Positions 1-64,000 of a stretch of DNA of 64,000 nucleotides are shown one piece after another. Numbering within the stretch: position 1 is the first letter of the stretch; every line of letters starts with the position of its first letter. A program made the translations under genes and the position numbers. The notes beneath the pieces were generated by a model. It did no database searches. It had not been told where the DNA came from and saw only the letters and a list, made by a program, of their open reading frames with translations. Origin of the DNA: Clostridiales bacterium (GTDB lineage: Bacteria; Bacillota; Clostridia; Oscillospirales; Oscillospiraceae); the NCBI GenBank assembly GCA_021202515.1, contig JAJQCW010000043.1, positions 62,001-126,000 on the forward strand. The letters are read 5' to 3'.

Positions 1-907
1 GCTCGTTGCGCATCCCCGTTCCCACCTGGCTGCGGCGGTCCGCCGCCACCGTCTCCTGCTGCTCCCGCAGCTTTTGCTGGTAGAGCCTGGCCCGCAAAAT
101 CTCCAGCGCCCGGTCTTTGTTCTGGAACTGGCTGCGCTGATCCTGGCACTCCACCACCGTCCCCGTGGGGATGTGGGTCACGCGGATGGCGGAAGAGGTC
201 TTGTTGATGTGCTGGCCTCCTGCGCCAGAGCTGCGGAAGGTGTCGATGCGCAGGTCGTTTCGGTCCAATTCAAACTCTACCTCGTCCACCTCCGGTAGCA
301 CTGCCACGGTGACGGTGGAGGTGTGGACCCGCCCACCGGATTCCGTCTCCGGCACCCGCTGGACCCGGTGGACGCCGGATTCGTACTTCATGCGGGAATA
401 AACGTCCTCGCCGCTGACGGTAAAGGTAATTTCCTTCACACCGCCCAATTCGGTCAGACTGGCGTTGGCGACCTCCTGTTTCCAGCCCCGGCGGTCTCCG
501 TACATGCCGTACATCCGGTAGAGGGAGTGGGCGAACAGGGCGGCTTCCTCTCCCCCGACCCCGGCGCGAATCTCCACAATGACATTTTTGCCGTCGTTGG
601 GGTCCTTGGGCAGGAGTAAAATTTGCAGCTCCCGCTCCAGCCGCTGAGCGTCCTCCTTGGCGGTCTGGTACTCCTCCGCTGCCAGCGCCCGCAGCTCCGG
701 GTCCGGGTCGTGGGACAGTTCCTCGGACTGCTCCATGGTCTCCTGGCAGCGCTGCCACGCCCGGTAGGTGGTCACCAGCTCCTCCAGCTCCCGCAGTTCC
801 CGGTTCAGTTTTGCCACCAGAGCGGCGTCGTCGTAGGTCTCCGGCTGGTTGAGCCGGGCCTGCACCAGACTGTACCGCTGCTCCAGTTGCCGCAGTTTTT
901 CAAACAT
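1..907 (-). CDS. prfA: Peptide chain release factor 1 (3'-truncated by window edge)
   Basis: Release factor that recognises UAA/UAG in the ribosomal A site and triggers peptidyl-tRNA hydrolysis. The first 302 codons are present; the family is usually about 355-360 residues, so the C-terminus lies outside the window. The catalytic GGQ loop is visible as SSGAGGQHIN near residue 230 (bases 212-220 encode GGQ), preceded by an acidic N-terminal helical domain and the GGEEA motif of RF1/RF2. RF1 rather than RF2 is chosen because there is no RF2-type programmed frameshift near the start and the N-terminus (MFEKLRQLEQRY) is RF1-like. The ATG lies one base after the stop codon of the upstream ydcF-like gene, so it is probably the last or a late gene of the ddl operon. 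Confidence 0.95.
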   Translation of the reverse strand, partial: MFEKLRQLEQRYSLVQARLNQPETYDDAALVAKLNRELRELEELVTTYRAWQRCQETMEQSEELSHDPDPELRALAAEEYQTAKEDAQRLERELQILLLPKDPNDGKNVIVEIRAGVGGEEAALFAHSLYRMYGMYGDRRGWKQEVANASLTELGGVKEITFTVSGEDVYSRMKYESGVHRVQRVPETESGGRVHTSTVTVAVLPEVDEVEFELDRNDLRIDTFRSSGAGGQHINKTSSAIRVTHIPTGTVVECQDQRSQFQNKDRALEILRARLYQQKLREQQETVAADRRSQVGTGMRNE

Positions 908-908
908 T

Positions 909-1682
909 TTATATCGTTCCTTTGTCAAACAGCCAGGATTTCACCAGCGCCGCGCCCTCTCTGGCCCGGAAGTAGGTCTTGTACCCGATTCCACCCGGCA
1001 CCGGTGTGGAGAGGGTGCTGATTTCCAGCCCAATGCGCCGGGCCAACAGCTTCACCCGCGCCAAATGCGCCCCGTTGCTGACCACCAGCAGGTTTTCCGT
1101 GGAATATCCCTGACTTTGCAGCAGCCGGGCGGAAAAGAGCAGGTTCTCCAGGGTGTTGGTGGCGCTTTCCTCCAATAAAATTTGTTCCCGATGGAAACCG
1201 CCCTCGACCAGATAGTCCGCCATGCAGGAGGCTTCGGAGAACGGCTCGTCGTCCCCCATCCCGCCGGTGACCACCACGGTCATGTCCGGGTGGGTGTCCA
1301 AATAGTCCAGAGCAACGTCCAGCCGCCCTGTCAGCACTGGGGAGGGTTCGTGGTTCCAGAGCTTGGCTCCCAGAATCACCATGACCTCCGGCTCCCCGTT
1401 GATTTGGCTGTCAGAATTTGCGTAAATCATCGCTTCCAGCCCTCCAAACACTGCGCAGACCGCCAGCACCCCGGCGGCGGCGGACCGGAGCAGCCATTTT
1501 CTCTGGCGGGGCGGCAGCAGCGCGGCCACGGTCAGCAGCGCCAGCAGCACTGCCAGGCCCCACAGGACCAGCGCCCCAAAGAGCCACGGTCGGCCTCCCG
1601 TGTACAGCAGATACCCTCCGGCTGCCAGCAGGAGCAGCGCTCCCGCCCCGCCCAAGGACCAGCGCCGGGCCAACGTGTTCAC
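909..1682 (-). CDS. YdcF/SanA-like DUF218 membrane protein
   Basis: Member of the DUF218 (YdcF/ElyC/SanA) family, implicated in envelope maintenance; the biochemical activity is not settled. The 257-residue protein has three hydrophobic segments (about residues 8-27, 31-55 and 66-88) followed by a soluble DUF218 domain starting near residue 99 (VMVILGAKLW) with the conserved VVTGG and ESATNTLENL motifs. The start is a GTG overlapping the TGA stop of the upstream ABC-F gene (GTGA), with a GGAGG box seven bases before it; a longer in-frame start inside the ABC-F gene is rejected for that reason. Translational coupling places it firmly in the ddl-murF-abcF-prfA operon, consistent with an envelope role. 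Confidence 0.85.
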   Translation of the reverse strand: MNTLARRWSLGGAGALLLLAAGGYLLYTGGRPWLFGALVLWGLAVLLALLTVAALLPPRQRKWLLRSAAAGVLAVCAVFGGLEAMIYANSDSQINGEPEVMVILGAKLWNHEPSPVLTGRLDVALDYLDTHPDMTVVVTGGMGDDEPFSEASCMADYLVEGGFHREQILLEESATNTLENLLFSARLLQSQGYSTENLLVVSNGAHLARVKLLARRIGLEISTLSTPVPGGIGYKTYFRAREGAALVKSWLFDKGTI

Positions 1683-3571
1683 TTTTCCGCCTCCAGCTCC
1701 AGGGACAATGCCTCCCACTCCTCGTAGAGGGTGGCAAGCTGCTCCTCCAATGTCTGTTGCTCGACGGTCAGCTCCTGGAGCCGCTGGTAGTCGGTGGCGT
1801 GGACCTCCATCTCGCCCTCCAACTCAGCCTGTCGCTCCTCGGTTTTGGCGATCTCCCGCTCGATTTGGTTCAGGCGCTTTTCCAACTGCTTGGTGCCGCC
1901 GGTGCGCTTGGGCTTTTCCTTTTTGGGCTTCTCCACCTTGGGCTGGAGGACACTGCGCAGTTCTTCCTCCCTGGCCTTTTTCGCCAGCCACGCCTCATAG
2001 CCGCCCCGGAAATCGGTGATGTGCCCGTCCTCCAACACCCAGATGCGGGTGGCAAAGCGGTTAATGAAATACCGGTCATGGGAGACGAACAGCAGCGCCC
2101 CGTCGTACTCTTCCACGGCGGACTCGATCCACTCTCTGGAGGCGATGTCCAGATGGTTGGTGGGTTCGTCCAGCACCAGCAGGTTGATGCGCTGGTCCAT
2201 AAGCATACACAGCCGCAGACGGCTCTGCTCCCCGCCGGAGAGGGTGGCGACCTCTTTGAATACGTCGTCCCCCTGGAAGCGGAAAGCCCCCAGCCGGTCC
2301 CTGGCCTCCTGCGCCGAGCAGTTCTGGGCGTAGAGCATGGTGTCCAACAGCGTCCGGTCGGGCCGGTCAAACCGGATGATCTGGGGCAGGTAGCCGGGAC
2401 GCACCGAGGGGCCAAAGTGGATATTTCCCCGGTAATCCTTGTCCTCCCCCAGCAGGATTTTCAAAAAGGTGGTCTTTCCGGTGCCGTTGTCCCCCAGCAG
2501 GGCGATACGCTCCCCGCCGATGACCTCTAAACTCACATCAGAGAACAGGCTGCGACTGCCGAAGGACTTGCCCAGCCCGGTCAGAGTGAACAGCTCGTCT
2601 CCCCGGAAGTCCCGGGTGGCAAAGCCTATGGTCATGGCCCGCTCTTTCGCCACCGGACGGCCCGTGGTGCGCATCCGCTCCACCCGCTTCTCGATGGCGA
2701 AGGCGGTCTTGTGCATTTTCTCCGTTCCTCGCTCGTGCATCAAGGTAGCTGTGGCGGTGAGCTGGGCGATTTTGGCCTGCTCCTTCTGGTACTGCTTCAA
2801 CTGCTCCTGGTAGCGTTTTTCCTTTTCCACCACGTAGAACGAGTAGTTCCCGGCGTAGAAGCTGGCCTTGCCCCGGTCGATTTCGATGACCCGGTTCACC
2901 ACCCGGTCCAGGAAATACCGGTCATGAGAGATGGCCAGCACGGTCCCCCGGAACCCATCCAGGTAGCGTTCCAGCCACTCCACGGCGTGGAGGTCCAGGT
3001 GGTTGGTGGGTTCGTCCAGAAGAAGGATGTCCGTATCCTCCAGAATCAGCCGCCCCAGGTTGACACGGGTCTTTTCGCCGCCGGAGAGCATCTCAAAGGG
3101 CTGCTTGCGCATCTCCGGCGAGATGCCCAGGCCGTTGCAGACCTTGTTGATCTGCACCGGGATATCGTAGCCTCCCGCTCGGGCGAACTCCGCGCTGAGG
3201 AAATCGTAGCGGTTCAGGGTCTCAGCGGAGACATCCCCCGCCGCCATTTTCGCGGCCAACTCCTCCATCTCCCGCTCCATCTTGTGGACCCGGACAAAAG
3301 CGTCGTCCAGCACTCCCTCCACGGTGCAGCCGTAGGGGTAGACGGGGATCTGAGAGATAAGACCCATCCGTTTGCCGGGGGCGATGGAAACAACGCCCTC
3401 GTCGTAGTCGTATTCCCCGGTCAAAATCTTGAACAGAGTGGTCTTTCCGCAGCCGTTTTTGCCCAGGATGCCCACACGCTCGCCCTGATTCACCTGGAAA
3501 GACAGGCCATCCAGCAGATTGTCCCCAATGGTAAAGGATTTTACCAGATTTGTCACCGATACGTCGATCAT
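1679..3571 (-). CDS. ABC-F family ATPase (ribosome-associated type)
   Basis: Soluble twin-ABC protein with no membrane segments; ABC-F proteins act on the ribosome as translation or antibiotic-protection factors rather than as transporters. Domains in order: ABC1 with Walker A GKNGCGKTT (residues 37-45) and signature LSGGEKTR (about 161); a linker of about 80 residues rich in charged helices; ABC2 with Walker A GDNGTGKTT (about 360) and signature LSGGEQSR (about 445); and a charged C-terminal coiled coil (about 540-630) as in the Uup/YdiF branch. The 630-residue length fits that branch. The 61-bp gap to murF holds an imperfect AATCTGT...ACAGATT hairpin and a TATACT sequence, so an internal promoter is possible. 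Subfamily assignment is uncertain. Confidence 0.9.
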   Translation of the reverse strand: MIDVSVTNLVKSFTIGDNLLDGLSFQVNQGERVGILGKNGCGKTTLFKILTGEYDYDEGVVSIAPGKRMGLISQIPVYPYGCTVEGVLDDAFVRVHKMEREMEELAAKMAAGDVSAETLNRYDFLSAEFARAGGYDIPVQINKVCNGLGISPEMRKQPFEMLSGGEKTRVNLGRLILEDTDILLLDEPTNHLDLHAVEWLERYLDGFRGTVLAISHDRYFLDRVVNRVIEIDRGKASFYAGNYSFYVVEKEKRYQEQLKQYQKEQAKIAQLTATATLMHERGTEKMHKTAFAIEKRVERMRTTGRPVAKERAMTIGFATRDFRGDELFTLTGLGKSFGSRSLFSDVSLEVIGGERIALLGDNGTGKTTFLKILLGEDKDYRGNIHFGPSVRPGYLPQIIRFDRPDRTLLDTMLYAQNCSAQEARDRLGAFRFQGDDVFKEVATLSGGEQSRLRLCMLMDQRINLLVLDEPTNHLDIASREWIESAVEEYDGALLFVSHDRYFINRFATRIWVLEDGHITDFRGGYEAWLAKKAREEELRSVLQPKVEKPKKEKPKRTGGTKQLEKRLNQIEREIAKTEERQAELEGEMEVHATDYQRLQELTVEQQTLEEQLATLYEEWEALSLELEAEK

Positions 3572-3632
3572 TTTCTCTAATCTACCACCATTTTTAATCT
3601 GTAAAGTATATTAGCTTCACAGATTTGTTTCA

Positions 3633-5024
3633 TTAAATTTCGTTGGTAATACCCTTGATGTACTCCACCAGCTCCTCCATTTTCATGCCCCGGCTGGCCT
3701 TGCACAGCACCGTGCAGCCAGGCTTGACCACCTGGTCCAGCACGGCCTTCGCTTCTTCTTTGGTGGGGCGGGTATAGCACTCCGTTCCAGGGTACTCCAC
3801 TGCGCCGTTGTAGATGTTTTCCGCCAAATCGCCCACGGCGATGAGGATGTCAATGCCGCACTGCCCCACAAAGCGGCCCACGCCTTCGTGGAGTGTGGGG
3901 CCCAGGGACCCCAGCTCCAGCATATCCCCCAACACGGCGATTCGCTTGCCTCCGGAGAACTTGGACAGCACGTCCACCGCCGCCCGCATGGACTGGGGGT
4001 TGGCGTTATAGGTGTCATTGAGAATGGTGATGCTCTCCCCCCGGTGGATGATGTCCATCCGCATCCGGGTGGGGACAAACGCGGTAACGCCCCGACGAAT
4101 TTCCTCGGTGGTCATGCCGAACCAACTGCCCACGGCGCTGGCGGAGAGGACAGAGTAAATCATATAGCTGCCCAGGCCGGGGATGGTCTGCTTCCAGCTA
4201 TCCTGAGGGGCCTTGACCTCCATGACCATGTGGTCGTCATAGTTCTCATCCAGGCTGACGCAGCGGAAGGTGTTCCCCTCCTCCGCGCCGTACCACATGA
4301 TCTGCTGACGCAGCTTGCCCTCCAGGGTGCGCAGCAGCGGGTCGTCTCCGTTGAGGATGGCCGCGCCCTTGCCGGTCATGCTGTTGAAGATCTCGCTCTT
4401 GGCCCGGAGGGTGTTCTCCCGGCTGCCCAGGTTCTCGATGTGGGCGTCCCCGATGTTGGTGATGACCGCCACATCCGGGCAGACGATTTTGGTCAGGTAG
4501 TCGATCTCTCCCAGGTGGTTCATGCCCATCTCCACCACCGCTACCTCATGCTGGCTGTCCAGCCGGAACAGGGTCTTTGGAACGCCAATGTTGTTGTTGA
4601 AGTTGCCCTCGGTTTTCAGCACCCGGAACCGCTCGCCCAGCACGGCGGCGATCATGTCCTTGGTGGTGGTCTTGCCCACGCTGCCGGTGACGCCCACCAC
4701 CTTCACTTGGAACTTGTGGCGGTAGTACCGGGCCAGGTCGCCCAGGGCCAGGGTGGTATCCTCTACCTTAATGTAAAACTTCTCCGGGTCGTAGTGGTTC
4801 AGCTCCACGGCGGTCAGCGTCCCGGCAGCGCCGGATTGCAGGGCCTTTGCGATGTAGGTGTGGCCGTCGAACCGCTCCCCAACCAGGGGGACGAACAGCG
4901 CCCCCAGGCTCATGGCCCGGCTGTCGGTGTCCACAGAGGTGACCAAAACGTTCAGATTGCGAAAGCTGCCCAGCAGTTTGCCGTGGACGGCTTCGACGAT
5001 TTCCCGCAGGGTAATGGGTTCCAT
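3633..5024 (-). CDS. murF: UDP-MurNAc-tripeptide--D-Ala-D-Ala ligase MurF
   Basis: Cytoplasmic Mur ligase that adds D-Ala-D-Ala to the UDP-MurNAc-tripeptide. The 463-residue length is normal. It shows the N-terminal Mur ligase domain, the ATP-binding loop VTGSVGKTTTK near residue 110-120, the central-domain ANIT-like pattern VITNIGDAH, and the C-terminal ligase domain with NDTYNANP, a MurF-diagnostic motif. The start ATG has GGAGGAGA just upstream. It sits 17 bases downstream of ddl, which makes its D-Ala-D-Ala substrate, so the pair forms a functional unit. Confidence 0.97.
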   Translation of the reverse strand: MEPITLREIVEAVHGKLLGSFRNLNVLVTSVDTDSRAMSLGALFVPLVGERFDGHTYIAKALQSGAAGTLTAVELNHYDPEKFYIKVEDTTLALGDLARYYRHKFQVKVVGVTGSVGKTTTKDMIAAVLGERFRVLKTEGNFNNNIGVPKTLFRLDSQHEVAVVEMGMNHLGEIDYLTKIVCPDVAVITNIGDAHIENLGSRENTLRAKSEIFNSMTGKGAAILNGDDPLLRTLEGKLRQQIMWYGAEEGNTFRCVSLDENYDDHMVMEVKAPQDSWKQTIPGLGSYMIYSVLSASAVGSWFGMTTEEIRRGVTAFVPTRMRMDIIHRGESITILNDTYNANPQSMRAAVDVLSKFSGGKRIAVLGDMLELGSLGPTLHEGVGRFVGQCGIDILIAVGDLAENIYNGAVEYPGTECYTRPTKEEAKAVLDQVVKPGCTVLCKASRGMKMEELVEYIKGITNEI

Positions 5025-5041
5025 TTCTCCTCCTGTCCCAG

Positions 5042-6088
5042 TCAGCCCCTGATGCGCAGGGACTCGTTGACGATGGTTTCACACAGTTCGCCGTAGCTGA
5101 TGCCCACCACGGCGGCCTCCTGGGGCACCAGACTGGTGGGGGTCATGCCGGGCAGGGTGTTGATCTCCAAAAACCAGGGGGTGCCGTCCTCGGTGACGAT
5201 GAAATCCGCTCTGGCGTACACCGCCATGCCCACGGCGTGGAACACCTTTTCCGTGTCCTCCCGCAGACGGCGCTCCCACTCCGCCGGGATGGGGGCCGGG
5301 GTGACTTCCTCCGCCGCGCCGGGCTGGTACTTGTTCTCGTAGTCGTAAAAACCGGTCTTGGGGATGATTTCGATGGAGGGTAGCGCCCGGTCCACCAGAT
5401 AGGCCACCTGGATCTCACGCCCGGCCACGTACTGCTCCAGCACGACGCTGGCGCCCAGGGGAACGCAGTTCTCCAGGGCCTGCGCCAGCTCCTCCCGGGT
5501 GCGGGCAATGGCCACACCGATGGAGCTGCCAGAGGCCAGCGGCTTCACCACCACAGGGAGGGCGGTGCGCTGAGCGATGGCAGGGATGTCCGCCGGGGTG
5601 TAGGTGACCTTCTCCCAGGCGGGGGTCTGGACCCCGGTGGGGATGACCAGCTTTTTGGTCAGGTCCTTGTCCATGGCAATGGCCGCCGCCAAAAAGCCGG
5701 TGCCGGTGAAGGGGATGCCCAGGGTTTCAAGGGTGGCCTGGATGCGCCCGTCCTCGCCGCAGGCCCCGTGGAGGGCCAGAAAGACGATGTCCGCCAGGCG
5801 GCACAGCTCCAGCACGCCTTTTCCAAAGAGGCTGTCGCTCTTCCACTTTCTGGCCGCCTTCAGCGCCTCCAGGTCCGGAGCCTGCCGGGAGACCTTCTTC
5901 CAGTGTTCAGGCAGCGGAGCCTGAAACAGCGCCTCCAGGGACTGGGTCTCATCCTCAATGCCCAGGTACAGGTCCACCAGGGCCACCTGATGGCCCCGTC
6001 CCCGCAGGGCCTCGGACACCAACACGCCGGAGGACAGGGAGACGTTGCGTTCGTCGCTGAGTCCTCCCGCTAAAACAACGATTTTCAT
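5042..6088 (-). CDS. ddl: D-alanine--D-alanine ligase
   Basis: ATP-grasp enzyme joining two D-alanines for peptidoglycan precursors. The 348-residue protein starts with MKIVVLAGGLSDERNVS, the family N-terminus, and carries VKPLASGSSIGV in the ATP-grasp core and EINTLPGMTPTS at the C-terminus (metal and substrate site). An in-frame start 57 bases further upstream is rejected: MKIV has a GGAG box ten bases before it, and the extra residues do not resemble the family. First gene of the operon; a TTGTGT-17-TATACT promoter lies about 130 bases upstream. Residues that would mark D-lactate specificity were not assessed in detail. Confidence 0.96.
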   Translation of the reverse strand: MKIVVLAGGLSDERNVSLSSGVLVSEALRGRGHQVALVDLYLGIEDETQSLEALFQAPLPEHWKKVSRQAPDLEALKAARKWKSDSLFGKGVLELCRLADIVFLALHGACGEDGRIQATLETLGIPFTGTGFLAAAIAMDKDLTKKLVIPTGVQTPAWEKVTYTPADIPAIAQRTALPVVVKPLASGSSIGVAIARTREELAQALENCVPLGASVVLEQYVAGREIQVAYLVDRALPSIEIIPKTGFYDYENKYQPGAAEEVTPAPIPAEWERRLREDTEKVFHAVGMAVYARADFIVTEDGTPWFLEINTLPGMTPTSLVPQEAAVVGISYGELCETIVNESLRIRG

Positions 6089-6220
6089 ACAGTTAAAACT
6101 CCTTTTCGCGGAGATCAGGCAGTCGATTTGTCCCGGCACACGCAAAGCAAAACAGGAAAGCGGGGCTTACACGCCCCCTCGCCGGGCAAAAGACCGCCGA
6201 TAAGATTGCATACATCGTAT

Positions 6221-6249
6221 AGTATAGCACACTGAAAAGCGTAACACAA
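6221..6249 (-). promoter_or_regulatory. Sigma-A promoter for the ddl operon
   Basis: On the minus strand, -35 TTGTGT (6244-6249), a 17-base spacer and -10 TATACT (6221-6226). The predicted leader is about 125 nt before the ddl ATG. It is back to back with the plus-strand promoter at 6303-6331. Confidence 0.7.
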
Positions 6250-6302
6250 CCGAAAAATCAGGAGGATTGCGGGTTCGTTCTCGTCGAATTGCGCAAGCCG
6301 CC

Positions 6303-6331
6303 TTGACGGTTGGTGTTTCGTAGTATACAAT
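6303..6331 (+). promoter_or_regulatory. Sigma-A promoter for the potassium channel gene
   Basis: -35 TTGACG (6303-6308), 17-base spacer, -10 TACAAT (6326-6331), placing the transcription start about 25 bases before the channel gene. Confidence 0.7.
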
Positions 6332-6362
6332 AAAGAGAACAATCCGCAAGCCCGGCAGGAAA

Positions 6363-7085
6363 GTGAAGCAACAAATGAGAAAGAGAATCTTTGAAATCAT
6401 AGAAAAGTCAAATGGAGATGACAGACTGAGCGCAATTTACGATTACAGTATGATGGCAATCATCGCTGTCAGCCTAATCCCGATGGCGTTTAAAGAGACA
6501 AACGCCATTTTTACTCTTATTGACTATACCGCTGCTATTATTTTTTCTGTAGACTACCTTTTGCGTCTGATAACAGCGGATTTCAAGGTTGGTAAGGGTG
6601 CAGCGTCTTTTTTTCTTTACCCATTCACTCCGATGGCCATTATAGACTTACTGTGCATTTTACCAACCTTTACCGCTTTGGCTGGTGGGTTCCGAATCCT
6701 TAAAATATTCCGTTTGTTACGTACCTTCCGCGTATTTCGCACCCTTAAAATGTTTCGATACTCACGGAGTATAGAAATCATCCTAAATGTGATTCAATCA
6801 CAAAAAAATTCACTGGTTGCCGTTGGAACACTGGCTGTTGGGTATGTTTTAATTTCCGCTCTCATTGTTTTTAATGTGGAGCCAGACACTTTTGACACAT
6901 TCTTTGATGCGATTTATTGGGCAACGGTGAGCTTGACCACAGTAGGCTATGGAGATATATACCCCGTAACGGTCGTTGGCAAAATCGTTGCAATGATGTC
7001 CTCCTTTATTGGAATTGCCATCATTGCGCTCCCATCCGGTATAATCACTGCTGGATATATGTCGGAGCTATCAAAGCAGGATTGA
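6363..7085 (+). CDS. Voltage-gated-type potassium channel (six-helix Kv fold)
   Basis: Inner-membrane ion channel. S1-S4 are visible: helices at about residues 25-42 and 48-68, a segment at about 80-105, and an arginine/lysine-rich S4 (FRILKIFRLLRTFRVFRTLK). S5 follows at about 150-170, then the pore helix with selectivity filter TTVGYGD at about 192-198, which specifies potassium, and S6 (IVAMMSSFIGIAIIALPSG). There is no C-terminal RCK or cyclic-nucleotide domain. The start may be GTG at 6363 or ATG at 6375; neither ribosome site is strong. The gene is visibly AT-richer than its neighbours and uses ATA, AGA and TTA codons freely, suggesting recent acquisition. Its own promoter is seen upstream and it stands alone. 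Confidence 0.9.
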   Translation: MKQQMRKRIFEIIEKSNGDDRLSAIYDYSMMAIIAVSLIPMAFKETNAIFTLIDYTAAIIFSVDYLLRLITADFKVGKGAASFFLYPFTPMAIIDLLCILPTFTALAGGFRILKIFRLLRTFRVFRTLKMFRYSRSIEIILNVIQSQKNSLVAVGTLAVGYVLISALIVFNVEPDTFDTFFDAIYWATVSLTTVGYGDIYPVTVVGKIVAMMSSFIGIAIIALPSGIITAGYMSELSKQD

Positions 7086-7104
7086 GTTTACCCCATGGAA
7101 AGGA

Positions 7105-7668
7105 GTGACTCTTACGGAATACAACGTCATTCGTTCCTCCCGAAAGACCCTGTCGGTCCAGGTGGACGCCAGGGGCGTCACCGTCCGCGCACCGATGCAG
7201 ACCACAGACGCGCAAATCAAGGCATTCGTCGCAAAGAACCAGGCGTGGATCGAGAAAAGCCTTGCCCAGTACGAGGCCCGGCGGGCCGCCCTGTCGGACC
7301 TGCCCCTGCTGACGGAGGAGGAAATTCGCGCCCTGGCGGAGCAGGCGGTAAAAGTCATCCCGGAGCGGGTGCAGTACTATGCGCCGAAAGTCGGCGTGAC
7401 CTATGGCCGCATCACCATCCGCAACCAGCGCTCCAAGTGGGGCAGTTGCTCCGGCAAGGGCAACCTGAACTTCAACTGTCTGCTGATGCTGGCCCCGCCG
7501 GAGGTGCTGGACAGCGTGGTGGTCCATGAGCTGTGCCACCGGAAGGAGATGAACCACTCCGACCGGTTTTACGCCGAGGTGCTGCGGGTGTTCCCCGATT
7601 ACTGGAAGTGGGACAAGTGGCTCAAGGAGAACGGCGCGGCGCTGATGTACCGCATGACGGGCCGATAG
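7105..7668 (+). CDS. YgjP-like zinc metallopeptidase (M48-related, DUF45)
   Basis: Predicted soluble zinc-dependent metallopeptidase of the YgjP/DUF45 group. The zinc site HELCHRKEMNHSDRF is at about residues 141-155: two His of HExxH plus a downstream His and the catalytic Glu. A NQRSKWGSCS motif, typical of the family, precedes it. The protein is 187 residues, slightly shorter than E. coli-type relatives of about 230. The start is assigned to GTG at 7105, which overlaps the AAGGAG sequence; no better in-frame start exists nearby, so the exact N-terminus is unsure. It begins 19 bases after the channel gene but differs from it in base composition. The physiological substrate is unknown. Confidence 0.85.
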   Translation: MTLTEYNVIRSSRKTLSVQVDARGVTVRAPMQTTDAQIKAFVAKNQAWIEKSLAQYEARRAALSDLPLLTEEEIRALAEQAVKVIPERVQYYAPKVGVTYGRITIRNQRSKWGSCSGKGNLNFNCLLMLAPPEVLDSVVVHELCHRKEMNHSDRFYAEVLRVFPDYWKWDKWLKENGAALMYRMTGR

Positions 7669-7670
7669 GA

Positions 7671-7843
7671 TAAGCTATTAGCCATTAGCTGTTAGCTGTT
7701 AGTCAGGCACTACCAACCAACAGTGAACATCTACAAATAAAAGCGAAAAACAAATCCAGCCGTTTGTAAAGCAACGCAAACAGTAAATGCAGCACGTAAT
7801 GTCAAGAACCACGAAGCTAATAGCTAAAGGCTAAAAGCTAAAT
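7671..7843 (+). repeat. Heptad-ended element A1 (MITE-like)
   Basis: About 173 bp with ends made of 7-bp units: left end TAAGCTA, TTAGCCA, TTAGCTG, TTAGCTG, TTAGTCA (from 7671); right end, inverted, GCTAATA, GCTAAAG, GCTAAAA, GCTAAAT (7815-7843). The AT-rich interior carries no gene. It fills most of the 7669-7891 gap before hemB. Interior TCAGGCACTACCAACC resembles TTAGGCACTGCCAGCC of element A2. No transposase is present. Confidence 0.7.
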
Positions 7844-7891
7844 ACCCATAATATAGAATATACGACTCAAAATAATCTGGAGATGAATACA

Positions 7892-8875
7892 ATGGACCTG
7901 ACAAAACGTCCCCGCCGTCTGCGGGGCAATTCCTCCATCCGCAAGCTGGTGCGGGAGACTCGGATGTCCCCGGAGAGCCTGATTTACCCAGTGTTCTTCG
8001 TGGAAGGGACCACCATTCAGCGGGAAATTCCCTCCCTGCCCGGACAATACCACTGGTCGGTGGACATGGTTCCCGTCCTGGTGGACAAGTGCCTGGCCCA
8101 CGGCGTCAGCCGCCTGTTGCTCTTTGGTATCCCCGACCACAAGGACGGCTGCGCCAGCGCCGCCTATGACCCGGAGGGCATCATTCAGCGGGCCATCCGC
8201 GCCATTAAAGCCTATTGCCCGGAGATGTATGTCGTCACCGACGTGTGCATGTGTGAGTACACCGACCACGGCCACTGCGGTATCCTCTCCGGCCAGGAGG
8301 TGGACAACGACAAGACCCTGGAGGTGCTGGCCAAGATCGCCCTGTCCCATGTGGAGGCAGGGGCGGACATGGTGGCCCCCTCGGATATGATGGATGGGCG
8401 CATCGCCGCCATCCGCCAGACGCTGGACGCACACGGACACCAGACCACCCCCATCCTGTCCTACGCGGCGAAATATGCCTCCGCCTTTTACGGTCCCTTC
8501 CGGGATGCGGCGGGCAGCGCTCCCGCCTTCGGCGACCGCCGGGGCTACCAGATGGACCCCCACAACGCAAAGGAAGCCCTGAAGGAGTGCGACCTGGACG
8601 TGGAGGAGGGCGCGGACATCCTGATGGTCAAGCCCGCTCTCCCCTATCTGGACGTACTGCGCCGGGTGGCGGACCGCTACGACCTGCCCGTCTGCGCCTA
8701 CGCCGTCTCCGGCGAGTACGCCATGGTCAAGGCAGCGGCGGCGGCGGGTCTCATTGACGAGTACCGGGTCATGTGCGAGTCCGCCGTCTCTGTCTACCGG
8801 GCGGGGGCGGACATCCTCATCACCTACTACGCCCTGGAGCTGGCGGACGCCATGCGGAAAGGAGACATCGGCTGA
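7892..8875 (+). CDS. hemB: Porphobilinogen synthase (delta-aminolevulinate dehydratase)
   Basis: Condenses two 5-aminolevulinates to porphobilinogen, the common tetrapyrrole step. 327 residues, the family length. The two active-site lysines lie in SYAAKYASAF (about K193) and ILMVKPALPYLD (about K246). The zinc-type cysteine cluster CMCEYTDHGHC is present, so it is a zinc enzyme rather than the Asp-rich magnesium form. The start is set at ATG 7892, nine bases after GGAG; the earlier ATG at 7883 sits directly on that box. It overlaps hemL by one base (TGATG), giving translational coupling. No other heme or cobalamin gene is in the window. Confidence 0.97.
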   Translation: MDLTKRPRRLRGNSSIRKLVRETRMSPESLIYPVFFVEGTTIQREIPSLPGQYHWSVDMVPVLVDKCLAHGVSRLLLFGIPDHKDGCASAAYDPEGIIQRAIRAIKAYCPEMYVVTDVCMCEYTDHGHCGILSGQEVDNDKTLEVLAKIALSHVEAGADMVAPSDMMDGRIAAIRQTLDAHGHQTTPILSYAAKYASAFYGPFRDAAGSAPAFGDRRGYQMDPHNAKEALKECDLDVEEGADILMVKPALPYLDVLRRVADRYDLPVCAYAVSGEYAMVKAAAAAGLIDEYRVMCESAVSVYRAGADILITYYALELADAMRKGDIG

Positions 8876-10152
8876 TGGATTCTCATACTCTTTTTGAACG
8901 GGCAGTAAAGGTGCTGCCCGGCGGGGTCAACTCCCCGGTGCGGGCCTGCAAAAACGTGGGCTGCGAGCCGCGGTTCATCGAAAAGGCGGACGGCTCCCAC
9001 ATCTGCGACGTGGAGGGCCGGACGTACATCGACTACGTTGGCTCCTGGGGTCCCATGATCCTGGGCCACAACTTCCCCCCTGTGGCGGAGGCCGTCCGGC
9101 AGGCGGTGGGCAACGGCCTGTCCTTCGGCGCGCCCTGTCAGGCGGAGGTGGACATCGCTGAGCTGATGGTGCAGATGGTCCCCGGCCTGGAGATGGTGCG
9201 GATGGTCAACTCCGGCACCGAGGCGGTCATGTCCGCTCTGCGGGTGGCCCGGGGCGTGACGGGCCGCACGAAAATCATCAAGTTCGCCGGGTGCTACCAC
9301 GGCCACAGCGATTCCATGCTGGTCAAGGCCGGTTCCGGCGCGCTGACCGGCGGCAGTCCTGACTCCAAGGGCGTCACCGCCTCCACCGCCGGGGACACCC
9401 TGACTGCCCAGTACAACGACCTGGACAGCGTGGTCGCCCTGCTGGAGGCCAACCCCGGTCAGGTGGCGGCGGTCATCGTGGAGCCGGTGGCCGCGAATAT
9501 GGGCGTCATCCCGCCCAAGAAAGGCTTTTTGAAGGGACTTCGGCAGCTCTGCGACCAAAGCGGCGCGCTGCTCATCTTCGACGAGGTCATCACCGGGTTC
9601 CGGCTGGCCCCCGGCGGCGCGCAGGAATACTTTGGCGTCCGGGCGGACCTTGTCACCTATGGCAAAATCATCGGCGGCGGGATGCCCGTGGGGGCCTACG
9701 GCGGCAGCCGCGCCCACATGGAGCAGGTGGCCCCCTGCGGCCCCATCTACCAGGCGGGGACCCTCTCCGGTAACCCCGTGGCAATGGCGGCAGGTCTGGC
9801 CCAATTGACCTACCTTCATGAGCACCCGGAGGTCTACACCAACATCAGCCAGAAGGGGGCAATGCTGGCCTCCGGCCTGCGGCAAATAGCCGAGGCCAGG
9901 GGCATTCCTGTGCAGGTCAACCAGGTCTCGTCCCTGCTGACGATTTTCTTCACCGAGACCCCTGTCACCGGCTACGCGGGGGCCTGCGCCAGCGATTTGG
10001 AGCGTTTCGCCCGGTACTACCGGGGGATGCTGGCGGGCGGCGTGTACGCGGCCCCCTCCCAGTTCGAGGCCATGTTCCTCTCCAACGCCCATACCGCCGA
10101 CGACATCGTCCGCACGCTGAACACCGCCGAGCGGGTGTTTGGGACACTGTAA
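8875..10152 (+). CDS. hemL: Glutamate-1-semialdehyde 2,1-aminomutase
   Basis: PLP enzyme converting glutamate-1-semialdehyde to 5-aminolevulinate, the substrate of the adjacent HemB (C5 pathway). 425 residues, with the N-terminal LPGGVNSPVRA motif specific to HemL, NSGTEAVMSALR in the cofactor region, and the Schiff-base lysine in TYGKIIGGGMPVGAYGG (about K264). The ATG overlaps the hemB stop codon. A strong terminator hairpin follows, so hemB-hemL is a two-gene unit; glutamyl-tRNA reductase must be elsewhere. Confidence 0.97.
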   Translation: MDSHTLFERAVKVLPGGVNSPVRACKNVGCEPRFIEKADGSHICDVEGRTYIDYVGSWGPMILGHNFPPVAEAVRQAVGNGLSFGAPCQAEVDIAELMVQMVPGLEMVRMVNSGTEAVMSALRVARGVTGRTKIIKFAGCYHGHSDSMLVKAGSGALTGGSPDSKGVTASTAGDTLTAQYNDLDSVVALLEANPGQVAAVIVEPVAANMGVIPPKKGFLKGLRQLCDQSGALLIFDEVITGFRLAPGGAQEYFGVRADLVTYGKIIGGGMPVGAYGGSRAHMEQVAPCGPIYQAGTLSGNPVAMAAGLAQLTYLHEHPEVYTNISQKGAMLASGLRQIAEARGIPVQVNQVSSLLTIFFTETPVTGYAGACASDLERFARYYRGMLAGGVYAAPSQFEAMFLSNAHTADDIVRTLNTAERVFGTL

Positions 10153-10168
10153 ACCGAGAAAAAGTGCA

Positions 10169-10214
10169 AAAAACCACGCGGGGCGGAGATTTTTTCCGCT
10201 GCCCGCGTGGTTTT
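10169..10214 (+). terminator. Rho-independent terminator after hemL
   Basis: Stem AAACCACGCGGG-CGG / CCG-CTGCCCGCGTGGTTT around a T-rich loop, followed by TTTTAATGTTTTTTT. It lies between convergent genes and could serve both strands. Confidence 0.85.
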
Positions 10215-10254
10215 AATGTTTTTTTCATCTTTGCGTCCGCACAGGCGCAGCCTG

Positions 10255-10461
10255 TCACCGGAGGATGTTCAGCGCCAGGCACAGCACCAGCATACACCCC
10301 AGCAGCACGCCGGAGCGTTTCAGAGCGTAGTCCTCCGCCGCCTTGTTTTCCTCCGTCTGCGCTTCATCGTCCTTCTGGCTCATGTGGATGCGGTAGAGCT
10401 TCTGACCCGACCACAGCAGCAGCCCAATGCAGAGGAAAATGAGAACCCACAGCACAGTCAT
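10255..10461 (-). CDS. Small two-helix membrane protein, unknown function
   Basis: 68 residues: an N-terminal hydrophobic helix (about 3-19, LWVLIFLCIGLLLWSG), a charged middle stretch (KDDEAQTEENKAAED) and a C-terminal helix (about 50-67, GVLLGCMLVLCLALNIL). The start ATG at 10461 has AGGTGA close upstream; a longer in-frame reading through the neighbouring TauE/SafE gene is rejected because that part is a shadow of the transporter. It follows the transporter by 17 bases and probably shares its transcript. No family recognised. Confidence 0.6.
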   Translation of the reverse strand: MTVLWVLIFLCIGLLLWSGQKLYRIHMSQKDDEAQTEENKAAEDYALKRSGVLLGCMLVLCLALNILR

Positions 10462-10478
10462 TTCTGTCACCTGTCCTT

Positions 10479-11201
10479 CTAAAACGGTAGATTTCCAGCA
10501 ATTAAGGCGACGCCGAACAAAATCAGCGCAATCGTCACCACCCGCCGCGCCAGCGCCTCGTCCAGCCGCTGGCTGCTTTTCATGCCCAAAAACAGCCCCA
10601 CCAGCATCACGGGGAGTAGCAGCATGGCCTGATGGACCACCTGGGCGGTGATAATGCCCAAATAAGTGTACACCACCACCCGGAAGGTGCTCTCCACGAT
10701 GAAAACCGCGCAAATGGTGCCCTTAAACTCCCGGCTGTCGCTGGTGACACGGCTGACATAGGCCGCCAGCAGCGCGCCCACGCCGTACAGTCCGCACAGT
10801 ACACCGGAGAGAATGCCGATGACCGCCAGCACCAGTTTGGACTGCTGCCGCTGCTCCTTCTGCCGCTCCCGGAGCAGCATTTCAATGCCCAGCGCCGTGA
10901 TGACCACGCCGAAAAACAGCTTCACCGCCTGGGAATCCGCGTTTTTCAGCAGCAGCACGCCGGGGATGTTGCCCGCCAGCACCAAGAGGCTCAGCAGGCC
11001 GCAGTAGCGCCACTGGACGGACTTGCGCTCCGACCAGACCAAAATGAAATTGCTGGGGTAGACCACCAACAGCTCTACCGGCGAAATAGCCACGTTAGCG
11101 TTGGCAAAGCTCAGGATGCCGGTGAAAACCAGCGTGTTGGCGAAGCCGCACAGCCCCTTGACAAAAAAGGCGCACAGCGTCGCCGCGATCCACAGCCCCA
11201 T
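10479..11201 (-). CDS. TSUP-family (TauE/SafE) membrane transporter
   Basis: Integral membrane protein of the TauE/SafE family, whose members export sulfite, sulfoacetate and related organic anions; the substrate here cannot be read from sequence. 240 residues with about seven to eight hydrophobic segments in two halves, the N-terminal half showing the family-like FxxxFVxGLxGxG pattern in degenerate form (CAFFVKGLCGFANTL). The start ATG has an AGAGGACAGAGAG context. It is 20 bases downstream of acylphosphatase and upstream of the small membrane protein, so the three are probably co-transcribed. Confidence 0.85.
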   Translation of the reverse strand: MGLWIAATLCAFFVKGLCGFANTLVFTGILSFANANVAISPVELLVVYPSNFILVWSERKSVQWRYCGLLSLLVLAGNIPGVLLLKNADSQAVKLFFGVVITALGIEMLLRERQKEQRQQSKLVLAVIGILSGVLCGLYGVGALLAAYVSRVTSDSREFKGTICAVFIVESTFRVVVYTYLGIITAQVVHQAMLLLPVMLVGLFLGMKSSQRLDEALARRVVTIALILFGVALIAGNLPF

Positions 11202-11221
11202 CTCTCTGTCCTCTTCTCCCG

Positions 11222-11542
11222 TCAGTAAGTGACCCGGAACTCCCGCTCCGACACCGTAGGGATGTCTGACACGTCCACCCAGTCCACTCTGGCGTAGCGC
11301 ATATGGCGGAGATCTGCCAGCAGCGCGTCCAGGTCGGCGCTGGGACCCTGGACCTCCATCTCCACCGTGCCGTCGTCGCAGTTGCGCACCCAGCCGGTCA
11401 GGTTTCTCTGGCGGGCCAGGTTCGACGCCTGCCAGCGGAAGCCGACCCCCTGCACCTGGCCGTGAAACACCATCCGCCGCCGCACAGCGCCAGCCGCCGG
11501 GCGGGAAGGCGGTTTTTTCTCCTGTCTGCGAAACCAGTCCAC
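11222..11542 (-). CDS. acyP: Acylphosphatase
   Basis: Small enzyme hydrolysing acyl phosphates. The 106-residue protein has an extra N-terminal stretch of about 20 basic residues before the core. The catalytic Arg sits in GQVQGVGFRWQ and the catalytic Asn in GWVRNCDDGTVE, both intact. The start is GTG with AAGGGG upstream. It lies 46 bases downstream of ybaB on the same strand, so it may be read from the SRP RNA-dnaX-ybaB direction. Confidence 0.93.
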   Translation of the reverse strand: MDWFRRQEKKPPSRPAAGAVRRRMVFHGQVQGVGFRWQASNLARQRNLTGWVRNCDDGTVEMEVQGPSADLDALLADLRHMRYARVDWVDVSDIPTVSEREFRVTY

Positions 11543-11587
11543 GATCTGTCGCCCCTTTCTGCCGCTGGCATCTCTAGTCGAGAATGA

Positions 11588-11941
11588 TTACAGCCCCAAA
11601 CTGCCCAGGTTCAGACCGCCGGTGATGCGGTTCATGGTCTCGGAGGCGTCCTTATCCGCCTGTGTCATGGCGTCGTTGACGGCGGTGAGCACCATGTCCT
11701 GGAGCAGTTCAGCGTCCTCCGGGGACAGGGCCTCCGGGTCGATGGTGATGGACTTGAGCCGATGCTGGCCCGTAACCACCACCTTCACCGTGCCGCCGCC
11801 GGACTGGGAGGTGTACTCCCGGTTCTGGAGGTTAGTCCGGTTCTTCTGCATATCGGCAGACATTTTCTGGGCTTGCCGCAGCATGTTCTTGTCTACGCCG
11901 CCCATGCCCCGCATGTTGCGGCTGTTGTATCCTTTTGCCAT
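11588..11941 (-). CDS. YbaB/EbfC nucleoid-associated protein
   Basis: Small DNA-binding protein of the YbaB/EbfC family, which forms dimers and coats DNA. 117 residues, with the family core KVVVTGQHRLKSITIDPEAL and a helical N-terminus rich in Met/Gln (MLRQAQKMSADMQKNR). The start ATG has AGGAG upstream. It lies 32 bases downstream of dnaX, the conserved dnaX-ybaB order. The usual third member, recR, is not next to it. Confidence 0.94.
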   Translation of the reverse strand: MAKGYNSRNMRGMGGVDKNMLRQAQKMSADMQKNRTNLQNREYTSQSGGGTVKVVVTGQHRLKSITIDPEALSPEDAELLQDMVLTAVNDAMTQADKDASETMNRITGGLNLGSLGL

Positions 11942-11973
11942 GGTTCAAACTCCTCTGTCATTCAATTTGTATT

Positions 11974-13950
11974 TCACTCTATCGCAACGATGTCTCTGCC
12001 CTCGCCCTGGGCGAAGGCCAGCAGCTCCTCCATCGGGTCCGGCTTATCCGGGGATGGCTCCGGTGCGGGTTCAGCCTTTTGGGACACCGCGGAGGCTGCC
12101 TCTGTATGGGCAGGCTCCGGAACCGGTTGGACCTCCCGGCGGGACCGCTCCGGCTTGGAAACAGCTTCTTCCGGTTTTCCCACCACCAACTGCACCTGCA
12201 CCGGGCGGCGGGCCTTGGCGGTGGCGGCCTGTTCCAATTTGGCCCGCCGGTCCTCGCCGGAGAACCATTTTCTGGTTCCATCGTCGGAGACATACAGGGT
12301 CAACACGCCGTCGGCGTACAGCCCCGACACCATCTGCTTGGAGATGAAGCCGAACGCGATAGGCCCCACTGCGCTTTGCAGCGTGGGAGCCAACTCCTGC
12401 CAGAATCGTGGGTCGCCCTGCCGATGGCCGCCGACGGCCTTGTTTCGCTTCGCCTTTTGCATCGGGGGCCGAACCAAACGGGCGGTGTGTTTCATTGCCG
12501 CTGGAGCGGGCTGCACCTCCGGTAAGGATGGTCCCTCCGGCAAGGATGAGCCATCCAAAACAGGCGGCTCCTCCGGCAACGGAGGTTCTTCCGGAAGGGG
12601 CAGAACCTCTGACCGTTCGGGTGGCAGCACCTGCAAATCCGGGGTGCTTTGCCTGGTCGGGTCGGGCTTGACCGGCGCGACCTCCGTTCCCCCCGGTGGG
12701 GCGGAGGGTTCGGCGTACAACCCTTCCTCTAGCTCTCCCCCATCGCCCTGTGCGGGTTCCTCAAAAGGGCGGCGTATTCCTCCCCCACCCGACGACGGTA
12801 TCTGCCCGTTGGCCCAGGCCGCCTCAAGGCGGCTCAGCCGCTCGGAAAGGCTCAATACCGAACCGTCCAGCGTTCGGTCACACAGTTGGATGATGCACAG
12901 TTCCGCGTCGGTGCGCCGATTGGCGCTGGTTTTCAGCTTGGCCTGGGCGTCCTGGAGCAGGGTCAGCATATGCAGCAGCCGCTGACTGGACATCCCTCTC
13001 GACAGGGCCTGCATGGTGGCCTCGTCATATCCTCCGGCCATCAGGCCGGGGGCGCTGCCGCCAGTGGTCTGCCGCAGCAGCAGGTCGCGGGTCAGCCCCG
13101 CCAGCTCAGAGAGCACCGCCCCCACGTCCTTGCCAGCGGCGTACAGCTCCCCCAGCTCGGTCAGGGCCTGAGCGGTGTCTCCCCGGCGGATGTGGTTCAT
13201 GATGTGGGCGGTCTTGGTGTTCCCCGCAAGGCCCAGCGCGTCCAGCACCGCGTCCTTGTCCACCCGACCGCCGGAGACCGCGCACTGGTCCAGCAGCGAA
13301 AGCGCGTCCCGCAGGGCGCCGTCCGCCAGCCGCGCCAACAACGCCGCCCCGTCCTCGGTCAGGTCGATGCCCTCCGCCTGGGCGATGTACCGCAGACGGT
13401 TCTGGATGTCGGCGGGCTGGATGCGCTTGAAGGAGAACCGCTGGCACCGGGACAAAATGGTGGCAGGGACCTTGTGCAGCTCAGTGGTCGCCAGAATGAA
13501 CATCAGATGTTCCGGCGGCTCCTCCAAAATTTTCAGCAGGGCGTTGAAAGCGGCCACCGACAGCATATGCACCTCGTCGATGATATACACCCGGCGGCGC
13601 ACCGCGGCGGGAGCGTAGACTGCTTCGTCCCGCAGGGCGCGGACCTGGTCCACGCCGTTGTTGGAGGCGGCGTCCAGCTCCACCACGTCCAGGATGGAGC
13701 CGCTGTCGATACCCCGGCAGGCGGCGCACTGGCCGCAGGGGTTGCCCCCCACCGGGTTCTCACAGTTCACCGCCTTGGCCAGCAGCTTGGCGCAGGTGGT
13801 CTTGCCGGTGCCGCGGGTGCCGGTAAACAGGTAAGCGTGGGACAGGTGGCCGGTGGTCACCTGTTTTTTCAGCGTCCGGGTGATATGGGACTGCCCCACC
13901 ACGTCGTCAAAGGTCTGGGGCCGCCATTTGCGGTACAGGGCCTGGTACAC
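11974..13950 (-). CDS. dnaX: DNA polymerase III subunits gamma/tau
   Basis: Clamp-loader ATPase. 658 residues. AAA+ domain with Walker A GTRGTGKTT (about 45-53), the zinc module with Cys in CENPVGGNPCGQCAAC, Walker B/DExx in IDEVHML and the SRC sensor box (LSRCQRF). From about residue 380 the tail is low-complexity, Pro/Glu-rich, including repeats of LPEEPP, then a C-terminal tau-like domain. The start is GTG at 13950 (MYQALYRKWRPQTF), seven bases after GGAGGT; the GTG three codons earlier overlaps that box. Upstream lie heptad elements and the SRP RNA, the common Firmicute ffs-dnaX arrangement. Confidence 0.96.
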   Translation of the reverse strand: MYQALYRKWRPQTFDDVVGQSHITRTLKKQVTTGHLSHAYLFTGTRGTGKTTCAKLLAKAVNCENPVGGNPCGQCAACRGIDSGSILDVVELDAASNNGVDQVRALRDEAVYAPAAVRRRVYIIDEVHMLSVAAFNALLKILEEPPEHLMFILATTELHKVPATILSRCQRFSFKRIQPADIQNRLRYIAQAEGIDLTEDGAALLARLADGALRDALSLLDQCAVSGGRVDKDAVLDALGLAGNTKTAHIMNHIRRGDTAQALTELGELYAAGKDVGAVLSELAGLTRDLLLRQTTGGSAPGLMAGGYDEATMQALSRGMSSQRLLHMLTLLQDAQAKLKTSANRRTDAELCIIQLCDRTLDGSVLSLSERLSRLEAAWANGQIPSSGGGGIRRPFEEPAQGDGGELEEGLYAEPSAPPGGTEVAPVKPDPTRQSTPDLQVLPPERSEVLPLPEEPPLPEEPPVLDGSSLPEGPSLPEVQPAPAAMKHTARLVRPPMQKAKRNKAVGGHRQGDPRFWQELAPTLQSAVGPIAFGFISKQMVSGLYADGVLTLYVSDDGTRKWFSGEDRRAKLEQAATAKARRPVQVQLVVGKPEEAVSKPERSRREVQPVPEPAHTEAASAVSQKAEPAPEPSPDKPDPMEELLAFAQGEGRDIVAIE

Positions 13951-13964
13951 CGTTCCCACCTCCA

Positions 13965-14000
13965 GTTTAAGCTGTTAGCTCTTAGCCATTGGTTAGGCAC
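13965..14000 (+). repeat. Heptad-ended element A2, left end only
   Basis: Seven-base-periodic stretch (TTAAGCTG, TTAGCTC, TTAGCCA, TTGGTTA) followed by GGCACTGCCAGCC, matching the left end and first interior bases of element A1 at 7671-7720. No matching right end of this type is seen; the sequence runs into element B1 at 14063, so this is probably a truncated copy. It lies just upstream of dnaX. Confidence 0.55.
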
Positions 14001-14062
14001 TGCCAGCCCAAGGCTTGTGCTGTTATGAAAAGAAAAATCACGCTGACCCAAGCCAACGTGAC

Positions 14063-14183
14063 CAATTAGCAATGTGCAATGTACAATGCGCAATGATAGG
14101 AAAATCAGCCCCTTGGTTCGCCTTCTTCAGCGCAAACGGGCTGAAAACCAGTCATTGCTAATTGCTAATTGCTAATTGCACAT
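14063..14183 (+). repeat. Heptad-ended element B1 (MITE-like)
   Basis: About 121 bp. Left end in 7-bp units AATTAGC, AATGTGC, AATGTAC, AATGCGC (14063-14095); right end inverted, ATTGCTA three times then ATTGCAC (14153-14180). The interior contains CAGCCC...GGGCTG inverted bases. It sits between the SRP RNA 3' end and dnaX. Same end type as element B2 at 28051. Confidence 0.7.
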
Positions 14184-14184
14184 T

Positions 14185-14319
14185 AAAAACACTCCGGCAG
14201 AGTTTGGAAACGGCTGTCTGCGGCACACAACAGGGTCCGCTTAAGGCTGCTCGGTTCCCCGCCTGACCTGGTTCACGGTCTGCCGTTGCGCAGGACCGTC
14301 TCTTCGCCCCGCCGGAGCT
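14185..14319 (-). ncRNA. ffs: Signal recognition particle RNA (small bacterial type)
   Basis: RNA core of the SRP that binds Ffh. On the minus strand the conserved apical domain reads GGTCAGG, CGG, GGAA, CCG, AGCAGCC: symmetric loop, short stem and GGAA tetraloop (bases 14255-14258). The outer helix pairs GCTCCGGC at the 5' end with GCCGGAGT at the 3' end, followed by TTTTT. The start is set by the promoter at 14327-14355; the length is about 135 nt, without an obvious Alu domain. Location upstream of dnaX is typical of Firmicutes. Confidence 0.92.
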
Positions 14320-14326
14320 ATTGCGT

Positions 14327-14355
14327 ATTGTACCACCCTTTTTGTCCTTTTGCAA
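14327..14355 (-). promoter_or_regulatory. Sigma-A promoter for SRP RNA
   Basis: Minus strand -35 TTGCAA (14350-14355), 17-base spacer, -10 TACAAT (14327-14332), predicted start near 14319, matching the first base of the outer SRP helix. Confidence 0.8.
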
Positions 14356-14481
14356 GAGGAAATTTTAAAGTTTCGGGGATTTTCTCATCGCGCAGGCCCC
14401 GACATCAGCGCCGCCCTCTGTGGAAAAGTTTTCTTTTTCCGTGAACAATTCGTAAAAACCGGGTCAATTTGGCCAAGTTGC

Positions 14482-14510
14482 TTTCTTTTTTTCTGGCAAT
14501 CTGTTATACT
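14482..14510 (+). promoter_or_regulatory. Extended -10 promoter for the DUF1538 gene
   Basis: Extended -10 TG-T-TATACT (14502-14510) with a weak -35 TTTCTT (14482-14487) at 17-base spacing, about 65 bases before the TTG start. Confidence 0.5.
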
Positions 14511-14575
14511 CGTTGCAATTTCTTTCACTGCCTGGCGGCGTAAAGCCGTCTCTGTCAGACTGTGAGGTGCATTAT

Positions 14576-16105
14576 TTGAAAAATGAAAAAACCAGACTGC
14601 GGGAAAAGCTAATAGAAGCGCTGCGGGCCGTTCTGCCCATCGTCGGCATCGTGCTGGCACTGAGCTTCACCATTGCACCCATCTCCCCCAGCGTGCTGCT
14701 GTGCTTTCTGTTGGGAGCGGTGCTGGTCATTGTGGGCATGATGTTTTTCACCCTGGGCGCGGAGATCGCTATGACGCCCATGGGCGAACGGGTAGGCAGC
14801 AGCCTGTCCAGGTGTCGGAGCCTGGCCGTAATCGTTGTCATCGCCTTCCTACTGGGCTTTGTCATCACTATCTCGGAGCCGGACTTGCAGGTACTGGCGG
14901 GTCAGGTGCCGTCCATCCCCAACCGGGTGCTGATTTTGGCGGTAGCCGCCGGGGTGGGGCTATTTCTGGTGGTGGCGCTGCTGCGGATGCTCTTCGGTAT
15001 CCCCCTGGCCCCGGTGCTGGCGGTGCTGTACGCCATCGTGTTTGTGCTGGCCTTTCTGGTACCACAAAACTTTGTGGCCATCGCCTTCGACTCCGGCGGC
15101 GTGACCACCGGCCCCATGACCGTCCCGTTTATCATGGCCCTAGGCGTGGGCGTCACCGCCATCCGCGGGGACCGCAACGCTGCTGACGACAGCTTTGGCC
15201 TCATCTCTTTGTGTTCCATCGGCCCCATCCTGGCGGTGATGATCCTGGGGTTGGTCTACCAGACGGACAGCGGCAGTTACACTGCCGCCTCTGTCCCCCA
15301 GGTGGAGGACTCCGTGGAGCTTTGGAGCCTGTTTCTGGAGGGTTTCCCGGAGTACCTCCGGGAGATGGCCGGCTCGCTGCTGCCCATCGTGGCGTTCTTC
15401 GGTCTGTTTCAGGTGGCTGTTCTGCACATGCGCAAACGTCCCCTCATCCGCATTTTCATCGGCCTGGCCTACACCTATGTGGGGCTGGTGCTGTTCCTGA
15501 CCGGAGCCAACGTGGGTTTTATGCCCGCCGGAAGTTACCTGGGGACCGTGCTGGCCGGGCTGGACTACAACTGGGTTCTCATCCCCATAGGCATGGTCAT
15601 CGGCTACTTCATCGTCAGGGCGGAACCGGCGGTCTACGTGCTGAACAAACAGGTGGAGGAACTGACCGATGGCACCATCTCCGCCGCCGCCATGGGAGCC
15701 AGTCTTTCCATCGGCGTGGCGGTTTCGGTGGGGCTGGCTATGCTGCGGGTACTGACCGGCATCCCTATCCTTTATTTCCTGATTCCCGGCTACGCCCTGG
15801 CGTTGGGCCTGTCGCTGGTGGTGCCGAAGATTTTCACGGCTATCGCTTTCGACTCCGGCGGTGTGGCCTCCGGCCCCATGACGGCGGCCTTTCTGCTCCC
15901 TCTGGCCCAGGGAGCCTGCGCCGCCGTGGGCGGCGACATCGTCAGCGACGCCTTTGGCGTGGTGGCGATGGTGGCCATGACCCCGCTGATCACCATTCAA
16001 ATCCTGGGCGTGGTCTATCAGCTCCAGAGCCGCAGGAAACAGGCGGCGGCACCGGACTTTACCGCTCTGGAATGGCTGGACGACAACGCCATCATCGAGC
16101 TGTGA
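14576..16105 (+). CDS. DUF1538 integral membrane protein (putative transporter)
   Basis: Polytopic membrane protein of the DUF1538 family; transport is suspected for the family but no substrate is established. 509 residues with about 12 hydrophobic segments arranged as two homologous halves: AIAFDSGGVTTGPMT near residue 171 and AIAFDSGGVASGPMT near residue 424, each followed by a DxFG motif and a hydrophobic ILGVVYQ helix. This internal duplication suggests an inverted or direct repeat transporter fold. The start is TTG at 14576, six bases after GAGGTG. The next gene, 18 bases downstream, encodes a tandem PII-like protein, implying regulated activity. Confidence 0.85.
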   Translation: MKNEKTRLREKLIEALRAVLPIVGIVLALSFTIAPISPSVLLCFLLGAVLVIVGMMFFTLGAEIAMTPMGERVGSSLSRCRSLAVIVVIAFLLGFVITISEPDLQVLAGQVPSIPNRVLILAVAAGVGLFLVVALLRMLFGIPLAPVLAVLYAIVFVLAFLVPQNFVAIAFDSGGVTTGPMTVPFIMALGVGVTAIRGDRNAADDSFGLISLCSIGPILAVMILGLVYQTDSGSYTAASVPQVEDSVELWSLFLEGFPEYLREMAGSLLPIVAFFGLFQVAVLHMRKRPLIRIFIGLAYTYVGLVLFLTGANVGFMPAGSYLGTVLAGLDYNWVLIPIGMVIGYFIVRAEPAVYVLNKQVEELTDGTISAAAMGASLSIGVAVSVGLAMLRVLTGIPILYFLIPGYALALGLSLVVPKIFTAIAFDSGGVASGPMTAAFLLPLAQGACAAVGGDIVSDAFGVVAMVAMTPLITIQILGVVYQLQSRRKQAAAPDFTALEWLDDNAIIEL

Positions 16106-16123
16106 GGAGAGGAGGAACAAACT

Positions 16124-16813
16124 GTGAGCGAACTGTACTTAATGGTATCTATTACCAACCGGAAGCAGCACAAGCGTTTCCAGCGGTTTTATAAGGAGTG
16201 CAATCTGGGGATGTCCCTCCAGATGCTGGGCCGGGGCACGGCGGCCAACGAAATGCTGGACTACCTGGGCCTGGAGGCGTCAGAAAAAGATATGTTCCTC
16301 TCCCCTGTCACCGGTGAAACCTGGGCGAGGGTGAAAAAGGGCCTGCAAAGCAAGCTGCGCATCGACGTGCCGGGCACCGGCGTGGCTTTCATCATCCCTT
16401 TGAGCAGCATCGGCGGCAAACGCCAGATGATGTTTTTGATGGGACAGCAAAAATTTGAACTTGGGGAGGAATCCACATTGAAAGATATCAACTATGAGCT
16501 CCTGGTCGCCATCTCCAACCAGGGATACACCTCTTTGGTCATGGATGCGGCCCGGTCGGCAGGCGCGTCCGGCGGCACCGTCCTCCACGCCAAGGGCACC
16601 GGCATGGAGAAGGCGGAGCAATTCCTAGGCGTTTCTCTGGTGGCAGAAAAGGAGCTGGTGCTGATCGTGGTGAAAAAGGCCAAAAAGAACGACATCATGG
16701 GGGCGATCATGTCGGACGCCGGGCTGGACAGTTCAGCGGGCACCATCGTCTTTTCCCTGCCCGTCACCGGCACGGCGGGAATGCGCCTGATCGATGAGGA
16801 CGGAGAAGGCTGA
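16124..16813 (+). CDS. Tandem PII-like (GlnB-fold) regulatory protein
   Basis: 229 residues that read as two PII-like ferredoxin-fold domains. Domain 1 (about 3-105) starts ELYLMVSIT and ends GTGVAFIIPLSSIGG; domain 2 (about 122-220) starts YELLVAISNQGY and has GGTVLHAKGTG, FLGVSLVAEKELVLIVV and GTIVFSLPVTG, which follow the classic PII strand order. The T-loop tyrosine of GlnB is not evident. The GTG start has GAGGAGGAAC upstream. Direct linkage to the DUF1538 membrane protein parallels GlnK-AmtB, where a PII trimer gates a transporter; here that role is inferred only. Confidence 0.75.
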   Translation: MSELYLMVSITNRKQHKRFQRFYKECNLGMSLQMLGRGTAANEMLDYLGLEASEKDMFLSPVTGETWARVKKGLQSKLRIDVPGTGVAFIIPLSSIGGKRQMMFLMGQQKFELGEESTLKDINYELLVAISNQGYTSLVMDAARSAGASGGTVLHAKGTGMEKAEQFLGVSLVAEKELVLIVVKKAKKNDIMGAIMSDAGLDSSAGTIVFSLPVTGTAGMRLIDEDGEG

Positions 16814-16929
16814 CCCGGTAAAGCACCCAAAACATCTGTTATGACGCGGGACTGTTGCTCTGTCTCGCTTTTTCCCTGTTTTTCGTTCTTTTTAAAAATT
16901 AGCAACGGACAGTGGAAATATTGCAAAGT

Positions 16930-16957
16930 TTGTGGTATGCTATATGTAAGGTATAAA
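16930..16957 (+). promoter_or_regulatory. Probable promoter for the Ig-like surface protein gene
   Basis: -35 TTGTGG (16930-16935), 16-base spacer, -10 TATAAA (16952-16957), about 33 bases before the ATG. Confidence 0.5.
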
Positions 16958-16989
16958 ATTGTTGTATTTTGCGCCGGAAGGAGGGCCAC

Positions 16990-18108
16990 ATGGAAAAGAG
17001 AAAAATAGCCATTCCCCTTCTGCTGGCCGTGCTGCTGGTCATTGCATTGCTGTCAGCCTGGCTGTACTGGCAGAGCGATTGGAAGGCCCCCGCTCTGGTA
17101 GTCGTGGAGGAATTTGAGGTGGACTATGGTACGCCGGTTTACCTGTACCAACTCGTGGAACAGGCGTCGGACCGCAGCGACTACACCCTCACCCTGTCCG
17201 GCAGCGGACAGATCGACGAAAAAGAAAAGACCATCACCTTTTCCAAGCCTGGCAGCTATCCCGTGGAGATCACCGCCGCAGATGTCCACGGCAACACCAC
17301 CACCGCAACCTCAACCGTCACCGTGGTGGACCGGGTGGAACCGGCGCTGGAAGCGGAAAATCTGACCCTCTACCTGGGAGAAGAAGCGGACTATCTCTCT
17401 GGCGTCACCGCTACGGATGAGGTGGACGGCGACCTGTCCGATGCGGTGCAGGTCAACAGCACCAAGGTGGATTTGGAGACCCCCGGTCAGTATGAGGTCA
17501 CATACTCCGTGTCGGACCGCTCAGGCAACACCGCCACCTGCGCCGTCACCGTCACTGTGGCCCAGCAGCCCGCCCAGGAGATCGCCCTGAACCGGACGGA
17601 GTTGTACCTCTCCGGCAACGAGTACGACCAGTTGGAAGTGGCTGTCTCCCCCACCGACTGGGAGGGAACAGTCGCCTGGACCAGCAGCGACACTTCCGTA
17701 GCCACCGTGTCCGACGGGCTGGTGGTCTGGGCCGGTGAAGGGACCTGCACCATCACCGCCACGGCGGACAGCGCCTCCACCGAATGTCAGGTGACCTGCG
17801 GGGCGCCGGCCTCTACCGCGGTTTGGCTGAGCCAACACACCCTGTCCCTGTCGGAAAACGCCACCGCTACCCTGACCGCCACGGTCTACCCCTCCAACTG
17901 GTCTGGGGATGTCACCTGGACCACCAGCGACGACGCCGTCGCCACCGTAGACGCCAGCGGCAACGTTGTCTGGGCAGGAGCAGGCAGTTGCACCATCACC
18001 GTCACCGCCGGAGAGCAGAGCGACTTCTGCACCGTCACCTGCAAGTCCTCCACTACGACCACTACTGTCATAGATGATTTGCTGGGCGAACTGCTGGGAG
18101 ATGACTAG
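16990..18108 (+). CDS. Membrane-anchored surface protein with Ig-like (BIG2) repeats
   Basis: Predicted extracytoplasmic protein. 372 residues: an N-terminal anchor helix (about 6-26, no lipobox), then two bacterial Ig-like/HYR-type domains (about 40-115 and 125-195), then two BIG2 repeats (about 200-280 and 285-360) that align closely to each other (TVAWTSSDTSVATVS with VTWTTSDDAVATVD; WAGEGTCTIT with WAGAGSCTIT). Each BIG2 repeat has two Cys. The C-terminus is a Thr run and an acidic tail; no LPXTG sorting motif is present. The start ATG has AAGGAGG upstream. The TAG stop lies inside the left end of heptad element A3, so the last residues may have been altered by that insertion. Confidence 0.8.
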   Translation: MEKRKIAIPLLLAVLLVIALLSAWLYWQSDWKAPALVVVEEFEVDYGTPVYLYQLVEQASDRSDYTLTLSGSGQIDEKEKTITFSKPGSYPVEITAADVHGNTTTATSTVTVVDRVEPALEAENLTLYLGEEADYLSGVTATDEVDGDLSDAVQVNSTKVDLETPGQYEVTYSVSDRSGNTATCAVTVTVAQQPAQEIALNRTELYLSGNEYDQLEVAVSPTDWEGTVAWTSSDTSVATVSDGLVVWAGEGTCTITATADSASTECQVTCGAPASTAVWLSQHTLSLSENATATLTATVYPSNWSGDVTWTTSDDAVATVDASGNVVWAGAGSCTITVTAGEQSDFCTVTCKSSTTTTTVIDDLLGELLGDD

Positions 18109-18342
18109 CTATTAGCCGTCAGCTTTTAGCTATTAGTTTGGCTGTGCTTGGTTTTTCGCTGTTCTTTTATTCTTTAGCAGCACCAAACAAACGGCTTCAC
18201 AAGTTATTCATTCTTACCTTTTCGCTTATGATATTTTACAATGGCTATTTTCGTTATTCGCTCTTAGTATTCCTTTTTAGCGCTACGCTTTCCGCTTGCA
18301 GCGCCCGGCTAACAGCTAACGGCTAAGAGCTAACGGCTAACA
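18105..18342 (+). repeat. Heptad-ended element A3 (MITE-like)
   Basis: About 238 bp. Left end units CTAGCTA, TTAGCCG, TCAGCTT, TTAGCTA, TTAGTTT; right end inverted units GCTAACA, GCTAACG, GCTAAGA, GCTAACG, GCTAACA (18308-18342). AT-rich interior without a convincing gene. It starts on the stop codon of the Ig-like protein and ends 16 bases before the cca start, so it fills the whole gap. Confidence 0.7.
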
Positions 18343-18358
18343 CGAAAGGGGGCTTCCC

Positions 18359-19735
18359 ATGTCCATACCGCTTCCGGAAAATGTAGCCTGTATCATTGAC
18401 CGGCTGACCGCAGCCGGGTACGAGGCGTATGCCGTGGGAGGCTGTGTGCGGGACGCCCTGCTGGGCCGAACGCCGGAGGACTGGGACATCTGCACCTCTG
18501 CCCTGCCCCAGGAGGTCATAGCGTGTTTCCCCCAGTGCAAAATTCATACGGTGGGCCTGAAACACGGCACCGTCCTGCTGATGCTGGAGGGCCGGGGATA
18601 TGAGATCACCACCTACCGGACGGACGGCCCTTATCACGACCACCGCCACCCGGACGGGGTGCGTTTTGTCCGCAGCCTGGAGAAGGACTTGGCCCGGCGG
18701 GATTTCACCATCAACGCCATGGCCTACCACCCGGCCCGCGGGCTTGTGGACCCCTTCGGCGGTCAGGCCGACCTGGATGCAGGGATCATTCGCTGCGTGG
18801 GAGAACCTGCCCGCCGATTCCAGGAGGACGGCCTGCGCATCCTGCGGGGGCTGCGCTTCGCCAGCCGGTACGGGTTCCAAATCGAGCCACGCACCGCCGC
18901 CGCCATCCGCCAACAGGCAAAATTGCTGCAATTCGTCTCCGGGGAGCGGATTTTTACAGAGCTGAAGGGCTTTCTCGCTGGAAAGGGCGTGGAGCAACTG
19001 CTGCTGGACTACCGGGAGCCTTTTGGGGCCGTCATGCCGGAGCTGGTCCCCATGTTTGACCACCCCCAGCACAACCCTCACCACTGTTATGACGTGTGGG
19101 GCCACACCTGCCACGCTGTGGGCCAGGTGGCGGGGGACCCGCTGCTGGGTCTGACCATGCTCTTTCACGACGCAGGGAAACCCTGCTGTTTCAGCCAGGA
19201 CGAGAACGGCGTGGGCCACTTCCACGGCCACCCGGCGGAAAGTGTCAAAATCGCCACGGACATCCTGACCCGGTTCCATTGTGACAACCGGAGCAGGGAC
19301 ACCATTTTAACGCTTATCGCCTGGCACGACCGGGTGCGGGTGTTTACCCGGCGGTCTGTCCGGCGGATGCTGGCCAGCATTGGAGAGGAAAACGCCCGGC
19401 TGCTGTTCCGGGTGATGTATGCTGATGCACGGGCGCAAAGCCCCGCCACCCTGCCTCAGAAGCTGGACGGTCTGGCGGAGGGGGAACGCATTTTAGAGGA
19501 ATTACTGGCGGAGGACGCCTGTTTCACCCTCAAAGACCTGGCTGTGTCGGGCAAGGACCTGCTGGCCCTGGGCTACCCCGCCGGGCCGGAACTGGGGGCA
19601 ACGCTGAACACCCTGCTGGACGCGGTGGTGGAGGAGCGGCTCCCCAACCAGCGTCAGGCGCTGCTGGACGCCCTTCCCACGCTGCAACAGAGCGACCAAC
19701 CGCACCGCAACCGGAACAAGAACAAAGGGCAGTAA
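18359..19735 (+). CDS. cca: CCA tRNA nucleotidyltransferase with HD domain
   Basis: Adds or repairs the 3' CCA of tRNAs. 458 residues: class II nucleotidyltransferase head with GGCVRDALLG (about 23-32) and the metal site EDWDIC; RxxRD-type motif RRDFTINAMAY; RNA-binding neck RFQEDGLRILRGLRF; and a C-terminal HD domain (MLFHDAGKPCCF about 263-274) with HFHGHPAES and WHDRV. HD-containing CCA enzymes are usual in Firmicutes and Proteobacteria. Start ATG 18359 follows GAAAGGGGGC. Notably the three tRNA genes seen in this window encode their own CCA, so repair may be a main role. Confidence 0.95.
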   Translation: MSIPLPENVACIIDRLTAAGYEAYAVGGCVRDALLGRTPEDWDICTSALPQEVIACFPQCKIHTVGLKHGTVLLMLEGRGYEITTYRTDGPYHDHRHPDGVRFVRSLEKDLARRDFTINAMAYHPARGLVDPFGGQADLDAGIIRCVGEPARRFQEDGLRILRGLRFASRYGFQIEPRTAAAIRQQAKLLQFVSGERIFTELKGFLAGKGVEQLLLDYREPFGAVMPELVPMFDHPQHNPHHCYDVWGHTCHAVGQVAGDPLLGLTMLFHDAGKPCCFSQDENGVGHFHGHPAESVKIATDILTRFHCDNRSRDTILTLIAWHDRVRVFTRRSVRRMLASIGEENARLLFRVMYADARAQSPATLPQKLDGLAEGERILEELLAEDACFTLKDLAVSGKDLLALGYPAGPELGATLNTLLDAVVEERLPNQRQALLDALPTLQQSDQPHRNRNKNKGQ

Positions 19736-19900
19736 AACAGGTCAAATGTTGCTCTTTTTGAAAAGTATTATAAACTTCGGAGAAAAAAACGTGTAAATTT
19801 TCTTCGATATGAAATATATTTCAATGAAATTGGGCACATTACCGGTTATATTTGCATTTTACCGAATAAAAAAGAGGAAAAACGCCGACTCTTCATCCCC

Positions 19901-19929
19901 TTGCCAGAAAAACTTTCCTGCGGTAAAAT
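19901..19929 (+). promoter_or_regulatory. Sigma-A promoter for pfkA
   Basis: -35 TTGCCA (19901-19906), 17-base spacer, -10 TAAAAT (19924-19929). The 263-base gap 19736-19998 before pfkA is AT-rich and shows nothing else; the short leader has an imperfect GTGGAGC-like hairpin around 19940-19960. Confidence 0.65.
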
Positions 19930-19998
19930 AATGAGGCAGGCGTGGAAGCAGCGCTCCACGCAAAACCGTTATTCTAAGGAAGAAGCGAGGTATTTCTT

Positions 19999-21042
19999 AT
20001 GGCAGCAGAAGTCAAAAACGCAGTCAGACGCATCGGCGTGCTGACCTCCGGCGGCGACGCCCCTGGTATGAACGCGGCAGTCCGTGCGGTGGTTCGCGCC
20101 GCCATTTACCGCGGCATCGACGTGGTGGGCATCCGCCGGGGCTGGAGCGGCCTCATCAACGGCGACGTGTTCCACATGACCACCGCTGATGTAGCCCATA
20201 TCATCAACCGGGGCGGCACCATCCTGTACACCGCCCGCAGCGACGAGTTCCGCACGGTGGAAGGACGCAAGCTGGCCTATCGCACCTGCAAGCTGCTGGG
20301 GCTGGACGGCATCGTCGCCATCGGCGGCGACGGCACCTTCGCCGGCGCGCTGGCCCTGGCCCGTGAACATCCCATCTCCGTGGTGGGCATCCCCGGCACC
20401 ATCGACAACGACATCGGGTGCAGCCACTACTGCATCGGCTACGACACCGCCGCCAACACCGCCATCGAGTGCATCGACCGCATCCGCGACACCATGCAGT
20501 CCCACGAGCGCTGCTCTGTCATCGAGGTCATGGGCCACCGGGCGGGCAACCTGGCTCTGTATGTGGGCATCGCCACCGGCGCCACCGCCGTTCTGGTCCC
20601 CGAAGAGCCTTGGGACTTTGACGAGGACGTGGCGGAAAAGATCCGCGCCGCTCGTTTGGCTGGCCGCACCAACTTCATGGTGGTGGTAGCCGAGGGCGCA
20701 AAGCGCAAGGCCGACGGCAGCTTGGACAACGAAGTGGTGGGCGGCGGCAGCGCCGGTCAGCAGGTTGCCGACATGATCCGCAGCGAACTGGGCCTCGACC
20801 CCCGCGTCACCGTTCTGGGCCACATTCAGCGGGGCGGCGCGCCTTCCGCCCGTGACCGTGTCACCGCCACCCGTATGGGCTACTTCGCGGTGGAGGCTCT
20901 GGCCAACGGCAAAACCAACCGGGTCATCGTCCACCAGCACGGCGGCATCACCGACATCGACATGGAAGAGGGCCTGAAGATGCAGAACACCCTCAACGAG
21001 GACGAAAAGACTGTGCTGAAGTCCATGACCGGCGCAGTGTAA
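19999..21042 (+). CDS. pfkA: 6-phosphofructokinase
   Basis: Phosphorylates fructose-6-phosphate to fructose-1,6-bisphosphate, committing carbon to glycolysis. 347 residues. N-terminal phosphate loop VLTSGGDAPGMNAA; GGDGTFAGA, whose Gly after GGD favours ATP over pyrophosphate (PPi enzymes have GGDD); catalytic GTIDND; substrate loop VMGHRAGNLA; and HIQRGGAPSARDR. The gene is slightly longer than the 320-residue Bacillus enzyme at both ends. ATG start with AAGGAAGAAGCGAGG upstream. It has its own promoter and a strong terminator, so it appears monocistronic; pyruvate kinase is not next to it. Confidence 0.96.
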   Translation: MAAEVKNAVRRIGVLTSGGDAPGMNAAVRAVVRAAIYRGIDVVGIRRGWSGLINGDVFHMTTADVAHIINRGGTILYTARSDEFRTVEGRKLAYRTCKLLGLDGIVAIGGDGTFAGALALAREHPISVVGIPGTIDNDIGCSHYCIGYDTAANTAIECIDRIRDTMQSHERCSVIEVMGHRAGNLALYVGIATGATAVLVPEEPWDFDEDVAEKIRAARLAGRTNFMVVVAEGAKRKADGSLDNEVVGGGSAGQQVADMIRSELGLDPRVTVLGHIQRGGAPSARDRVTATRMGYFAVEALANGKTNRVIVHQHGGITDIDMEEGLKMQNTLNEDEKTVLKSMTGAV

Positions 21043-21075
21043 GAGTACACAGGTTCTTTTTCCCTTTTGAAGCAC

Positions 21076-21113
21076 AGGAGCGTTGCAGGATGAAAACTGC
21101 AACGCTCCTTTTG
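21076..21113 (+). terminator. Terminator after pfkA
   Basis: Stem AGGAGCGTTGCAG / CTGCAACGCTCCT with loop GATGAAAA, followed by TTTTG. It sits between convergent genes. Confidence 0.9.
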
Positions 21114-21169
21114 TTATTGGAAACTGCCTGTAAACTGGCTTACAAGTTGCTTTCAGCCGTGCTGCACGG

Positions 21170-21937
21170 TCATTTTGCCTGAAGATCCCGGATGTAGGTG
21201 GTGGTGCCCTGCTTCTGCACCTCGAACCGGGGGATAGACTGGATCATAGAGGACAGCTTCTTAAAGCCATAGTTCCGGCTGTCGAAGTCAGGGCGCTTTT
21301 TCAGCAGCAGCGTCCCCAGGGCGGAGAGCATCCCATAGCCCTCGTCGTCGGTGATGTCCTCCAGGCTCAGGGCGATCAGCTCGATGATGTCCGCTGTGAC
21401 GGGAGAGATGGAACGGTTGTTCTGGGCGGCGGGCTTGCGCTTGTTGGCCTTCTGCCCGGTGCGGTGGTCCTGCTCCGGCTCCGCTTCCTTGGCGGCGGCC
21501 CGGATGACCTCGATATAGACGAATTTGTCGCAGGAGGCGATGAAGGGCTGGGGCGTCTTTTTCTCCCCCATGCCGTAGACCTTCATCCCCGCCTCCCGGA
21601 GCCGGGTGGCAAGGCGGGTGAAGTCGCTGTCGCTGGACACCAGCACGAAGCCGTCCACCCGACCAGAATAAAGGATGTCCATAGCGTCGATGATCATGGC
21701 CGAGTCGGTGGCGTTTTTGCCGGTGGTGTAGGCGTATTGCTGGATGGGCGTGATGGCGTACTCCAGCAGCATGGCCTTCCAGCTTGCCATGTTGGGGGTG
21801 GTCCAGTCGCCGTAAATGCGCTTGATGGTGGGAGAGCCGTAGACGGCGATCTCCTCCATGATCTCTTTCATGGCGGTGCGGGGGGCGTTGTCCGCGTCGA
21901 TGAGGACGGCCAGACGCAGTTCAATGGGTTCGGGCAT
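21170..21937 (-). CDS. NYN-domain protein with C-terminal OST-HTH/LOTUS domain
   Basis: Predicted RNA-binding or RNA-cleaving protein. 255 residues. The N-terminal NYN (PIN-like, LabA-type) domain shows the acidic metal residues in VLIDADNAP (about 12-20), IKRIYGDW, NATDSAMIIDAMD and VSSDSDFTRL. After a basic linker (HRTGQKANKRK) the C-terminal 65 residues (SPVTADIIELIALSLEDI onward) fit an OST-HTH/LOTUS fold with LLKKRPDFDSRNYGFKKLS. The start ATG 21937 has AAGGAG seven bases upstream; a longer in-frame start inside the repeat is rejected. NYN-LOTUS proteins are known, but their targets in bacteria are mostly unknown. Stands alone. Confidence 0.85.
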   Translation of the reverse strand: MPEPIELRLAVLIDADNAPRTAMKEIMEEIAVYGSPTIKRIYGDWTTPNMASWKAMLLEYAITPIQQYAYTTGKNATDSAMIIDAMDILYSGRVDGFVLVSSDSDFTRLATRLREAGMKVYGMGEKKTPQPFIASCDKFVYIEVIRAAAKEAEPEQDHRTGQKANKRKPAAQNNRSISPVTADIIELIALSLEDITDDEGYGMLSALGTLLLKKRPDFDSRNYGFKKLSSMIQSIPRFEVQKQGTTTYIRDLQAK

Positions 21938-21966
21938 AAAATCTCCTTCCTGGTAAGAAAAATGGT

Positions 21967-22180
21967 AAAACCCCTCCGCCGTCAAGCGGCACTTCCAGGG
22001 CTTCGCCCCTCCCTGCGCCACCGCCTAAAGGCGGCGGCCCTCCTCCCTCGTCGCCGCAGACTTCATAGCGTTCGCCCTGCCACTTGTGGCAGGGTTCACT
22101 TATTCCGTTGCGGCTCCTCCCCCAATCGAACCCGCTTCGCTGGGCTTCGATTGGGTTCCATCGGAAAGTAAGAGGGGTGA
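21967..22180 (+). repeat. Dispersed structured element C, copy 1
   Basis: About 214 bp beginning AAAACCCCTCCGCC and ending near GTAAGAGGGGTGATTAG. It carries the shared blocks GGCGGCGGCCCTCCTCCC, hairpin CCCTGCCAC/GTGGCAGGG (22075-22083 with 22086-22094) and hairpin CCCAATCGAA/TTCGATTGGG (22121-22130 with 22146-22155). It is the most divergent copy, with an extra CTTCCAGGGCTTCGCCCCTC stretch near the start. The rest of 22181-22350 is AT-rich with nothing recognised. Confidence 0.8.
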
Positions 22181-22351
22181 TTAGTAACCGATTAGCGATT
22201 TTCTGTGGAAAACTTGTACTATACCAGCCAAAAGCTGTTTTCTAATTTCATTATACCATAAGAAATGAAAAAGGAAAGTCAAAAATGGCAGACCGAAATA
22301 ATTTAACAAAATACAGTGAAAAAGCGCGGCGCTTTTTGGAGATTGCTGTGG

Positions 22352-22381
22352 TTGTCTTGACAGCGCGAAATTTGGTATAAT
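22352..22381 (+). promoter_or_regulatory. Sigma-A promoter for serC
   Basis: -10 TATAAT (22376-22381) with -35 TTGTCT (22352-22357) at 18-base spacing; a perfect TTGACA at 22357-22362 is only 13 bases away and so is unlikely to be used with this -10. Confidence 0.65.
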
Positions 22382-22387
22382 AGCTCT

Positions 22388-22470
22388 TGCGTCCCAGAGG
22401 CCCGGCGAGTTTGAAGCCGTCAGCCGGGACCAATACACGCGGTGAGATTGAAACCGCAGGTTTGAAAGGA
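22388..22470 (+). promoter_or_regulatory. Structured 5' leader of serC (candidate)
   Basis: Between the predicted start (about 22388) and the ribosome site, two stems are visible: CCCGGC (22401-22406) with GCCGGG (about 22423-22428), the outer GTCCC also able to pair with GGGAC, giving alternative folds; and GCGGT with ACCGC around GAGATTGAA. No match to a riboswitch I know. Confidence 0.35.
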
Positions 22471-22480
22471 GATCCTCCCC

Positions 22481-23569
22481 ATGAGCGATCGCATCTACAA
22501 CTTTTCCGCAGGCCCTTCCATGCTGCCCCTCTCCGTGCTGGAAAAGGCTGGAGCCGAGATCACCAACTACCAGGGGTCCGGCATGTCCGTCATGGAGATG
22601 AGCCACCGGTCTAAGGTGTTCCAGAAAATTTTTGACGACACCAAGGCCAAGTTCAAGGCCCTGATGCACATTCCCGATGACTATGAGGTGCTGTTCCTAC
22701 AGGGCGGCGCGTCCTCCCAGTTCTCCGCCATTCCGCTGAACCTGATCGGCAAGACCGGCAAGGCGGATTACGCCGTCACCGGCAACTTTGCCACCATCGC
22801 CTACAAAGAGGCGAAAAAGTACGGCGACATCGCTGTGGCGGCCTCTTCTGAGGACAAAAACCACACCTATATTCCCACCCAGGAACAGCTTGTGGTTCGC
22901 CCGGACGCCTCTTATTTCTATTATTGCGCCAACAACACCATTTACGGCACCGAATGGCAGTATGTGCCGGAGACCGGCGATGTGCCGCTGGTGTGTGATA
23001 TGTCCTCCGATATTTGCAGCCGCCGGGTGGATGTCTCCAAATACGGCATCATCTACGCCGGGGCGCAGAAGAACCTGGCTCCTGCCGGTCTGACCATCGT
23101 CATCATCAAGAAGTCCCTGGCCGGTCACGAGCTGCCCTTCACCCCGCTGATGATGAACTACAAGACCATGATCGACAAGGATTCCATGTACAACACCCCT
23201 CCCTGCTGGTGCATTTACATGCTGGGCGAGGTGCTGACCTGGCTGGAGAGCATGGGCGGCGTGGAAGGCATGGAGAAAATCAAGCACGGCAAGGCCCAGA
23301 TGCTCTACGACGTGCTGGACAATTCCGCCCTGTTCCACTGCTGCGCCACCGACAAGGCCAGCCGCTCCGATATGAACGTCACCTTCCGCAGCGACTCCGA
23401 CGAGCTGGACAAAAAGTTCGTGGCCCAGGCCACCGAAGCGGGCTTTGTCAACCTGAAGGGCCACCGGAAGGTGGGCGGTATGCGCGCCTCCATCTACAAC
23501 GCCATGCCCGTGGAAGGCGTGGAAAAGCTGTGTGAGTTCATCAAGAAATTCGACAGGGAGAATGGTTAA
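22481..23569 (+). CDS. serC: Phosphoserine aminotransferase
   Basis: PLP enzyme converting 3-phosphohydroxypyruvate to O-phosphoserine. 362 residues starting MSDRIYNFSAGPSMLP, the family N-terminus; MEMSHRSKVF substrate loop; Schiff-base Lys in AGAQKNLAPAGLT (about K197); and GGMRASIYNAMP near the C-terminus. The start ATG has AAAGGAGATCCT upstream. Followed after 214 bases, mostly repeat C2, by serA, so the two serine-pathway genes are adjacent in reverse pathway order. No serB is seen here. Confidence 0.97.
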   Translation: MSDRIYNFSAGPSMLPLSVLEKAGAEITNYQGSGMSVMEMSHRSKVFQKIFDDTKAKFKALMHIPDDYEVLFLQGGASSQFSAIPLNLIGKTGKADYAVTGNFATIAYKEAKKYGDIAVAASSEDKNHTYIPTQEQLVVRPDASYFYYCANNTIYGTEWQYVPETGDVPLVCDMSSDICSRRVDVSKYGIIYAGAQKNLAPAGLTIVIIKKSLAGHELPFTPLMMNYKTMIDKDSMYNTPPCWCIYMLGEVLTWLESMGGVEGMEKIKHGKAQMLYDVLDNSALFHCCATDKASRSDMNVTFRSDSDELDKKFVAQATEAGFVNLKGHRKVGGMRASIYNAMPVEGVEKLCEFIKKFDRENG

Positions 23570-23589
23570 TACCGCTTTGTGAATCGTGC

Positions 23590-23692
23590 TGATTATTCCG
23601 TTTGCTCAGCCATGTGGCAAAAACCCCTCCGCCACCGCCCAAAGGCGGCGGCCCTCCTCCCCTTTCAGGGGAGGCAAGGGGGATTGTGCTTG
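23590..23692 (+). repeat. Dispersed structured element C, copy 2 (internally deleted)
   Basis: 103 bp with both ends of the element (GATTATTCCG...CTCAGCC and AAACCCCTCCGCCACCGCC at the left; GGGGAGGCAAGGGGGATTG at the right) but lacking the two central hairpins present in copies 1, 3 and 4. It lies between serC and serA. Confidence 0.8.
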
Positions 23693-23783
23693 ACATTTGG
23701 TCAACGATTTTGTTCAGGCCAGTATATTTCAGGCTGATGCAAAAGGCACACAACAGAAATTCCCTGATTTTGGAGGAACCGTC

Positions 23784-24950
23784 ATGTATCGCATCAAAAC
23801 AATGAACAAAATCGCCGCTGCGGGTCTGAACCAACTGCCCAAGGAGCGGTATCAAATCTCCGACGAGTTTGAGCAGTACGAAGGGGCCATCGTCCGCTCT
23901 GCCAAACTCCACGGGATGGACTTCCCCCCGGAGCTGCTGGCAATCGCCCGCGCCGGTGCCGGCACCAACAACATCCCCATCGACCGCTGCAACAAGGCCG
24001 GCATCGTGGTCTTTAACACCCCCGGCGCCAACGCTAACGCCGTGAAGGAGCTGGTCATCGCCTCCATGCTCTACAGCAGCCGTGACATCATGGGCGGCGC
24101 GGACTGGGTCAAGGAACAGGTGGCCGCCGGGGTGGACGTGACCACCGTGGTGGAAAAGGGCAAATCCGCCTTCGCCGGACCGGAGCTGGCGGGTAAGACC
24201 CTGGGCATCATCGGTCTGGGGGCCATCGGCGCGAAGGTGGCCAACGCCTGCATCGCCCTGGGCATGAAGGTCATCGGCTACGACCCCTTCCTCTCCGTGG
24301 ACGCCGCTCTGGGGCTGGACATCCACGTGAAGCACACCACCGACCTGGATGTGATCTATCGCAACAGCGACTATATCACCATCCACATCCCCTACAACAA
24401 GGAGACTGCCAACACCATCGACGCAGAGGCCATCTCCAAGATGAAGGGCGGCGTGCGGCTCATCAACCTGGCCCGGGGCGGCCTGGTGAACAACGACGCG
24501 ATCATCGCCGGGCTGGAGTCCGGACATGTGGCCAAGTACGTCACCGACTTCCCGGATAACCAACTGATGGCCTGCAAAAACGTCATCGGCACCCCCCACC
24601 TGGGCGCTTCCACCCCGGAGAGCGAGGAGAACTGCGCTGTCATGGCCGCCCAGCAGTTGAAGGATTACCTGGAGAACGGCATCATCGTCAACTCGGTCAA
24701 CATGCCCCAGGTCAAGCTGCCCCGCAGCGGCCTGTGCCGGGTGTGCGTCATCCACCGCAACGTGCCCACCATCCTGACCGCCATTATGTCCTCCTTCTCC
24801 GCCGCTGGAATGAACATCGAGAACATGGTCAACAAGTCCCGCAAGGAGATGGCGTACACCGTGGTGGACCTGGACACCCGCGTCAGCGAGTCCATGGTGA
24901 ACACCATCGCCAGCCTGCCCAATGTCATTCGGGTGCGGGCGTTGCAGTAA
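23784..24950 (+). CDS. serA: D-3-phosphoglycerate dehydrogenase (short form)
   Basis: NAD-dependent first step of serine synthesis. 388 residues: split substrate domain, Rossmann NAD domain with GIIGLGAIGAKVAN (about 142-155), catalytic Arg in NLARGGLV and His in GTPHLGAST, and a C-terminal ACT domain (CVIHRNVPTILTAI onward) for likely serine feedback. The position where most relatives read VFxxEP, containing the catalytic Glu, reads VTDFPDNQL here. The start ATG 23784 has TGGAGGAAC upstream; a longer in-frame reading into the repeat is rejected. Followed by a terminator. Confidence 0.95.
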   Translation: MYRIKTMNKIAAAGLNQLPKERYQISDEFEQYEGAIVRSAKLHGMDFPPELLAIARAGAGTNNIPIDRCNKAGIVVFNTPGANANAVKELVIASMLYSSRDIMGGADWVKEQVAAGVDVTTVVEKGKSAFAGPELAGKTLGIIGLGAIGAKVANACIALGMKVIGYDPFLSVDAALGLDIHVKHTTDLDVIYRNSDYITIHIPYNKETANTIDAEAISKMKGGVRLINLARGGLVNNDAIIAGLESGHVAKYVTDFPDNQLMACKNVIGTPHLGASTPESEENCAVMAAQQLKDYLENGIIVNSVNMPQVKLPRSGLCRVCVIHRNVPTILTAIMSSFSAAGMNIENMVNKSRKEMAYTVVDLDTRVSESMVNTIASLPNVIRVRALQ

Positions 24951-24970
24951 AACCCCACATTTTCACATTT

Positions 24971-25009
24971 AAAGACCCTCGCTGTCTGAAAAGCAGCGGG
25001 GGTCTTTTT
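24971..25009 (+). terminator. Terminator after serA
   Basis: Stem AAAGACCCTCGCTG / AGCAGCGGGGGTCTTT with T run; between convergent genes. Confidence 0.9.
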
Positions 25010-25020
25010 GGCTTCGTTTG

Positions 25021-25239
25021 TTATTTCTTCTTCGGTTCCTTCAAAAAATCCAGCTCAAACGGCGGGTCCAGCTCTTTGGGGACATACTGGCCGTTTTTAA
25101 TGCGCTGTTTGATGCACTCGGTCAGCAGGTACTCGATTTGTCCGTTCACCGAGCGGAAGTCGTCCTCCGCCCAGGCGGCGATGGCGTTATAGAGCTTAGG
25201 GGAGAGCCGGAGGGGAACCTGTTTCTTGGGTTCTGCCAT
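25021..25239 (-). CDS. Ribbon-helix-helix (Arc-type) DNA-binding protein
   Basis: 72 residues. The N-terminal strand KKQVPLRLSPKLYNAI is a standard RHH ribbon, followed by AAWAEDDFRSVNGQIEYLLTECIKQR (two helices; the VNGQIEYLL turn is typical of Arc-like repressors) and a basic/acidic tail. Three bases after the SPFH gene stop, so co-translated with it. A palindrome overlaps the -10 of this two-gene operon (26264-26288), so autoregulation by this protein is a reasonable inference. No toxin gene accompanies it. Confidence 0.85.
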   Translation of the reverse strand: MAEPKKQVPLRLSPKLYNAIAAWAEDDFRSVNGQIEYLLTECIKQRIKNGQYVPKELDPPFELDFLKEPKKK

Positions 25240-25242
25240 AGG

Positions 25243-26244
25243 TCAATAGAGGCTGCCGGAGTTGACGATGGGCTGGGCGTCCCGGTTGCCGCAGAGCACC
25301 ACCAACAGGTTGGACACCATGGCCGCCTTCCGCTCTTCGTCCAACTGCACCACGTCGTTTTCGTTGAGCCGCTCCAGGGCCATTTCCACCATGCCCACAG
25401 CGCCGTCCACGATCATCTTCCGGGCGTCGATGATGGCCGACGCCTGCTGACGCTGGAGCATGACAGCGGCGATCTCCTGGGCGTAGGCCAGGTAGGTGAT
25501 GCGGGCCTCCACGACCTCAATGCCCGCCTCGTTGACCCGCTGCTGAATTTCCTCCCGGATACGGCTGGCAACTACCTCGCTGGACCCCCGCAGGCTGCCC
25601 TCGTCGGGGACGCCGTCGCCGGTGGTGTCCACGTTGGGGGCCACGTCGTAGGGGTAGAGCCGGACGATGTTCCTAAGGGCGCTGTCGCACTGGAGGGAGA
25701 GGAACTCCTTGTAGTTATCCACGTTAAAGACGGCCTTGGCGGTATCCACCACTCGCCAGGTGACGGCGATTCCAATTTCCACCGGGTTGCCCAGGCAGTC
25801 GTTGATCTTCTGCCGTGAGTTGTTCAGGGTCATGATTTTCAGCGAAATGCGCTTGCCGTCGGAGTCGTTGGGCGAGCTGTCTGCCTCACCGCCAGCAGCT
25901 TTTTTGAAGAAGCTCTTCACGTCTCCGCTCTGGCTCAGCTTGGTGTAAGCGGCAGGATTCACCGCCGAACAGAAGGGGTTGACCCAGTAGAACCCCTCCC
26001 CTTTCAGCGTGCCGATGTACTTGCCGAACAAGGTCAGCACCAGCGCCTCCTGAGGCTTGAGCACCTTCAAGCCCAAGAGAGGAATCCAGGCCACACACAG
26101 CAGAACGATGGACAGGAACAGTGCCCAATCCGTGAAGGAGAAAATAGACCAGAGCAACAGGGCTACGAGCGCCAAGAGCAAAACGATATTCCCCAGCAGC
26201 ATGGGCATTCCCAGCTTGCGGGCCGTCAAGATTTTTTCTTCCAT
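25243..26244 (-). CDS. SPFH/band-7 domain membrane protein
   Basis: 333 residues. Two N-terminal membrane helices (about 15-35 and 41-58), then a band-7 domain ([22 protein letters not shown] onward) to about residue 290, with helical [25 protein letters not shown] characteristic of stomatin/flotillin-like proteins. A charged insertion ([16 protein letters not shown]) lies in the middle. Such proteins scaffold membrane domains or protease complexes. The start is ATG 26244, seven bases after GGAGGT; the ATG five codons earlier is part of that box. Paired with an RHH protein, an arrangement whose purpose is not known to me. Confidence 0.9.
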
Positions 26245-26263
26245 GACGGATACCTCCATATCT

Positions 26264-26288
26264 TTATGATATCAAAAAGATATCATAA
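26264..26288. promoter_or_regulatory. Perfect palindromic operator of the SPFH-RHH operon
   Basis: Arms TTATGATATC and GATATCATAA (10 bp each, no mismatch) separated by AAAAA. It covers the -10 and start region of the promoter at 26277-26305. RHH repressors bind such symmetric sites, and one is encoded in the operon. Confidence 0.75.
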
Positions 26289-26305
26289 CAGAGCTGTCCT
26301 GTCAA
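26277..26305 (-). promoter_or_regulatory. Sigma-A promoter for SPFH-RHH operon
   Basis: -35 TTGACA (26300-26305), 17-base spacer, -10 TATCTT (26277-26282) on the minus strand; the -10 lies inside the palindrome. Confidence 0.65.
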
Positions 26306-26341
26306 GGGGGTTCGAGAAAAATTTCGGCGGATATCGAACGA

Positions 26342-26370
26342 TTGACATTATCTGAAATTGAGCTTATACT
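26342..26370 (+). promoter_or_regulatory. Sigma-A promoter for the sirtuin gene
   Basis: -35 TTGACA (26342-26347), 17-base spacer, -10 TATACT (26365-26370); near-consensus, about 50 bases before the ATG. Confidence 0.8.
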
Positions 26371-26421
26371 ATAGCAAAAGAGGGTTCTTAAAACGCAAGA
26401 TTCTGAAAGGATGTGAACACG

Positions 26422-27159
26422 ATGGACAACACCAGAGAACTCGAAACCTTGCAGCAGTGGATCGACGACAGCGACAACATCGTCTTTTTCGGCGGGGCGG
26501 GCGTCTCCACCGAGAGCGGCATCCCCGACTTCCGCAGTCAGGATGGGCTGTACAACCAGAAGTACGACGAGCCGCCGGAGACCATCATCTCCCACACCTA
26601 TTTCATGCGCAAGCCGGAGAAGTTCTACCGGTTTTACAAAGACAAGATGATCGCCCCGGACGCCAAGCCCAACGCCGCCCACAAAAAGCTGGCGGAGCTG
26701 GAGCAGGCTGGGAAGCTGCGGGCCGTCATCACCCAGAACATCGACGGCTTGCACCAGGACGCGGGCAGCAAAGAGGTGCTGGAGCTGCACGGCAGCGTTC
26801 GCCGGAACGACTGCATGAAGTGCGGTGCCCACTTCGACGGAGTGGACATCGTCCTGAACAGCTCCGGGGTCCCCAAGTGTCCCCGCTGCGGCGGCACCAT
26901 CAAGCCGGACGTAGTTCTCTACGAAGAGGGGCTGGACGACACCACCCTTTACCGTGCGGTGGACTACATCCGGGCCGCAGATGTGCTCATCGTGGGCGGG
27001 ACCTCCCTGGTGGTCTACCCCGCCGCGGGCCTCATCAACTACTACCGGGGCCACAAGCTGGTACTCATCAACCTCCAGCCCACCGGCTACGACCGGCAGG
27101 CCGATTTGGTCATCGCCGGAAAAATCGGCCAGGTGCTGGGCCAAATTCAGGTGCGGTAG
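26422..27159 (+). CDS. NAD-dependent protein deacylase (Sir2 family)
   Basis: Removes acyl groups from protein lysines using NAD. 245 residues with the sirtuin motifs in order: GGAGVSTESGIPDFRS (NAD binding), TQNIDGLH, catalytic His in ELHGSV, and the zinc ribbon CMKCG...CPRCGG, then VGGTSLVVYPAAGL. The Ala-Tyr-Arg pocket that marks desuccinylases (SIRT5/CobB type) was not found, so deacetylase activity is likelier. The start is ATG 26422, ten bases after AAAGGA; the GTG three codons earlier is too close to it. Own promoter and terminator, so monocistronic. Acetyl-CoA synthetase is not nearby. Confidence 0.95.
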   Translation: MDNTRELETLQQWIDDSDNIVFFGGAGVSTESGIPDFRSQDGLYNQKYDEPPETIISHTYFMRKPEKFYRFYKDKMIAPDAKPNAAHKKLAELEQAGKLRAVITQNIDGLHQDAGSKEVLELHGSVRRNDCMKCGAHFDGVDIVLNSSGVPKCPRCGGTIKPDVVLYEEGLDDTTLYRAVDYIRAADVLIVGGTSLVVYPAAGLINYYRGHKLVLINLQPTGYDRQADLVIAGKIGQVLGQIQVR

Positions 27160-27192
27160 CACAGCAGACCACAAACTCTCATGTAGTCAAAC

Positions 27193-27226
27193 GACCCCCG
27201 CCGGGAGACCGGCGGGGGCATTTTTG
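27193..27226 (+). terminator. Terminator after the sirtuin gene
   Basis: Stem CCCCCGCCGG / CCGGCGGGGG with loop GAGA, followed by CATTTTTG; between convergent genes. Confidence 0.9.
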
Positions 27227-27238
27227 CATCTTTTGGGG

Positions 27239-28033
27239 TTACAGCGGCCTTCTGGCAGAGCGGACCGGCAACTGCCGCCGCACTTCTTCCACGAGGTCGA
27301 GGTTCAGTTCTACGTCCAATGCACCCGGCTCCGTCCCCGCCTGGGCCACCACGTCCCCCCAGGGGTCGCAGACGATGGAGTGGCCGTAGGAGACGTAATC
27401 GGCGCTGAGATTCTGGGCGGGAGCGGCTCCCAGGGTATAAAGCTGGTTGTCCACCGCCCGGCTGCGGAACAGCAGCTCCCAGTGGCGGGGTCCGGTGGTG
27501 CGGTTGAATGCGGCGGGGACGAACATCGCCTTTGCCCCCAGGTCCGCCGTTCTCTCGAAGAGGGCGGGGAACCGCAGGTCAAAGCAGACCGCCAAGCCAA
27601 AGACGCCGAACTCCGTCTCAAACACGGCGGGAGCCTCGCCGGGGGAAAGGGTCTCCGACTCCATAAAGTGCTGTCCCCCGTCGATGTGGATGTCAAACAG
27701 GTGCATTTTTCGGTAACGGGTCGCCTGCCGGCCCTGCCGGTCAAAGACGAAACAGGTGTTATAAATGCGCTCCCCTTCCCGTTCCGGGAAGGTCCCCCCT
27801 ACCAGCCAAATCTGGTTAGCCCGGGCCATGGCGGAGAGCGCCTGCCAGATGGAGCCGCCCGCCTCCTCCGCATAAACGGGGAATTTTTGGGTGTCGTAGG
27901 GGCAGCAGAACATCTCCGGCAGCACAGCCAGGTCTGCGCCCCGCGCTTTGGCGGCGGCCACCGCCTGGGCTGCGGCGGTCAGGTCACGGGGCTTCTCCCC
28001 GGTTACGAGCTGTTGCAGCAAACTGACTTGCAT
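27239..28033 (-). CDS. Carbon-nitrogen hydrolase (nitrilase/omega-amidase-like)
   Basis: Nitrilase-superfamily amidase. The Glu-Lys-Cys triad is visible: E40 in AVLPEMF, Lys in YRKMHLFDI and Cys in GLAVCFDLRFP. 264 residues. The FDIHIDGG loop after the Lys and NRTTGPRHWELL fit the Nit2/omega-amidase branch, which deamidates alpha-ketoglutaramate, but substrate assignment is inference. The ATG at 28033 has GGAGGT seven bases before it. A heptad-ended element begins 18 bases upstream of the start codon, so any native promoter has been displaced or is supplied by the element. Confidence 0.88.
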   Translation of the reverse strand: MQVSLLQQLVTGEKPRDLTAAAQAVAAAKARGADLAVLPEMFCCPYDTQKFPVYAEEAGGSIWQALSAMARANQIWLVGGTFPEREGERIYNTCFVFDRQGRQATRYRKMHLFDIHIDGGQHFMESETLSPGEAPAVFETEFGVFGLAVCFDLRFPALFERTADLGAKAMFVPAAFNRTTGPRHWELLFRSRAVDNQLYTLGAAPAQNLSADYVSYGHSIVCDPWGDVVAQAGTEPGALDVELNLDLVEEVRRQLPVRSARRPL

Positions 28034-28050
28034 AAAAACACCTCCAATAT

Positions 28051-28246
28051 AATTTGCAATGTACAATGTGCAATGACCAAAACCAAACACGTATTGTTTC
28101 ATGCCCAATGCGCACAGCTTACACCCATAGCGAAAACTTGTTGCACGGTGCCCAAGTTGCTATCACGCACATTTTCTGAAATAAGACCCCTATAAACGCA
28201 AAAACGGGCAAAAATTGCACATCACTAATTGCACATTGCTAATTGA
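28051..28246 (+). repeat. Heptad-ended element B2 (MITE-like)
   Basis: About 196 bp. Left end: TTTGC then AATGTAC, AATGTGC, AATGACC; right end inverted: ATTGCAC, ATCACTA, ATTGCAC, ATTGCTA, ATTG. No gene inside. It occupies most of the divergent gap between the nitrilase and HAD genes; its right end overlaps the -35 of the HAD promoter. Confidence 0.7.
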
Positions 28247-28264
28247 AGCCAAATCTGTTATACT
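28236..28264 (+). promoter_or_regulatory. Promoter for the HAD phosphatase gene, -35 inside repeat end
   Basis: -35 TTGCTA (28236-28241), 17-base spacer, -10 TATACT (28259-28264). The -35 falls in the last heptads of element B2. Confidence 0.6.
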
Positions 28265-28307
28265 GGCTCCAGCCAAGAAAAATTCCGCTCCAAAGGAGGC
28301 ATGTCCC

Positions 28308-29192
28308 ATGGCAGTCCAGTTCCAGCGAAAGCACAAAGAGGACCGACCTGTGTTGGCCATTTGTTACGACTTCGACAAGACCCTCTCTCCCGATGATATG
28401 CAGGCCCAGGGATATATTCAGTCCGTGGGCTACGATGTGGACGCCTTCTGGGCAGAGTCGTCCGCCATGGCCCGGGCCAACGGCATGGACAGCAACCTGG
28501 CCTATATGTACAAGATGGTGAAAGAGGCCGAGGGACGCTTTCTGTTCAACCGGGAGACCCTGGCGGAATATGGCTCCAAGGTAGCCCTGTTCCCCGGCGT
28601 AGAGGGGTGGTTTGAGCGCATCCGCGCCTATGGCCGAGAGCAGGGGGTCATCGTGGAGCACTATATCCTCTCCTCCGGTCTGAAAGAGATAATCGAGGGC
28701 ACAAGAATTGCCCGGGCAGGTGCGTTTGAAAAAATCTATGCCAGTTGCTTTTTCTACGATGAGAACGGCATTGCCCAGTGGCCCGCTCAGGCCGTCAACT
28801 ACACCAGCAAGACGCAGTTTTTGTTTCGCATTGAGAAGGGGGTGCTGGATGTCAACGACCCCGGCGTCAACGACTTTTTCCCGCCGGATCAAAAGCGGGT
28901 GCCCTTCCGCAACATGGTTTACATCGGGGACAGCGACACCGACATCCCCTGCATGAAGCTGGTGAACACCTACGGCGGCCACTCCATCGGCGTCTACGAC
29001 CCCGCCACCAATGACCGGGCCAAGGTACACCGGATGCTCTGCGACGACCGGGTGCGCTACATCGCTCCCGCCGACTACTCCGAAGGCTCTGAGCTGGACC
29101 GACTGCTGCGGGCTATTATCGCCAAGACCGCAGCCTATGAGCGGCTGGAGGAAAAGCACGTTAAGGATTACGCCGAAGCAAAGAATACTTAA
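28308..29192 (+). CDS. HAD-superfamily phosphatase
   Basis: Cytoplasmic haloacid-dehalogenase-type hydrolase of unknown substrate. 294 residues. Motif I ICYDFDKTLSPDD (about 18-30, nucleophile Asp), motif II SSG (about 125), motif IV GDSDTDIPCM (about 206-215). A long cap (about 35-120) lies between motifs I and II. The start ATG 28308 has AAAGGAGG nine bases before it; the upstream in-frame extension comes from the repeat element and is rejected. Monocistronic. Confidence 0.85.
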   Translation: MAVQFQRKHKEDRPVLAICYDFDKTLSPDDMQAQGYIQSVGYDVDAFWAESSAMARANGMDSNLAYMYKMVKEAEGRFLFNRETLAEYGSKVALFPGVEGWFERIRAYGREQGVIVEHYILSSGLKEIIEGTRIARAGAFEKIYASCFFYDENGIAQWPAQAVNYTSKTQFLFRIEKGVLDVNDPGVNDFFPPDQKRVPFRNMVYIGDSDTDIPCMKLVNTYGGHSIGVYDPATNDRAKVHRMLCDDRVRYIAPADYSEGSELDRLLRAIIAKTAAYERLEEKHVKDYAEAKNT

Positions 29193-29364
29193 ATTTGGTT
29201 ATTTGCGCCGATTATGTAAACATATCCGCCGTGTAAAGTGGAATTGCTTGTCGATATTCTCAACTGCTGCACCTTGCGAAACCGAAGGCAAAAAGGGCCG
29301 CGAAACATGGGTCGCAATCCGTAAAGTCAATATCCTTTACGGTAAGTTTGCGTATCCTATCACA

Positions 29365-30819
29365 TTACAGCAACGACATCCCCAGCCCCACTACCAGGGA
29401 CAGCGCGCCGGAGAGGGCCAGCAGCGTGATCTTTTTCAGGTGGAACCGACTGAACAGGTACTGATCCAAGGCGAAGATGGCGATGGACACCACCCCACCC
29501 ATCAGCGGCGGCCAGTTGTACTCTACTCCGATGGAGAGATTTTCGTAGAACATGGAGAGGGCCACGCTGAGCAGCAACCCCACGATGATGGGCCGTATCC
29601 ACCGGCGCAGCAGGTCAAAAAAGCTGATGCGTTCAAAGGTGCTGTACAGGTGGAACACCGCAATGAAAATCAGGCCCGACGACGTGATGGAACAGGCCAG
29701 GCCGGTCACGGCCACCATCCAGCCCCCCAGCACGGTGCCGGTGATATGATAACCCACATAGTACCCGATGCCGCTGAGGGTCTTGCACAGGATGGAACCT
29801 GGCAGGGCATTGACAACGGGGACCAACTGGTTGTAAAATTCGGAGCTGGAAATCATGCCGTCCGCTACGAAGATGCCGTCCGCCACCGCCAGGTAAGCGT
29901 CGCCCCCACCGAAGGAGATAACCGCCGACAGCAGCGCCTTGGGGATGAACAGCGGTGCATCCTGGAAGAAGAAAAGCGCCGGGATGGACAGCACTACCAG
30001 AAACAGCAGCCACGCCCCCACGTCCTTGACCAGCGGCTTCACGTCCAGGGTCACATCCTGGTTGCGGTTGCGCCCGTCCCGGTAGTAACAGACCATACTG
30101 AACACGCTGAGCAGCACCATGACAGTTTTAATCAGGTTCAATGAGCCGTCAAAGCTGATGAATTTCCAGTTGCTGATGCGCAAAATATAGAGGACGGCGA
30201 CCACCACGGCGATGGGCCACCGCCGCCTGCTGCTCCAGTGACCTCCCACATAGAAAATCAGGAAAAATGCGATAGCCAGCACGTTGATGGTGGAGAGCTG
30301 GAACAGCGGGGAGCCATCCAGCCCCAAAATTTTGTAAAAATTCTTCGCGCCGGTCAACAGAAAGACCAGTGCAATGATGAGGTAAACTCCCCACGCCGGC
30401 AGGTCCTGCGTGCTCTCTTTCACGGTGCTGCGGATGTAAATGCCCAGCAGAAAGACGATGTAGGCGGAGATGCCGATGGAGACATAGACCAGCCAGGTCA
30501 GCATGGCCCCGCTGATTTGCGTCAGCAGGGACACCAGCGCCACCGTCAGCAGCGCGCCGGGCAGCGCCATGGCCGTGGCGGAGAGGATCATGCCCCGGGT
30601 CCCCGCCACCTGACGGCCTACGCCGGTGGCGATCTCCACCGGCAGCGCGCCGGGGGTAATGCTGGCCACCACTACGTCCTTGTTGAACTGGTCGCTGGTG
30701 ACTTCGATGTCAGAGTCCTTCAACTCCTCCTCAATGACCGGGATGAGGGCGGTGCCGCCGCCGTACCCCCAAAAGCCAATGCTTAACATTCCCTTGACAA
30801 GGGACCCTATCTTACCCAT
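29365..30819 (-). CDS. Chromate transporter family (ChrA) membrane protein
   Basis: 484-residue polytopic membrane protein with two CHR-like halves: GFWGYGGGTALIPVIEEE and ITPGALPVEIATGVGRQVAG in the first, SFGGGDAYLAVADGIF and LPGSILCKTLSGIGYYVG in the second. These match the FGGG and PGP-like motifs of ChrA. Many ChrA homologues in anaerobes probably carry other anions, so chromate export is not certain. The start ATG has GGGAGGAAC upstream. Own promoter (30897-30925). The 172-base gap downstream (29193-29364) has only a CCGTAAAG/CTTTACGG hairpin (about 29319-29343) without a T run. Confidence 0.85.
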   Translation of the reverse strand: MGKIGSLVKGMLSIGFWGYGGGTALIPVIEEELKDSDIEVTSDQFNKDVVVASITPGALPVEIATGVGRQVAGTRGMILSATAMALPGALLTVALVSLLTQISGAMLTWLVYVSIGISAYIVFLLGIYIRSTVKESTQDLPAWGVYLIIALVFLLTGAKNFYKILGLDGSPLFQLSTINVLAIAFFLIFYVGGHWSSRRRWPIAVVVAVLYILRISNWKFISFDGSLNLIKTVMVLLSVFSMVCYYRDGRNRNQDVTLDVKPLVKDVGAWLLFLVVLSIPALFFFQDAPLFIPKALLSAVISFGGGDAYLAVADGIFVADGMISSSEFYNQLVPVVNALPGSILCKTLSGIGYYVGYHITGTVLGGWMVAVTGLACSITSSGLIFIAVFHLYSTFERISFFDLLRRWIRPIIVGLLLSVALSMFYENLSIGVEYNWPPLMGGVVSIAIFALDQYLFSRFHLKKITLLALSGALSLVVGLGMSLL

Positions 30820-30896
30820 ACTCGTTCCTCCCGTCCCGCGCCGCCGCGCCTGGAAAAGAATCTCAAAGTCTGCTTTGGTCCATAATAAACAGCATT

Positions 30897-30925
30897 ATTA
30901 TAGCGGCTTGTTGTGGACGCCGCAA
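30897..30925 (-). promoter_or_regulatory. Sigma-A promoter for the ChrA-type gene
   Basis: Minus strand -35 TTGCGG (30920-30925), 17-base spacer, -10 TATAAT (30897-30902). The divergent gene at 30986 may use overlapping sequence; no clear plus-strand promoter was identified. Confidence 0.65.
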
Positions 30926-30985
30926 TGGAGGAATTGCAAAATATTTATGAATTGTTTGACTTCTTTTCAGACAGGAGCGAATAAA

Positions 30986-31486
30986 ATGTCCAAAAATATC
31001 GTTCTGGTGGGAATGCCCGCCTCCGGCAAAAGCACCATTGGCGTTATCCTTGCCAAGGAGCTGAAATACCGCTTTACCGACACCGACCTGGTCCTCCAGG
31101 AGGCCACCGATCAGACCCTGGTGGAGATCATCGTCCAGCGGGGGCTGGAGGGGTTCCTCCAGTTGGAAAACGACACTGTGGCCGCACTGGAGGCCCGCCG
31201 CTCGGTCATCGCCACCGGTGGCAGCGTCATCTATGGCCAGGAGGCCATGGAGCATTTGAAGGTCAACGGCATCATCGTCTATATCCGGCACCGGTACGAG
31301 GTCATCCAGTCCCGGCTGACCAACATCACCACCCGCGGCGTGGCCATGCGGGAGGGTGAGACCCTCTACGACCTGTTCCGGGAGCGGACACCCCTCTATG
31401 AGCGGTACGCCGACGTGACGCTGGAGGCCGACGGCCTGACCACCGAGCAGGCGGTGCAGGAGATCATTCGACTGGTGAAGGGTTAA
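30986..31486 (+). CDS. Shikimate-kinase-like P-loop kinase, atypical substrate site
   Basis: 166-residue P-loop kinase of the AroK fold: Walker A GMPASGKST (9-17), DTDLVLQEATDQTL in the acceptor-binding region, ATGGSVIYG, and lid/C-terminal ERTPLYERYAD with Arg. In classical AroK the sequence after the DTD segment reads FRxxE with an Arg that holds shikimate, and the glycine motif is GGG; here it reads FLQLEN and GGS. So the ATP site is intact but shikimate-contacting residues are altered. There is no aro gene nearby. The ATG has CAGGAG upstream. It may be a divergent shikimate kinase or a kinase for another small molecule. Confidence 0.75.
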   Translation: MSKNIVLVGMPASGKSTIGVILAKELKYRFTDTDLVLQEATDQTLVEIIVQRGLEGFLQLENDTVAALEARRSVIATGGSVIYGQEAMEHLKVNGIIVYIRHRYEVIQSRLTNITTRGVAMREGETLYDLFRERTPLYERYADVTLEADGLTTEQAVQEIIRLVKG

Positions 31487-31490
31487 ACCA

Positions 31491-31702
31491 GTTATCTCTT
31501 TTACTCAGCCTTCCGCTGGAAACCCCTCCGCCACCGCCTAAAGGCGGCGGCCCTCCTCCCTCGTCGGCGTGGACTTCATATCCCTCGCCCCGCCGCAAGC
31601 GGCAGGTCTCGTCCATTCCGTCACGCCTCCTCTCCCAGCCAAACCCGCTTTGCTGGGCTTGGCTGGGTTCCCATTAGGGAGGCAAGAGGCGATAGTGCTT
31701 GT
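31491..31702 (+). repeat. Dispersed structured element C, copy 3
   Basis: 212 bp starting GTTATCTCTTTTACTCAGCC, only four bases after the preceding stop codon, and ending GATAGTGCTTG. Hairpin CCCAGCCAA/TTGGCTGGG (31634-31642 with 31659-31667); an upstream short hairpin with arms near CCGCCGC/GCGGCAGG. Closest to copy 4. The remaining 31703-31803 is AT-rich with nothing recognised. Confidence 0.85.
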
Positions 31703-31803
31703 CGATTTGTACCGTTTTTGTTCGGCAAATGTGGAATTATAGTGCAAATTTTCCTTTCTCGCTACTAAATTAAGCGGCTGATTCAACGGGATAGTCCGAA
31801 AGA

Positions 31804-32781
31804 TTAATCCTCCAGGAACGTCAAAATTTCCTCCATGAACTGGCCCACAATGGGGGTTTCGCTGCGGAAAATCTCATGTCGGGCGGTGGGGAACGTTACT
31901 TTCCGCCCGTTGGGGAGTTGGGCAATAAAGCGGTCCTGGGCCTCGTTTTTCACCATGGTATCCTGTCCCGCCTGGAGCAGCAGCACCGGCAGACGCAGGT
32001 TGGCGCAGCGGTCCGACTGCATCAACTGCTTCGTCACCAGCAGCGACTCCCTCAGCCAGCAGTAGGTGGCGGCGTTGTTCTGGTACTGCTCGTGCTCCCG
32101 CTGCACCTGGAGATACCAGCAGTAGCGGGCGTAAGAGGTTGCGCAGGCCCAGTCACCGTCAAAGTCCTCCTCACCGGTGAACACCCGCTGGTTAAAGAGG
32201 CAGTCCTTCCCCTTGCCAATGGCGATAAAGAACCGGGCCAGGAACAATGCCACACCGAACGGGACCCCCTGGGTCTTGGGGGCGATCATGGGGCTGCACA
32301 GCACCAGCTTCTCCACCGGCAGCTCCGGGAACAGCTCCAGCGTCAGCGCGGCAATGGCCCCGCCCATGGAGTGGCCCAGCAGGTACACCGGCAGGCCCTC
32401 CGCCTGGTGGACCACCACCTCTCGCAGAAAATAACGGTAGTCCTCGCAGTAGTCGGTGAACTTGTCCACGTGGGTCAGCCACAGCTCCGGCACCTGGCGG
32501 AAGGAGTTGCCGTGGCCCCGGTGGTCGCAGATGGCCACACTGTACCCCGCCTGGAGGAAGTACCAAATCACCTCGGCGTATTTGACTGTCGCCTCCTCAA
32601 ACCCGTGGGAGATGGCCACCCATCCCTTTGCCTCTGGCTGGCGGTACAGCTCGTAATAAATCGTCTCGCCGGGGTTCCGCGCAAAGGTTCCGGTGGTTTT
32701 GACCTTCGCCAGTTCCTCTGTCACCCGCCCGATCTGGGCGGGGTAGTCCTGTTCGGACAGTAGTTCAAACGGGAAACGCAT
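31804..32781 (-). CDS. Alpha/beta hydrolase (serine aminopeptidase/lysophospholipase-like)
   Basis: 325-residue soluble hydrolase of the S33/monoglyceride-lipase type. Nucleophile elbow GHSMGG (about 135-140), oxyanion segment WVAISHGFEE, DHRGHG (about 93-98), the acid in LLLQAGQDTMV and the final His in PTARHEIFRSE. No signal peptide. Start ATG with GCAGGAGGTC upstream. Substrate unknown; lysophospholipids or monoacylglycerols are typical for close motif relatives. Stands alone, transcribed away from the LRR cluster. Confidence 0.88.
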   Translation of the reverse strand: MRFPFELLSEQDYPAQIGRVTEELAKVKTTGTFARNPGETIYYELYRQPEAKGWVAISHGFEEATVKYAEVIWYFLQAGYSVAICDHRGHGNSFRQVPELWLTHVDKFTDYCEDYRYFLREVVVHQAEGLPVYLLGHSMGGAIAALTLELFPELPVEKLVLCSPMIAPKTQGVPFGVALFLARFFIAIGKGKDCLFNQRVFTGEEDFDGDWACATSYARYCWYLQVQREHEQYQNNAATYCWLRESLLVTKQLMQSDRCANLRLPVLLLQAGQDTMVKNEAQDRFIAQLPNGRKVTFPTARHEIFRSETPIVGQFMEEILTFLED

Positions 32782-32894
32782 TGGTATGACCTCCTGCGAT
32801 ACATTTTAATAGTATAACCATACCACAAAACCGGGTTGCGGGCAAGCGTGGAACTGCTCCCTTACCCGCGGCGCAAAAAATGGGCAAAAACCCA

Positions 32895-32923
32895 TTGTAT
32901 CCTGCGGGCGTTTTGTATATAAT
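32895..32923 (+). promoter_or_regulatory. Sigma-A promoter for the LRR-VWA cluster
   Basis: -35 TTGTAT (32895-32900), 17-base spacer, -10 TATAAT (32918-32923), about 45 bases before the predicted start. Confidence 0.7.
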
Positions 32924-32975
32924 AATGGTTTGGAATTGAGATTCAACGCAAGTTGCAGAAAGGGCGGCGGACGCT

Positions 32976-34127
32976 TTGCAGTGGCGCATCTACTATACAA
33001 TCGAAAACGGCGAGGCGACAGTCACCCGCTGCGTGGGCGACCAGCCCCGGCTGGCGCTGCCGGACGAGCTGGAGGGCTGCCCGGTCACCGGGTTGGGGCC
33101 GGATTGCTTCGCCGGGACCGCCCCGGCGGACGCTTGCGAGGCGCCGGCTCCGGTCTACCTGCGGGAGACGCCACCTCCAGCCAAGTTTTATAAAAACCAG
33201 ACGCTGAAACACCTGACTTTGCCCGCGCCCCTGCGCAGGGCGGGAGCGCGGTGCTTCACCCAGTGCGCCGCCCTGCCCCGGCTGGAGCTGCCAGCGGGCC
33301 TGCGGGAGCTGGGCGAGCGGTGCTTCTACGGCTGCGGTGGGCTGGAGCATCTGGAACTGCCGGAGGGCATCGAGGCCCTCCCAGACTACACCTTTGCCGA
33401 GTGCCGCAAGCTGAAACGGGTCTCCCTCCCCCACAGCGTCCGCACCATTGGCCGCTGCTGCTTCTACAACTGCACCCACCTGGAAAAGTTGGACCTGCCC
33501 GACAGCCTGGAGGCCATTGGGGACCGGATGCTGATGAACTGCTTCGAGCTGAAAGAGCTGTCCTTCCGCATCGGGGTCAACGGCGGCGCGCTGCTGGCAG
33601 AAATCGACCGGGTCATGCGGGTGCGGGTGCGTTACCCGGAGGAGACGGTAGAAGTGGTGCTGACCGAGTACGCTTTGGAGTACGAGGAACTGATTCAGGC
33701 CAAGCAGTTCCGCACCAACGAGACCGGCAGCGGCGGCCTGTACCGGGGCTGTTTTAGCGACCGGGACGTGGATTTCGCCCTGTACGATACCTATTTTTAC
33801 GCCGCCAAGCTCCAGGACCCGCCGGAGCTGCTGGCCGAGCTGGCCTTTGACCGGCTGCGCTGGCCCAGGGAACTGCGCCCCGCCAGGGAGCAGGAGTATT
33901 GGGACTTTTTAAAGTCCCATATCCCGGAACTGACCGCCTTCCTGCTGGGTCGGGACGACCTGGAGGGGCTGGAATTCCTGCTCTCCACCGGCAGGCTGGA
34001 CGGAGACGACCTGAACCAAATGCTGGAACGGGCGGAGCAGGCGGAAAACGTCCGCTTCGTCAGCCGTCTGCTGGAGGCCGCCGGACACCGTCCCCGCTCC
34101 GGCGCGGACAAGCTGTTTGAACTGTGA
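32976..34127 (+). CDS. Leucine-rich-repeat (BspA/LRR_5-type) cytoplasmic protein
   Basis: 383 residues with no signal peptide or membrane helix. After a strand-rich start (IYYTIENGEATVTRC) come four to five LRR_5 repeats of about 23 residues (about 75-190) of the form LxxLxLPxGLxxLGxxCFxGC, e.g. LRELGERCFYGCGGLEHLELP. The C-terminal half is helical and unlike any domain I recognise, ending in ankyrin-like GRDDLEGLEFLLSTGRLDGDDLNQML. The start appears to be TTG at 32976 with a weak AAAGGG site, so the N-terminus is uncertain. Seven bases upstream of the VWA gene, it heads the LRR-VWA-MoxR cluster. Most BspA-type LRR proteins are secreted; this one is not. Confidence 0.75.
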   Translation: MQWRIYYTIENGEATVTRCVGDQPRLALPDELEGCPVTGLGPDCFAGTAPADACEAPAPVYLRETPPPAKFYKNQTLKHLTLPAPLRRAGARCFTQCAALPRLELPAGLRELGERCFYGCGGLEHLELPEGIEALPDYTFAECRKLKRVSLPHSVRTIGRCCFYNCTHLEKLDLPDSLEAIGDRMLMNCFELKELSFRIGVNGGALLAEIDRVMRVRVRYPEETVEVVLTEYALEYEELIQAKQFRTNETGSGGLYRGCFSDRDVDFALYDTYFYAAKLQDPPELLAELAFDRLRWPRELRPAREQEYWDFLKSHIPELTAFLLGRDDLEGLEFLLSTGRLDGDDLNQMLERAEQAENVRFVSRLLEAAGHRPRSGADKLFEL

Positions 34128-34134
34128 GGTGGCT

Positions 34135-35490
34135 ATGGCGTCAAATCGTGAACGGCTGGAGCGGCTGGGCAGCGCCATTCTGTCCGCCTCCCGAAACGAG
34201 CTTTATTTTTCCATGCGGTTTCTGGACATCGCCCTCAGCGGCCTGGACTACCGCATGAACCTGAACACCGTCACCGTGGGGACAGACGGTATCAGCATCC
34301 TGTTTAACCCCACCTATTTGCAGCGGGTCTACCGGGACGACCTGGTGGAGCTGAACCGGGTCTATCTCCACATGATCCTCCACTGTATGTTCCGCCACGA
34401 GCTGAACCGGGAGGGCCGGGACGAGGATCTGTGGACGGTGGCTTGTGATATCGCCGTGGAGTCCATTTTGGACGGCATCGAAAACCGCTCCATCCAGCTC
34501 TCCATTTCCACCTTCCGGGAGGAGACTTACGACTGGCTGAGCGAAGAGTGTCCCGTGCTGACGGCGGAGGCCATTTACCGAGCGCTGGAGCGGCGGCAGG
34601 TCCAGTATCTGGACATCCTGCGGCTCAAGCAGGAGTTTTTGCGGGACGACCACCAGTTTTGGCAGGACGACGACCCCGGCCAGGACGAATCCCAGCAGCA
34701 GGAGGATTCCGACAGCCCGGACAGCCGCGCCCAGCAGGAGCGGCGGCGAGAGGTGGAGGCCAAGTGGAAGCGCATCGACGAAAAGACCCAGACCAACCTG
34801 GAGACCTTTTTCGCCGGACACGGGGACGAGATGGGGGGACTGCTCAAGTCCATCCAAATCGAGAACCGGGAGCGGTACGACTACCGGGCCTTTCTCCGCC
34901 GGTTCGTCACCCTCCGGGAGGAGGTCAAAACCGACCCGGACTCCTTCGACTACGCCTTTTACAGCTACGGGCTGGAACTGTACGGCAACATCCCCCTCAT
35001 CGAGCCGCTGGAATACCGGGAGAGCCGGAAGATACGGGATTTCGTCATCGTCATCGACACCTCCGACTCCTGCTCGGACGGCATCATCGAGCGGTTCCTC
35101 TCCGAGACGCGGGCCATTCTCAACCAGGAGAGCGCCTTTTTCCGGGAGATGAACCTGCACATCATCCAGAGCGACGCCGGAGTGCAGATGGACACGGTGC
35201 TTCACAGCCCGGAGGAATTTGACCAATTCTCCCGAAACTTCACCGTCAAGGGCTACGGCGGCACCGACTTCCGCCCCGCCTTCGACTACGTGGCAAACCT
35301 CCAGGCCCAGGGCCAATTGGCGGAGCTGAAAGGGCTGCTGTACTTCACCGACGGCTTTGGAACTTATCCGCAAAAGAAGCCGCCCTACGACACCGCTTTC
35401 GTTTTTTTCCGGGAGGAATACACCGACGCGCAGGTCCCCCCCTGGGCCATGAAGGTGGTGCTGGGGCCAGATGAACTGCAAGAGATATAA
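34135..35490 (+). CDS. DUF2201-type putative metallopeptidase with C-terminal VWA-like domain
   Basis: 451 residues. The N-terminal half resembles the DUF2201 metallopeptidase-like domain (VYLHMILHCMFRHELNREGR around residues 80-100, a His-rich helix where relatives have a HxxxH arrangement). A charged linker (about 180-215, DDPGQDESQQQEDSDS) leads to a C-terminal VWA-like domain with a MIDAS-like FVIVIDTSDSCSD (about 303-315) and YGGTDFRPAF. The MIDAS reads DTSDS rather than DxSGS. The ATG follows GAGGTGGCT. Functionally linked to the downstream MoxR ATPase, the usual partner of such proteins. Confidence 0.85.
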   Translation: MASNRERLERLGSAILSASRNELYFSMRFLDIALSGLDYRMNLNTVTVGTDGISILFNPTYLQRVYRDDLVELNRVYLHMILHCMFRHELNREGRDEDLWTVACDIAVESILDGIENRSIQLSISTFREETYDWLSEECPVLTAEAIYRALERRQVQYLDILRLKQEFLRDDHQFWQDDDPGQDESQQQEDSDSPDSRAQQERRREVEAKWKRIDEKTQTNLETFFAGHGDEMGGLLKSIQIENRERYDYRAFLRRFVTLREEVKTDPDSFDYAFYSYGLELYGNIPLIEPLEYRESRKIRDFVIVIDTSDSCSDGIIERFLSETRAILNQESAFFREMNLHIIQSDAGVQMDTVLHSPEEFDQFSRNFTVKGYGGTDFRPAFDYVANLQAQGQLAELKGLLYFTDGFGTYPQKKPPYDTAFVFFREEYTDAQVPPWAMKVVLGPDELQEI

Positions 35491-35528
35491 GAAATTCTGA
35501 CGCTCCCCCTGAATCTGCCGTATTATTT

Positions 35529-35551
35529 TAGTGGCTAGTGATTAGTGGCTA
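35529..35551 (+). repeat. Short 7-bp-periodic array
   Basis: Units GTGGCTA, GTGATTA, GTGGCTA in tandem, 7-bp periodic like the ends of the heptad elements but without a partner end. It lies between the VWA gene and repeat C4. Confidence 0.5.
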
Positions 35552-35608
35552 GAAAGAGGGGGTTCTAATAGAAATTCTACATCTGTCGGACAAAATTGAC
35601 ATCAGACA

Positions 35609-35823
35609 ACAAGCACTATCCCCTCTTGACTCCCTAATAGGAACCCAGCCGAAGCCCAGCGACAGCGGGTTCGGTTGGGAGAGGAACCGCAGCCGGAATG
35701 AACGAACTTTCGCGCTTTGCGCGGAAGAGAACGATATGGAGCTTGCGGCGACGAGGGAGGAGGGCCGCCGCCGCAGGCGGTGGCGGAGGGGTTTCTAGCA
35801 TAGGGCTGCGTAAAAGAGATAAC
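35609..35823 (-). repeat. Dispersed structured element C, copy 4 (inverted)
   Basis: 215 bp in the opposite orientation to copies 1-3; on the minus strand it starts GTTATCTCTTTTACGCAGCC and ends GATAGTGCTTG. Hairpin CCCAGCCGAA/TTCGGTTGGG (35644-35653 with 35670-35679). It separates the VWA and MoxR genes and gives the MoxR frame a spurious N-terminal extension. The rest of 35491-35841 shows only the short heptad array. Confidence 0.85.
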
Positions 35824-35841
35824 CAAAAAGGGAAAAATGAT

Positions 35842-37341
35842 ATGAACATCAAACAGGCAAAGGAACAACTGAAACAGACCGTCCGGGCCTACCTGAGTCG
35901 GGACGAGTACGGGGACTGGACCATCCCCCTGGTGGCCCAGCGGCCCGTGCTGCTGATGGGGCCTCCGGGCATCGGCAAGACCGCCATTGCACACCAGGCC
36001 GCCCAGGAATGCGGCGTTGCGATGGTGGCCTATTCCATCACCCACCACACCCGGCAGAGCGCCATCGGCCTGCCCAGCATCCACACCGGCTCCTTCGACG
36101 GCAAAGAGTTCCAGGTAACGGAGTACACCATGAGTGAAATCATCGCCAGCGTGTACAAGGAGATGGAAAAGACCGGCCTGCGGCAGGGCGTCCTGTTTTT
36201 GGATGAAATCAACTGCGTCTCCGAGACGCTGGCCCCAGCCATGCTGCAATTTTTGCAGTGCAAGACCTTCGGCAGCCATCAGGTCCCGGAGGGGTGGGTC
36301 ATCGTGGCGGCGGGCAACCCGCCGGAGTACAACCGCAGCGTCCGGGAGTTCGACATCGTTACCCTGGACCGGGTGCGCCGCATCGACATCGACGAGGACT
36401 TCCCCTCCTGGAAGGAGTACGCCTACCAGCGAAAGGTCCATCCGGCCATTCTCTCCTACCTGGACATCAAGCCCTCCCACTTCTACAAAATCGAGACCAC
36501 GGTGGATGGCCGCCGCTTTGTCACCGCCCGGGGCTGGGAGGACCTGAGCCGGTTTATCACTGCCTGCGAGGAGCTGGACATCCCGGTGGACGAGTCGGTG
36601 GTGGGGCAGTTCCTCCAACTGCCCGCCGTGGCCAAGGACTTCGCCAACTATCTGGACCTCTACAAGAAGTATCAGACCGACTACAAGGTGGAGGAAATTC
36701 TCACCGGCACCTTCCGGGACAGCACTCTGCGCCGCCTGCGGGAAGCTCCCTTCGACGAGCGGCTCAGCGCCATTTCGCTGCTGCTTGACGGAGTGTTTAC
36801 CGTCTGCGCCGCCGCAAACGAGGAGGACGCCTTCGTCACCGAGCTGCACAGCGGCCTGAAACAGGTCATGGCTGCCCTCCCCGCCGCCCAGCGGTGGGAA
36901 GACCCCTTCGAGACCGTTGCACAGCGTCTGTCCCGGGTGCTGGAGGCGCAGCGGGCCACCGGCAACCTGGAAAAAACCGCCGAGCGGCGGAAAGTCCGTG
37001 TGCTGGACACCCTGGACAGCTACCGTCAGGCCCTCCGCACCGGGGACGTTTCCACCTCCGACCAGGCGGCGGAGGCGCTGCGGGCCCAGTTCAGCGAGGC
37101 CGTGGCCCGGCGGCGGGAAGCCATTTTGGACGCCTCCGCCCGGCTGGACAACGCCTTCTCCTTCCTGGAGGCCGCCTTTGGCGAGAGCCAGGAGCTGGTG
37201 GTATTCCTGACCGAACTGACCATGAACTGCTATTCCATGCGCTTCATCCGGGACAATGGCTGTGAAAAGTACAGCCAATACAACCAATCCCTGCTGCTGG
37301 GCGGGCGACAGCGTTCCATTCTGGACGAGATCGGCGGCTGA
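35842..37341 (+). CDS. MoxR-family AAA+ ATPase
   Basis: 499 residues. Walker A GPPGIGKTAIA (about 34-44), Walker B VLFLDEINC (about 117-125), sensor 1 VIVAAGNPPEYN, arginine-finger region TLDRVRRIDID. An extended helical C-terminus (about 300-480) follows. MoxR ATPases act as chaperone-like partners of VWA proteins, loading metal or remodelling complexes. The start is ATG 35842 with AAAGGGAAA upstream; the in-frame extension into the repeat is rejected. Separated from its VWA partner by 351 bases of repeat, so it may depend on read-through or on an unseen promoter. Confidence 0.9.
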   Translation: MNIKQAKEQLKQTVRAYLSRDEYGDWTIPLVAQRPVLLMGPPGIGKTAIAHQAAQECGVAMVAYSITHHTRQSAIGLPSIHTGSFDGKEFQVTEYTMSEIIASVYKEMEKTGLRQGVLFLDEINCVSETLAPAMLQFLQCKTFGSHQVPEGWVIVAAGNPPEYNRSVREFDIVTLDRVRRIDIDEDFPSWKEYAYQRKVHPAILSYLDIKPSHFYKIETTVDGRRFVTARGWEDLSRFITACEELDIPVDESVVGQFLQLPAVAKDFANYLDLYKKYQTDYKVEEILTGTFRDSTLRRLREAPFDERLSAISLLLDGVFTVCAAANEEDAFVTELHSGLKQVMAALPAAQRWEDPFETVAQRLSRVLEAQRATGNLEKTAERRKVRVLDTLDSYRQALRTGDVSTSDQAAEALRAQFSEAVARRREAILDASARLDNAFSFLEAAFGESQELVVFLTELTMNCYSMRFIRDNGCEKYSQYNQSLLLGGRQRSILDEIGG

Positions 37342-37435
37342 ACCTGAACCCCCCTTCTAATTTGCTTTTAATTGTGTGGTTTTCGCCGGGGATTTTTCCC
37401 TTTTCCGAAACAAACGGAATCACTTTGTTTTTTTC

Positions 37436-37464
37436 TTGCCTTTTGGCCTTTACTATGCTAAAAT
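37436..37464 (+). promoter_or_regulatory. Sigma-A promoter for trpS
   Basis: -35 TTGCCT (37436-37441), 17-base spacer, -10 TAAAAT (37459-37464). The leader is about 52 nt, too short for a T-box. Confidence 0.7.
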
Positions 37465-37522
37465 TATGCCAACTGTAAGGACTTCCCCACGCAGCAATCT
37501 ATCTGAGAAAGTAGTGGAAAAT

Positions 37523-38521
37523 ATGGACGAAAAGAAGCGGATGTTATCCGGTATCCAGCCCAGCGGTGAGCTGACCCTGGGTTCTTATATGGGAGCCATC
37601 AAAAACTGGGCGGAGCGCGCAGACGAGTTTGACTGCTATTACTTCATGGCGGATATGCACACCCTGACCGTCCGCCAGAATCCGGCCGACCTGCGCCGCC
37701 GGACGGTGGAGCAGTTGGCCCAGTACATCGCCTGTGGCCTGGACCCGGAGAAGAACACTCTCTTCATCCAGAGCCACGTGCCCCAGCACGCACAGTTGGC
37801 CTGGATTTTGGATTGTTACACCATGTTCGGTGAGCTGTCCCGGATGACCCAGTTCAAGTCCAAGAGCGTCCACCACGAGGACAACATCAACGCCGGTCTG
37901 TTCACCTACCCCTGCCTGATGGCGGCGGACATCCTGCTCTATCAGGCCCACTACGTCCCCGTGGGTGAGGACCAGAAGCAGCACTGTGAGCTGACCCGCG
38001 ACATCGCCCTGCGGTTCAACGGCATTTACGGCGACGTGTTCACCGTCCCCGACCCCTATATCGCCAAGGTGGGGGCCAGGGTGATGAGCCTGACCTCCCC
38101 GGAAAACAAGATGTCCAAGTCCGACAAGGACCCCAACGGCTGCGTCTACCTGATGGACCCGCCAGAGGTCATCGCCCGGAAGTTCAAGCGGGCCGTCACC
38201 GACAGCGAGATGTGCGTCCGCTACGACCCGGAGAACAAACCCGGCATCTCCAACCTGATTCAAATTTACGCCTGCGCCACCGGGAAGGACTATGACGCCG
38301 TGGAGCAGGAGTTTGCCGGGCAAGGCTACGGTGTGTTCAAGACCGCCGTGGGCGACGCAGTGGTGGAGCTTTGCCGTCCCATCCGTGAGGAGGCCAATCG
38401 TCTGCTGGCCGACAAAGCCTATCTGGAATCCGTCTACCGCGCCGGAGCGGACAAGGCGTCCTATATCGCCAACCGGACCCTGCGCAAGGTGTATAAAAAA
38501 GTCGGATTTGTCCAGAAATAA
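37523..38521 (+). CDS. trpS: Tryptophanyl-tRNA synthetase
   Basis: Class I synthetase charging tRNA-Trp. 332 residues starting MDEKKRMLSGIQPSGELTLGSY, containing the HIGH-equivalent GELTLGSY; KMSKS loop as ENKMSKSDKDP; YQAHYVPVGEDQKQH in the active site. Earlier in-frame starts overlap the promoter and are rejected. The ribosome site is weak (GTGGAAAAT). Followed 64 bases later by the WecA/TagO-type gene. Confidence 0.96.
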   Translation: MDEKKRMLSGIQPSGELTLGSYMGAIKNWAERADEFDCYYFMADMHTLTVRQNPADLRRRTVEQLAQYIACGLDPEKNTLFIQSHVPQHAQLAWILDCYTMFGELSRMTQFKSKSVHHEDNINAGLFTYPCLMAADILLYQAHYVPVGEDQKQHCELTRDIALRFNGIYGDVFTVPDPYIAKVGARVMSLTSPENKMSKSDKDPNGCVYLMDPPEVIARKFKRAVTDSEMCVRYDPENKPGISNLIQIYACATGKDYDAVEQEFAGQGYGVFKTAVGDAVVELCRPIREEANRLLADKAYLESVYRAGADKASYIANRTLRKVYKKVGFVQK

Positions 38522-38585
38522 GCGGGACCGCTGCCGGTCACATGCGCAAGCACAGCGATTTCCAATTTAAGGAGTGTTTCGGAAT

Positions 38586-39647
38586 ATGCTCACCACCTCT
38601 GGAGCAGTGAGCGGGGTATGGTCTGCCCTGTTGGTCTCGCTGCTGGTCTCTCTGGCCACCACGCCGGTGGCAATGGTTTTGGCAACCCGTCTGGGCGCCA
38701 TTGATATGCCCGGCGTCAAAGGGACCGACAGCGAGCGGCACCTCCACACCCGCCCAACCCCCAGGATGGGCGGTCTGGCCATTTACCTGGGGTTCTTTTT
38801 CAGCGCGCTCCTCTTTGTCCCCATGGGTCGAAAAATGGTCTCCATGCTCATCGGCGCGACTATCATCGTTTTTTTGGGCATTTTGGACGATATTTATGAC
38901 CTGAAAGCCTCTCACAAGTTCTGTGTGCAGATTTTGGCGGCGGCTGTGGCCCTGGCCGGCGGCAATAAGATCACCTTTTTCAGCCGCCTGAGCATGGACG
39001 CCAACGGCGGAAATTTCTCCCTGGGCTGGCTGTCCGTCCCGGTGACGCTGCTGTGGATCGTCCTCATCACCAACGCCGTCAACCTCATCGACGGACTTGA
39101 CGGGCTGGCCGCGGGCGTATCCTCCATCTCCGCAATCAGTCTGGTGTTTATCGCTCTGACCTATTCCAACACCAGCGTGGCCATCATCACCGGCGCGCTG
39201 GCGGGGGCTTGCATCGGCTTTCTGCCCTACAACATTGCCCCGGCCAAAATCTTCATGGGTGACACCGGTTCCACCTTCATCGGGTACATTCTGGCGGTGG
39301 CCAGTATTCAGGGACTGTTCAAGTTCTACGCCATCATCTCCTTTGTCATCCCCTTCTTTATGCTGGGTCTGCCCATCTTCGACGTGTGCTATGCTGTGCT
39401 GCTGCGGGTCAGCCACGGAGAGAACCCCATGAAGGCGGACCGGAAGCACGTCCACTACCGTTTGATCGACATGGGCTTTTCCAAAAAGCAAACGGTGGCT
39501 GTCCTTTACATCTGCTCCGCCATTCTGGGCGTGACCGCTGTGGTCATCACCACCACCGGCCTGGGGCGGGCGCTGGTTTTGCTGGTGGCCCTGGGTGCAA
39601 CGGCGGCAGTGGCCGCCTGGCTGTTCCTGAACCGGCGGAAGAAATAG
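38586..39647 (+). CDS. MraY/WecA/TagO-family undecaprenyl-phosphate sugar-1-P transferase
   Basis: Polytopic enzyme transferring a UDP-sugar phosphate to undecaprenyl phosphate at the membrane. 353 residues with about ten to eleven hydrophobic segments; motifs HTRPTPRMGGLAIY, FLGILDDIYDLKA (the DDxxD-like site), NLIDGLDGLAAG, FMGDTGSTFIGY, and the C-terminal cytoplasmic loop ADRKHVHYRLIDMG (HxH). The last supports the WecA/TagO group rather than MraY, so the probable role is teichoic acid or surface-polysaccharide initiation. ATG 38586 lies 11 bases after AAGGAG. Confidence 0.93.
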   Translation: MLTTSGAVSGVWSALLVSLLVSLATTPVAMVLATRLGAIDMPGVKGTDSERHLHTRPTPRMGGLAIYLGFFFSALLFVPMGRKMVSMLIGATIIVFLGILDDIYDLKASHKFCVQILAAAVALAGGNKITFFSRLSMDANGGNFSLGWLSVPVTLLWIVLITNAVNLIDGLDGLAAGVSSISAISLVFIALTYSNTSVAIITGALAGACIGFLPYNIAPAKIFMGDTGSTFIGYILAVASIQGLFKFYAIISFVIPFFMLGLPIFDVCYAVLLRVSHGENPMKADRKHVHYRLIDMGFSKKQTVAVLYICSAILGVTAVVITTTGLGRALVLLVALGATAAVAAWLFLNRRKK

Positions 39648-39670
39648 CTGACTGACTGCGGCTGGGGGTG

Positions 39671-39952
39671 TCACCCCAGCCCCATCAAAAGCACTAGCGC
39701 GAGAATGATCAGCCATTCGTCGTCCTCCGACTCCCGGAAGAGATAGATCAGGACGAGTACCAGCAGGATGTCGCCGTGATCTAGCTTATCCAGCCCCAAC
39801 AGGCCCGCGATGCCGGAGGAACCTCCGGCATTTTTCTTCGTTCCGCCTCCCAACAGAGAGAAAAGCTGGTTCAGCAGACCGCTGTTCTCCCGCCCCGTCT
39901 GCTCCGGCTCCACGGGCTGGAAATTGTCATTGGGAATATAAGGGTTATACAT
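39671..39952 (-). CDS. Small protein with C-terminal hydrophobic segments, unknown function
   Basis: 93 residues: polar N-terminus (MYNPYIPNDNFQPVEPEQ), Gly-rich middle (LFSLLGGGTKKNAGGSSGIAG) and a C-terminal hydrophobic stretch DILLVLVLIYLF, acidic ESEDDEWL, IILALVLLMGLG. Overlaps the upstream gene by eight bases. Last of three small genes; no family recognised. The acidic-flanked hydrophobic tail recalls small sporulation-associated proteins, but this is only a resemblance. Confidence 0.65.
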   Translation of the reverse strand: MYNPYIPNDNFQPVEPEQTGRENSGLLNQLFSLLGGGTKKNAGGSSGIAGLLGLDKLDHGDILLVLVLIYLFRESEDDEWLIILALVLLMGLG

Positions 39953-40340
39953 CGCGTTCGCCTCGGAACTGTTCCAACGCGGCGCGAATGACACGGGAAA
40001 AACGGGCGATGCGCACTGCTTTGTCCAGCCGCTCCTGCCGCTCCGCCCGGAGGAAGGGCCGCATGGCCTGGAGCAGCGCGGTCTTTTCGTCGCCGCCCCG
40101 GTTGTACTCCCGGTAGAGGCCCATGATCCGCTGCACCATGGCGGGGTCCAGGTTTTGCAACAGGTTCAGCGGGTTTTCCCCCTCCGCTGCGGGGGAGCTG
40201 TCCGGCTGCGCCGCCGCCTCGGTCGGAGCGGCCCCCTCCCCTTCCGGTTTGCCCGCGATGGAGCTGGCCAGGGACATGATCTGCCCCATGGCCTCCGGCG
40301 AGGAGAGAATGCTGTTCAGTTTTTCCTCAAAATCGTCCAC
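39945..40340 (-). CDS. Small soluble helical protein, unknown function
   Basis: 131 residues, GTG start with GGGGAGGGGAG upstream. The N-terminus MDDFEEKLNSILSSPEAMGQIMSLASSI resembles a segment of the next upstream gene (LLQSPETKRLMELLRS), suggesting a shared short helical module. An Ala/Pro/Glu-rich linker (about 30-55) leads to a basic C-terminal helix pair (MRPFLRAERQERLDKAVRIAR). No membrane segment. Part of the three-gene cluster 39671-40646. Confidence 0.65.
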   Translation of the reverse strand: MDDFEEKLNSILSSPEAMGQIMSLASSIAGKPEGEGAAPTEAAAQPDSSPAAEGENPLNLLQNLDPAMVQRIMGLYREYNRGGDEKTALLQAMRPFLRAERQERLDKAVRIARFSRVIRAALEQFRGERDV

Positions 40341-40373
40341 AGGTCTCCCCTCCCCTTTCAGCCCGGATGTACG

Positions 40374-40646
40374 CTAGCTCTTCTTTGGAATCTGCCCTTC
40401 GATTTGGCTGACCAGGGCCGCGCCCTCGCCGGTGTCCATCAGCTTCTGCATCATAGCGGTCAGGCTGGCGGCATCGCCCTGTCGGGCTTGCTGCGCCGCG
40501 TCCTTCAATTTGTCCCCGTTCTGGCTGCGAAGCAACTCCATCAGCCGCTTTGTCTCCGGCGATTGGAGCAGCGCTTTCAGCTTCTCCTTGTCGCCCAGCA
40601 GGGCGGCGGCCTCGTCGGAGCGGAGAGCATCGTAATTTTGAGACAT
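40374..40646 (-). CDS. Small soluble helical protein, unknown function
   Basis: 90 residues, almost entirely helical and charged: MSQNYDALRSDEAAALLGDKEKL, then LKALLQSPETKRLMELLRSQ, then a Gln/Ala-rich helix and MQKLMDTGEGAALVSQIEGQIPKKS. First gene of the three-gene minus-strand cluster; 33 bases separate it from the next. No recognised family. Divergent from the YfcE gene. Confidence 0.65.
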   Translation of the reverse strand: MSQNYDALRSDEAAALLGDKEKLKALLQSPETKRLMELLRSQNGDKLKDAAQQARQGDAASLTAMMQKLMDTGEGAALVSQIEGQIPKKS

Positions 40647-40700
40647 AGAAAATCACCCCTTATCCAGAGTATATGCAAAACAAGACGGGAAGTGACTGCT

Positions 40701-41177
40701 TTGAAAATTATCGTCTTTTCCGACTCCCACGGCAATGTGTCCAACATGATCGAGGTGGTGGAACGGGAAGCACCTGACCGGGTGTTCCACCTGGGGGACT
40801 ACCTGCGGGACGCCAAGGAACTGCAAATGGCCTACCCAGACCTGCTGGTGGACACGGTGCCGGGCAACTGCGACTGGCACTCCAAAGCCGCCCACGAAAA
40901 GAAGCTGACCATCGAGGGCTATTCCCTGCTGCTGTGCCACGGCCACGATTACGGCGTTAAATCCGGCCTGGGCAGCCTGGCCTACCACGCGCGGCAGGAA
41001 AAGGTCTCCATGGCCCTCTTCGGCCACACCCACGAGGCCCAGGTCGCCCGGCGGGGCGGCATCCGGCTGTGCAACCCTGGTAGCTGTGGCATGGGCTATG
41101 AACCCACTTACGGCGTGCTGACCGTCCAGGACGGCTGCGCCAGCTTTTCCATCAAACCCGTGCAGGAGGAGGAATAA
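40701..41177 (+). CDS. YfcE/MJ0936-type metallophosphoesterase
   Basis: 158-residue calcineurin-like phosphodiesterase. Metal ligands in order: FSDSHGN (D-x-H), LGDYLRD, PGNCDW (GNxD), LLCHGHDYG and FGHTHEAQ (GHTH), the complete set for a dinuclear site. The YfcE group cleaves phosphodiesters of unknown physiological identity. The start is taken as TTG at 40701 (MKIIVFSDSHG); a GTG at 40692 is possible. A much longer in-frame frame upstream is a shadow of the small genes on the other strand. Precedes coaX by two bases, so probably coupled to it. Confidence 0.9.
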   Translation: MKIIVFSDSHGNVSNMIEVVEREAPDRVFHLGDYLRDAKELQMAYPDLLVDTVPGNCDWHSKAAHEKKLTIEGYSLLLCHGHDYGVKSGLGSLAYHARQEKVSMALFGHTHEAQVARRGGIRLCNPGSCGMGYEPTYGVLTVQDGCASFSIKPVQEEE

Positions 41178-41179
41178 CC

Positions 41180-41971
41180 ATGCTGCTGGCAATCGACGTG
41201 GGCAACACCAACATGGTCTTTGGCATTTACGAGGGTGGGCGGCTGACCCACTCCTTCCGCATGACCACCGGAGAGAGCTTCACCTCCGACGAGATCGGCC
41301 TGCAAGTTTGGAGCTACTTCCAGCGCACCAAGCTGGACGCAGACCAGGTGGAGGACGTGGTCATCTGCTCGGTGGTACCGTCGGTGATGCACACCCTCTC
41401 CAACGCCATGATCAAGTACTTTCACCGTATCCCCATCGTGGTCGGGGAACAGGTGTCCCCCGGTCTGGTCTATGCAAACAATTCCGACTACGCCAACCAC
41501 CACGGCGCAGACCGCAGCGTGGCCTGCGTCGCCGCGCTGGAGAAGTACGGCGCGCCGCTCATCGTGCTGGACTTCGGCACCGCCACCAAGGTGGACGTGA
41601 TGGACCATGACGGCGTGTACCAGGGCGGCTCCATCCTGGCAGGTATTCAAATCTCCATCAACGCCCTGTTCCAAAAGACCGCCAAGCTGCCTCAGGTGGA
41701 GCTGGCAGTGCCCGACCACGTACTGGGCATGGAGACGGTGGAGCAGATTCAGGCCGGGGCGCTGTGCGGCTACATCGGGGCCATGGAGTACCTGATCTCC
41801 CGGAGCAAACAGGAGCTGGGCGAGCCGGAGGGCACCGTGAAGGTGGTCGCCACCGGCGGTCTGGCCCGGCTTATCGCCGCCAACACTCACTTTATCGATG
41901 TGGTGGACAGCGGTCTGATTCTGGACGGGCTGATGAGCATTTATCGCCGGTACAAGGAGCAGGAGCAGTGA
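41180..41971 (+). CDS. coaX: Type III pantothenate kinase
   Basis: First step of coenzyme A synthesis from pantothenate; actin-like ATPase fold. 263 residues starting [20 protein letters not shown], with the phosphate-1 motif [17 protein letters not shown], the catalytic Asp region [12 protein letters not shown] and the C-terminal [12 protein letters not shown]. CoaX needs a monovalent cation and is not feedback-inhibited by CoA. ATG with AGGAGGAGG upstream. Overlaps the amidase gene by four bases. Confidence 0.96.
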
Positions 41972-42891
41972 AACGGGCGGGGCTGCTGTGCTTCCTGCTG
42001 GCGCTGGCATTGACCGGCTGCGCCGCCTCCGGCGGAGCAGAGAGCGTTTCTGCTGTGTCGGATGCTTCTGTCTCGGCGGAAAGCTCGGTTGCGGAACCGG
42101 TGGAAACCGACCCCGGCCCGGAAGCGGACGCTTCCTCCCAATCCGCAGCGGAAAGCATAGCGGAGGTCAGCACCCCGGCGGAGGAATCCGCCGAAGCAGC
42201 GCCGGAGGTGTCCGTCACCGAGGAAACGGAATCAGAACCGGCAGAGGCGCAGAAGCTGGTGGTCATCGACCCCGGTCACCAGGCCCAGGGCAACAGCGAG
42301 CAGGAGCCAATTGGCCCCGGCGCCAGCGAGACCAAGGCCAAGGTCAGCAGCGGAACTTCCGGGTGCGTCAGCGGCTGGAACGAGTATGAGCTGAACCTGG
42401 CCGTTGGGTTGAAGCTCCAGACGGAACTGGAAAACCGGGGGTATCAGGTGCTGATGACCCGGACCACCAGCGATGTGGACCTGAGCAACGCGGAGCGGGC
42501 GGAAATCGCAAATCAGGCGGGGGCTGACGCTTTTGTGCGCATCCACGCCAACGGCTCCACCGACAGCAGCGTCAGCGGAGCCATGACCATCTGCCAGACC
42601 GCCTCGAATCCCTACAACGCAGCCCTCTACGACCAGAGCAAACTGCTCTCCACCTGCGTGCTGGACAGCATGGTGGCCGCCACCGGTGCAAACAAAGAAT
42701 ACGTCTGGGAGACGGACACCATGAGCGGCGTCAACTGGTGCCAGGTTCCGGTGACGATTGTTGAAATGGGCTATATGACAAATCCAACCGAGGACGCGCT
42801 GATGGCCACTGAGGACTATCAGGACAAGCTGGCCTCCGGCATTGCGGACGGCATCGACGCCTATTTCGCCGCGCTGGACGAAGAATCATAA
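41968..42891 (+). CDS. Lipoprotein N-acetylmuramoyl-L-alanine amidase (Amidase_3)
   Basis: Zinc amidase cleaving the MurNAc-L-Ala bond in peptidoglycan, outside the cell. 307 residues. Lipoprotein signal with lipobox LTGC at about residues 14-17; an acidic Ser/Glu/Ala-rich linker (about 20-92) reaches into the wall; the Amidase_3 domain then shows zinc ligands H in VIDPGHQ, E in NEYELNL and H in VRIHANGS, and the catalytic Glu in [13 protein letters not shown] start overlapping the coaX stop (GTGA). A role in sporulation or germination (CwlC/CwlD-like) is possible. Confidence 0.93.
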
Positions 42892-42922
42892 CCATGACAC
42901 CAACAAAGGGGGAGGCGGCAAA

Positions 42923-43405
42923 ATGGAACGGGTCAACCAGATTTTGCGCCATCCCCTTTTTCGGGACAAGCTGGCGGAAATTGACCGGCTGGAGCGGGAG
43001 CGCATCTTCTGCGGTCACGGAATGGAACATCTGCTGTCCGTGGCTCGGCTGGCCTACCTCCGTAGTCTGGAGGAAAATTTGGGGCTGGACCAGGAACTGA
43101 TTTACGCCGCCGCTCTGCTCCATGACATTGGCCGGGGCGACCAGTACCTGCGGGGGGTCCCTCACGACAGGGCGGGCGCGGTCTACGCAGAACAGATTTT
43201 GACCGACTGCGGCTTCTCCCCCGCCGAGCGGGAGGCCGTCGTACAGGCCATTGACTGCCACCGCAGCCCAGAGGTGGCCGCGGAGCCGACCCTGCGGGGG
43301 GTGCTGTACCAGGCGGACAAGGAGAGCCGCCTGTGCTTCTGCTGCCCGGCGGCGGAACAGTGCAACTGGCCGGAGGAACGGCGCAGCAAGGGCATCCGGC
43401 GGTGA
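42923..43405 (+). CDS. HD-domain hydrolase heading the folate operon
   Basis: 160-residue metal-dependent phosphohydrolase fold: His in CGHGMEHLLSVARLA, HD pair in ALLHDIGRGDQYL (about 69-81), His in VPHDRAGAV and Asp in LYQADKESR. The C-terminus has CFCCPAAEQCNW, a Cys-rich patch of unknown use. ATG with GGGGGAGGCGG upstream. It lies 28 bases before folP in an operon with folBK and folA, so a role in folate synthesis is plausible, for example removing phosphate from dihydroneopterin phosphates, a step with no dedicated enzyme in many bacteria. That role is inference. Confidence 0.85.
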   Translation: MERVNQILRHPLFRDKLAEIDRLERERIFCGHGMEHLLSVARLAYLRSLEENLGLDQELIYAAALLHDIGRGDQYLRGVPHDRAGAVYAEQILTDCGFSPAEREAVVQAIDCHRSPEVAAEPTLRGVLYQADKESRLCFCCPAAEQCNWPEERRSKGIRR

Positions 43406-43433
43406 AGCGCACCGAAAGAAAGGATACGATAGA

Positions 43434-44243
43434 ATGAAAATTGGCAACCGGGACTTTCAGACCATCGGCCACACCTATGTGATGGGCATTTTGAACGTGA
43501 CGCCGGACTCCTTCTCCGATGGGGGCCGCTGGAACCGGCTGGACCAGGCGCTGGCCCATGTGGATGAGATGGTACGGCAGGGCGCGGACGTCATCGACAT
43601 CGGCGGGGAATCCACCCGTCCCGGCTACACGCTGCTCCCAGACCAGGAGGAAATCGACCGGGTGGCCCCCGTCATTGAGGCGGTGAAGGCCCGCTTCGAT
43701 ATCCCCGTCTCGCTGGATACCTACAAAAGCCAGGTTGCCCAGGCGGGACTGAACGCCGGGGCGGACCTCATCAACGACATCTGGGGGCTGAAATATGACC
43801 CGGACATGGCGGGGGTGATTGCTCAGGCAGGGGTCCCCTGCTGCCTGATGCACAACCGGGAGAAAGCCGACTACGGAATGTTCATGGTGGACCTGCTGAA
43901 CGACATGGCGGAGACGCTGGCTCTGGCGAAAAAAGCGGGGATTCCGAACGAGCGCATCATTTTGGACCCTGGCGTGGGCTTCGGCAAGGAGTACCAACAC
44001 AATCTGGAGGCCATTGACCGGCTGGAAGAGCTGAAAGGGCTGGGCTATCCCGTCCTGCTGGGGGCCAGCCGGAAGTCAGTCATCGGCCTGACCCTGGACC
44101 TGCCCGCCGACCAGCGGCTGGAGGGCACACTCGTTACCACGGTGTTCGCGGTATTGAAGGGCTGCATGTTCGTCCGGGTCCACGACGTGGAGGCAAACGT
44201 CCGGGCCATTCGCATGACCGAGGTCCTTCGGCACGGCTACTGA
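43434..44243 (+). CDS. folP: Dihydropteroate synthase
   Basis: Joins hydroxymethyl-dihydropterin pyrophosphate and p-aminobenzoate; target of sulfonamides. 269 residues, TIM barrel. Motifs in order: MGILNVTPDSFSDGG, DIGGESTRPG, NDIWGL, CLMHNR, LDPGVGFGK, LLGASRKSVIG and RVHDV. All key residues appear intact. ATG with AAAGAAAGGAT upstream. Next gene follows after 10 bases. Confidence 0.97.
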   Translation: MKIGNRDFQTIGHTYVMGILNVTPDSFSDGGRWNRLDQALAHVDEMVRQGADVIDIGGESTRPGYTLLPDQEEIDRVAPVIEAVKARFDIPVSLDTYKSQVAQAGLNAGADLINDIWGLKYDPDMAGVIAQAGVPCCLMHNREKADYGMFMVDLLNDMAETLALAKKAGIPNERIILDPGVGFGKEYQHNLEAIDRLEELKGLGYPVLLGASRKSVIGLTLDLPADQRLEGTLVTTVFAVLKGCMFVRVHDVEANVRAIRMTEVLRHGY

Positions 44244-44253
44244 GAGGCGTAGC

Positions 44254-45081
44254 ATGGACGAAATTCGCATTCGCGGGCTGGACGTTTTCGCTCACCACGG
44301 GGTTTTCCCGGAGGAAACCCGGCTGGGGCAGCACTTTATCGTTAACGCCGTGCTGTACACCGACACCCGCCGGGCCGGGCTGACTGACGCGCTGGAGGAA
44401 ACAACAAATTACGGCGAGGTCTGCCAGGAGATCACCCGCTTTTTGCAGGACCACACCTGGAAGCTGCTGGAGGCGGCGGCGGAACATACCGCTCAGCACA
44501 TTTTGCAGCGGTTTCCCCTGCTCTCCGCCGTGGATTTGGAGATTGAGAAACCCCAGGCCCCCATCGGCCTGCCCTTCGACACGGTCTCCGTCAAAATCCA
44601 CCGGGGCTGGCACCGGGCTTACATGGCCCTCGGCTCCAACCTGGGGGACAAGCGTGGCTACATTCAGGACGCGCTGGAAGGGCTGCGCCAGAATCCGCAG
44701 ATGCGGGTGGGCCGCTGCTCCACCCTCATCTCCACCGCCCCCTACGGTGGGGTGGAACAGGACGACTTTCTCAACGGCGCGGTGGAGCTGGATACCCTGC
44801 TGACCCCCTGGGAGCTGCTGGACGAGCTGCACCGGCTGGAGCAACTGGCGGGACGGGTGCGCAAAATCCACTGGGGGCCGCGGACGCTGGACCTGGACAT
44901 TCTGCTCTATGACAACGAAATCATCCGCAGCCAGGATTTGACCATTCCCCACCCGGACATGACCAACCGGGCCTTTGTGCTGGAGCCGATGGCGGAGATC
45001 GCCCCTGACGTCCTCCACCCGGTCCTCCATCGGACCATGGCGGAGCTGTTGGACGAGCTGCGGGAGCGGGAATCATGCTGA
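44254..45081 (+). CDS. folBK: Bifunctional dihydroneopterin aldolase / HPPK
   Basis: Fusion of two consecutive folate enzymes, 275 residues. FolB domain (1-120): IRGLDVFAHHGVFPEE, with the tunnelling-fold Glu and TNYGEV. FolK domain (about 127-275): YMALGSNLGDKRGYI, GVEQDDFLN, RKIHWGPRTLDLDILLYDN and IPHPDMTNRAFVLEPM, the full pyrophosphokinase signature. Fused folB-folK is common in Clostridia and Actinobacteria. Overlaps folA by seven bases. Confidence 0.96.
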   Translation: MDEIRIRGLDVFAHHGVFPEETRLGQHFIVNAVLYTDTRRAGLTDALEETTNYGEVCQEITRFLQDHTWKLLEAAAEHTAQHILQRFPLLSAVDLEIEKPQAPIGLPFDTVSVKIHRGWHRAYMALGSNLGDKRGYIQDALEGLRQNPQMRVGRCSTLISTAPYGGVEQDDFLNGAVELDTLLTPWELLDELHRLEQLAGRVRKIHWGPRTLDLDILLYDNEIIRSQDLTIPHPDMTNRAFVLEPMAEIAPDVLHPVLHRTMAELLDELRERESC

Positions 45082-45551
45082 ACCTGATCGCCGCCGTAGC
45101 CAGGGACGGGGGCATTGGCTGGCAGGGCGGTCTGCTGTTCTCCATCCCGGAGGACATGCGCCGCTTCAAGGCGCTGACCACGGAGAAAACCGTGGTGATG
45201 GGCCGGGGAACGCTGGACTCCCTGCCGGGAGGAAAGCCCCTCAAGGGCCGCCGGAACCTGGTACTGACCCGTGACCGGGCCTTTCACCGGGAGGGCGTGG
45301 AGGTGTTCCACGACCTGGAGACGCTGCTGGCGGCGCTGTCAGCGGAAAACGAGGCGTGGGTCATCGGCGGCGCAGCGGTGTATGAGCAGCTTTTGCCCTA
45401 TTGTCAGGCGTTGTACCTGACCGAGGTAGACGCTGCGCCTCCGGCAGACCGGTTCTTTCCGCCCCTGGACGAGGGCTGGAAACTGGCCAAGGCCACGGCC
45501 TGGCGGGACATCGGGGGGCTCCTCTACCGGTTTTGCCGCTATGAACGATAA
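45075..45551 (+). CDS. folA: Dihydrofolate reductase
   Basis: NADPH-dependent reduction of dihydrofolate; target of trimethoprim. 158 residues: NLIAAVARDGGIGWQGGL, catalytic acid region IPEDMRRFKALT, VVMGRGTLDSLPGGKPL, and VIGGAAVYEQLLP. In most enzymes the start of the region reads W-x-xP-DL; here SIPEDM has Glu where Asp is usual, still an acid. Last gene of the folate operon; terminator follows. No thyA is next to it. Confidence 0.95.
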   Translation: MLNLIAAVARDGGIGWQGGLLFSIPEDMRRFKALTTEKTVVMGRGTLDSLPGGKPLKGRRNLVLTRDRAFHREGVEVFHDLETLLAALSAENEAWVIGGAAVYEQLLPYCQALYLTEVDAAPPADRFFPPLDEGWKLAKATAWRDIGGLLYRFCRYER

Positions 45552-45563
45552 CCGCATAAAACG

Positions 45564-45602
45564 CACAGGCGGAAACCTTCTCAGAGGTTCCCGCCTGTTT
45601 TT
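45564..45602 (+). terminator. Terminator after folA
   Basis: Stem ACAGGCGGGAACCT-like arms: ACAGGCGGAAACCT and AGAGGTTCCCGCCTGT around TCTC, followed by TTTTTCG. Confidence 0.88.
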
Positions 45603-45640
45603 CGTCTCTAATTCGCCGGAATGGAGACAAACCGTGGAGA

Positions 45641-45648
45641 CATAGAGT
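45641..45648 (+). promoter_or_regulatory. Sigma-E-like -10 element upstream of sigK
   Basis: CATAGAGT matches the mother-cell sigma-E -10 consensus CATACANT at seven of eight positions, 33 bases before the sigK start. A GGAAT sequence lies roughly 14-20 bases upstream but the -35 is weak. No sigma-A promoter is seen here. Confidence 0.35.
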
Positions 45649-45680
45649 GATAGAAGCACTTCTCAGAAAGGAGTATATCT

Positions 45681-46367
45681 ATGCTCTCTGTTCTCACTCT
45701 GTTATTGCTCCAGGGCCAGTTCCTGACCCTTCGCCTGGGCGGTTCCAGTTCCTTCCCCAAGCCCCTCTCCGCCCAGGAAGAGCAGGATTGCCTTCAACGC
45801 CTGGCGGCGGGAGAGGAAGCGGCCCGGAACACCCTCATCGAACACAACCTGCGGCTGGTGGCCCACATCGCCAAAAAATATTACAACCAAACCGGCGATT
45901 CCGACGACCTGATCTCCATCGGCACCATCGGCCTCATCAAGGCGGTAAACACCTACAAACCGGAGAAAAATAGCAAGCTGGCCACCTACGCCGCCCGGTG
46001 CATTGAGAACGAAATTCTCATGCACCTGCGGCGCAGCAGGCGCATCGCCGGGGAGGTCTCGCTGAACGACGCCCTGGACCAGGAGGACGAAGGCTCCTCC
46101 CCTTCCCTGCTGGACGTTTTGAGGGTGGAAGACACCATGCTGGAGGATCTGAACACCCGTGATTCCTGCGAAAAGGTCCGCCGGGCGGTGTATCAGTGCC
46201 TGGAGGGACGGGAGCAGTTGGTCATCATCAAGCGGTATGGGCTGGACGGTCGGCCTCCGGAGACCCAGCGGGTGGTAGCGGAGAAGTGCGGCATCAGCAG
46301 GAGCTACGTATCCAGGATCGAAAAAAAGGCGTTGAAAAAGTTGGAAGATTATATGGGACAGCGATAA
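45681..46367 (+). CDS. sigK: Sporulation sigma factor SigK, uninterrupted
   Basis: Late mother-cell sigma factor of sporulation. 228 residues. An N-terminal hydrophobic pro-sequence (LSVLTLLLLQGQFLTL, about 2-17) is followed by SSFPKPLSAQEE, matching pro-sigma-K; region 2 with HNLRLVAHIAKKYYN, DDLISIGTIGLIKAV and TYAARCIENEILM; region 4 with ETQRVVAEKCGISRSYVSRIEKKALKKL. Not split by a skin-type element. ATG with GAAAGGAG upstream. The pro-sequence implies processing by a SpoIVFB-type protease. It strongly suggests a sporulating organism. Confidence 0.93.
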   Translation: MLSVLTLLLLQGQFLTLRLGGSSSFPKPLSAQEEQDCLQRLAAGEEAARNTLIEHNLRLVAHIAKKYYNQTGDSDDLISIGTIGLIKAVNTYKPEKNSKLATYAARCIENEILMHLRRSRRIAGEVSLNDALDQEDEGSSPSLLDVLRVEDTMLEDLNTRDSCEKVRRAVYQCLEGREQLVIIKRYGLDGRPPETQRVVAEKCGISRSYVSRIEKKALKKLEDYMGQR

Positions 46368-46370
46368 AAG

Positions 46371-46401
46371 AGGGCGATACCGTTTATGTCGGTATCGCCC
46401 T
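46371..46401 (+). terminator. Terminator-like hairpin after sigK
   Basis: Stem AGGGCGATACCG / CGGTATCGCCCT with loop TTTATGT; the T run is poor (TGTCCCT). The following 46402-46586 is AT-rich and shows no gene. Confidence 0.6.
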
Positions 46402-46586
46402 TGTCCCTCTGACACACTCATTATACATCGTCCGTCTTTCGTTGGATAGATGGCATTTCGAAATTTTCTGAATGATGATTGCCATCCCCACCGAAGGATT
46501 TGCGTTGCATCCTTTTTCCGTTTAGAATGAAGTATCGCGCATCAAGATATTCTTTATGAGAATATCCAGAAATAGAAACAAAGTAT

Positions 46587-46615
46587 TTGCCATTCCTTTT
46601 GCCTCGATATAAAAT
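46587..46615 (+). promoter_or_regulatory. Sigma-A promoter for the gene at 46640
   Basis: -35 TTGCCA (46587-46592), 17-base spacer, -10 TAAAAT (46610-46615). Confidence 0.65.
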
Positions 46616-46639
46616 AGAGACAGCAGGAGGTGGTTCGCC

Positions 46640-46879
46640 ATGCCAGAGGCCAACAATGAAGCGCAGCGCTTCTATCAAAATCTCATCGACATCGGCTTTG
46701 GGGAAGAAATGGTCTCCCGTTGCGTCCTGCTGGAACAAGAGGGACGCAAAAGAGAACTCCTGCTCCTCCTGAAGTGCAGCCGCCGGGATCTGCTGTCCAA
46801 TATCCATGCCGAACAGAAAAAGCTGGACTGTCTGGACTACCTGGTACATCAGCTCAGCAAAAAGGGTGGGATAGCGTGA
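46640..46879 (+). CDS. Small helical protein, unknown function
   Basis: 79 residues, ATG with GCAGGAGG upstream. MPEANNEAQRFYQNLIDIGFGEEMVSRCVLLEQEG, then LLLLLKCSRRDLLSNIHAEQKKLDCLDYLVHQLSKK: amphipathic helices, two Cys, no membrane helix. Similar short proteins are, to my memory, frequent in Clostridia near regulatory or mobile genes, but I cannot name a family. Its TGA overlaps the start of a 36-codon frame. Confidence 0.6.
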   Translation: MPEANNEAQRFYQNLIDIGFGEEMVSRCVLLEQEGRKRELLLLLKCSRRDLLSNIHAEQKKLDCLDYLVHQLSKKGGIA

Positions 46880-46986
46880 ACCGATCAATGCTGTTACTCC
46901 TTTTCCTCCGTGTGATGACCGTGCTGACCGGCTGGGCGGATGCCCTGGGCGGCGGCGACGTGACCGTCACATCTTCGCTGGATTGA
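46876..46986 (+). CDS. Possible 36-residue hydrophobic peptide
   Basis: GTG start overlapping the preceding TGA, AAGGGTGGG upstream; a single hydrophobic helix (MLLLLFLRVMTVLTGW) and a short polar tail. Plausible as a translationally coupled small protein, but too short to be sure. Confidence 0.3.
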   Translation: MNRSMLLLLFLRVMTVLTGWADALGGGDVTVTSSLD

Positions 46987-47028
46987 CACCCCATATGGAT
47001 AAAAATTTTAGAAAGTGAGGCAGTTATT

Positions 47029-48003
47029 ATGGAAGAAAAATTGAACCTGACCGCAGAGTGGGACAAGACTTTTCCCAAGAGCGACAAAGTGGACCACAGA
47101 AAGGTGACCTTCCACAACCGGTATGGCATCACCCTAGCCGCCGACCTCTACGCACCAAAGGGCGCAGAGGGACAACTCCCGGCCATCGCAGTCTGCGGCC
47201 CCTTCGGTGCGGTAAAAGAGCAGGCTTCCGGCCTGTACGCCCAGACCATGGCGGAGCGGGGCTTTTTGACTATCGCCTTTGACCCCTCCTACACCGGCGA
47301 GAGCGGCGGCACGCCCCGTTACATGGCCTCTCCCGACATCAACACCGAGGACTTCATGGCGGCGGTGGATTTCCTCTCCGTGCAGGACAACGTGGACCCG
47401 GAGAAAATCGGCATCATTGGCATCTGCGGCTGGGGCGGAATGGCCCTGAACGCGGCGGCGTTGGACACCCGCATCAAGGCCACGGTGGCCTCCACCATGT
47501 ACGACATGACCCGCGTAAACGCAAACGGCTATTTCGACAGCGAGGACAGCGAGGATGCCCGCTACGAAAAGCGCAAGGCTCTCTGCGCTCAGCGCATTGC
47601 CGACTACAAGAGCGGAACCTATGCCCTGGGCGGCGGCGTGGTGGACCCCCTGCCGGAGGACGCACCTTTCTTCGTGAAGGATTATTACGACTACTACAAG
47701 ACCCAGCGTGGCTATCATCCCCGCAGTCTGAACTCCAATGGCGGTTGGAACGTGACGGGCTGCCAGTCCTTCCTGAACATGCCCATCTTGCAGTACAGCC
47801 AGGAAATCCGGAATGCCGTCCTCATCATCCACGGGGAAAAAGCGCACTCCTGCTATTTCAGCCGGGACGCCTTTGCAAAGCTCACCGGTGACAACAAGGA
47901 GCTGATAATCATTCCCGGCGCGGTCCACACCGACCTTTACGACCAGGTGGATATCATCCCCTTCGACAAGCTGGAAACCTTCTTCGGAACCTATCTGAAC
48001 TGA
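47029..48003 (+). CDS. Alpha/beta hydrolase with Cys nucleophile elbow
   Basis: 324-residue hydrolase of the YcjY/dienelactone-hydrolase-like group. RKVTFHNRYGITLAADLYAP start, oxyanion VCGPFGAVKEQ, FDPSYTGESGG, nucleophile elbow GICGWGG (about 126-132) with Cys in place of the usual Ser, acid region LIIHGEKAHS, and His in PGAVHTDLY. Cys nucleophiles occur in dienelactone hydrolase. ATG with AAGTGAGG upstream; a TTGACA at 46983 with a weak -10 may be its promoter. Followed after 18 bases by a flavoprotein gene, so a two-gene detoxification or redox unit is possible. Confidence 0.85.
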   Translation: MEEKLNLTAEWDKTFPKSDKVDHRKVTFHNRYGITLAADLYAPKGAEGQLPAIAVCGPFGAVKEQASGLYAQTMAERGFLTIAFDPSYTGESGGTPRYMASPDINTEDFMAAVDFLSVQDNVDPEKIGIIGICGWGGMALNAAALDTRIKATVASTMYDMTRVNANGYFDSEDSEDARYEKRKALCAQRIADYKSGTYALGGGVVDPLPEDAPFFVKDYYDYYKTQRGYHPRSLNSNGGWNVTGCQSFLNMPILQYSQEIRNAVLIIHGEKAHSCYFSRDAFAKLTGDNKELIIIPGAVHTDLYDQVDIIPFDKLETFFGTYLN

Positions 48004-48021
48004 GCGGAGGCAAATGTCAAG

Positions 48022-48546
48022 ATGAACATTCTTGTCCTCAACGGCAGCCCCCGGCCCAGGGGCAACACCAGACAGATGATCGACGCTTTTGCGGCAGGTG
48101 CTGCTCAGTCCGGTCACCAGGTCGATGTGGTGGATATCTGCAAGAAAAACATCCACGGCTGTCTCGCCTGCGAATACTGCCATACAAAAGGCAACGGAAC
48201 GTGCATCCAGAAGGATGATATGCAGGAGGTTTACGACCTTCTGAAAGAGGCGGAAATGCTGGTCATTGCATCCCCCATCTATTACCACGGCATTTCCGGG
48301 CAGTTGAAATGCGCCATTGACCGCTTCTACTCGGCGGCCTATCCCGTCAGGCCCCCAAAGCTCCGGAAGGTCGCTATGCTGTTGTGCTCCGGTGATGCTG
48401 ATATGTACAAAGGCGCCGCTTTTTCCTACGAGGGCGACTTCCTGGACTACCTGGGATTACAGGACATGGGTGTTATCACGGTGGCCGGTGGCGTCACCAG
48501 GGAAAAGTTACAAGAAGCTGAGGCGTTGGGACGGAATTTGAACTAA
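48022..48546 (+). CDS. Flavodoxin-like NAD(P)H reductase (iron-sulfur flavoprotein family)
   Basis: 174-residue FMN-binding protein: NGSPRPRGNTRQM phosphate loop (7-19), CLACEYCHTKGNGTC with three to four Cys (about 52-66) as in the ISF-type flavoproteins, and SPIYYHGISGQLKCAIDRF. Whether the Cys cluster holds an iron-sulfur centre cannot be told; spacing is CxxCx2Cx6C. It probably reduces quinones or other acceptors. ATG with GCGGAGG upstream. Terminator follows. Confidence 0.88.
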   Translation: MNILVLNGSPRPRGNTRQMIDAFAAGAAQSGHQVDVVDICKKNIHGCLACEYCHTKGNGTCIQKDDMQEVYDLLKEAEMLVIASPIYYHGISGQLKCAIDRFYSAAYPVRPPKLRKVAMLLCSGDADMYKGAAFSYEGDFLDYLGLQDMGVITVAGGVTREKLQEAEALGRNLN

Positions 48547-48567
48547 CGCCCTCTGAACACAAAAAAT

Positions 48568-48612
48568 CCGGCAGGTCGCCACACTTTTCTGCGGTGTCCT
48601 GCCGGTTTTTTT
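48568..48612 (+). terminator. Terminator after the flavoprotein gene
   Basis: Stem CCGGCAGG / CCTGCCGG with a partly paired interior, followed by seven T. Confidence 0.85.
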
Positions 48613-48662
48613 GCCAAGGCAGCCTCAACCCTCCCATTGATTTCAGGCACTTCAACTGCGAA

Positions 48663-48700
48663 GAGGCCGGAGCGCCGCTGTTCAGCGACCCTCCGGCCTC
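48663..48700 (-). terminator. Terminator-like hairpin after fucO-type gene
   Basis: Arms GAGGCCGGAG and CTCCGGCCTC (10 bp) around an 18-base loop that itself contains CGCTG/CAGCG. Minus strand, just after the dehydrogenase stop; T run weak. Confidence 0.6.
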
Positions 48701-48721
48701 GGTTGAAACAGGCAATTTACT

Positions 48722-49864
48722 TTACATCAGCTTGCGGAACAGGGTCTTGAAGTCCTCGATGCTGGCATCCTTGGGGTTGCCGGGAGCGCAGGCGTCGGCG
48801 GCGGCGGACTGGGCCAGGAAGTCCAAATCTTCTTCTTTCATCTTCTCCAGCTTGGTGGGGATGCCCACGTCGGCGGAGAGCTGCTTGACGGCGTCGATGG
48901 CGGCCTTGCGGTAGGTCTCCTGATCCATGCCGGTGGTGTCCACGCCCATGGCCTCGGCGATGTCCTTGAACTTGGTGCCGGTGGCGTCGGCGTTGAACTC
49001 CATGACGATGGGCAGCATCATGGCGCAGGCGACGCCGTGGGGAGTGTCATAGACCGCGCCCAGGGTGTGGGCCATGGAGTGAGCAATGCCCAGGCCCACG
49101 TTGGAGAAGGCCATGCCGGTGACGAACTGACCCAGAGCCATCCCCTCGCGGCCCTCCTGCTCGTTTTTGACCGCGCCACGCAGGTTCTTGGAAATCAGCT
49201 TGATGGCCTCCAGGTTCAGGCAGTCGGCAAGCTCCCAGGCGGCCTTGGTGGTGTAGCCCTCGATGGCGTGGGTCAGCGCGTCCATGCCGGTGGAGGCGGT
49301 CAGACCCCTGGGCATAGTGGACATCATGTCGGGGTCCACAATGGCGATGTCGGGGATGTCGTTCACGTCCACGCAGACGAACTTACGCTTCTTCTGCACG
49401 TCGGTGATGACGTAGTTGATGGTGGCCTCAGCCGCGGTGCCGGCGGTGGTGGGGACGGCGATGGTGTAGACGGTGCGGTTCTTGGTGGGGGCCACGCCCT
49501 CCAGAGAGCGAACGTCCGCAAACTCCGGGTTGTTGATGATGATGCCGATGGCCTTGCCGGTGTCCATGGAGGAGCCGCCGCCGATGGTGATCATATAGTC
49601 CGCGCCGGACTTCTTGTAGGCTTCCACGCCGGTCTGGACGTTCTCGATGGTGGGATTGGGCTTGATGTCGGAGTAGATCTCGTAGTCCATGCCAGCCGCG
49701 TCCAGCAGGTCGGTGACCTTCTTGGTGACATTGAACTTGACCAGGTCGGGGTCGGAGGCGATGAACGCCTTTTTCAGGCCCTTGGCCTGGACCAGACCGG
49801 GGATCTCCTGAATGGCCCCCTTGCCGTGGTAAGAGATGCCGTTGAGTACAAAACGATTGACCAT
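48722..49864 (-). CDS. fucO: Iron-containing alcohol dehydrogenase, FucO (lactaldehyde reductase) type
   Basis: Group III alcohol dehydrogenase of 380 residues. From memory it resembles E. coli FucO along its whole length (NRFVLN start; NNPEFADVRSLEG; PTTAGTAAEATINYVITD; RKFVCVD; GMDALTHAIEGY; MAFSNVGLGIAHSMAH; YDTPHGVA), with the NAD motif GGGSSMDTGKAIG and iron ligands D and H in these segments. Lactaldehyde to 1,2-propanediol is therefore the likeliest reaction, but related 1,3-propanediol or ethanol dehydrogenases cannot be excluded. ATG 49864 follows GGAAAGGAAG. No fucose genes adjoin. Confidence 0.9.
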   Translation of the reverse strand: MVNRFVLNGISYHGKGAIQEIPGLVQAKGLKKAFIASDPDLVKFNVTKKVTDLLDAAGMDYEIYSDIKPNPTIENVQTGVEAYKKSGADYMITIGGGSSMDTGKAIGIIINNPEFADVRSLEGVAPTKNRTVYTIAVPTTAGTAAEATINYVITDVQKKRKFVCVDVNDIPDIAIVDPDMMSTMPRGLTASTGMDALTHAIEGYTTKAAWELADCLNLEAIKLISKNLRGAVKNEQEGREGMALGQFVTGMAFSNVGLGIAHSMAHTLGAVYDTPHGVACAMMLPIVMEFNADATGTKFKDIAEAMGVDTTGMDQETYRKAAIDAVKQLSADVGIPTKLEKMKEEDLDFLAQSAAADACAPGNPKDASIEDFKTLFRKLM

Positions 49865-49967
49865 AAGAAACTTCCTTTCCTGCACGTAGGCAAACGGTGA
49901 TAAGTGGGGTGCTTCCGCCAGCCTTCCCACGCAAAAAGCGAGGTGTGGCGAGCGATCGTCTGCTTAT

Positions 49968-49996
49968 AGAATAAACGATGTGGGCAGTTTTGTCAA
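49968..49996 (-). promoter_or_regulatory. Sigma-A promoter for the fucO-type gene
   Basis: Minus strand -35 TTGACA (49991-49996), 17-base spacer, -10 TATTCT (49968-49973); leader about 97 nt. Confidence 0.75.
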
Positions 49997-50098
49997 TTAT
50001 ATTTCCGGAAACAGAATGTCTTGCATTTTGCCTCCGTGGTACACGCCGACAGGATGGAGCGTTTCTTCCGGTCCGCTTCCTCGAAATAAAGTCTCTAC

Positions 50099-50140
50099 GG
50101 GGTATAAAATGGGGTATAAAATTTTATGCCCCTACTTTTT
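50099..50140. repeat. Tandem and palindromic GGGGTATAAAAT motif
   Basis: GGGGTATAAAAT occurs twice in tandem (50099-50110, 50111-50122) and the second copy continues into TTTATGCCCC, making a near-perfect GGGGTATAAAA/TTTTATGCCCC palindrome (one G-T mismatch), followed on the plus strand by TACTTTTTT. Gap 49865-50162 holds only this and the fucO promoter. Confidence 0.6.
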
Positions 50141-50162
50141 TGCCCCAAAAAGCCCGATAAAC

Positions 50163-50203
50163 GAGAAAAAATCCGCTGAACTCTCAACAAGTTCAACGGA
50201 TTC
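50163..50203 (-). terminator. Terminator of the tRNA-Ser pair
   Basis: On the minus strand, stem AATCCGTTGAACT / AGTTCAGCGGATT with loop TGTTGAG, followed by TTTTTCTCG, directly after tRNA-Ser(GCU). Confidence 0.88.
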
Positions 50204-50204
50204 T

Positions 50205-50295
50205 TGGCGCAGAAGGAGGGATTTGAACCCTCGCGACGGTCTCCCGCCCTACACCCTTAGCAGGGGCGCCTCTTCGGCCACTTGAGTACTTCTGC
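50205..50295 (-). tRNA. tRNA-Ser (anticodon GCU), CCA encoded
   Basis: 91 bases including genomic CCA. Acceptor GCAGAAG / CTTCTGC, discriminator G, anticodon loop CTGCTAA, T arm GAGGGTTCAAATCCCTC, and the long variable arm (GGGCGGGAGACCGTC region) of type II tRNA-Ser. Second gene of a two-tRNA transcript. Confidence 0.95.
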
Positions 50296-50344
50296 AAAGC
50301 GGTAGAATGATAAAACCAGATGAAATTTTACGGTGGAGAAATTC

Positions 50345-50433
50345 TGGCGGAGAGAGTGGGATTCGAACCCACGGCCCTCCGCAGGGTCACCAGTTTTCAA
50401 GACTGGCTCCTTAAACCGCTCGGACATCTCTCC
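50345..50433 (-). tRNA. tRNA-Ser (anticodon UGA), CCA encoded
   Basis: 89 bases including CCA. Acceptor GGAGAGA / TCTCTCC, discriminator G, anticodon stem-loop CCAGTCTTGAAAACTGG, long variable arm, and T arm GTGGGTTCGAATCCCAC. First gene after the consensus promoter at 50459-50487. Confidence 0.95.
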
Positions 50434-50458
50434 CAATGGTCTTTTCAACGCAGGGATT

Positions 50459-50487
50459 ATTATAGCGGACAAGTTCGGCTTTGTCAA
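50459..50487 (-). promoter_or_regulatory. Consensus sigma-A promoter for the tRNA-Ser pair
   Basis: Minus strand -35 TTGACA (50482-50487), 17-base spacer, -10 TATAAT (50459-50464): a perfect consensus, about 20 bases before the mature tRNA 5' end. Confidence 0.9.
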
Positions 50488-50545
50488 TGAAAATTTAAAA
50501 TTTTGTGGGAAATATTCTGTTCCTTCTCTGGATGTGAGAAAATGA

Positions 50546-50574
50546 GTTGCTTTTTTTGATGTTTCCAGCTATAA
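50546..50574 (+). promoter_or_regulatory. Sigma-A promoter for the Ntn-hydrolase gene
   Basis: -35 TTGCTT (50546-50551), 17-base spacer, -10 TATAAT (50569-50574). The leader would be about 215 nt and contains a TTGGGGC/GCCCCAA hairpin (about 50597-50614) and a GGGA/TCCC stem near 50622-50633. Confidence 0.7.
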
Positions 50575-50796
50575 TCTTTTTGTGGTTAAAGTTCCGGTTT
50601 GGGGCTTCCGCCCCAAGTCGGGAGGGAAAATCCCTTTACGGCTTTCAAAAATGCCAGTTCCACTCTCCTTTTTCCAGATTCCTCGAAAAAAGGTCCCGGA
50701 AAGTCTCCCGCCCTCCCGGCTGTTCTGTGCAAAACCCTGTGGAAACTGTTTAATTCGTCTGTCGTTTCTCCGTTCAAAAAAAGAAAGGTGGTTCTC

Positions 50797-51423
50797 ATGT
50801 CCTACATCTGCCTGATTGCCAACCAAAACGGCGTCGCCGCCGCAGGCGACAGCCGCCTGACCATCCAGCCCGAAGCCCTCCATTTGCACCTGGACCGGGG
50901 GCGGAAGGTTTTTTCGGACCAGGACCAGGGCCTGGTCTGGGCCTGCTGCGGCCTGACCCTGTTCGGCGGCATCAACTATTACCTGCTGGCGGAGCGCATT
51001 TTACGGCAAAAAAACCGCAGCCTGGCCAGCCGCCTGAATCAGATCGCCGGCGCGTTGAGCAAGGCCACCGCCGCACAGCACCTTCTCAGCCGCAAGCCTT
51101 CGGTGTTCACCCTGCTGTTGGGGCAGGTGAAGGACGGCGGAGTGACGGTCCACGTGGTGGACGTGGTCAGCGGCGAAGTGCGCCGTAAGGTCCTCGTCGG
51201 GCCGGTGTTCGTTCAGGCCGGGTGGGACCCCAGCCAGCGCCAGAGCAAACCCGCCGTCTCCGAATTTGAACAGGACACCCTGGGGCAGCTCATCGACCGG
51301 GCCAAAAAACGCTGCCTGTGGGCCATCCGCAAAGACAGCGAGCTGGCACAGCAGGACAAAAAGCACAGCCAGACCGTCGGCGGCAGCGTGCGGGTGGCCT
51401 ACGTCGCCATTTCGCAGTCATGA
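50797..51423 (+). CDS. HslV/proteasome-like Ntn hydrolase (orphan)
   Basis: 208 residues, unrecognised by name but with the N-terminus of a self-contained Ntn peptidase. After Met removal residue 1 is Ser; Asp and Arg of GDSR fall at positions 17 and 19, the same as the catalytic Asp17 and Arg19 of proteasome beta and HslV; GRKVF places a Lys at 36, where a three-residue insertion would align it with Lys33; then LVWACCG aligns with the AGFAGG strand of HslV. A helix (LLAERILRQKNRSLASRLNQIA) follows. Ser replaces the usual Thr nucleophile. No HslU-type ATPase is nearby. ATG with AAGAAAGGTGG upstream. Its TGA overlaps the next gene's ATG. Confidence 0.6.
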   Translation: MSYICLIANQNGVAAAGDSRLTIQPEALHLHLDRGRKVFSDQDQGLVWACCGLTLFGGINYYLLAERILRQKNRSLASRLNQIAGALSKATAAQHLLSRKPSVFTLLLGQVKDGGVTVHVVDVVSGEVRRKVLVGPVFVQAGWDPSQRQSKPAVSEFEQDTLGQLIDRAKKRCLWAIRKDSELAQQDKKHSQTVGGSVRVAYVAISQS

Positions 51424-51875
51424 TTTACACGCCGCTGACGAAAAAGGCCCTGCTCCTGGCCTGGAATGCCCACCTGGGCCAGTGGGACAAGGGTGGTCTC
51501 CCCTACATCTTCCACCCCTATCACCTGGCGGAGCAAATGGAGGATGAACTGACCTGCGCCGCCGCCCTGCTCCACGACGTGGTGGAGGACACCGGCTGGA
51601 CGTTGGAGGAGTTGGAGCTGGAGGGCTTCCCCGCGCCGGTGCTGGAGGCGCTGTCCCTGCTGACCCACGACCCGGCGGTCCCCTATCTGGATTACGTCCG
51701 CACCCTCTCGGTCAATCCCATCGCCAGAGCGGTCAAGGAGGCCGACCTGCGGCACAACAGCGACCTGGACCGGCTGGAGGTTATCACTGAGAAAGACCTC
51801 CAGCGGGTGGAAAAGTACAAAAAAGCGCTGGCGTTGCTGGAGCAGTCGGCTTCCGGCGAATTGAAAACAAAATAA
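51420..51875 (+). CDS. MESH1/SpoT-type HD hydrolase (small alarmone hydrolase-like)
   Basis: 151 residues with the RelA/SpoT hydrolase-domain pattern: PYIFHPYHLAEQM, AAALLHDVVEDTGWT with HD and the ED pair (about 47-61), and AVKEADLRHNSD near 100-111. These match the (p)ppGpp 3'-pyrophosphohydrolase site (HD, ED, NxxD region). There is no synthetase or TGS domain, so it would be a stand-alone hydrolase; pppGpp or NADPH are the candidate substrates. It overlaps the Ntn-hydrolase gene by four bases, implying coupled expression. Terminator follows. Confidence 0.88.
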   Translation: MIYTPLTKKALLLAWNAHLGQWDKGGLPYIFHPYHLAEQMEDELTCAAALLHDVVEDTGWTLEELELEGFPAPVLEALSLLTHDPAVPYLDYVRTLSVNPIARAVKEADLRHNSDLDRLEVITEKDLQRVEKYKKALALLEQSASGELKTK

Positions 51876-51882
51876 GAGAGCG

Positions 51883-51921
51883 GCAAAAGGGCTGTATCCG
51901 GTTTGGGTACAGCCCTTTTGC
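51883..51921 (+). terminator. Terminator after the alarmone-hydrolase-like gene
   Basis: Stem GCAAAAGGGCTGTATCC / GGGTACAGCCCTTTTGC; the T-rich side of the stem provides the U tract. Confidence 0.85.
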
Positions 51922-52088
51922 GGTGCGCTGTACCGTGTCCCCGGTCACAGAAAGTTCAAAAAGTCTTTTGCTCTTCGTGCTTGCGTCTGGATAGGCGAGG
52001 GTGTATACTCCTTAGAAATCGAAAGGACGGCGCTCCGAACATTTTCCCATTCCGTCGCCTTTGACCATCCCGTTTTGTGGTTCTTTTC

Positions 52089-52117
52089 TTGTAAAAAGCG
52101 GCCTCCTGTAGTATACT
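52089..52117 (+). promoter_or_regulatory. Sigma-A promoter for dnaE
   Basis: -35 TTGTAA (52089-52094), 17-base spacer, -10 TATACT (52112-52117), about 48 bases before the ATG. Confidence 0.75.
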
Positions 52118-52164
52118 ATACCTTAATCATCTCTAATCATCTCTTTTTCCGGGAGGGCGTCGTC

Positions 52165-55100
52165 ATGGCCTTTGTTCACCTCCATGTGCATACTGAGTTT
52201 TCCCTGCTGGACGGAGCCTGCCGCATCACTGGCCTGGTGAAGCGGGTGAAGGAACTGGGTCAGACCGCCGTCGCCATCACCGACCATGGCAATATGTACG
52301 GCTGCGTGGACTTCTATAAAGCGTGTAAAGCCGAGGGCGTCAAGCCCATCATCGGCTGCGAGGTCTATGTGGCCCCCCGTACCCGCTTCGACCGGGAGAA
52401 GGAGCTGGACAGCGAGGCCCGCCACCTGGTCCTCCTGTGCAAGAATGAGGAGGGCTACCGAAATCTGTCCTATCTGGTCAGCCAGGCCAACATTGAGGGC
52501 TTCTACAATCGCCCCCGCATCGACCTGGACCTGCTGCGGCAGCACCATGAGGGCCTTATCGCCCTGTCCGCTTGTCTGGCGGGAGAAATTCCCCGGCTGC
52601 TGGACCAGGGCCTCTATGACGCGGCCAAAGAACACGCCCTGCTGATGCGGGACATCATGGGGGAGGAAAACTACTACCTGGAGCTTCAGGACCACGGCAT
52701 CCCCAAGCAGGCGGCGGTCAACGAGGGCATTCTGCGTCTCCACCGGGAGACTGGTATCCCCTTGGTGGCCTCCAACGACGCCCACTATCTGACCCAGGAG
52801 GACAGCCAGGCCCAGGACGTGCTGATGTGCATCCAGATGGGCAAGACGGTGGAGGACCCCAACCGCCTCCGGTTCGAGACTGACCAGTTTTATATCAAAA
52901 GCGAGGCGGAGATGGCCGCCCTCTTCCCGGAGTACCCAGAAGCCCTGGAGAACACCGCCACAATCGCTGAGCGGTGCAACATGGAGTTCGAATTCGGCCA
53001 CTACCACCTGCCCGCCTTCCACTACCCGGAGGGCTACGACGGGGAGAGCCTGTTCGCCAAACTGTGCAACGAGGGCTATGCCCGCCGCTACCCCAACGAC
53101 CCGCCCGGCTACCGGGAGCGGCTGGACTACGAAATGCAGATGATCTCTCAACTGGGGTTCGTGGACTATTTTCTCATCGTGGCGGACTTTGTGGGCTACG
53201 CCAAAAGCCAGGGCATCCCCGTGGGGCCAGGGCGGGGCAGCGCCGCCGGGTCCATCGTCTCCTACTGCATGGACATCACCGACGTGGACCCCATGAAGTA
53301 CGGCCTGTACTTCGAGCGGTTTCTGAACCCGGAACGGGTCACCATGCCGGATATCGACATGGACTTCTGTTACCGCCGCCGGGGTGAGGTCATCGACTAC
53401 GTCAACCGGACCTATGGAAACGACCACGTGGCCCAAATCGTCACCTTCGGCACCATGGCCGCCCGGGGCGTCCTGCGGGACGTGGGGCGGGTGTTGAATT
53501 TCCCCTATAACGAGGTGGACCAACTGGCCAAGCTGGTGCCCTCCAACCCCCTTCACATCACCCTGGACGATGCCATGAAGCTGTCCAAGGAGCTGCGGGA
53601 CAAATACGAAAACGATGAGCGGGTGCGGGAGCTGATCGACACCAGCCGGAAAATCGAGGGAATGCCCCGCCACGCCTCCAAGCACGCCGCCGGGGTGGTC
53701 ATCACCCGCCGCCCGGTGTACGACTACGTCCCTCTGGCGCGGAACGACGAGAGCATTGTCACCCAGTATATCATGACCACCCTGGAGGAACTGGGCCTGC
53801 TGAAGATGGACTTCCTGGGCCTGCGGAACCTGACCATTCTGGACGACGCGGAGAAGCTCATCCGAAAAAAGGCGCCGGACTTCTCCCTGAAAACCATCCC
53901 GGAGGACGACCCTGAGACCTTCCAAATGCTCCAGGAGGGCCACACCGCCGGCGTGTTCCAGATGGAATCTGCGGGCATGACCAACGTCTGCGTCCAGATG
54001 AAAGCCTCCAGCATCGAGGACCTGACCGCTATCGTGGCCCTGTACCGCCCCGGCCCCATGGAGTCCATTCCCCGGTTCATCGCCAGCAAGCTGGACCCCT
54101 CCAAAATCACCTACCGCCACCCCATGCTGGAGCCGATTTTGGCCGTCACCTACGGCTGCATCGTCTACCAGGAGCAGGTGATGATGATCTTCCAGCAGCT
54201 TGCCGGGTACTCCCTGGGCGGCGCGGACATGGTGCGCCGGGCTATTTCCAAGAAAAAGGCCAAACAAATTCAGCAGGAGGAACACGCCTTCATCTACGGC
54301 GACCCATCCCGGAACATCAAGGGCTGCGTGGCTAACGGCATCCCGGAGGACACCGCCAAGGCCATCTACGGGGAGATCTACGACTTCGCCAACTACGCCT
54401 TTAACAAGGCCCACGCGGTCTGCTACGCTATTGTCGCCTACCAGACGGCCTACTTCAAGTGCCACTACCCCCATGAGTACATGGCCGCCCTGCTGACCAG
54501 TGTGCTGGACTCCAGCACGAAAATTGCCGAATATATCAGCGCCTGTAAGGACATGGGCATCCAACTGCTGCCCCCGGACATCAACGAATCCGGCGCGGAC
54601 TTCACTGTCACCGGCGACAACATCCGCTTTGGTCTGGCGGCGGTGAAGGGCGTGGGCCGGGGCTTCATCGAAAAGCTGGTGGAAAACCGCCAGGAGCGGG
54701 GGCCTTTCCGGGGGATTCAGGACTTTTGCCAGCGGCTGTACGACTACGACCTGAACCGCCGGGCGCTGGAAAACCTCATCCGATGCGGGGCCTTTGACCG
54801 GCTGGGGGTGCGCCGGAGCCAGCTCATCCAGGTGATGAACCCAGTGATGGACGCGGTTGCCAGCGCCCGGAAGCGCAACCTTGAGGGGCAGTTCGACCTG
54901 TTCAGCGGCCTGGGGGAGGACGACGCTCCCCAGGAGGTGCCACTGCCCAACGTGCCGGAGTTCAGCCCCTCTGATCTGATGGCCATGGAGAAGGAGACCA
55001 CCGGCCTCTATCTCTCCGGCCACCCCATGGACGAGTACCGGGACGCTGCCAAACAGAGTGGCGCGGTGCGCATCGGGGCCGTGATGAACGACTTCGCCCT

Positions 55101-55650
55101 GGAGGACGGCCCCCAGACCTACCACGACGACCAGCGCCTGCGGCTGGCGGGGGTCATCACCACCGTCCGACGTAAGACCACCCGCAACGACACCCTGATG
55201 GCCTACGTCACCCTGGAGGACGACACCAGCTCCATTGAGCTGCTGTGCTTCGCCCGTGTGCTGGAGGAATCCGGCCCCCTCATCCGGGAGGGCGTGGCGG
55301 TGGTGGCGGAGGGACGCATCTCCGTCCGGGACGAGAAGGCCCCCCAGATGCTGGTGGACCGGGTCTGGTCCCTGCGGGACGGGGCTGTTCCGCCCTCTCA
55401 GGGCCGGGAGCGCCGGGGGAATCCCCAACAGCAGCCCCGGCGGGGGCGGCTGTTCGTCCAGGTACCCTCTATGGACCACCCCAGCGTGGAAAAAATCAAA
55501 CAGTACCTTATCATGTTCCCCGGCACAGATCAGCTCGTCCTCTGCTGCGCCGACACGAAAAAGCGCTTCGGCATCGCCTGTCAGACCCACGCCTCCCTGG
55601 TTCGGGCGCTGGAAAAGCTGGTAGGGCAGGAAAACGTGGTAGTCAAATAA
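52165..55650 (+). CDS. dnaE: DNA polymerase III alpha subunit DnaE
   Basis: Replicative polymerase, 1161 residues. PHP domain at the N-terminus (VHLHVHTEFSLLDGAC, AITDHGNMYG, SNDAHYLT); family C polymerase palm with VGPGRGSAAGSIVSYC and the catalytic Asp in PDIDMDFCYRRRGEVIDY; HASKHAAGVVIT; tandem HhH; OB fold near 990-1070 (LRLAGVITTVRRKTT); C-terminal domain. DnaE rather than PolC because there is no internal proofreading exonuclease. In Firmicutes DnaE often works with PolC, which is not in this window. Start ATG 52165 with GGGAGGGC upstream; a longer in-frame start overlaps the promoter. Confidence 0.97.
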   Translation: MAFVHLHVHTEFSLLDGACRITGLVKRVKELGQTAVAITDHGNMYGCVDFYKACKAEGVKPIIGCEVYVAPRTRFDREKELDSEARHLVLLCKNEEGYRNLSYLVSQANIEGFYNRPRIDLDLLRQHHEGLIALSACLAGEIPRLLDQGLYDAAKEHALLMRDIMGEENYYLELQDHGIPKQAAVNEGILRLHRETGIPLVASNDAHYLTQEDSQAQDVLMCIQMGKTVEDPNRLRFETDQFYIKSEAEMAALFPEYPEALENTATIAERCNMEFEFGHYHLPAFHYPEGYDGESLFAKLCNEGYARRYPNDPPGYRERLDYEMQMISQLGFVDYFLIVADFVGYAKSQGIPVGPGRGSAAGSIVSYCMDITDVDPMKYGLYFERFLNPERVTMPDIDMDFCYRRRGEVIDYVNRTYGNDHVAQIVTFGTMAARGVLRDVGRVLNFPYNEVDQLAKLVPSNPLHITLDDAMKLSKELRDKYENDERVRELIDTSRKIEGMPRHASKHAAGVVITRRPVYDYVPLARNDESIVTQYIMTTLEELGLLKMDFLGLRNLTILDDAEKLIRKKAPDFSLKTIPEDDPETFQMLQEGHTAGVFQMESAGMTNVCVQMKASSIEDLTAIVALYRPGPMESIPRFIASKLDPSKITYRHPMLEPILAVTYGCIVYQEQVMMIFQQLAGYSLGGADMVRRAISKKKAKQIQQEEHAFIYGDPSRNIKGCVANGIPEDTAKAIYGEIYDFANYAFNKAHAVCYAIVAYQTAYFKCHYPHEYMAALLTSVLDSSTKIAEYISACKDMGIQLLPPDINESGADFTVTGDNIRFGLAAVKGVGRGFIEKLVENRQERGPFRGIQDFCQRLYDYDLNRRALENLIRCGAFDRLGVRRSQLIQVMNPVMDAVASARKRNLEGQFDLFSGLGEDDAPQEVPLPNVPEFSPSDLMAMEKETTGLYLSGHPMDEYRDAAKQSGAVRIGAVMNDFALEDGPQTYHDDQRLRLAGVITTVRRKTTRNDTLMAYVTLEDDTSSIELLCFARVLEESGPLIREGVAVVAEGRISVRDEKAPQMLVDRVWSLRDGAVPPSQGRERRGNPQQQPRRGRLFVQVPSMDHPSVEKIKQYLIMFPGTDQLVLCCADTKKRFGIACQTHASLVRALEKLVGQENVVVK

Positions 55651-55703
55651 GCAAATCCCTACGACCCAGGCGGCCCGCGGAGATTCCGGTTAAGGAGTTC
55701 CAT

Positions 55704-57317
55704 ATGAAATCAGAGAGAAAAGAACGGGCAAAACAGCGGCTGGACGCGGCGCGGGAGCGTCTGCGTTCCCCCAAAGAGAGCATCTTCAAGCGCATTGCAC
55801 GGCTGTTGACCCATCGGCTGCTGCTGACCGTCGTTTTGATCGTGCTGCAAATCGCGGTGCTGTTGGTGATGATCCTCGCCTGCGGACGGTACTTCGTGCA
55901 TTTCTATGTGATCTGCGTCCTCATCAGTATGCTGGTGGTGCTGTACCTCCTCAACAAGCGAGGGCACCCGGACTATAAGATCGCCTGGATGCTCATCATC
56001 CTCCCCTTCCCCATCTTTGGCGGGCTGCTCTACCTGCTGCTGGGCGGCAGTTGGTCCTCCAGCCGGAGCCTGAAACGGATGGAGCGGCTGGAGATTTTGC
56101 GCCACAGCATCCTCAGCGGGGACGAAAACGCCACCCAGAGCTTCGTCTCTCAGCACCCGGACGCAGCCAACCAAATGCGCTATATCTACGCCACCAGTAG
56201 CTGTCCGCCCTATGTGAACACTGAAACGGAATACCTGCCCATCGGTGAAGTTTACTATGCGCGCATGGTGGAAGAGCTGAAAAAAGCCAAACACTATATC
56301 TTTTTGCAGTATTTCATCATCAAAGAGGGGGAGATGTGGAACACCATTCTCTCCATCCTGGAGGAAAAAGCCGCCCAGGGGGTGGACGTGCGGGTCATTT
56401 ATGACGACATCGGCTGTCTGTTCACCCTGCCCAAGCGCTACAGCCAGGAGTTGGAGAAGCGAGGCATCGCCTGCGCCGTGTTCAACCCCTTCCGCCCAGT
56501 GGCGTCCCTGCGGCTGAACAACCGGGACCACCGGAAGCTGTGCATCGTAGACGGCGTGGTGGGCTTCACCGGCGGCATCAACCTCTCCGACGAGTATATC
56601 AACCAGTGGGAGCGGTTCGGCCACTGGAAGGACACCGGTATCCTGCTCCGAGGACAGGCGGTGTGGAGCCTGACGGCCATGTTCCTCTCCTGCTGGGATT
56701 ACACCAAAAATATTGAGGAAAAAATGGACAATTACCGGCCCGACCCCTCTGTCTTTGGCACCTTCCAAACGGACGGCGTGGTTCAGCCCTACAACTCCAA
56801 CCCCGGCAACGAATCCGTAGGCGCGGCGGTGTATATGAACCTTATCAGCCGGGCCAAGCGATATCTCTATATCACCACGCCTTATCTGGTCATCGACGAC
56901 GCCATGACCAACGCCCTCTGCGCCGCCGCCCTTTCCGGGGTGGACGTGCGCATCATCACCCCCCATATCCCCGACAAACGGTATGTGTTCATGCTGACCC
57001 AGGCCCACTATATCCCGCTGCTGGAGGCGGGGGTCAAAATCTACGAGTACACCCCCGGTTTCATCCACTCCAAGACCTTTGCTGTGGACGATGAGTTTGG
57101 CGTGGTGGGAACGGTAAACCTGGATTACCGCAGCTTCTACCTCCACTACGAGGACGGCGTGTGGATGTACAAGTCCGGCGCCGTGGCCGCCATCCGGGAC
57201 GACTTTCTGTCCACCCAGGCGCTGAGCCAGCCAGTTCTGCTGGAGGAGGCCACCCGCGTGAGCTGGCTCAAGCGGTTCGGGCTGTCGCTGCTGCGGGTCA
57301 TCGCGCCGCTGATGTGA
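55704..57317 (+). CDS. cls: Cardiolipin synthase (phospholipase D family)
   Basis: Membrane enzyme condensing two phosphatidylglycerols. 537 residues: a charged N-terminus, membrane helices at about 32-54, 58-78 and 86-110, then two HKD phosphodiesterase domains: HRKLCIVDGVVGFTGGIN (about 273-290) and HSKTFAVDDEFGVVGTVN (about 454-471). The start ATG 55704 has AAGGAGTTCCAT upstream; a long in-frame reading inside dnaE is rejected. Intergenic distance to dnaE is 53 bases with no terminator, so partial read-through is likely. Confidence 0.95.
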   Translation: MKSERKERAKQRLDAARERLRSPKESIFKRIARLLTHRLLLTVVLIVLQIAVLLVMILACGRYFVHFYVICVLISMLVVLYLLNKRGHPDYKIAWMLIILPFPIFGGLLYLLLGGSWSSSRSLKRMERLEILRHSILSGDENATQSFVSQHPDAANQMRYIYATSSCPPYVNTETEYLPIGEVYYARMVEELKKAKHYIFLQYFIIKEGEMWNTILSILEEKAAQGVDVRVIYDDIGCLFTLPKRYSQELEKRGIACAVFNPFRPVASLRLNNRDHRKLCIVDGVVGFTGGINLSDEYINQWERFGHWKDTGILLRGQAVWSLTAMFLSCWDYTKNIEEKMDNYRPDPSVFGTFQTDGVVQPYNSNPGNESVGAAVYMNLISRAKRYLYITTPYLVIDDAMTNALCAAALSGVDVRIITPHIPDKRYVFMLTQAHYIPLLEAGVKIYEYTPGFIHSKTFAVDDEFGVVGTVNLDYRSFYLHYEDGVWMYKSGAVAAIRDDFLSTQALSQPVLLEEATRVSWLKRFGLSLLRVIAPLM

Positions 57318-57364
57318 CAGACCGCCACACAAATCACATTTTTCGTGCAGCAGAGGAAAATCTG

Positions 57365-57373
57365 TGCTATACT
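57365..57373 (+). promoter_or_regulatory. Extended -10 promoter for polA
   Basis: TG-C-TATACT (57365-57373) with no good -35, 32 bases before the polA ATG. Confidence 0.45.
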
Positions 57374-57405
57374 GTTCCCTAACCCCAAGAACGAGGTAAA
57401 TTTTT

Positions 57406-60066
57406 ATGAAGCTCATGGTTTTAGACGGCAACTCCCTGGCCAACCGGGCCTTTTACGGCATCAAGCTGCTCTCCACCCGGGACGGGCAGTACACCAACGC
57501 CATTTACGGCTTTTTGACCATCCTGGGCAAGCTGACCGACGAGGACGCCCCCGACGCCCTCTGTGTCACCTTCGACCGGAAGGCTCCCACCTTCCGTCAC
57601 AAGGCTTACGCCCAGTACAAGGCCAACCGCCACGGGATGCCCGACGAACTGGCGGCCCAAATGCCGGTGCTGAAAGAGGTGCTGTCGGCCATGCATATCC
57701 CCTGCTACGAGCTGGACGGCTGGGAGGCCGACGACCTGATCGGCACCATCTCCCGCGCCTGCGAGGGGGAGGGCTGGGACTGCGCAGTCGTCACCGGCGA
57801 CAAGGACGCCCTCCAACTGGTCACCGACCACACCACCGTCAAGCTGGTCACCACCCGCATGGGCCGGACGGAGACCAGGGACATCACCCCGGAAGTTTTT
57901 TCTGCGGAATACGGTTTTCCTCCAAAGCAGCTCATCGACCTGAAAGCTCTGATGGGGGATTCGTCGGACAACTACCCCGGCGTCAAGGGCATTGGGGAAA
58001 AGACCGCCAAGAGCCTGATTCAAAACTACGGCGGTATCGAGGATATTTACGCGAAATTTGACGAGATCCCTTTGAAACCCGCCCAGCGGAAGCACCTGGA
58101 CGAGGGCCGGGAGGACGCGAAGCTGTCCTACGACCTGGCGACCATCCGCTGCGACGCGCCCATTGACTTCGCGCCGGAGGACGCAAAACGCCGCCCCTGC
58201 GACAACGACAGGCTCTATAACCTGTTTATGGAGCTGGAATTTTCCAAGCTGACCCGCCGGTTTGGGCTGACGCCGCCGGAGGCCCCGACCGAAGCGAAAG
58301 AAGAAAAAGCGGAAGTTCAGGTGGAGTCGGTCGATGTGCTGACCGAGACACAGTTTTCCGGGATTTTCCCCAAGTGGCAGGCGGCGGACTATGTGGTGGT
58401 GCTGCCCAGAGAGAATTTGGACGAAATCACGGTCGGCTGGAACGAGAGCGCGACCCGCTCCTGGCTCTGCGACATCCGCAAGAGCCGCTATCAGGGAGAC
58501 TATCCCGCTCTGCTCCAGGCACTGTTCTCCGGCCAGGTAAAAAAAGTGGCCCACCGGGTCAAGGAGCTGTGCGGCCAACTGCTGGCCCACGGCCTTCCCA
58601 CCGAGGGCTTTGTGTTCGACACGGCGCTGGGGGCCTATCTGCTGGAGCCTACTGCCAACAGCTACGACCTGCCTCGCCTGGCCATGACCTACTTCAAGCG
58701 TGACATGGAGGCGGGGGCCGCGGGCAAGGAATCTGAGGAATATCAGGCACTGTCCGATGATTTGAAGGCCCAGACCGCCTGGTACGAGGACAATGCACTC
58801 ATCGGCGCGCTCTACGAGGCGGAGCGGAAGCAACTGGAGGACTACGGCCTGATGGGGGTGCTGACAGATATCGAACTGCCCCTCTGTCCGCTGCTGGCGG
58901 AGATGGAACAGGCCGGGTTCCTGGTGGACCGGGAGGCGCTGGAGGAGTTCGGCGTCATGCTGGCCCAGGGCATTGAAGAAAGTCAGCAGCAGGTCTACCG
59001 CTACGCTGGGGTGGAGTTCAACATCAACTCCACCAAGCAGTTGGGGGAAGTCCTCTTCGAGAAGCTGGAGCTGCCCGCCTCCAAAAAGACCCGCCGGGGC
59101 TACTCCACCAGCGCCGAGGTTCTGGAAAAGCTGCGGGGGTCCCATCCCATCATCGACCAGATTTTGGAGTATCGGCAGCTTGCCAAGCTGAAATCAACCT
59201 ATGTGGATGGGCTGACCAAGGTCATCGCCGACGATGGACGCATCCACACCAGCTTCCAGAACACCGTCACCGCCACCGGGCGGCTGTCCTCCGCCGAGCC
59301 GAATTTGCAGAACATCCCCGTCCGCACCGAACTGGGGGCGGAAATGCGGAAGATGTTCATCGCGGGGCCGGGAAACGTGCTGGTGGACGCGGACTATTCC
59401 CAAATCGAGCTGCGGCTGCTGGCCCACATCGCCGGGGATGAGACCATGATCGAAGGGTTCCGCTCCGGCGTGGACATCCACACCGCCACCGCCGCCCAAG
59501 TGTTCGGCGTGCCGGTGGAGATGGTAACAAAGCAAATGCGTTCCTCCGCCAAGGCGGTGAACTTCGGCATTGTCTACGGCATGTCCGCCTTCTCCCTGGC
59601 GGAGGACCTGCACGTCACCCGCGCCGAGGCCAAGGCGTATATGGACAAGTATTTCGCCACCTATTCCGGCGTTCACGCCTACCAGAAGCAGGTAGTGGAG
59701 CAGGCCAAGGCAGACGGCTACGCCTCTACCCTGCTGGGCCGCCGCCGCTGGCTGCCGGAGCTGAAATCCTCCAACTTCAACCTGCGCAGCTTTGGGGAGC
59801 GGGTGGCTATGAACATGCCCATTCAGGGCACCGCCGCCGACATCATCAAGCTGGCCATGATCCGGGTGCAAGACCGGCTGAAAGCCGAGGGGCTGACGGG
59901 CCGCCTGGTGCTCCAGGTCCACGACGAATTGATCGTGGAGTGTCCCGAAGCCGAGGCGGAACAGGTGGCCCGGCTGGTGGAGGAGGAGATGGAGCAGGTG
60001 GTCTCCCTCCGGGTGCCGCTGGTGGCCGAGGCCCATGTGGGCCGGAGCTGGATGGACGCACATTGA
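57406..60066 (+). CDS. polA: DNA polymerase I (exonuclease-deficient Klenow type)
   Basis: Repair and Okazaki-fragment polymerase. 886 residues. 5'-nuclease domain (1-290): LDGNSLANRAFYGI, FDRKAPTFRH, GWEADDLIGTI, TGDKDALQLV and the GVKGIGEKTA helix-hairpin-helix. Middle domain (about 310-470): the DxE motif of 3'-5' proofreading is absent (YVVVLPRENLDEI instead), as in Bacillus PolA. Polymerase domain: motif A DYSQIELRLLAHI, motif B RSSAKAVNFGIVYGMS, motif C QVHDELIVECPE. Next gene 18 bases downstream. Confidence 0.97.
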   Translation: MKLMVLDGNSLANRAFYGIKLLSTRDGQYTNAIYGFLTILGKLTDEDAPDALCVTFDRKAPTFRHKAYAQYKANRHGMPDELAAQMPVLKEVLSAMHIPCYELDGWEADDLIGTISRACEGEGWDCAVVTGDKDALQLVTDHTTVKLVTTRMGRTETRDITPEVFSAEYGFPPKQLIDLKALMGDSSDNYPGVKGIGEKTAKSLIQNYGGIEDIYAKFDEIPLKPAQRKHLDEGREDAKLSYDLATIRCDAPIDFAPEDAKRRPCDNDRLYNLFMELEFSKLTRRFGLTPPEAPTEAKEEKAEVQVESVDVLTETQFSGIFPKWQAADYVVVLPRENLDEITVGWNESATRSWLCDIRKSRYQGDYPALLQALFSGQVKKVAHRVKELCGQLLAHGLPTEGFVFDTALGAYLLEPTANSYDLPRLAMTYFKRDMEAGAAGKESEEYQALSDDLKAQTAWYEDNALIGALYEAERKQLEDYGLMGVLTDIELPLCPLLAEMEQAGFLVDREALEEFGVMLAQGIEESQQQVYRYAGVEFNINSTKQLGEVLFEKLELPASKKTRRGYSTSAEVLEKLRGSHPIIDQILEYRQLAKLKSTYVDGLTKVIADDGRIHTSFQNTVTATGRLSSAEPNLQNIPVRTELGAEMRKMFIAGPGNVLVDADYSQIELRLLAHIAGDETMIEGFRSGVDIHTATAAQVFGVPVEMVTKQMRSSAKAVNFGIVYGMSAFSLAEDLHVTRAEAKAYMDKYFATYSGVHAYQKQVVEQAKADGYASTLLGRRRWLPELKSSNFNLRSFGERVAMNMPIQGTAADIIKLAMIRVQDRLKAEGLTGRLVLQVHDELIVECPEAEAEQVARLVEEEMEQVVSLRVPLVAEAHVGRSWMDAH

Positions 60067-60084
60067 TAAGATTGGAGCAGTTTT

Positions 60085-60597
60085 ATGAACTTTGTACCCT
60101 ATAACGCGGAAATCGCCAAGCGGGAGCCGGTGCGCTACCGGCTGGTCCCCATGACAGCGGAGCTGGTGGACCAGGTGGCGGAAATCGAGAAGATGAACTT
60201 CTCCCGCCCGTGGACCCGCGATATGCTGCTGGAGGAGCTGGACAACCTGCTCGCCTCCTACATCTGCGCCCTGGGGGAAAACGGCGTGGTGCTGGGCTAC
60301 GCCGGGTTGACCGTCGTGGCCGGAGAGGGATACATCAACAACATCGCCGTCCGGCAGGAGTACCGCAAGCAGGGGGTGGCCTCCGCGCTGCTGGAGGTGT
60401 TTACCCGGTTCGCAGAGGCCCAGGGGCTGGAATTTCTCACTCTGGAGCTGCGAGTCTCCAACGAGGCCGCCAAGCGGCTCTACCTGAAACACGGCTTCGC
60501 CCAGGTGGGCCGCCGGAAGGGGTACTACGACGCCCCCAAGGAGGACGCCATTCTGATGACCCGCACCTTCGGGGACGAGGGGAGGGAGCAGCCTTGA
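60085..60597 (+). CDS. rimI: Ribosomal-protein-alanine N-acetyltransferase RimI
   Basis: GNAT acetyltransferase, 170 residues. Core: YINNIAVRQEYRKQGVASALLE (acetyl-CoA loop with R-x-x-G-x-A), LELRVSNEAAKRLYLKHGF and the final VGRRKGYYDAPKEDAILM with the RimI-typical YY. A 20-residue N-terminal extension precedes the GNAT core. It directly precedes tsaD with a four-base overlap, the frequent rimI-tsaD pairing. tsaB and tsaE are not in the window. Confidence 0.93.
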   Translation: MNFVPYNAEIAKREPVRYRLVPMTAELVDQVAEIEKMNFSRPWTRDMLLEELDNLLASYICALGENGVVLGYAGLTVVAGEGYINNIAVRQEYRKQGVASALLEVFTRFAEAQGLEFLTLELRVSNEAAKRLYLKHGFAQVGRRKGYYDAPKEDAILMTRTFGDEGREQP

Positions 60598-61604
60598 ACA
60601 TTCTGGCTGTAGAATCCTCCTGCGATGAGACCGCCGTGGCGGTGGTGCGGGACGGGCGCACTGTTCTCTCTGACGCCATCGCCTCCCAGGTGGATATGCA
60701 CACCATTTATGGCGGCGTGGTACCGGAGATCGCCTCCCGGAAGCATTTGGAGGCCATTTATGGCCTGGCAGACCAGGCGCTGGCCCAGGCGGGCGTCACC
60801 CGGCAGGACATCGACGCGGTGGCCTGCACCTATGCGCCGGGTCTCATCGGCGCGGTGCTGGTTGGGGTCAACTTCGCCAAGAGCGTGGCCTACGGGCTGA
60901 ACGTGCCGCTGATTCCCGTCCACCACATCCGGGGCCACATCGCCGCCAACTACCTGACCCACCCCGATTTGGAGCCGCCGTTTCTCTGCCTGTGCGTCTC
61001 CGGCGGGAATACCCTCATCGTGGACGTGCAGGACTACACCCATATGGAGCTATTGGGCGCGACCCGGGACGACGCGGCGGGCGAGTGCTTCGACAAAGTG
61101 GCCCGGGTGCTGGGCATCGGCTACCCCGGCGGCGGCCCCATGGACCGGCTGAGCCAAGGCGGCGACCCGAAAAAGTATCATCTTCCCCGCTCCAAGGTGG
61201 ACGGCGCGCCGCTGGATATGTCCTTTTCCGGCCTGAAAACCGCTGCCCTGAACCTGATTCACAACGCCCAGCAGAAGGGCGAGGAATTGGACCTCTCCTC
61301 CTTCGCCGCCAGCTTCGCCCAGGCGGTGGCGGACGAGCTGGTGCCCCGCACCATGTCCGCCGCTCAAACGCTGGGCTACGGAAAAATCGCCGCCGCCGGC
61401 GGCGTAGCCGCCAACTCCACCATCCGCGCCCAACTGGAACGGGCCTGCCGGAAGAGCGGCGACACCCTGTACCTGCCCAAGCTGTCCCTCTGTGGGGACA
61501 ACGGGGCCATGATCGGCTGCCAGGGATACTATGAGTACCTGGCGGGTCACACCGCCGGGATGGAGCTGAACGGCTACGCCAACAAAAACGTGGGCGTGGG
61601 GTGA
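60594..61604 (+). CDS. tsaD: tRNA N6-adenosine threonylcarbamoyltransferase TsaD
   Basis: Transfers the threonylcarbamoyl group to A37 of ANN-decoding tRNAs. 336 residues. NILAVESSCDETAVAVV start, metal-binding HxxxH in VHHIRGHIAANYL (about 104-116), CVSGGNTLIV, DAAGECFDKVARVL, GYPGGGPMDRL and AAGGVAANSTIR. The start is TTG at 60594, eight bases after GGAGG, overlapping the rimI stop (TTGA). A longer in-frame reading within rimI is rejected. Confidence 0.97.
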   Translation: MNILAVESSCDETAVAVVRDGRTVLSDAIASQVDMHTIYGGVVPEIASRKHLEAIYGLADQALAQAGVTRQDIDAVACTYAPGLIGAVLVGVNFAKSVAYGLNVPLIPVHHIRGHIAANYLTHPDLEPPFLCLCVSGGNTLIVDVQDYTHMELLGATRDDAAGECFDKVARVLGIGYPGGGPMDRLSQGGDPKKYHLPRSKVDGAPLDMSFSGLKTAALNLIHNAQQKGEELDLSSFAASFAQAVADELVPRTMSAAQTLGYGKIAAAGGVAANSTIRAQLERACRKSGDTLYLPKLSLCGDNGAMIGCQGYYEYLAGHTAGMELNGYANKNVGVG

Positions 61605-61650
61605 GCGGTTTCATGCAGGCGTTTGGCAAAGCGAAAAGGAGGCGTTTCTG

Positions 61651-62418
61651 ATGATCTACCTGACTGGCGACATCCATGGCGGAATGGACATCACAAAGCT
61701 GTCCAACCGGCAATTCCCGGAGGGGAAGGCCCTGACCCGCTCCGACTATGTCATCATTTGTGGAGACTTTGGCCTGCCTTTTGCCCTGACAGACACCGCC
61801 CCGGAATCGGAGTTTCTCACCGACAAATACAAGCGTTCAGACCGAAAAAATTACCTCTATTGGATCAGATGGCTGTCTCAGCGGCCCTATACCGTCCTCT
61901 GGCTGGACGGCAACCACGACAACCACCCCTTCTGGCAGGGCCAGCCGGTGGAGGAATGGAACGGCGGCCTGGTCAACGTCCACCCGCTGGCGGAAAATGT
62001 GCTGCACCTGAAACGGGGAGAGTATTACACCATCGACGGGCACACCTTCTGGGTCATGGGCGGCGCGGCCTCCCACGACCGGGAATACCGGATGGAAGGG
62101 CTGGACTGGTGGCCGGAGGAGCTTCCCAGCGGGGAGGAAATGGCCCACGGCCTGGACACCCTCGCCCGCCACGGCAACCGGGCAGATTACATCCTGACCC
62201 ACACCCTGCCCCAGTCGCTGCTGGCCCCGGTCAGCGGCAAAACCTACACGCCGGACCCCACCTGCGCCTATCTGGACCAGGTCTACGCCACTGCCTCGTT
62301 CCAATACTGGTACTGTGGACATCTGCACATGGATGTCAACCATCCGGGTTATCGCGTTCGCGTTCTCTATGACGACGTGGTCCCTCTGGGGGCAGACGCC
62401 GCCGAAGCCGGCGGCTGA
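61651..62418 (+). CDS. Metallophosphoesterase, unknown substrate
   Basis: 255-residue calcineurin-like phosphoesterase: TGDIHGGMD (D-x-H), ICGDFGLP (GD), LDGNHDNH (GNHD), LTHTLP (H) and YCGHLHMDVN (GHxH), a complete dinuclear metal set. Unlike YfcE it has a longer insert (about 100-165) containing MGGAASHDREYR. ATG with AAAAGGAGGCG upstream. It follows tsaD by 46 bases on the same strand. Possible protein phosphatase or nuclease; cannot be decided. Confidence 0.85.
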   Translation: MIYLTGDIHGGMDITKLSNRQFPEGKALTRSDYVIICGDFGLPFALTDTAPESEFLTDKYKRSDRKNYLYWIRWLSQRPYTVLWLDGNHDNHPFWQGQPVEEWNGGLVNVHPLAENVLHLKRGEYYTIDGHTFWVMGGAASHDREYRMEGLDWWPEELPSGEEMAHGLDTLARHGNRADYILTHTLPQSLLAPVSGKTYTPDPTCAYLDQVYATASFQYWYCGHLHMDVNHPGYRVRVLYDDVVPLGADAAEAGG

Positions 62419-62460
62419 GGCGGTTTGCATCAGTAAGAGATGAAAAAACGATTAAATTCC

Positions 62461-62488
62461 TTGCAATTTCCGCCTGTTACGATATAAT
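62461..62488 (+). promoter_or_regulatory. Sigma-A promoter for the small membrane proteins
   Basis: -35 TTGCAA (62461-62466), 16-base spacer, -10 TATAAT (62483-62488), 41 bases before the ATG at 62530. Confidence 0.75.
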
Positions 62489-62529
62489 AAGCACTGTAAC
62501 AACGAATTGAACCGCAAGGAGGGTTTGCA

Positions 62530-62784
62530 ATGAACTCGATTCGCGTCTGGTTTCCCCTTTCCAACACTGTCCACTATAAGGACACCGTCAGCCTGGTCAT
62601 CAGCATCGTTCTCTATCTGCTGGTGTGGGTCGTCGCCCGGTTCCTGCTGGGGGCCGCCGCCTCGCTGCTCAGTTTTTTGCCCTTGATTTGGATTCTGTAT
62701 CACCTGCTGTTGCTGGTGGTGCGGGTGTACTGCATCGTGGGCATCGTCTTTGCTGTCCTCAACTATCTTGGGAAGTCCTATTGA
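62530..62784 (+). CDS. Small two-helix membrane protein, unknown function
   Basis: 84 residues: polar N-terminus, helix about 20-42 (TVSLVISIVLYLLVWVVARFLL) and a long hydrophobic C-terminal part (about 45-78). ATG with AAGGAGG upstream. Followed 42 bases later by a GlsB/YeaQ-type gene under the same promoter, suggesting a stress or envelope role. No family recognised. Confidence 0.75.
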   Translation: MNSIRVWFPLSNTVHYKDTVSLVISIVLYLLVWVVARFLLGAAASLLSFLPLIWILYHLLLLVVRVYCIVGIVFAVLNYLGKSY

Positions 62785-62826
62785 GGCGGCGTTCTCCCGC
62801 TTTCCCGTTGAAGGAGGTTTATTCCT

Positions 62827-63069
62827 ATGTTATCTCTCATTTGGATGCTGATTTGCGGCGCGGCCGTCGGCTGGATCGCCGGGATGATCATGAACCAGCC
62901 CGGCTCTATGCTGCGCAACATTGTGGTAGGCGTTCTCGGCTCTGCCCTGGGCAATTTTCTCTTTGCCCTCATCGGCTTCTACGCCACCGGCTGGATCGCC
63001 AGCCTCATCGTCTCCATTATCGGGTCGTGCGTGCTGCTGATGCTGGTGAACTGGCTGGCCCGGCGGTGA
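62827..63069 (+). CDS. GlsB/YeaQ/YmgE-family membrane protein
   Basis: 80 residues with three hydrophobic helices, the typical size and pattern of the 'transglycosylase-associated' GlsB/YeaQ family: GAAVGWIAGMIM, then NIVVGVLGSALGNFLF, then a third helix SLIVSIIGSCVLLMLV. The family is associated with general stress in several bacteria; molecular function unknown. ATG with AAGGAGG upstream. Terminator follows. Confidence 0.9.
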   Translation: MLSLIWMLICGAAVGWIAGMIMNQPGSMLRNIVVGVLGSALGNFLFALIGFYATGWIASLIVSIIGSCVLLMLVNWLARR

Positions 63070-63102
63070 GCGTTTCCGCCACATTTGTACATCACAAAAC
63101 GC

Positions 63103-63139
63103 AAAAAGTTCGCAGGCCCAAAAGCCTGCGAACTTTTTT
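63103..63139 (+). terminator. Bidirectional terminator between glsB-type gene and tRNA-Ser(CGA)
   Basis: Stem AAAAAGTTCGCAGGC / GCCTGCGAACTTTTT around CCAAAA with T runs on both strands; serves the plus-strand gene and the minus-strand tRNA. Confidence 0.92.
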
Positions 63140-63228
63140 TGGCGGAGTGGGTGGGATTCGAACCCACGGTACCCAAAGGTACAACTGATTTCGAGTCAGT
63201 CCCGTTATGACCACTTCGATACCACTCC
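63140..63228 (-). tRNA. tRNA-Ser (anticodon CGA), CCA encoded
   Basis: 89 bases including CCA. Acceptor GGAGTGG / CCACTCC, discriminator G, anticodon stem-loop CTGACTCGAAATCAG, long variable arm (GTACCTTTGGGTAC) and T arm GTGGGTTCGAATCCCAC. Confidence 0.95.
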
Positions 63229-63245
63229 ATCACTCATACCAGCCT

Positions 63246-63274
63246 ATTATGCCACAATCCGCCGGGAAACGCAA
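63246..63274 (-). promoter_or_regulatory. Promoter for tRNA-Ser(CGA), overlapping a terminator hairpin
   Basis: Minus strand -35 TTGCGT (63269-63274), 17-base spacer, -10 CATAAT (63246-63251). The -35 and spacer lie inside the hairpin at 63257-63290. Confidence 0.6.
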
Positions 63275-63290
63275 GCGTTTCCCGGCGGAT
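63257..63290 (-). terminator. Strong hairpin after the murE operon
   Basis: Perfect arms ATCCGCCGGGAAACG / CGTTTCCCGGCGGAT with loop CAAG (as read on the plus strand). Located after the small gene at 63356 on the minus strand; only a weak T run follows, so efficiency is uncertain. Confidence 0.65.
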
Positions 63291-63355
63291 TTCGTAAAAT
63301 TCTTTTTATGAACCGCGCCGGGTCATGACCCGCTTTCGGCGCGGCTGGGATGTAC

Positions 63356-63520
63356 CTACAAAGCGGCGACCAGCGTCGCCAGCGCGCCGGACATGCCGCC
63401 CCACAGCAGGAGCAGCGCAAGGGCGAACATGACGATTTTCAGGGCTTTCCGGACGACGCCCAGGAGGAGCGTCACCAGGCCCAGCAGGAAGAACAGCCCC
63501 AGCAACTGATCCATCGTCAT
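63356..63520 (-). CDS. 54-residue membrane protein coupled to murE
   Basis: Small gene starting ATGACGATGG on the minus strand at 63520, with GGGAGGCGC upstream; its ATG overlaps the murE TGA (ATGA). 54 residues, mostly hydrophobic: MTMDQLLGLFFLLGLVTLLL, a basic turn VVRKALK, then IVMFALALLLLWGGMSG. Two predicted membrane helices. Coupling to murE suggests an envelope setting. No family recognised. Confidence 0.65.
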   Translation of the reverse strand: MTMDQLLGLFFLLGLVTLLLGVVRKALKIVMFALALLLLWGGMSGALATLVAAL

Positions 63521-64000
63521 GGCTGCGCCTCCCGGATAATTTCTTCAATCAATACCCGCTCGTCCATGGGGTATTTGACGCCGCGAATTTCCTGGTAGTC
63601 CTCGTGGCCCTTGCCCGCCAGAATGACGATGTCCCCGGCCTGGCCGATGCTCATGCAGTAGGCGATGGCCTCCTTCCGGTCCGGAATGGTGACATAGGCC
63701 CCGCTCGCCTTGGCAACGCCGGTGAGGATGTCGTTGATGATGTCCATCGGTTCCTCAAAGCGGGGATTGTCGCTGGTGACCACGGTCAAGTCGGCCAGCC
63801 GAGAGGCCACTTCGCCCATCTCGTACCGGCGGCTCTTGGCCCGGTTGCCGCCGCAGCCGAACAAGCAGATGATGCGCTTCGGCCCATAGGCCCGGATGTT
63901 GGTCAACAGGGCCTCCAGGCTCATGGCGTTGTGGGCATAGTCGATCATCAGGGTGTACTGGCCGGGGGTTGGGTAAATCTCCAGCCGTCCTTTCACCTGG
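63517..64000 (-). CDS. murE: UDP-MurNAc-tripeptide synthetase MurE (5'-truncated by window edge)
   Basis: C-terminal 160 residues of MurE, which adds the third amino acid to the peptidoglycan stem. Visible: VMIDYAHN-type IDYAHNAMSLE, LFGCGGNRAKSRR, the DNPRFEEP motif (DNPR marks meso-diaminopimelate specificity rather than lysine) and GKGHEDYQ near the end. The frame is open to the window edge; roughly the first two thirds are missing. Followed by the coupled 54-residue membrane gene. Not contiguous with the ddl-murF operon at the other end of the window. Confidence 0.95.
   Translation of the reverse strand, partial: QVKGRLEIYPTPGQYTLMIDYAHNAMSLEALLTNIRAYGPKRIICLFGCGGNRAKSRRYEMGEVASRLADLTVVTSDNPRFEEPMDIINDILTGVAKASGAYVTIPDRKEAIAYCMSIGQAGDIVILAGKGHEDYQEIRGVKYPMDERVLIEEIIREAQP

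Follow-up and report, generated by a model that had tools for sequence, protein, structure and literature searches.

The window, a stretch of 64,000 nucleotides, contains four related intergenic stretches between positions 21967 and 35823, which are members of a large family of modular mini-transposons in one Clostridia genus. Their mutual similarity is far above chance: copy 3 matches copy 4 at 80.6% over 216 bp (E 1.4e-48), copy 1 at 78.3% over 166 (E 1.7e-36) and copy 2 at 82.6% over 69 (E 3.9e-15). Their parts are laid out as follows.

21967..22180, + strand: copy 1, with modules S and E in the frame core; it has no recognisable terminal inverted repeats
21978..22016, + strand: module S of copy 1 (39 bp), which follows AACCCCTCC and precedes the slot-1 hairpin
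22017..22038, + strand: slot-1 hairpin of copy 1, GCCACCGCC-TAAA-GGCGGCGGC
22048..22155, + strand: module E of copy 1, 108 nt, with three covarying helices
23589..23754, + strand: copy 2, a plain element
23589-23610 and 23733-23754: terminal inverted repeats of copy 2 (6 and 7 mismatches)
23631..23652, + strand: slot-1 hairpin of copy 2
23656..23674, + strand: hairpin 2 of copy 2, CCTCCCC-TTTCA-GGGGAGG, where other copies have D, E or S
31488..31798, + strand: copy 3, absent from the orthologous place in the relative's locus L230
31488-31509 and 31777-31798: terminal inverted repeats of copy 3 (5 and 4 mismatches)
31530..31551, + strand: slot-1 hairpin of copy 3
31561..31667, + strand: module E of copy 3, 107 nt
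35497..35826, - strand: copy 4
35805-35826 and 35497-35518: terminal inverted repeats of copy 4 (5 and 7 mismatches)
35764..35784, - strand: slot-1 hairpin of copy 4, with a loop of 3 nt
35644..35754, - strand: module E of copy 4, 111 nt; the orthologous L230 element has a plain CTTTCA loop there

The preliminary description had placed four copies correctly and reported their arm changes as they are, with AGCCG/CGGTT of copy 4 containing one G-T wobble, but the total of four falls short of a family of 115 paired elements in the genome. The copy ends it quoted give way, in three copies, to the terminal inverted repeats at 23589-23754, 31488-31798 and 35497-35826. Its 212-bp unit is made up of frame core plus module E. 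Copy 2, read there as an internal deletion, has the plain form that 37 of the 115 paired elements share (slot-1 hairpin only, by a core length of 40-42 or 45-46). In copies 2 and 4 the far end has 7 of 22 bases mismatched and was assigned by position and direction; a terminal-repeat scan at this level gives 12 matches in the window, 6 of them elsewhere.

The frame and its spread in the genome

The genome to which the window belongs (2.63 Mb) has 139 matches to the 5' core and 126 to the 3' core in the stretches fetched, and the 115 paired elements that these form do not overlap and have stepped lengths. The stretches covered are 80 of the 83 listed, three on contig C80 being left out, and 35 of 150 core matches are unpaired. 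Scoring extended to 40 of 172 candidates, and two match sets (145 and 132 matches) were each inspected in part. All of the genomes are drafts, and those of the relatives are MAGs. The core is built from slot-1 hairpins and the modules S (33 or 39 bp), D (76-79) and E (107-111). Several contigs of the draft genome start or stop at these GC-rich intergenic repeats.

The frame is MITE-like, with 22-bp terminal inverted repeats (CTGGTTATCCCTTTGAATCAGC). Both repeats are found in 59 elements of 138-468 bp from the own and related sequence, and the own genome has 52 such ends with at most three mismatches, against none in the control. An AT-rich target duplication of about 10 bp, with at least 8 of 10 bases matching, accompanies 15 of the 59 elements (mean 0.64 after shuffling, and no more than 5 in any of 1000 shuffles), at an offset picked by scanning the same 59 elements. 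Empty sites in relatives, which the preliminary description had proposed to inspect for such duplications, occur in close relatives at 15 own loci (17 comparisons); of 13 empty sites that were aligned, most have no clean single target copy. The frame thus combines the terminal inverted repeats, target-site duplication and mobility of a MITE.

A DDE-type transposase acting in trans would be the most likely agent moving the frame. No autonomous element with the frame's ends was found in the stretches fetched, which only lowers the certainty that the frame is a MITE. Among inward-facing ends spaced 650-3500 bp apart there is a single pair, and it has core motifs as well. Twenty regions around other terminal repeats yielded four inward pairs of 154-355 bp, two with other palindromic cargo and none spacious enough for a transposase. 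Reverse transcriptase (PF00078) and DDE_Tnp_1 (PF01609) were tried as partners and found no support.

REP and REPIN sequences are small palindromic intergenic repeats of high copy number with a RAYT transposase, and the preliminary description had suggested looking for an enzyme of this Y1 type. If a Y1 (HUH) transposase moved the elements, working on hairpins in single-stranded DNA, this would fit the two hairpins, the short target motif and the lack of a long duplication at S, all of which recall IS200/IS605-type ends. PF01797 was nevertheless not found in the own genome or four copy-rich congeners (G000, G001, G004, G015 and G022, the five core-richest genomes); of the congeners, 1 of the 20 that have S carries it, versus 6 of the 12 that lack S. 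The frame also has a 10-bp duplication, and Y1 elements are not known to make such a target duplication. The Clostridia elements further differ from REP/REPIN in being longer and modular, and a REP-like origin is very improbable.

Modules and their positions

Of 144 own loci with flanks, 47 could be compared with orthologous loci, which gave 58 cases at one per own locus and relative: 17 are empty, 28 have different modules, 4 have the same, and in 9 the relative has no recognised module. The relatives are close, many flanks being 90-98% identical. Among the clean cases, E of copy 4 is matched by a plain loop in the relative (e122/L230), D is present at e31 and missing from L150 and L170, its counterparts in two relatives, and S differs alone at C3/L154 and together with D at e91/L171. 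The differences are real, and the counts come from a biased sample and are not a rate: the relatives' loci were found by a pattern requiring a plain hairpin 2, which favours finding that modules differ. Where the relative's element carries this pattern 20 of 21 comparisons differ, and elsewhere 8 of 11, five of the eight being elements in opposite orientation that are possibly separate insertions; the same-orientation comparisons lacking the pattern divide into three different and three the same.

Module S lies in the frame in 104 of 152 contexts, in D in 9, directly behind an S opening in 10 and elsewhere in 29. It occurs at unrelated flanks (C14, C18, C26 and C46), at two points in D, at three in E and inside S itself. 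Arrays of several S parse as balanced brackets in 11 of 14 cases, and the E of L302 holds three S, with the base before each repeated behind it. D is found outside its usual place three times in C23 and once at a site common to L160 and L211. Of 19 copies of E, 11 are located outside the frame, judging from flanks read by eye.

These placements bear on a reading in which modules do not insert independently, and ancestral long elements are shuffled by deletion and by gene conversion through identical slot flanks. The flanks of the slots are indeed alike among copies, and 28 of 43 D-like starts lie behind CCTTT (most of the other 15 resemble chance matches). At two pairs of orthologous copies (C28/L227 and C29/L245) slot 1 holds unrelated hairpins, a swap that resembles conversion. 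All 13 S loci inspected in G044 are, by reading, within frames. No pair with and without S was found at a unique non-frame site in close relatives, all 13 orthologous S comparisons being in elements. S at unrelated flanks and within D, E and S, D at four other sites and E beyond the frame speak against shuffling, which is a possible but minority explanation.

The preferred reading is that of a non-autonomous mini-transposon family in which modules enter, leave and replace one another at fixed points of the core and S is itself mobile, and it is probably correct. The GC-rich core would serve as a landing pad made of hairpins, at which S, D and E, and also alternative hairpins in slot 1, may be gained, lost or swapped. 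S would enter behind pyrimidine-rich sequence, CTCC for example, mostly with a repeat of the preceding base on its far side, and could nest in other modules and in S. The bases before and after S are C/C in 81 of 119 rows, C/T in none, T/C in 20, T/T in 14 and other in 4 (Fisher p 3.9e-9). The one-base repeat is not universal, since S preceded by T (n=36) is followed by C in 20 cases and T in 14. At the D and E insertion points of S for which the empty form is known, the preceding base is repeated.

More tentatively, S may be a genus-wide self-spreader of 32 or 38 bp, with a CTCC-like site, a one-base duplication and re-entry between its own hairpins that produces the balanced brackets. Its enzyme might read the folded hairpins rather than the stem sequence, because both stems vary while the pairing stays. 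The lack of a known enzyme for S counts against the mini-transposon reading, and the one proposed here would be undescribed. Across the order, 17 of 295 genomes match S, compared with 6 for a reversed control pattern; the 15 beyond the genus have one or two matches each, all with two mismatches, and the match in G235 is a nested S pair. Viral contigs have no exact match to S.

Covariation of the hairpin arms

Pairing is maintained in both E and S. In 19 distinct E modules (19 of 20 matches, one lacking the 5' part being excluded), 97.3% of 549 cells are paired, compared with 80.1% after shuffling and 29-48% with the partner slid, and 18 of 29 pairs have changes on both sides. S pairs at 96.7% versus 86.6%, with two-sided changes in 6 of 9 pairs. 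The S alignment (A2) is limited to S copies matching a 39-nt pattern with free arms and fixed TC[AG]AG, ACTTC and TCC[CT]TG, so the constancy of these letters is partly by construction. The hairpins are thus kept while their sequence changes, as the preliminary description had claimed; it had named a lack of significant covariation, or origin as fragments of a known transposon or gene, as grounds against this, and neither was found, with pairing controls that leave the relatedness of copies in place. Its interpretation, selection on structure or mobility that needs structure, is supported for mobility by the empty sites and by the presence and absence of modules at shared copies, and selection is one of several forces that may keep the pairing.

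Covariation may also be mutational, with template switching or hairpin repair perfecting palindromes and no selection on structure. Wobble intermediates are scarce (G-U in 2 of 549 cells of E and 1 of 369 of S), some E helices change in whole blocks, and the orthologous S at C36/L242 differs by G-C to A-T in both arms. Such repair, and swaps of whole hairpins, could imitate compensatory selection. A mutational origin is compatible with mobility, but leaves the spread of modules and the bracket-like nesting unexplained, and as the full account it is rather unlikely.

A functional structured RNA (terminators, mRNA stability or a non-coding RNA), with mobility incidental, would fit the strong covariation in E and S and the intergenic position. 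Two tests give no clear support for a strand-specific, RNA-like structure. Orientation relative to genes has no preference (47 vs 45 co-directional). For this count both neighbouring genes could be assigned a strand in 136 of 150 entries, one of which is double, and the strand caller was right for 43 of 43 gene pieces from its training set. Leaving aside positions that are normally mismatched, the strand asymmetry of mismatches is not significant (A.C 36 vs G.T 21, p 0.063, with helix D_1 loosely matched). The slot-1 mismatches (A.C 38 vs G.T 8) were dropped as evidence for a minus-strand RNA, being mostly one inherited A.C. Rfam has no match at gathering score at the elements in the window or at five other loci, and the replacement of slot-1 hairpins by unrelated ones at orthologous copies also speaks against an RNA function, which is improbable.

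Under the mini-transposon reading, modules may move in a folded state, either as RNA or as single-stranded DNA, gene conversion between copies may spread them further, and pairing may be kept because mobility needs it.

Likeness to known systems

The nearest kinds are MITEs, pneumococcal BOX elements and yeast mitochondrial GC clusters. A literature search found no report of such elements in these bacteria, which is weak evidence, as microbiome papers dominate and subscription journals are thinly covered. The family explains the GC-rich intergenic repeats at several contig ends of the draft genome and would show structured elements assembled out of tiny mobile hairpins. Pairs before and after the change of a single module, together with close relatives, make insertion rules directly readable.

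Like MITEs, the Clostridia elements are short, non-coding and structure-forming, with terminal inverted repeats, an AT-rich target duplication and many intergenic copies. They differ in the GC-rich core and in hairpin modules that vary between orthologous copies at fixed slots, and a partner transposase for the frame was not found in the stretches fetched.

BOX elements of Streptococcus, in the passages of PMC3049150 that describe them, are hairpin-forming and consist of boxA, a variable number of boxB units in tandem array, and boxC, with terminal repeats likened to those of ISSpn2. The Clostridia elements have the same composite layout of end modules and optional middle modules. Unlike the boxB array described there, the Clostridia modules sit at a number of defined places, including both arms and the interior of other modules, and each of S, D and E occurs outside the frame too; this comparison is of layout.

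Mitochondria of fungi and sponges contain repetitive elements and double hairpin elements, which appear in passages of PMC2800124 as small elements inserted at many places, and for those of Allomyces an RNA intermediate is suggested from the absence of flanking duplications. The Clostridia modules are likewise small hairpins at many places, but belong to a bacterial family with a modular frame and terminal repeats.

Yeast mitochondrial GC clusters are described in sections of PMC4478555 as GC-rich mobile hairpins of 18, 42 and, when merged, 86 nt. Their flanking repeats (AG or ACT) are very short, most of the changes fall in loops, and their mechanism is not settled. Their units merge and shuffle, and stand alone or merged at the same site across strains. 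The Clostridia family differs in being bacterial, in its MITE-like carrier frame, in its bracket-like self-nesting and in its measured arm covariation, the text of PMC4478555 containing neither 'covari' nor 'compensatory'. Mitochondrial mobile hairpins are still without a known mechanism, and this family offers a bacterial counterpart with more than 100 copies in a genome: its modules too are GC-rich mobile hairpins, which work like GC clusters (PMC4478555, in the sections cited) with no claim of membership among them.

Family size and architecture of the frame

The four window copies are mutually related in sequence comparison, as first described, and copy 3 as query has at least 47 matches in its own genome (40 of 172 candidates scored). 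Many of these cover only its first 70 and last 27 bases, so copy 2, previously read as internally deleted, is instead a common form. Pattern searches find the 5' core at 145 places (up to 2 mismatches; control 10) and the 3' core at 132 (up to 1 mismatch; control 1). Cores were paired in 122 stretches (346,554 bases), where 139 5' cores and 126 3' cores give 115 pairs with zero overlaps. Core-to-core distances fall into steps (40-42, 45-46, 49, 54-55, 74-76, 78-81 and 84-85, with longer steps at 118-129, 155-163, 174, 194-197, 221 and 297), because hairpin modules occupy fixed slots.

In its base form the GC-rich core reads AACCCCTCC, a slot-1 hairpin, then CCTCCCC-TTTCA-GGGGAGG-CAAGAGG (hairpin 2). 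Slot 1 holds module S (33 or 39 bp) or one of several unrelated hairpins, chiefly GCCACCGCC/GGCGGCGGC, ACCATGC/GCATGGT and GTCGCGGC/GCCGCGCC. In the core S follows CTCC, in either arm; module D (76-79 bp) lies inside the loop (TTT^CA), and module E (107-111 bp) replaces the hairpin-2 loop (TTTCA) rather than entering it. Beyond the core are AT-rich arms and then terminal inverted repeats, CTGGTTATCCCTTTGAATCAGC, which stand at both ends of 59 elements in own and related sequence; the own genome has 52 such ends by pattern search (control 0). A search of the window found no recognisable terminal repeats on copy 1; the other elements are as follows.

Elements with terminal repeats in the window
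23589-23754, plus strand: copy 2 element; far end a weak match
31488-31798, plus strand: copy 3 element
35497-35826, minus strand: copy 4 element; far end a weak match

Many elements are adjoined by short AT-rich repeats, AATTAGCAATGTGCAATG and TAGCCACTAATCACTAGCCACTA among them (for example window 35540-35580). Near 42397 on contig C49 lies an almost symmetric 154-bp element, limited by AACCCCTCC and its reverse complement, whose central hairpin is flanked on each side by a different slot hairpin. At two loci, L286 (C49 near 20402) and L300 (C57 near 30489), the frame's terminal repeats surround a different palindromic cargo, GTAGGGGCGGCC...GGGCCGCCCCTAC; the L286 cargo contains an S module, and both flanks of L300 carry ATGAAATTTG.

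Mobility of the frame and candidate enzymes

In 15 of the 59 elements the flanking 10-mers agree at no fewer than 8 positions (shuffled mean 0.64, maximum 5 in 1000 shuffles), at an offset chosen from an earlier scan of these elements and then scored. Own elements were also compared with 105 loci from six MAGs, namely the "Clostridiales bacterium" isolates C.1_13, AH.13_10, AH.3_3, C.4_4 and U_127109, and Oscillospiraceae bacterium Zagget6. An orthologous place was found for 47 of the 144 own loci whose flanks were usable, giving 58 comparisons. The relative lacks a recognised module in 9 and is empty (no more than 80 bases, free of core and module, between the flanks) in 17. The empty sites that the preliminary description proposed to inspect exist at 15 own loci, window copy 3 included, but a clean single target copy is absent in most of the 13 aligned.

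Several orthologous intergenic places hold an element in reversed orientation (e12/L154, e12/L187, e13/L149, e15/L237, e33/L237, e48/L165, e72/L176 and e143/L182, own element and relative's locus), which represents either separate insertions or an inversion by way of the terminal repeats.

The frame is probably a MITE, mobilised in trans by a putative transposase. The REP-type (Y1) transposase suggested earlier gains no support as partner: PF01797 is present in 7 of 32 congeners (6 of the 12 that lack S, 1 of the 20 that carry it), with no hit in the five core-richest genomes. Reverse transcriptase PF00078 (10 of 20 with S vs 6 of 12 without) and DDE_Tnp_1 PF01609 (7 of 20 vs 6 of 12; a mere fragment in the own genome) likewise gain no support. 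Frame ends facing inward as a pair are absent from all 18 transposase loci retrieved; among the sequence searched, such a pair 650-3500 bp apart occurs only in L248, where it also encloses core motifs.

Placement, nesting and pairing of the modules

S consists of a 4-bp stem with loop TCAAG, ACTTCC, a second hairpin, and CTCCCTG plus one base. The frame accounts for 104 of 152 distinct S contexts, at three points (38, 37 and 29); 9 lie in D, at two points, 10 directly behind an S opening, and 29 elsewhere, a few of these 29 being chance matches in genes or decayed frames. CTCC precedes S in 108 of the 152. S also nests in S, openings and closings forming brackets that balance in 11 of 14 multi-S arrays. 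A single E in locus L302 (C65, 22400-26400) contains three S (ATATCC^CTCGC, CCATT^CCG, CTCCTCT^CCC), and relative to the empty E form the preceding base (C, T and T) is repeated at each. Across 119 distinct copies the base preceding S is linked to that following ...CCTG (C/C 81, C/T 0, T/C 20, T/T 14, other 4; Fisher p 3.9e-9). One-base duplication does not fully account for these junctions, because of the T/C cases.

D is also seen beyond the frame slot, where its left flanks differ (three sites on C23, and loci L160 and L211). On contigs C6, C7, C13, C58 and C81, near their ends, and on C21, a longer repeated stretch contains E, S or both (GCGCAC...E...TATGCGCACGTTTGGGGCCTCC-S-CTGTGTGC); the two loci of this kind compared with Rfam, L016 and L020, gave no match.

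Some shared copies differ in modules, with four clean cases. Window copy 4 carries E at the point where its orthologue L230 shows the plain loop CTTTCA, and apart from this 199 of 214 aligned bases agree; at e31 D, itself bearing an S-type insert, stands where CCCCTTTCAGGGG is found in two relatives; e91 carries S and D and L171 neither; and C3 carries S, absent from L154. Modules differ in 28 of the 58 comparisons and agree in 4, counts affected by the picking of relatives' loci with a pattern demanding the plain loop: 20 of 21 pattern-bearing relative elements differ, and 8 of 11 without the pattern. Five of these 8 are in opposite orientation, being either separate insertions or inversions; in the same orientation 3 differ and 3 are the same.

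For E, RNAalifold on 19 distinct copies gives 29 predicted pairs. Of 549 cells 97.3% pair (shuffled 80.1%, slid 29-48%), two-sided changes occur in 18 pairs (shuffled 13.4) and the covariation score is 0.500 (shuffled 0.192); none of 500 shuffles is as high in any of the three. Further pair types are fewer than shuffled (24 vs 29.3). In S (41 distinct copies) the values are 96.7% paired (control 86.6%), two-sided changes in 6 of 9 pairs (3.6), a score of 0.360 (0.156) and 8 further pair types (8.6). Pairing is kept above shuffles while sequence changes, as claimed initially, in controls for both modules that leave kinship among copies in place. Wobble intermediates are scarce, and in some helices entire blocks have changed together. 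Part of the covariation may accordingly come from hairpin replacement or from palindrome-perfecting repair.

Fresh mismatches have no clear strand bias (A.C 36, G.T 21, p 0.063). Among 136 elements with both neighbours called, orientation relative to genes has no preference (co-directional with both neighbours 47 and 45, convergent 28, divergent 16), and the scanned elements match no Rfam family at gathering score. Nothing points to an RNA-level host function, though one is possible. The window also has matches to signal recognition particle RNA and three tRNAs (14204-14302, 50208-50295, 50348-50433 and 63143-63228, all minus strand).

Distribution and nearest known systems

Of 40 genomes searched, 11 carry a 26-base core pattern; all 11 belong to the 25 from the genus (own included), and the 15 from outside it have none. 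Within the genus, 20 of 32 genomes carry S, and outside it there are only scattered matches, at 2 mismatches. One of these is a nested pair in G235 (L319, C24 27103-28323), which belongs to a different genus of the same family, with a compensated stem ACCG/CGGT. By pattern counts S can be abundant where the core pattern is rare (79 S and 7 cores in G018, 36 and 1 in G002); in G044 frames hold all 13 S loci read, so the abundant S may lie in frames too.

The core is probably a landing pad in which small hairpin elements insert, nest and are exchanged, with likely assistance from gene conversion between copies. A literature search gave nothing relevant on such elements in these bacteria, which is weak evidence of novelty. 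Among the descriptions consulted, the nearest are the pneumococcal BOX elements (PMC3049150) and the GC clusters of yeast mitochondria, whose hairpin units are reported to merge and shuffle and to occur both alone and merged at a single site (PMC4478555).
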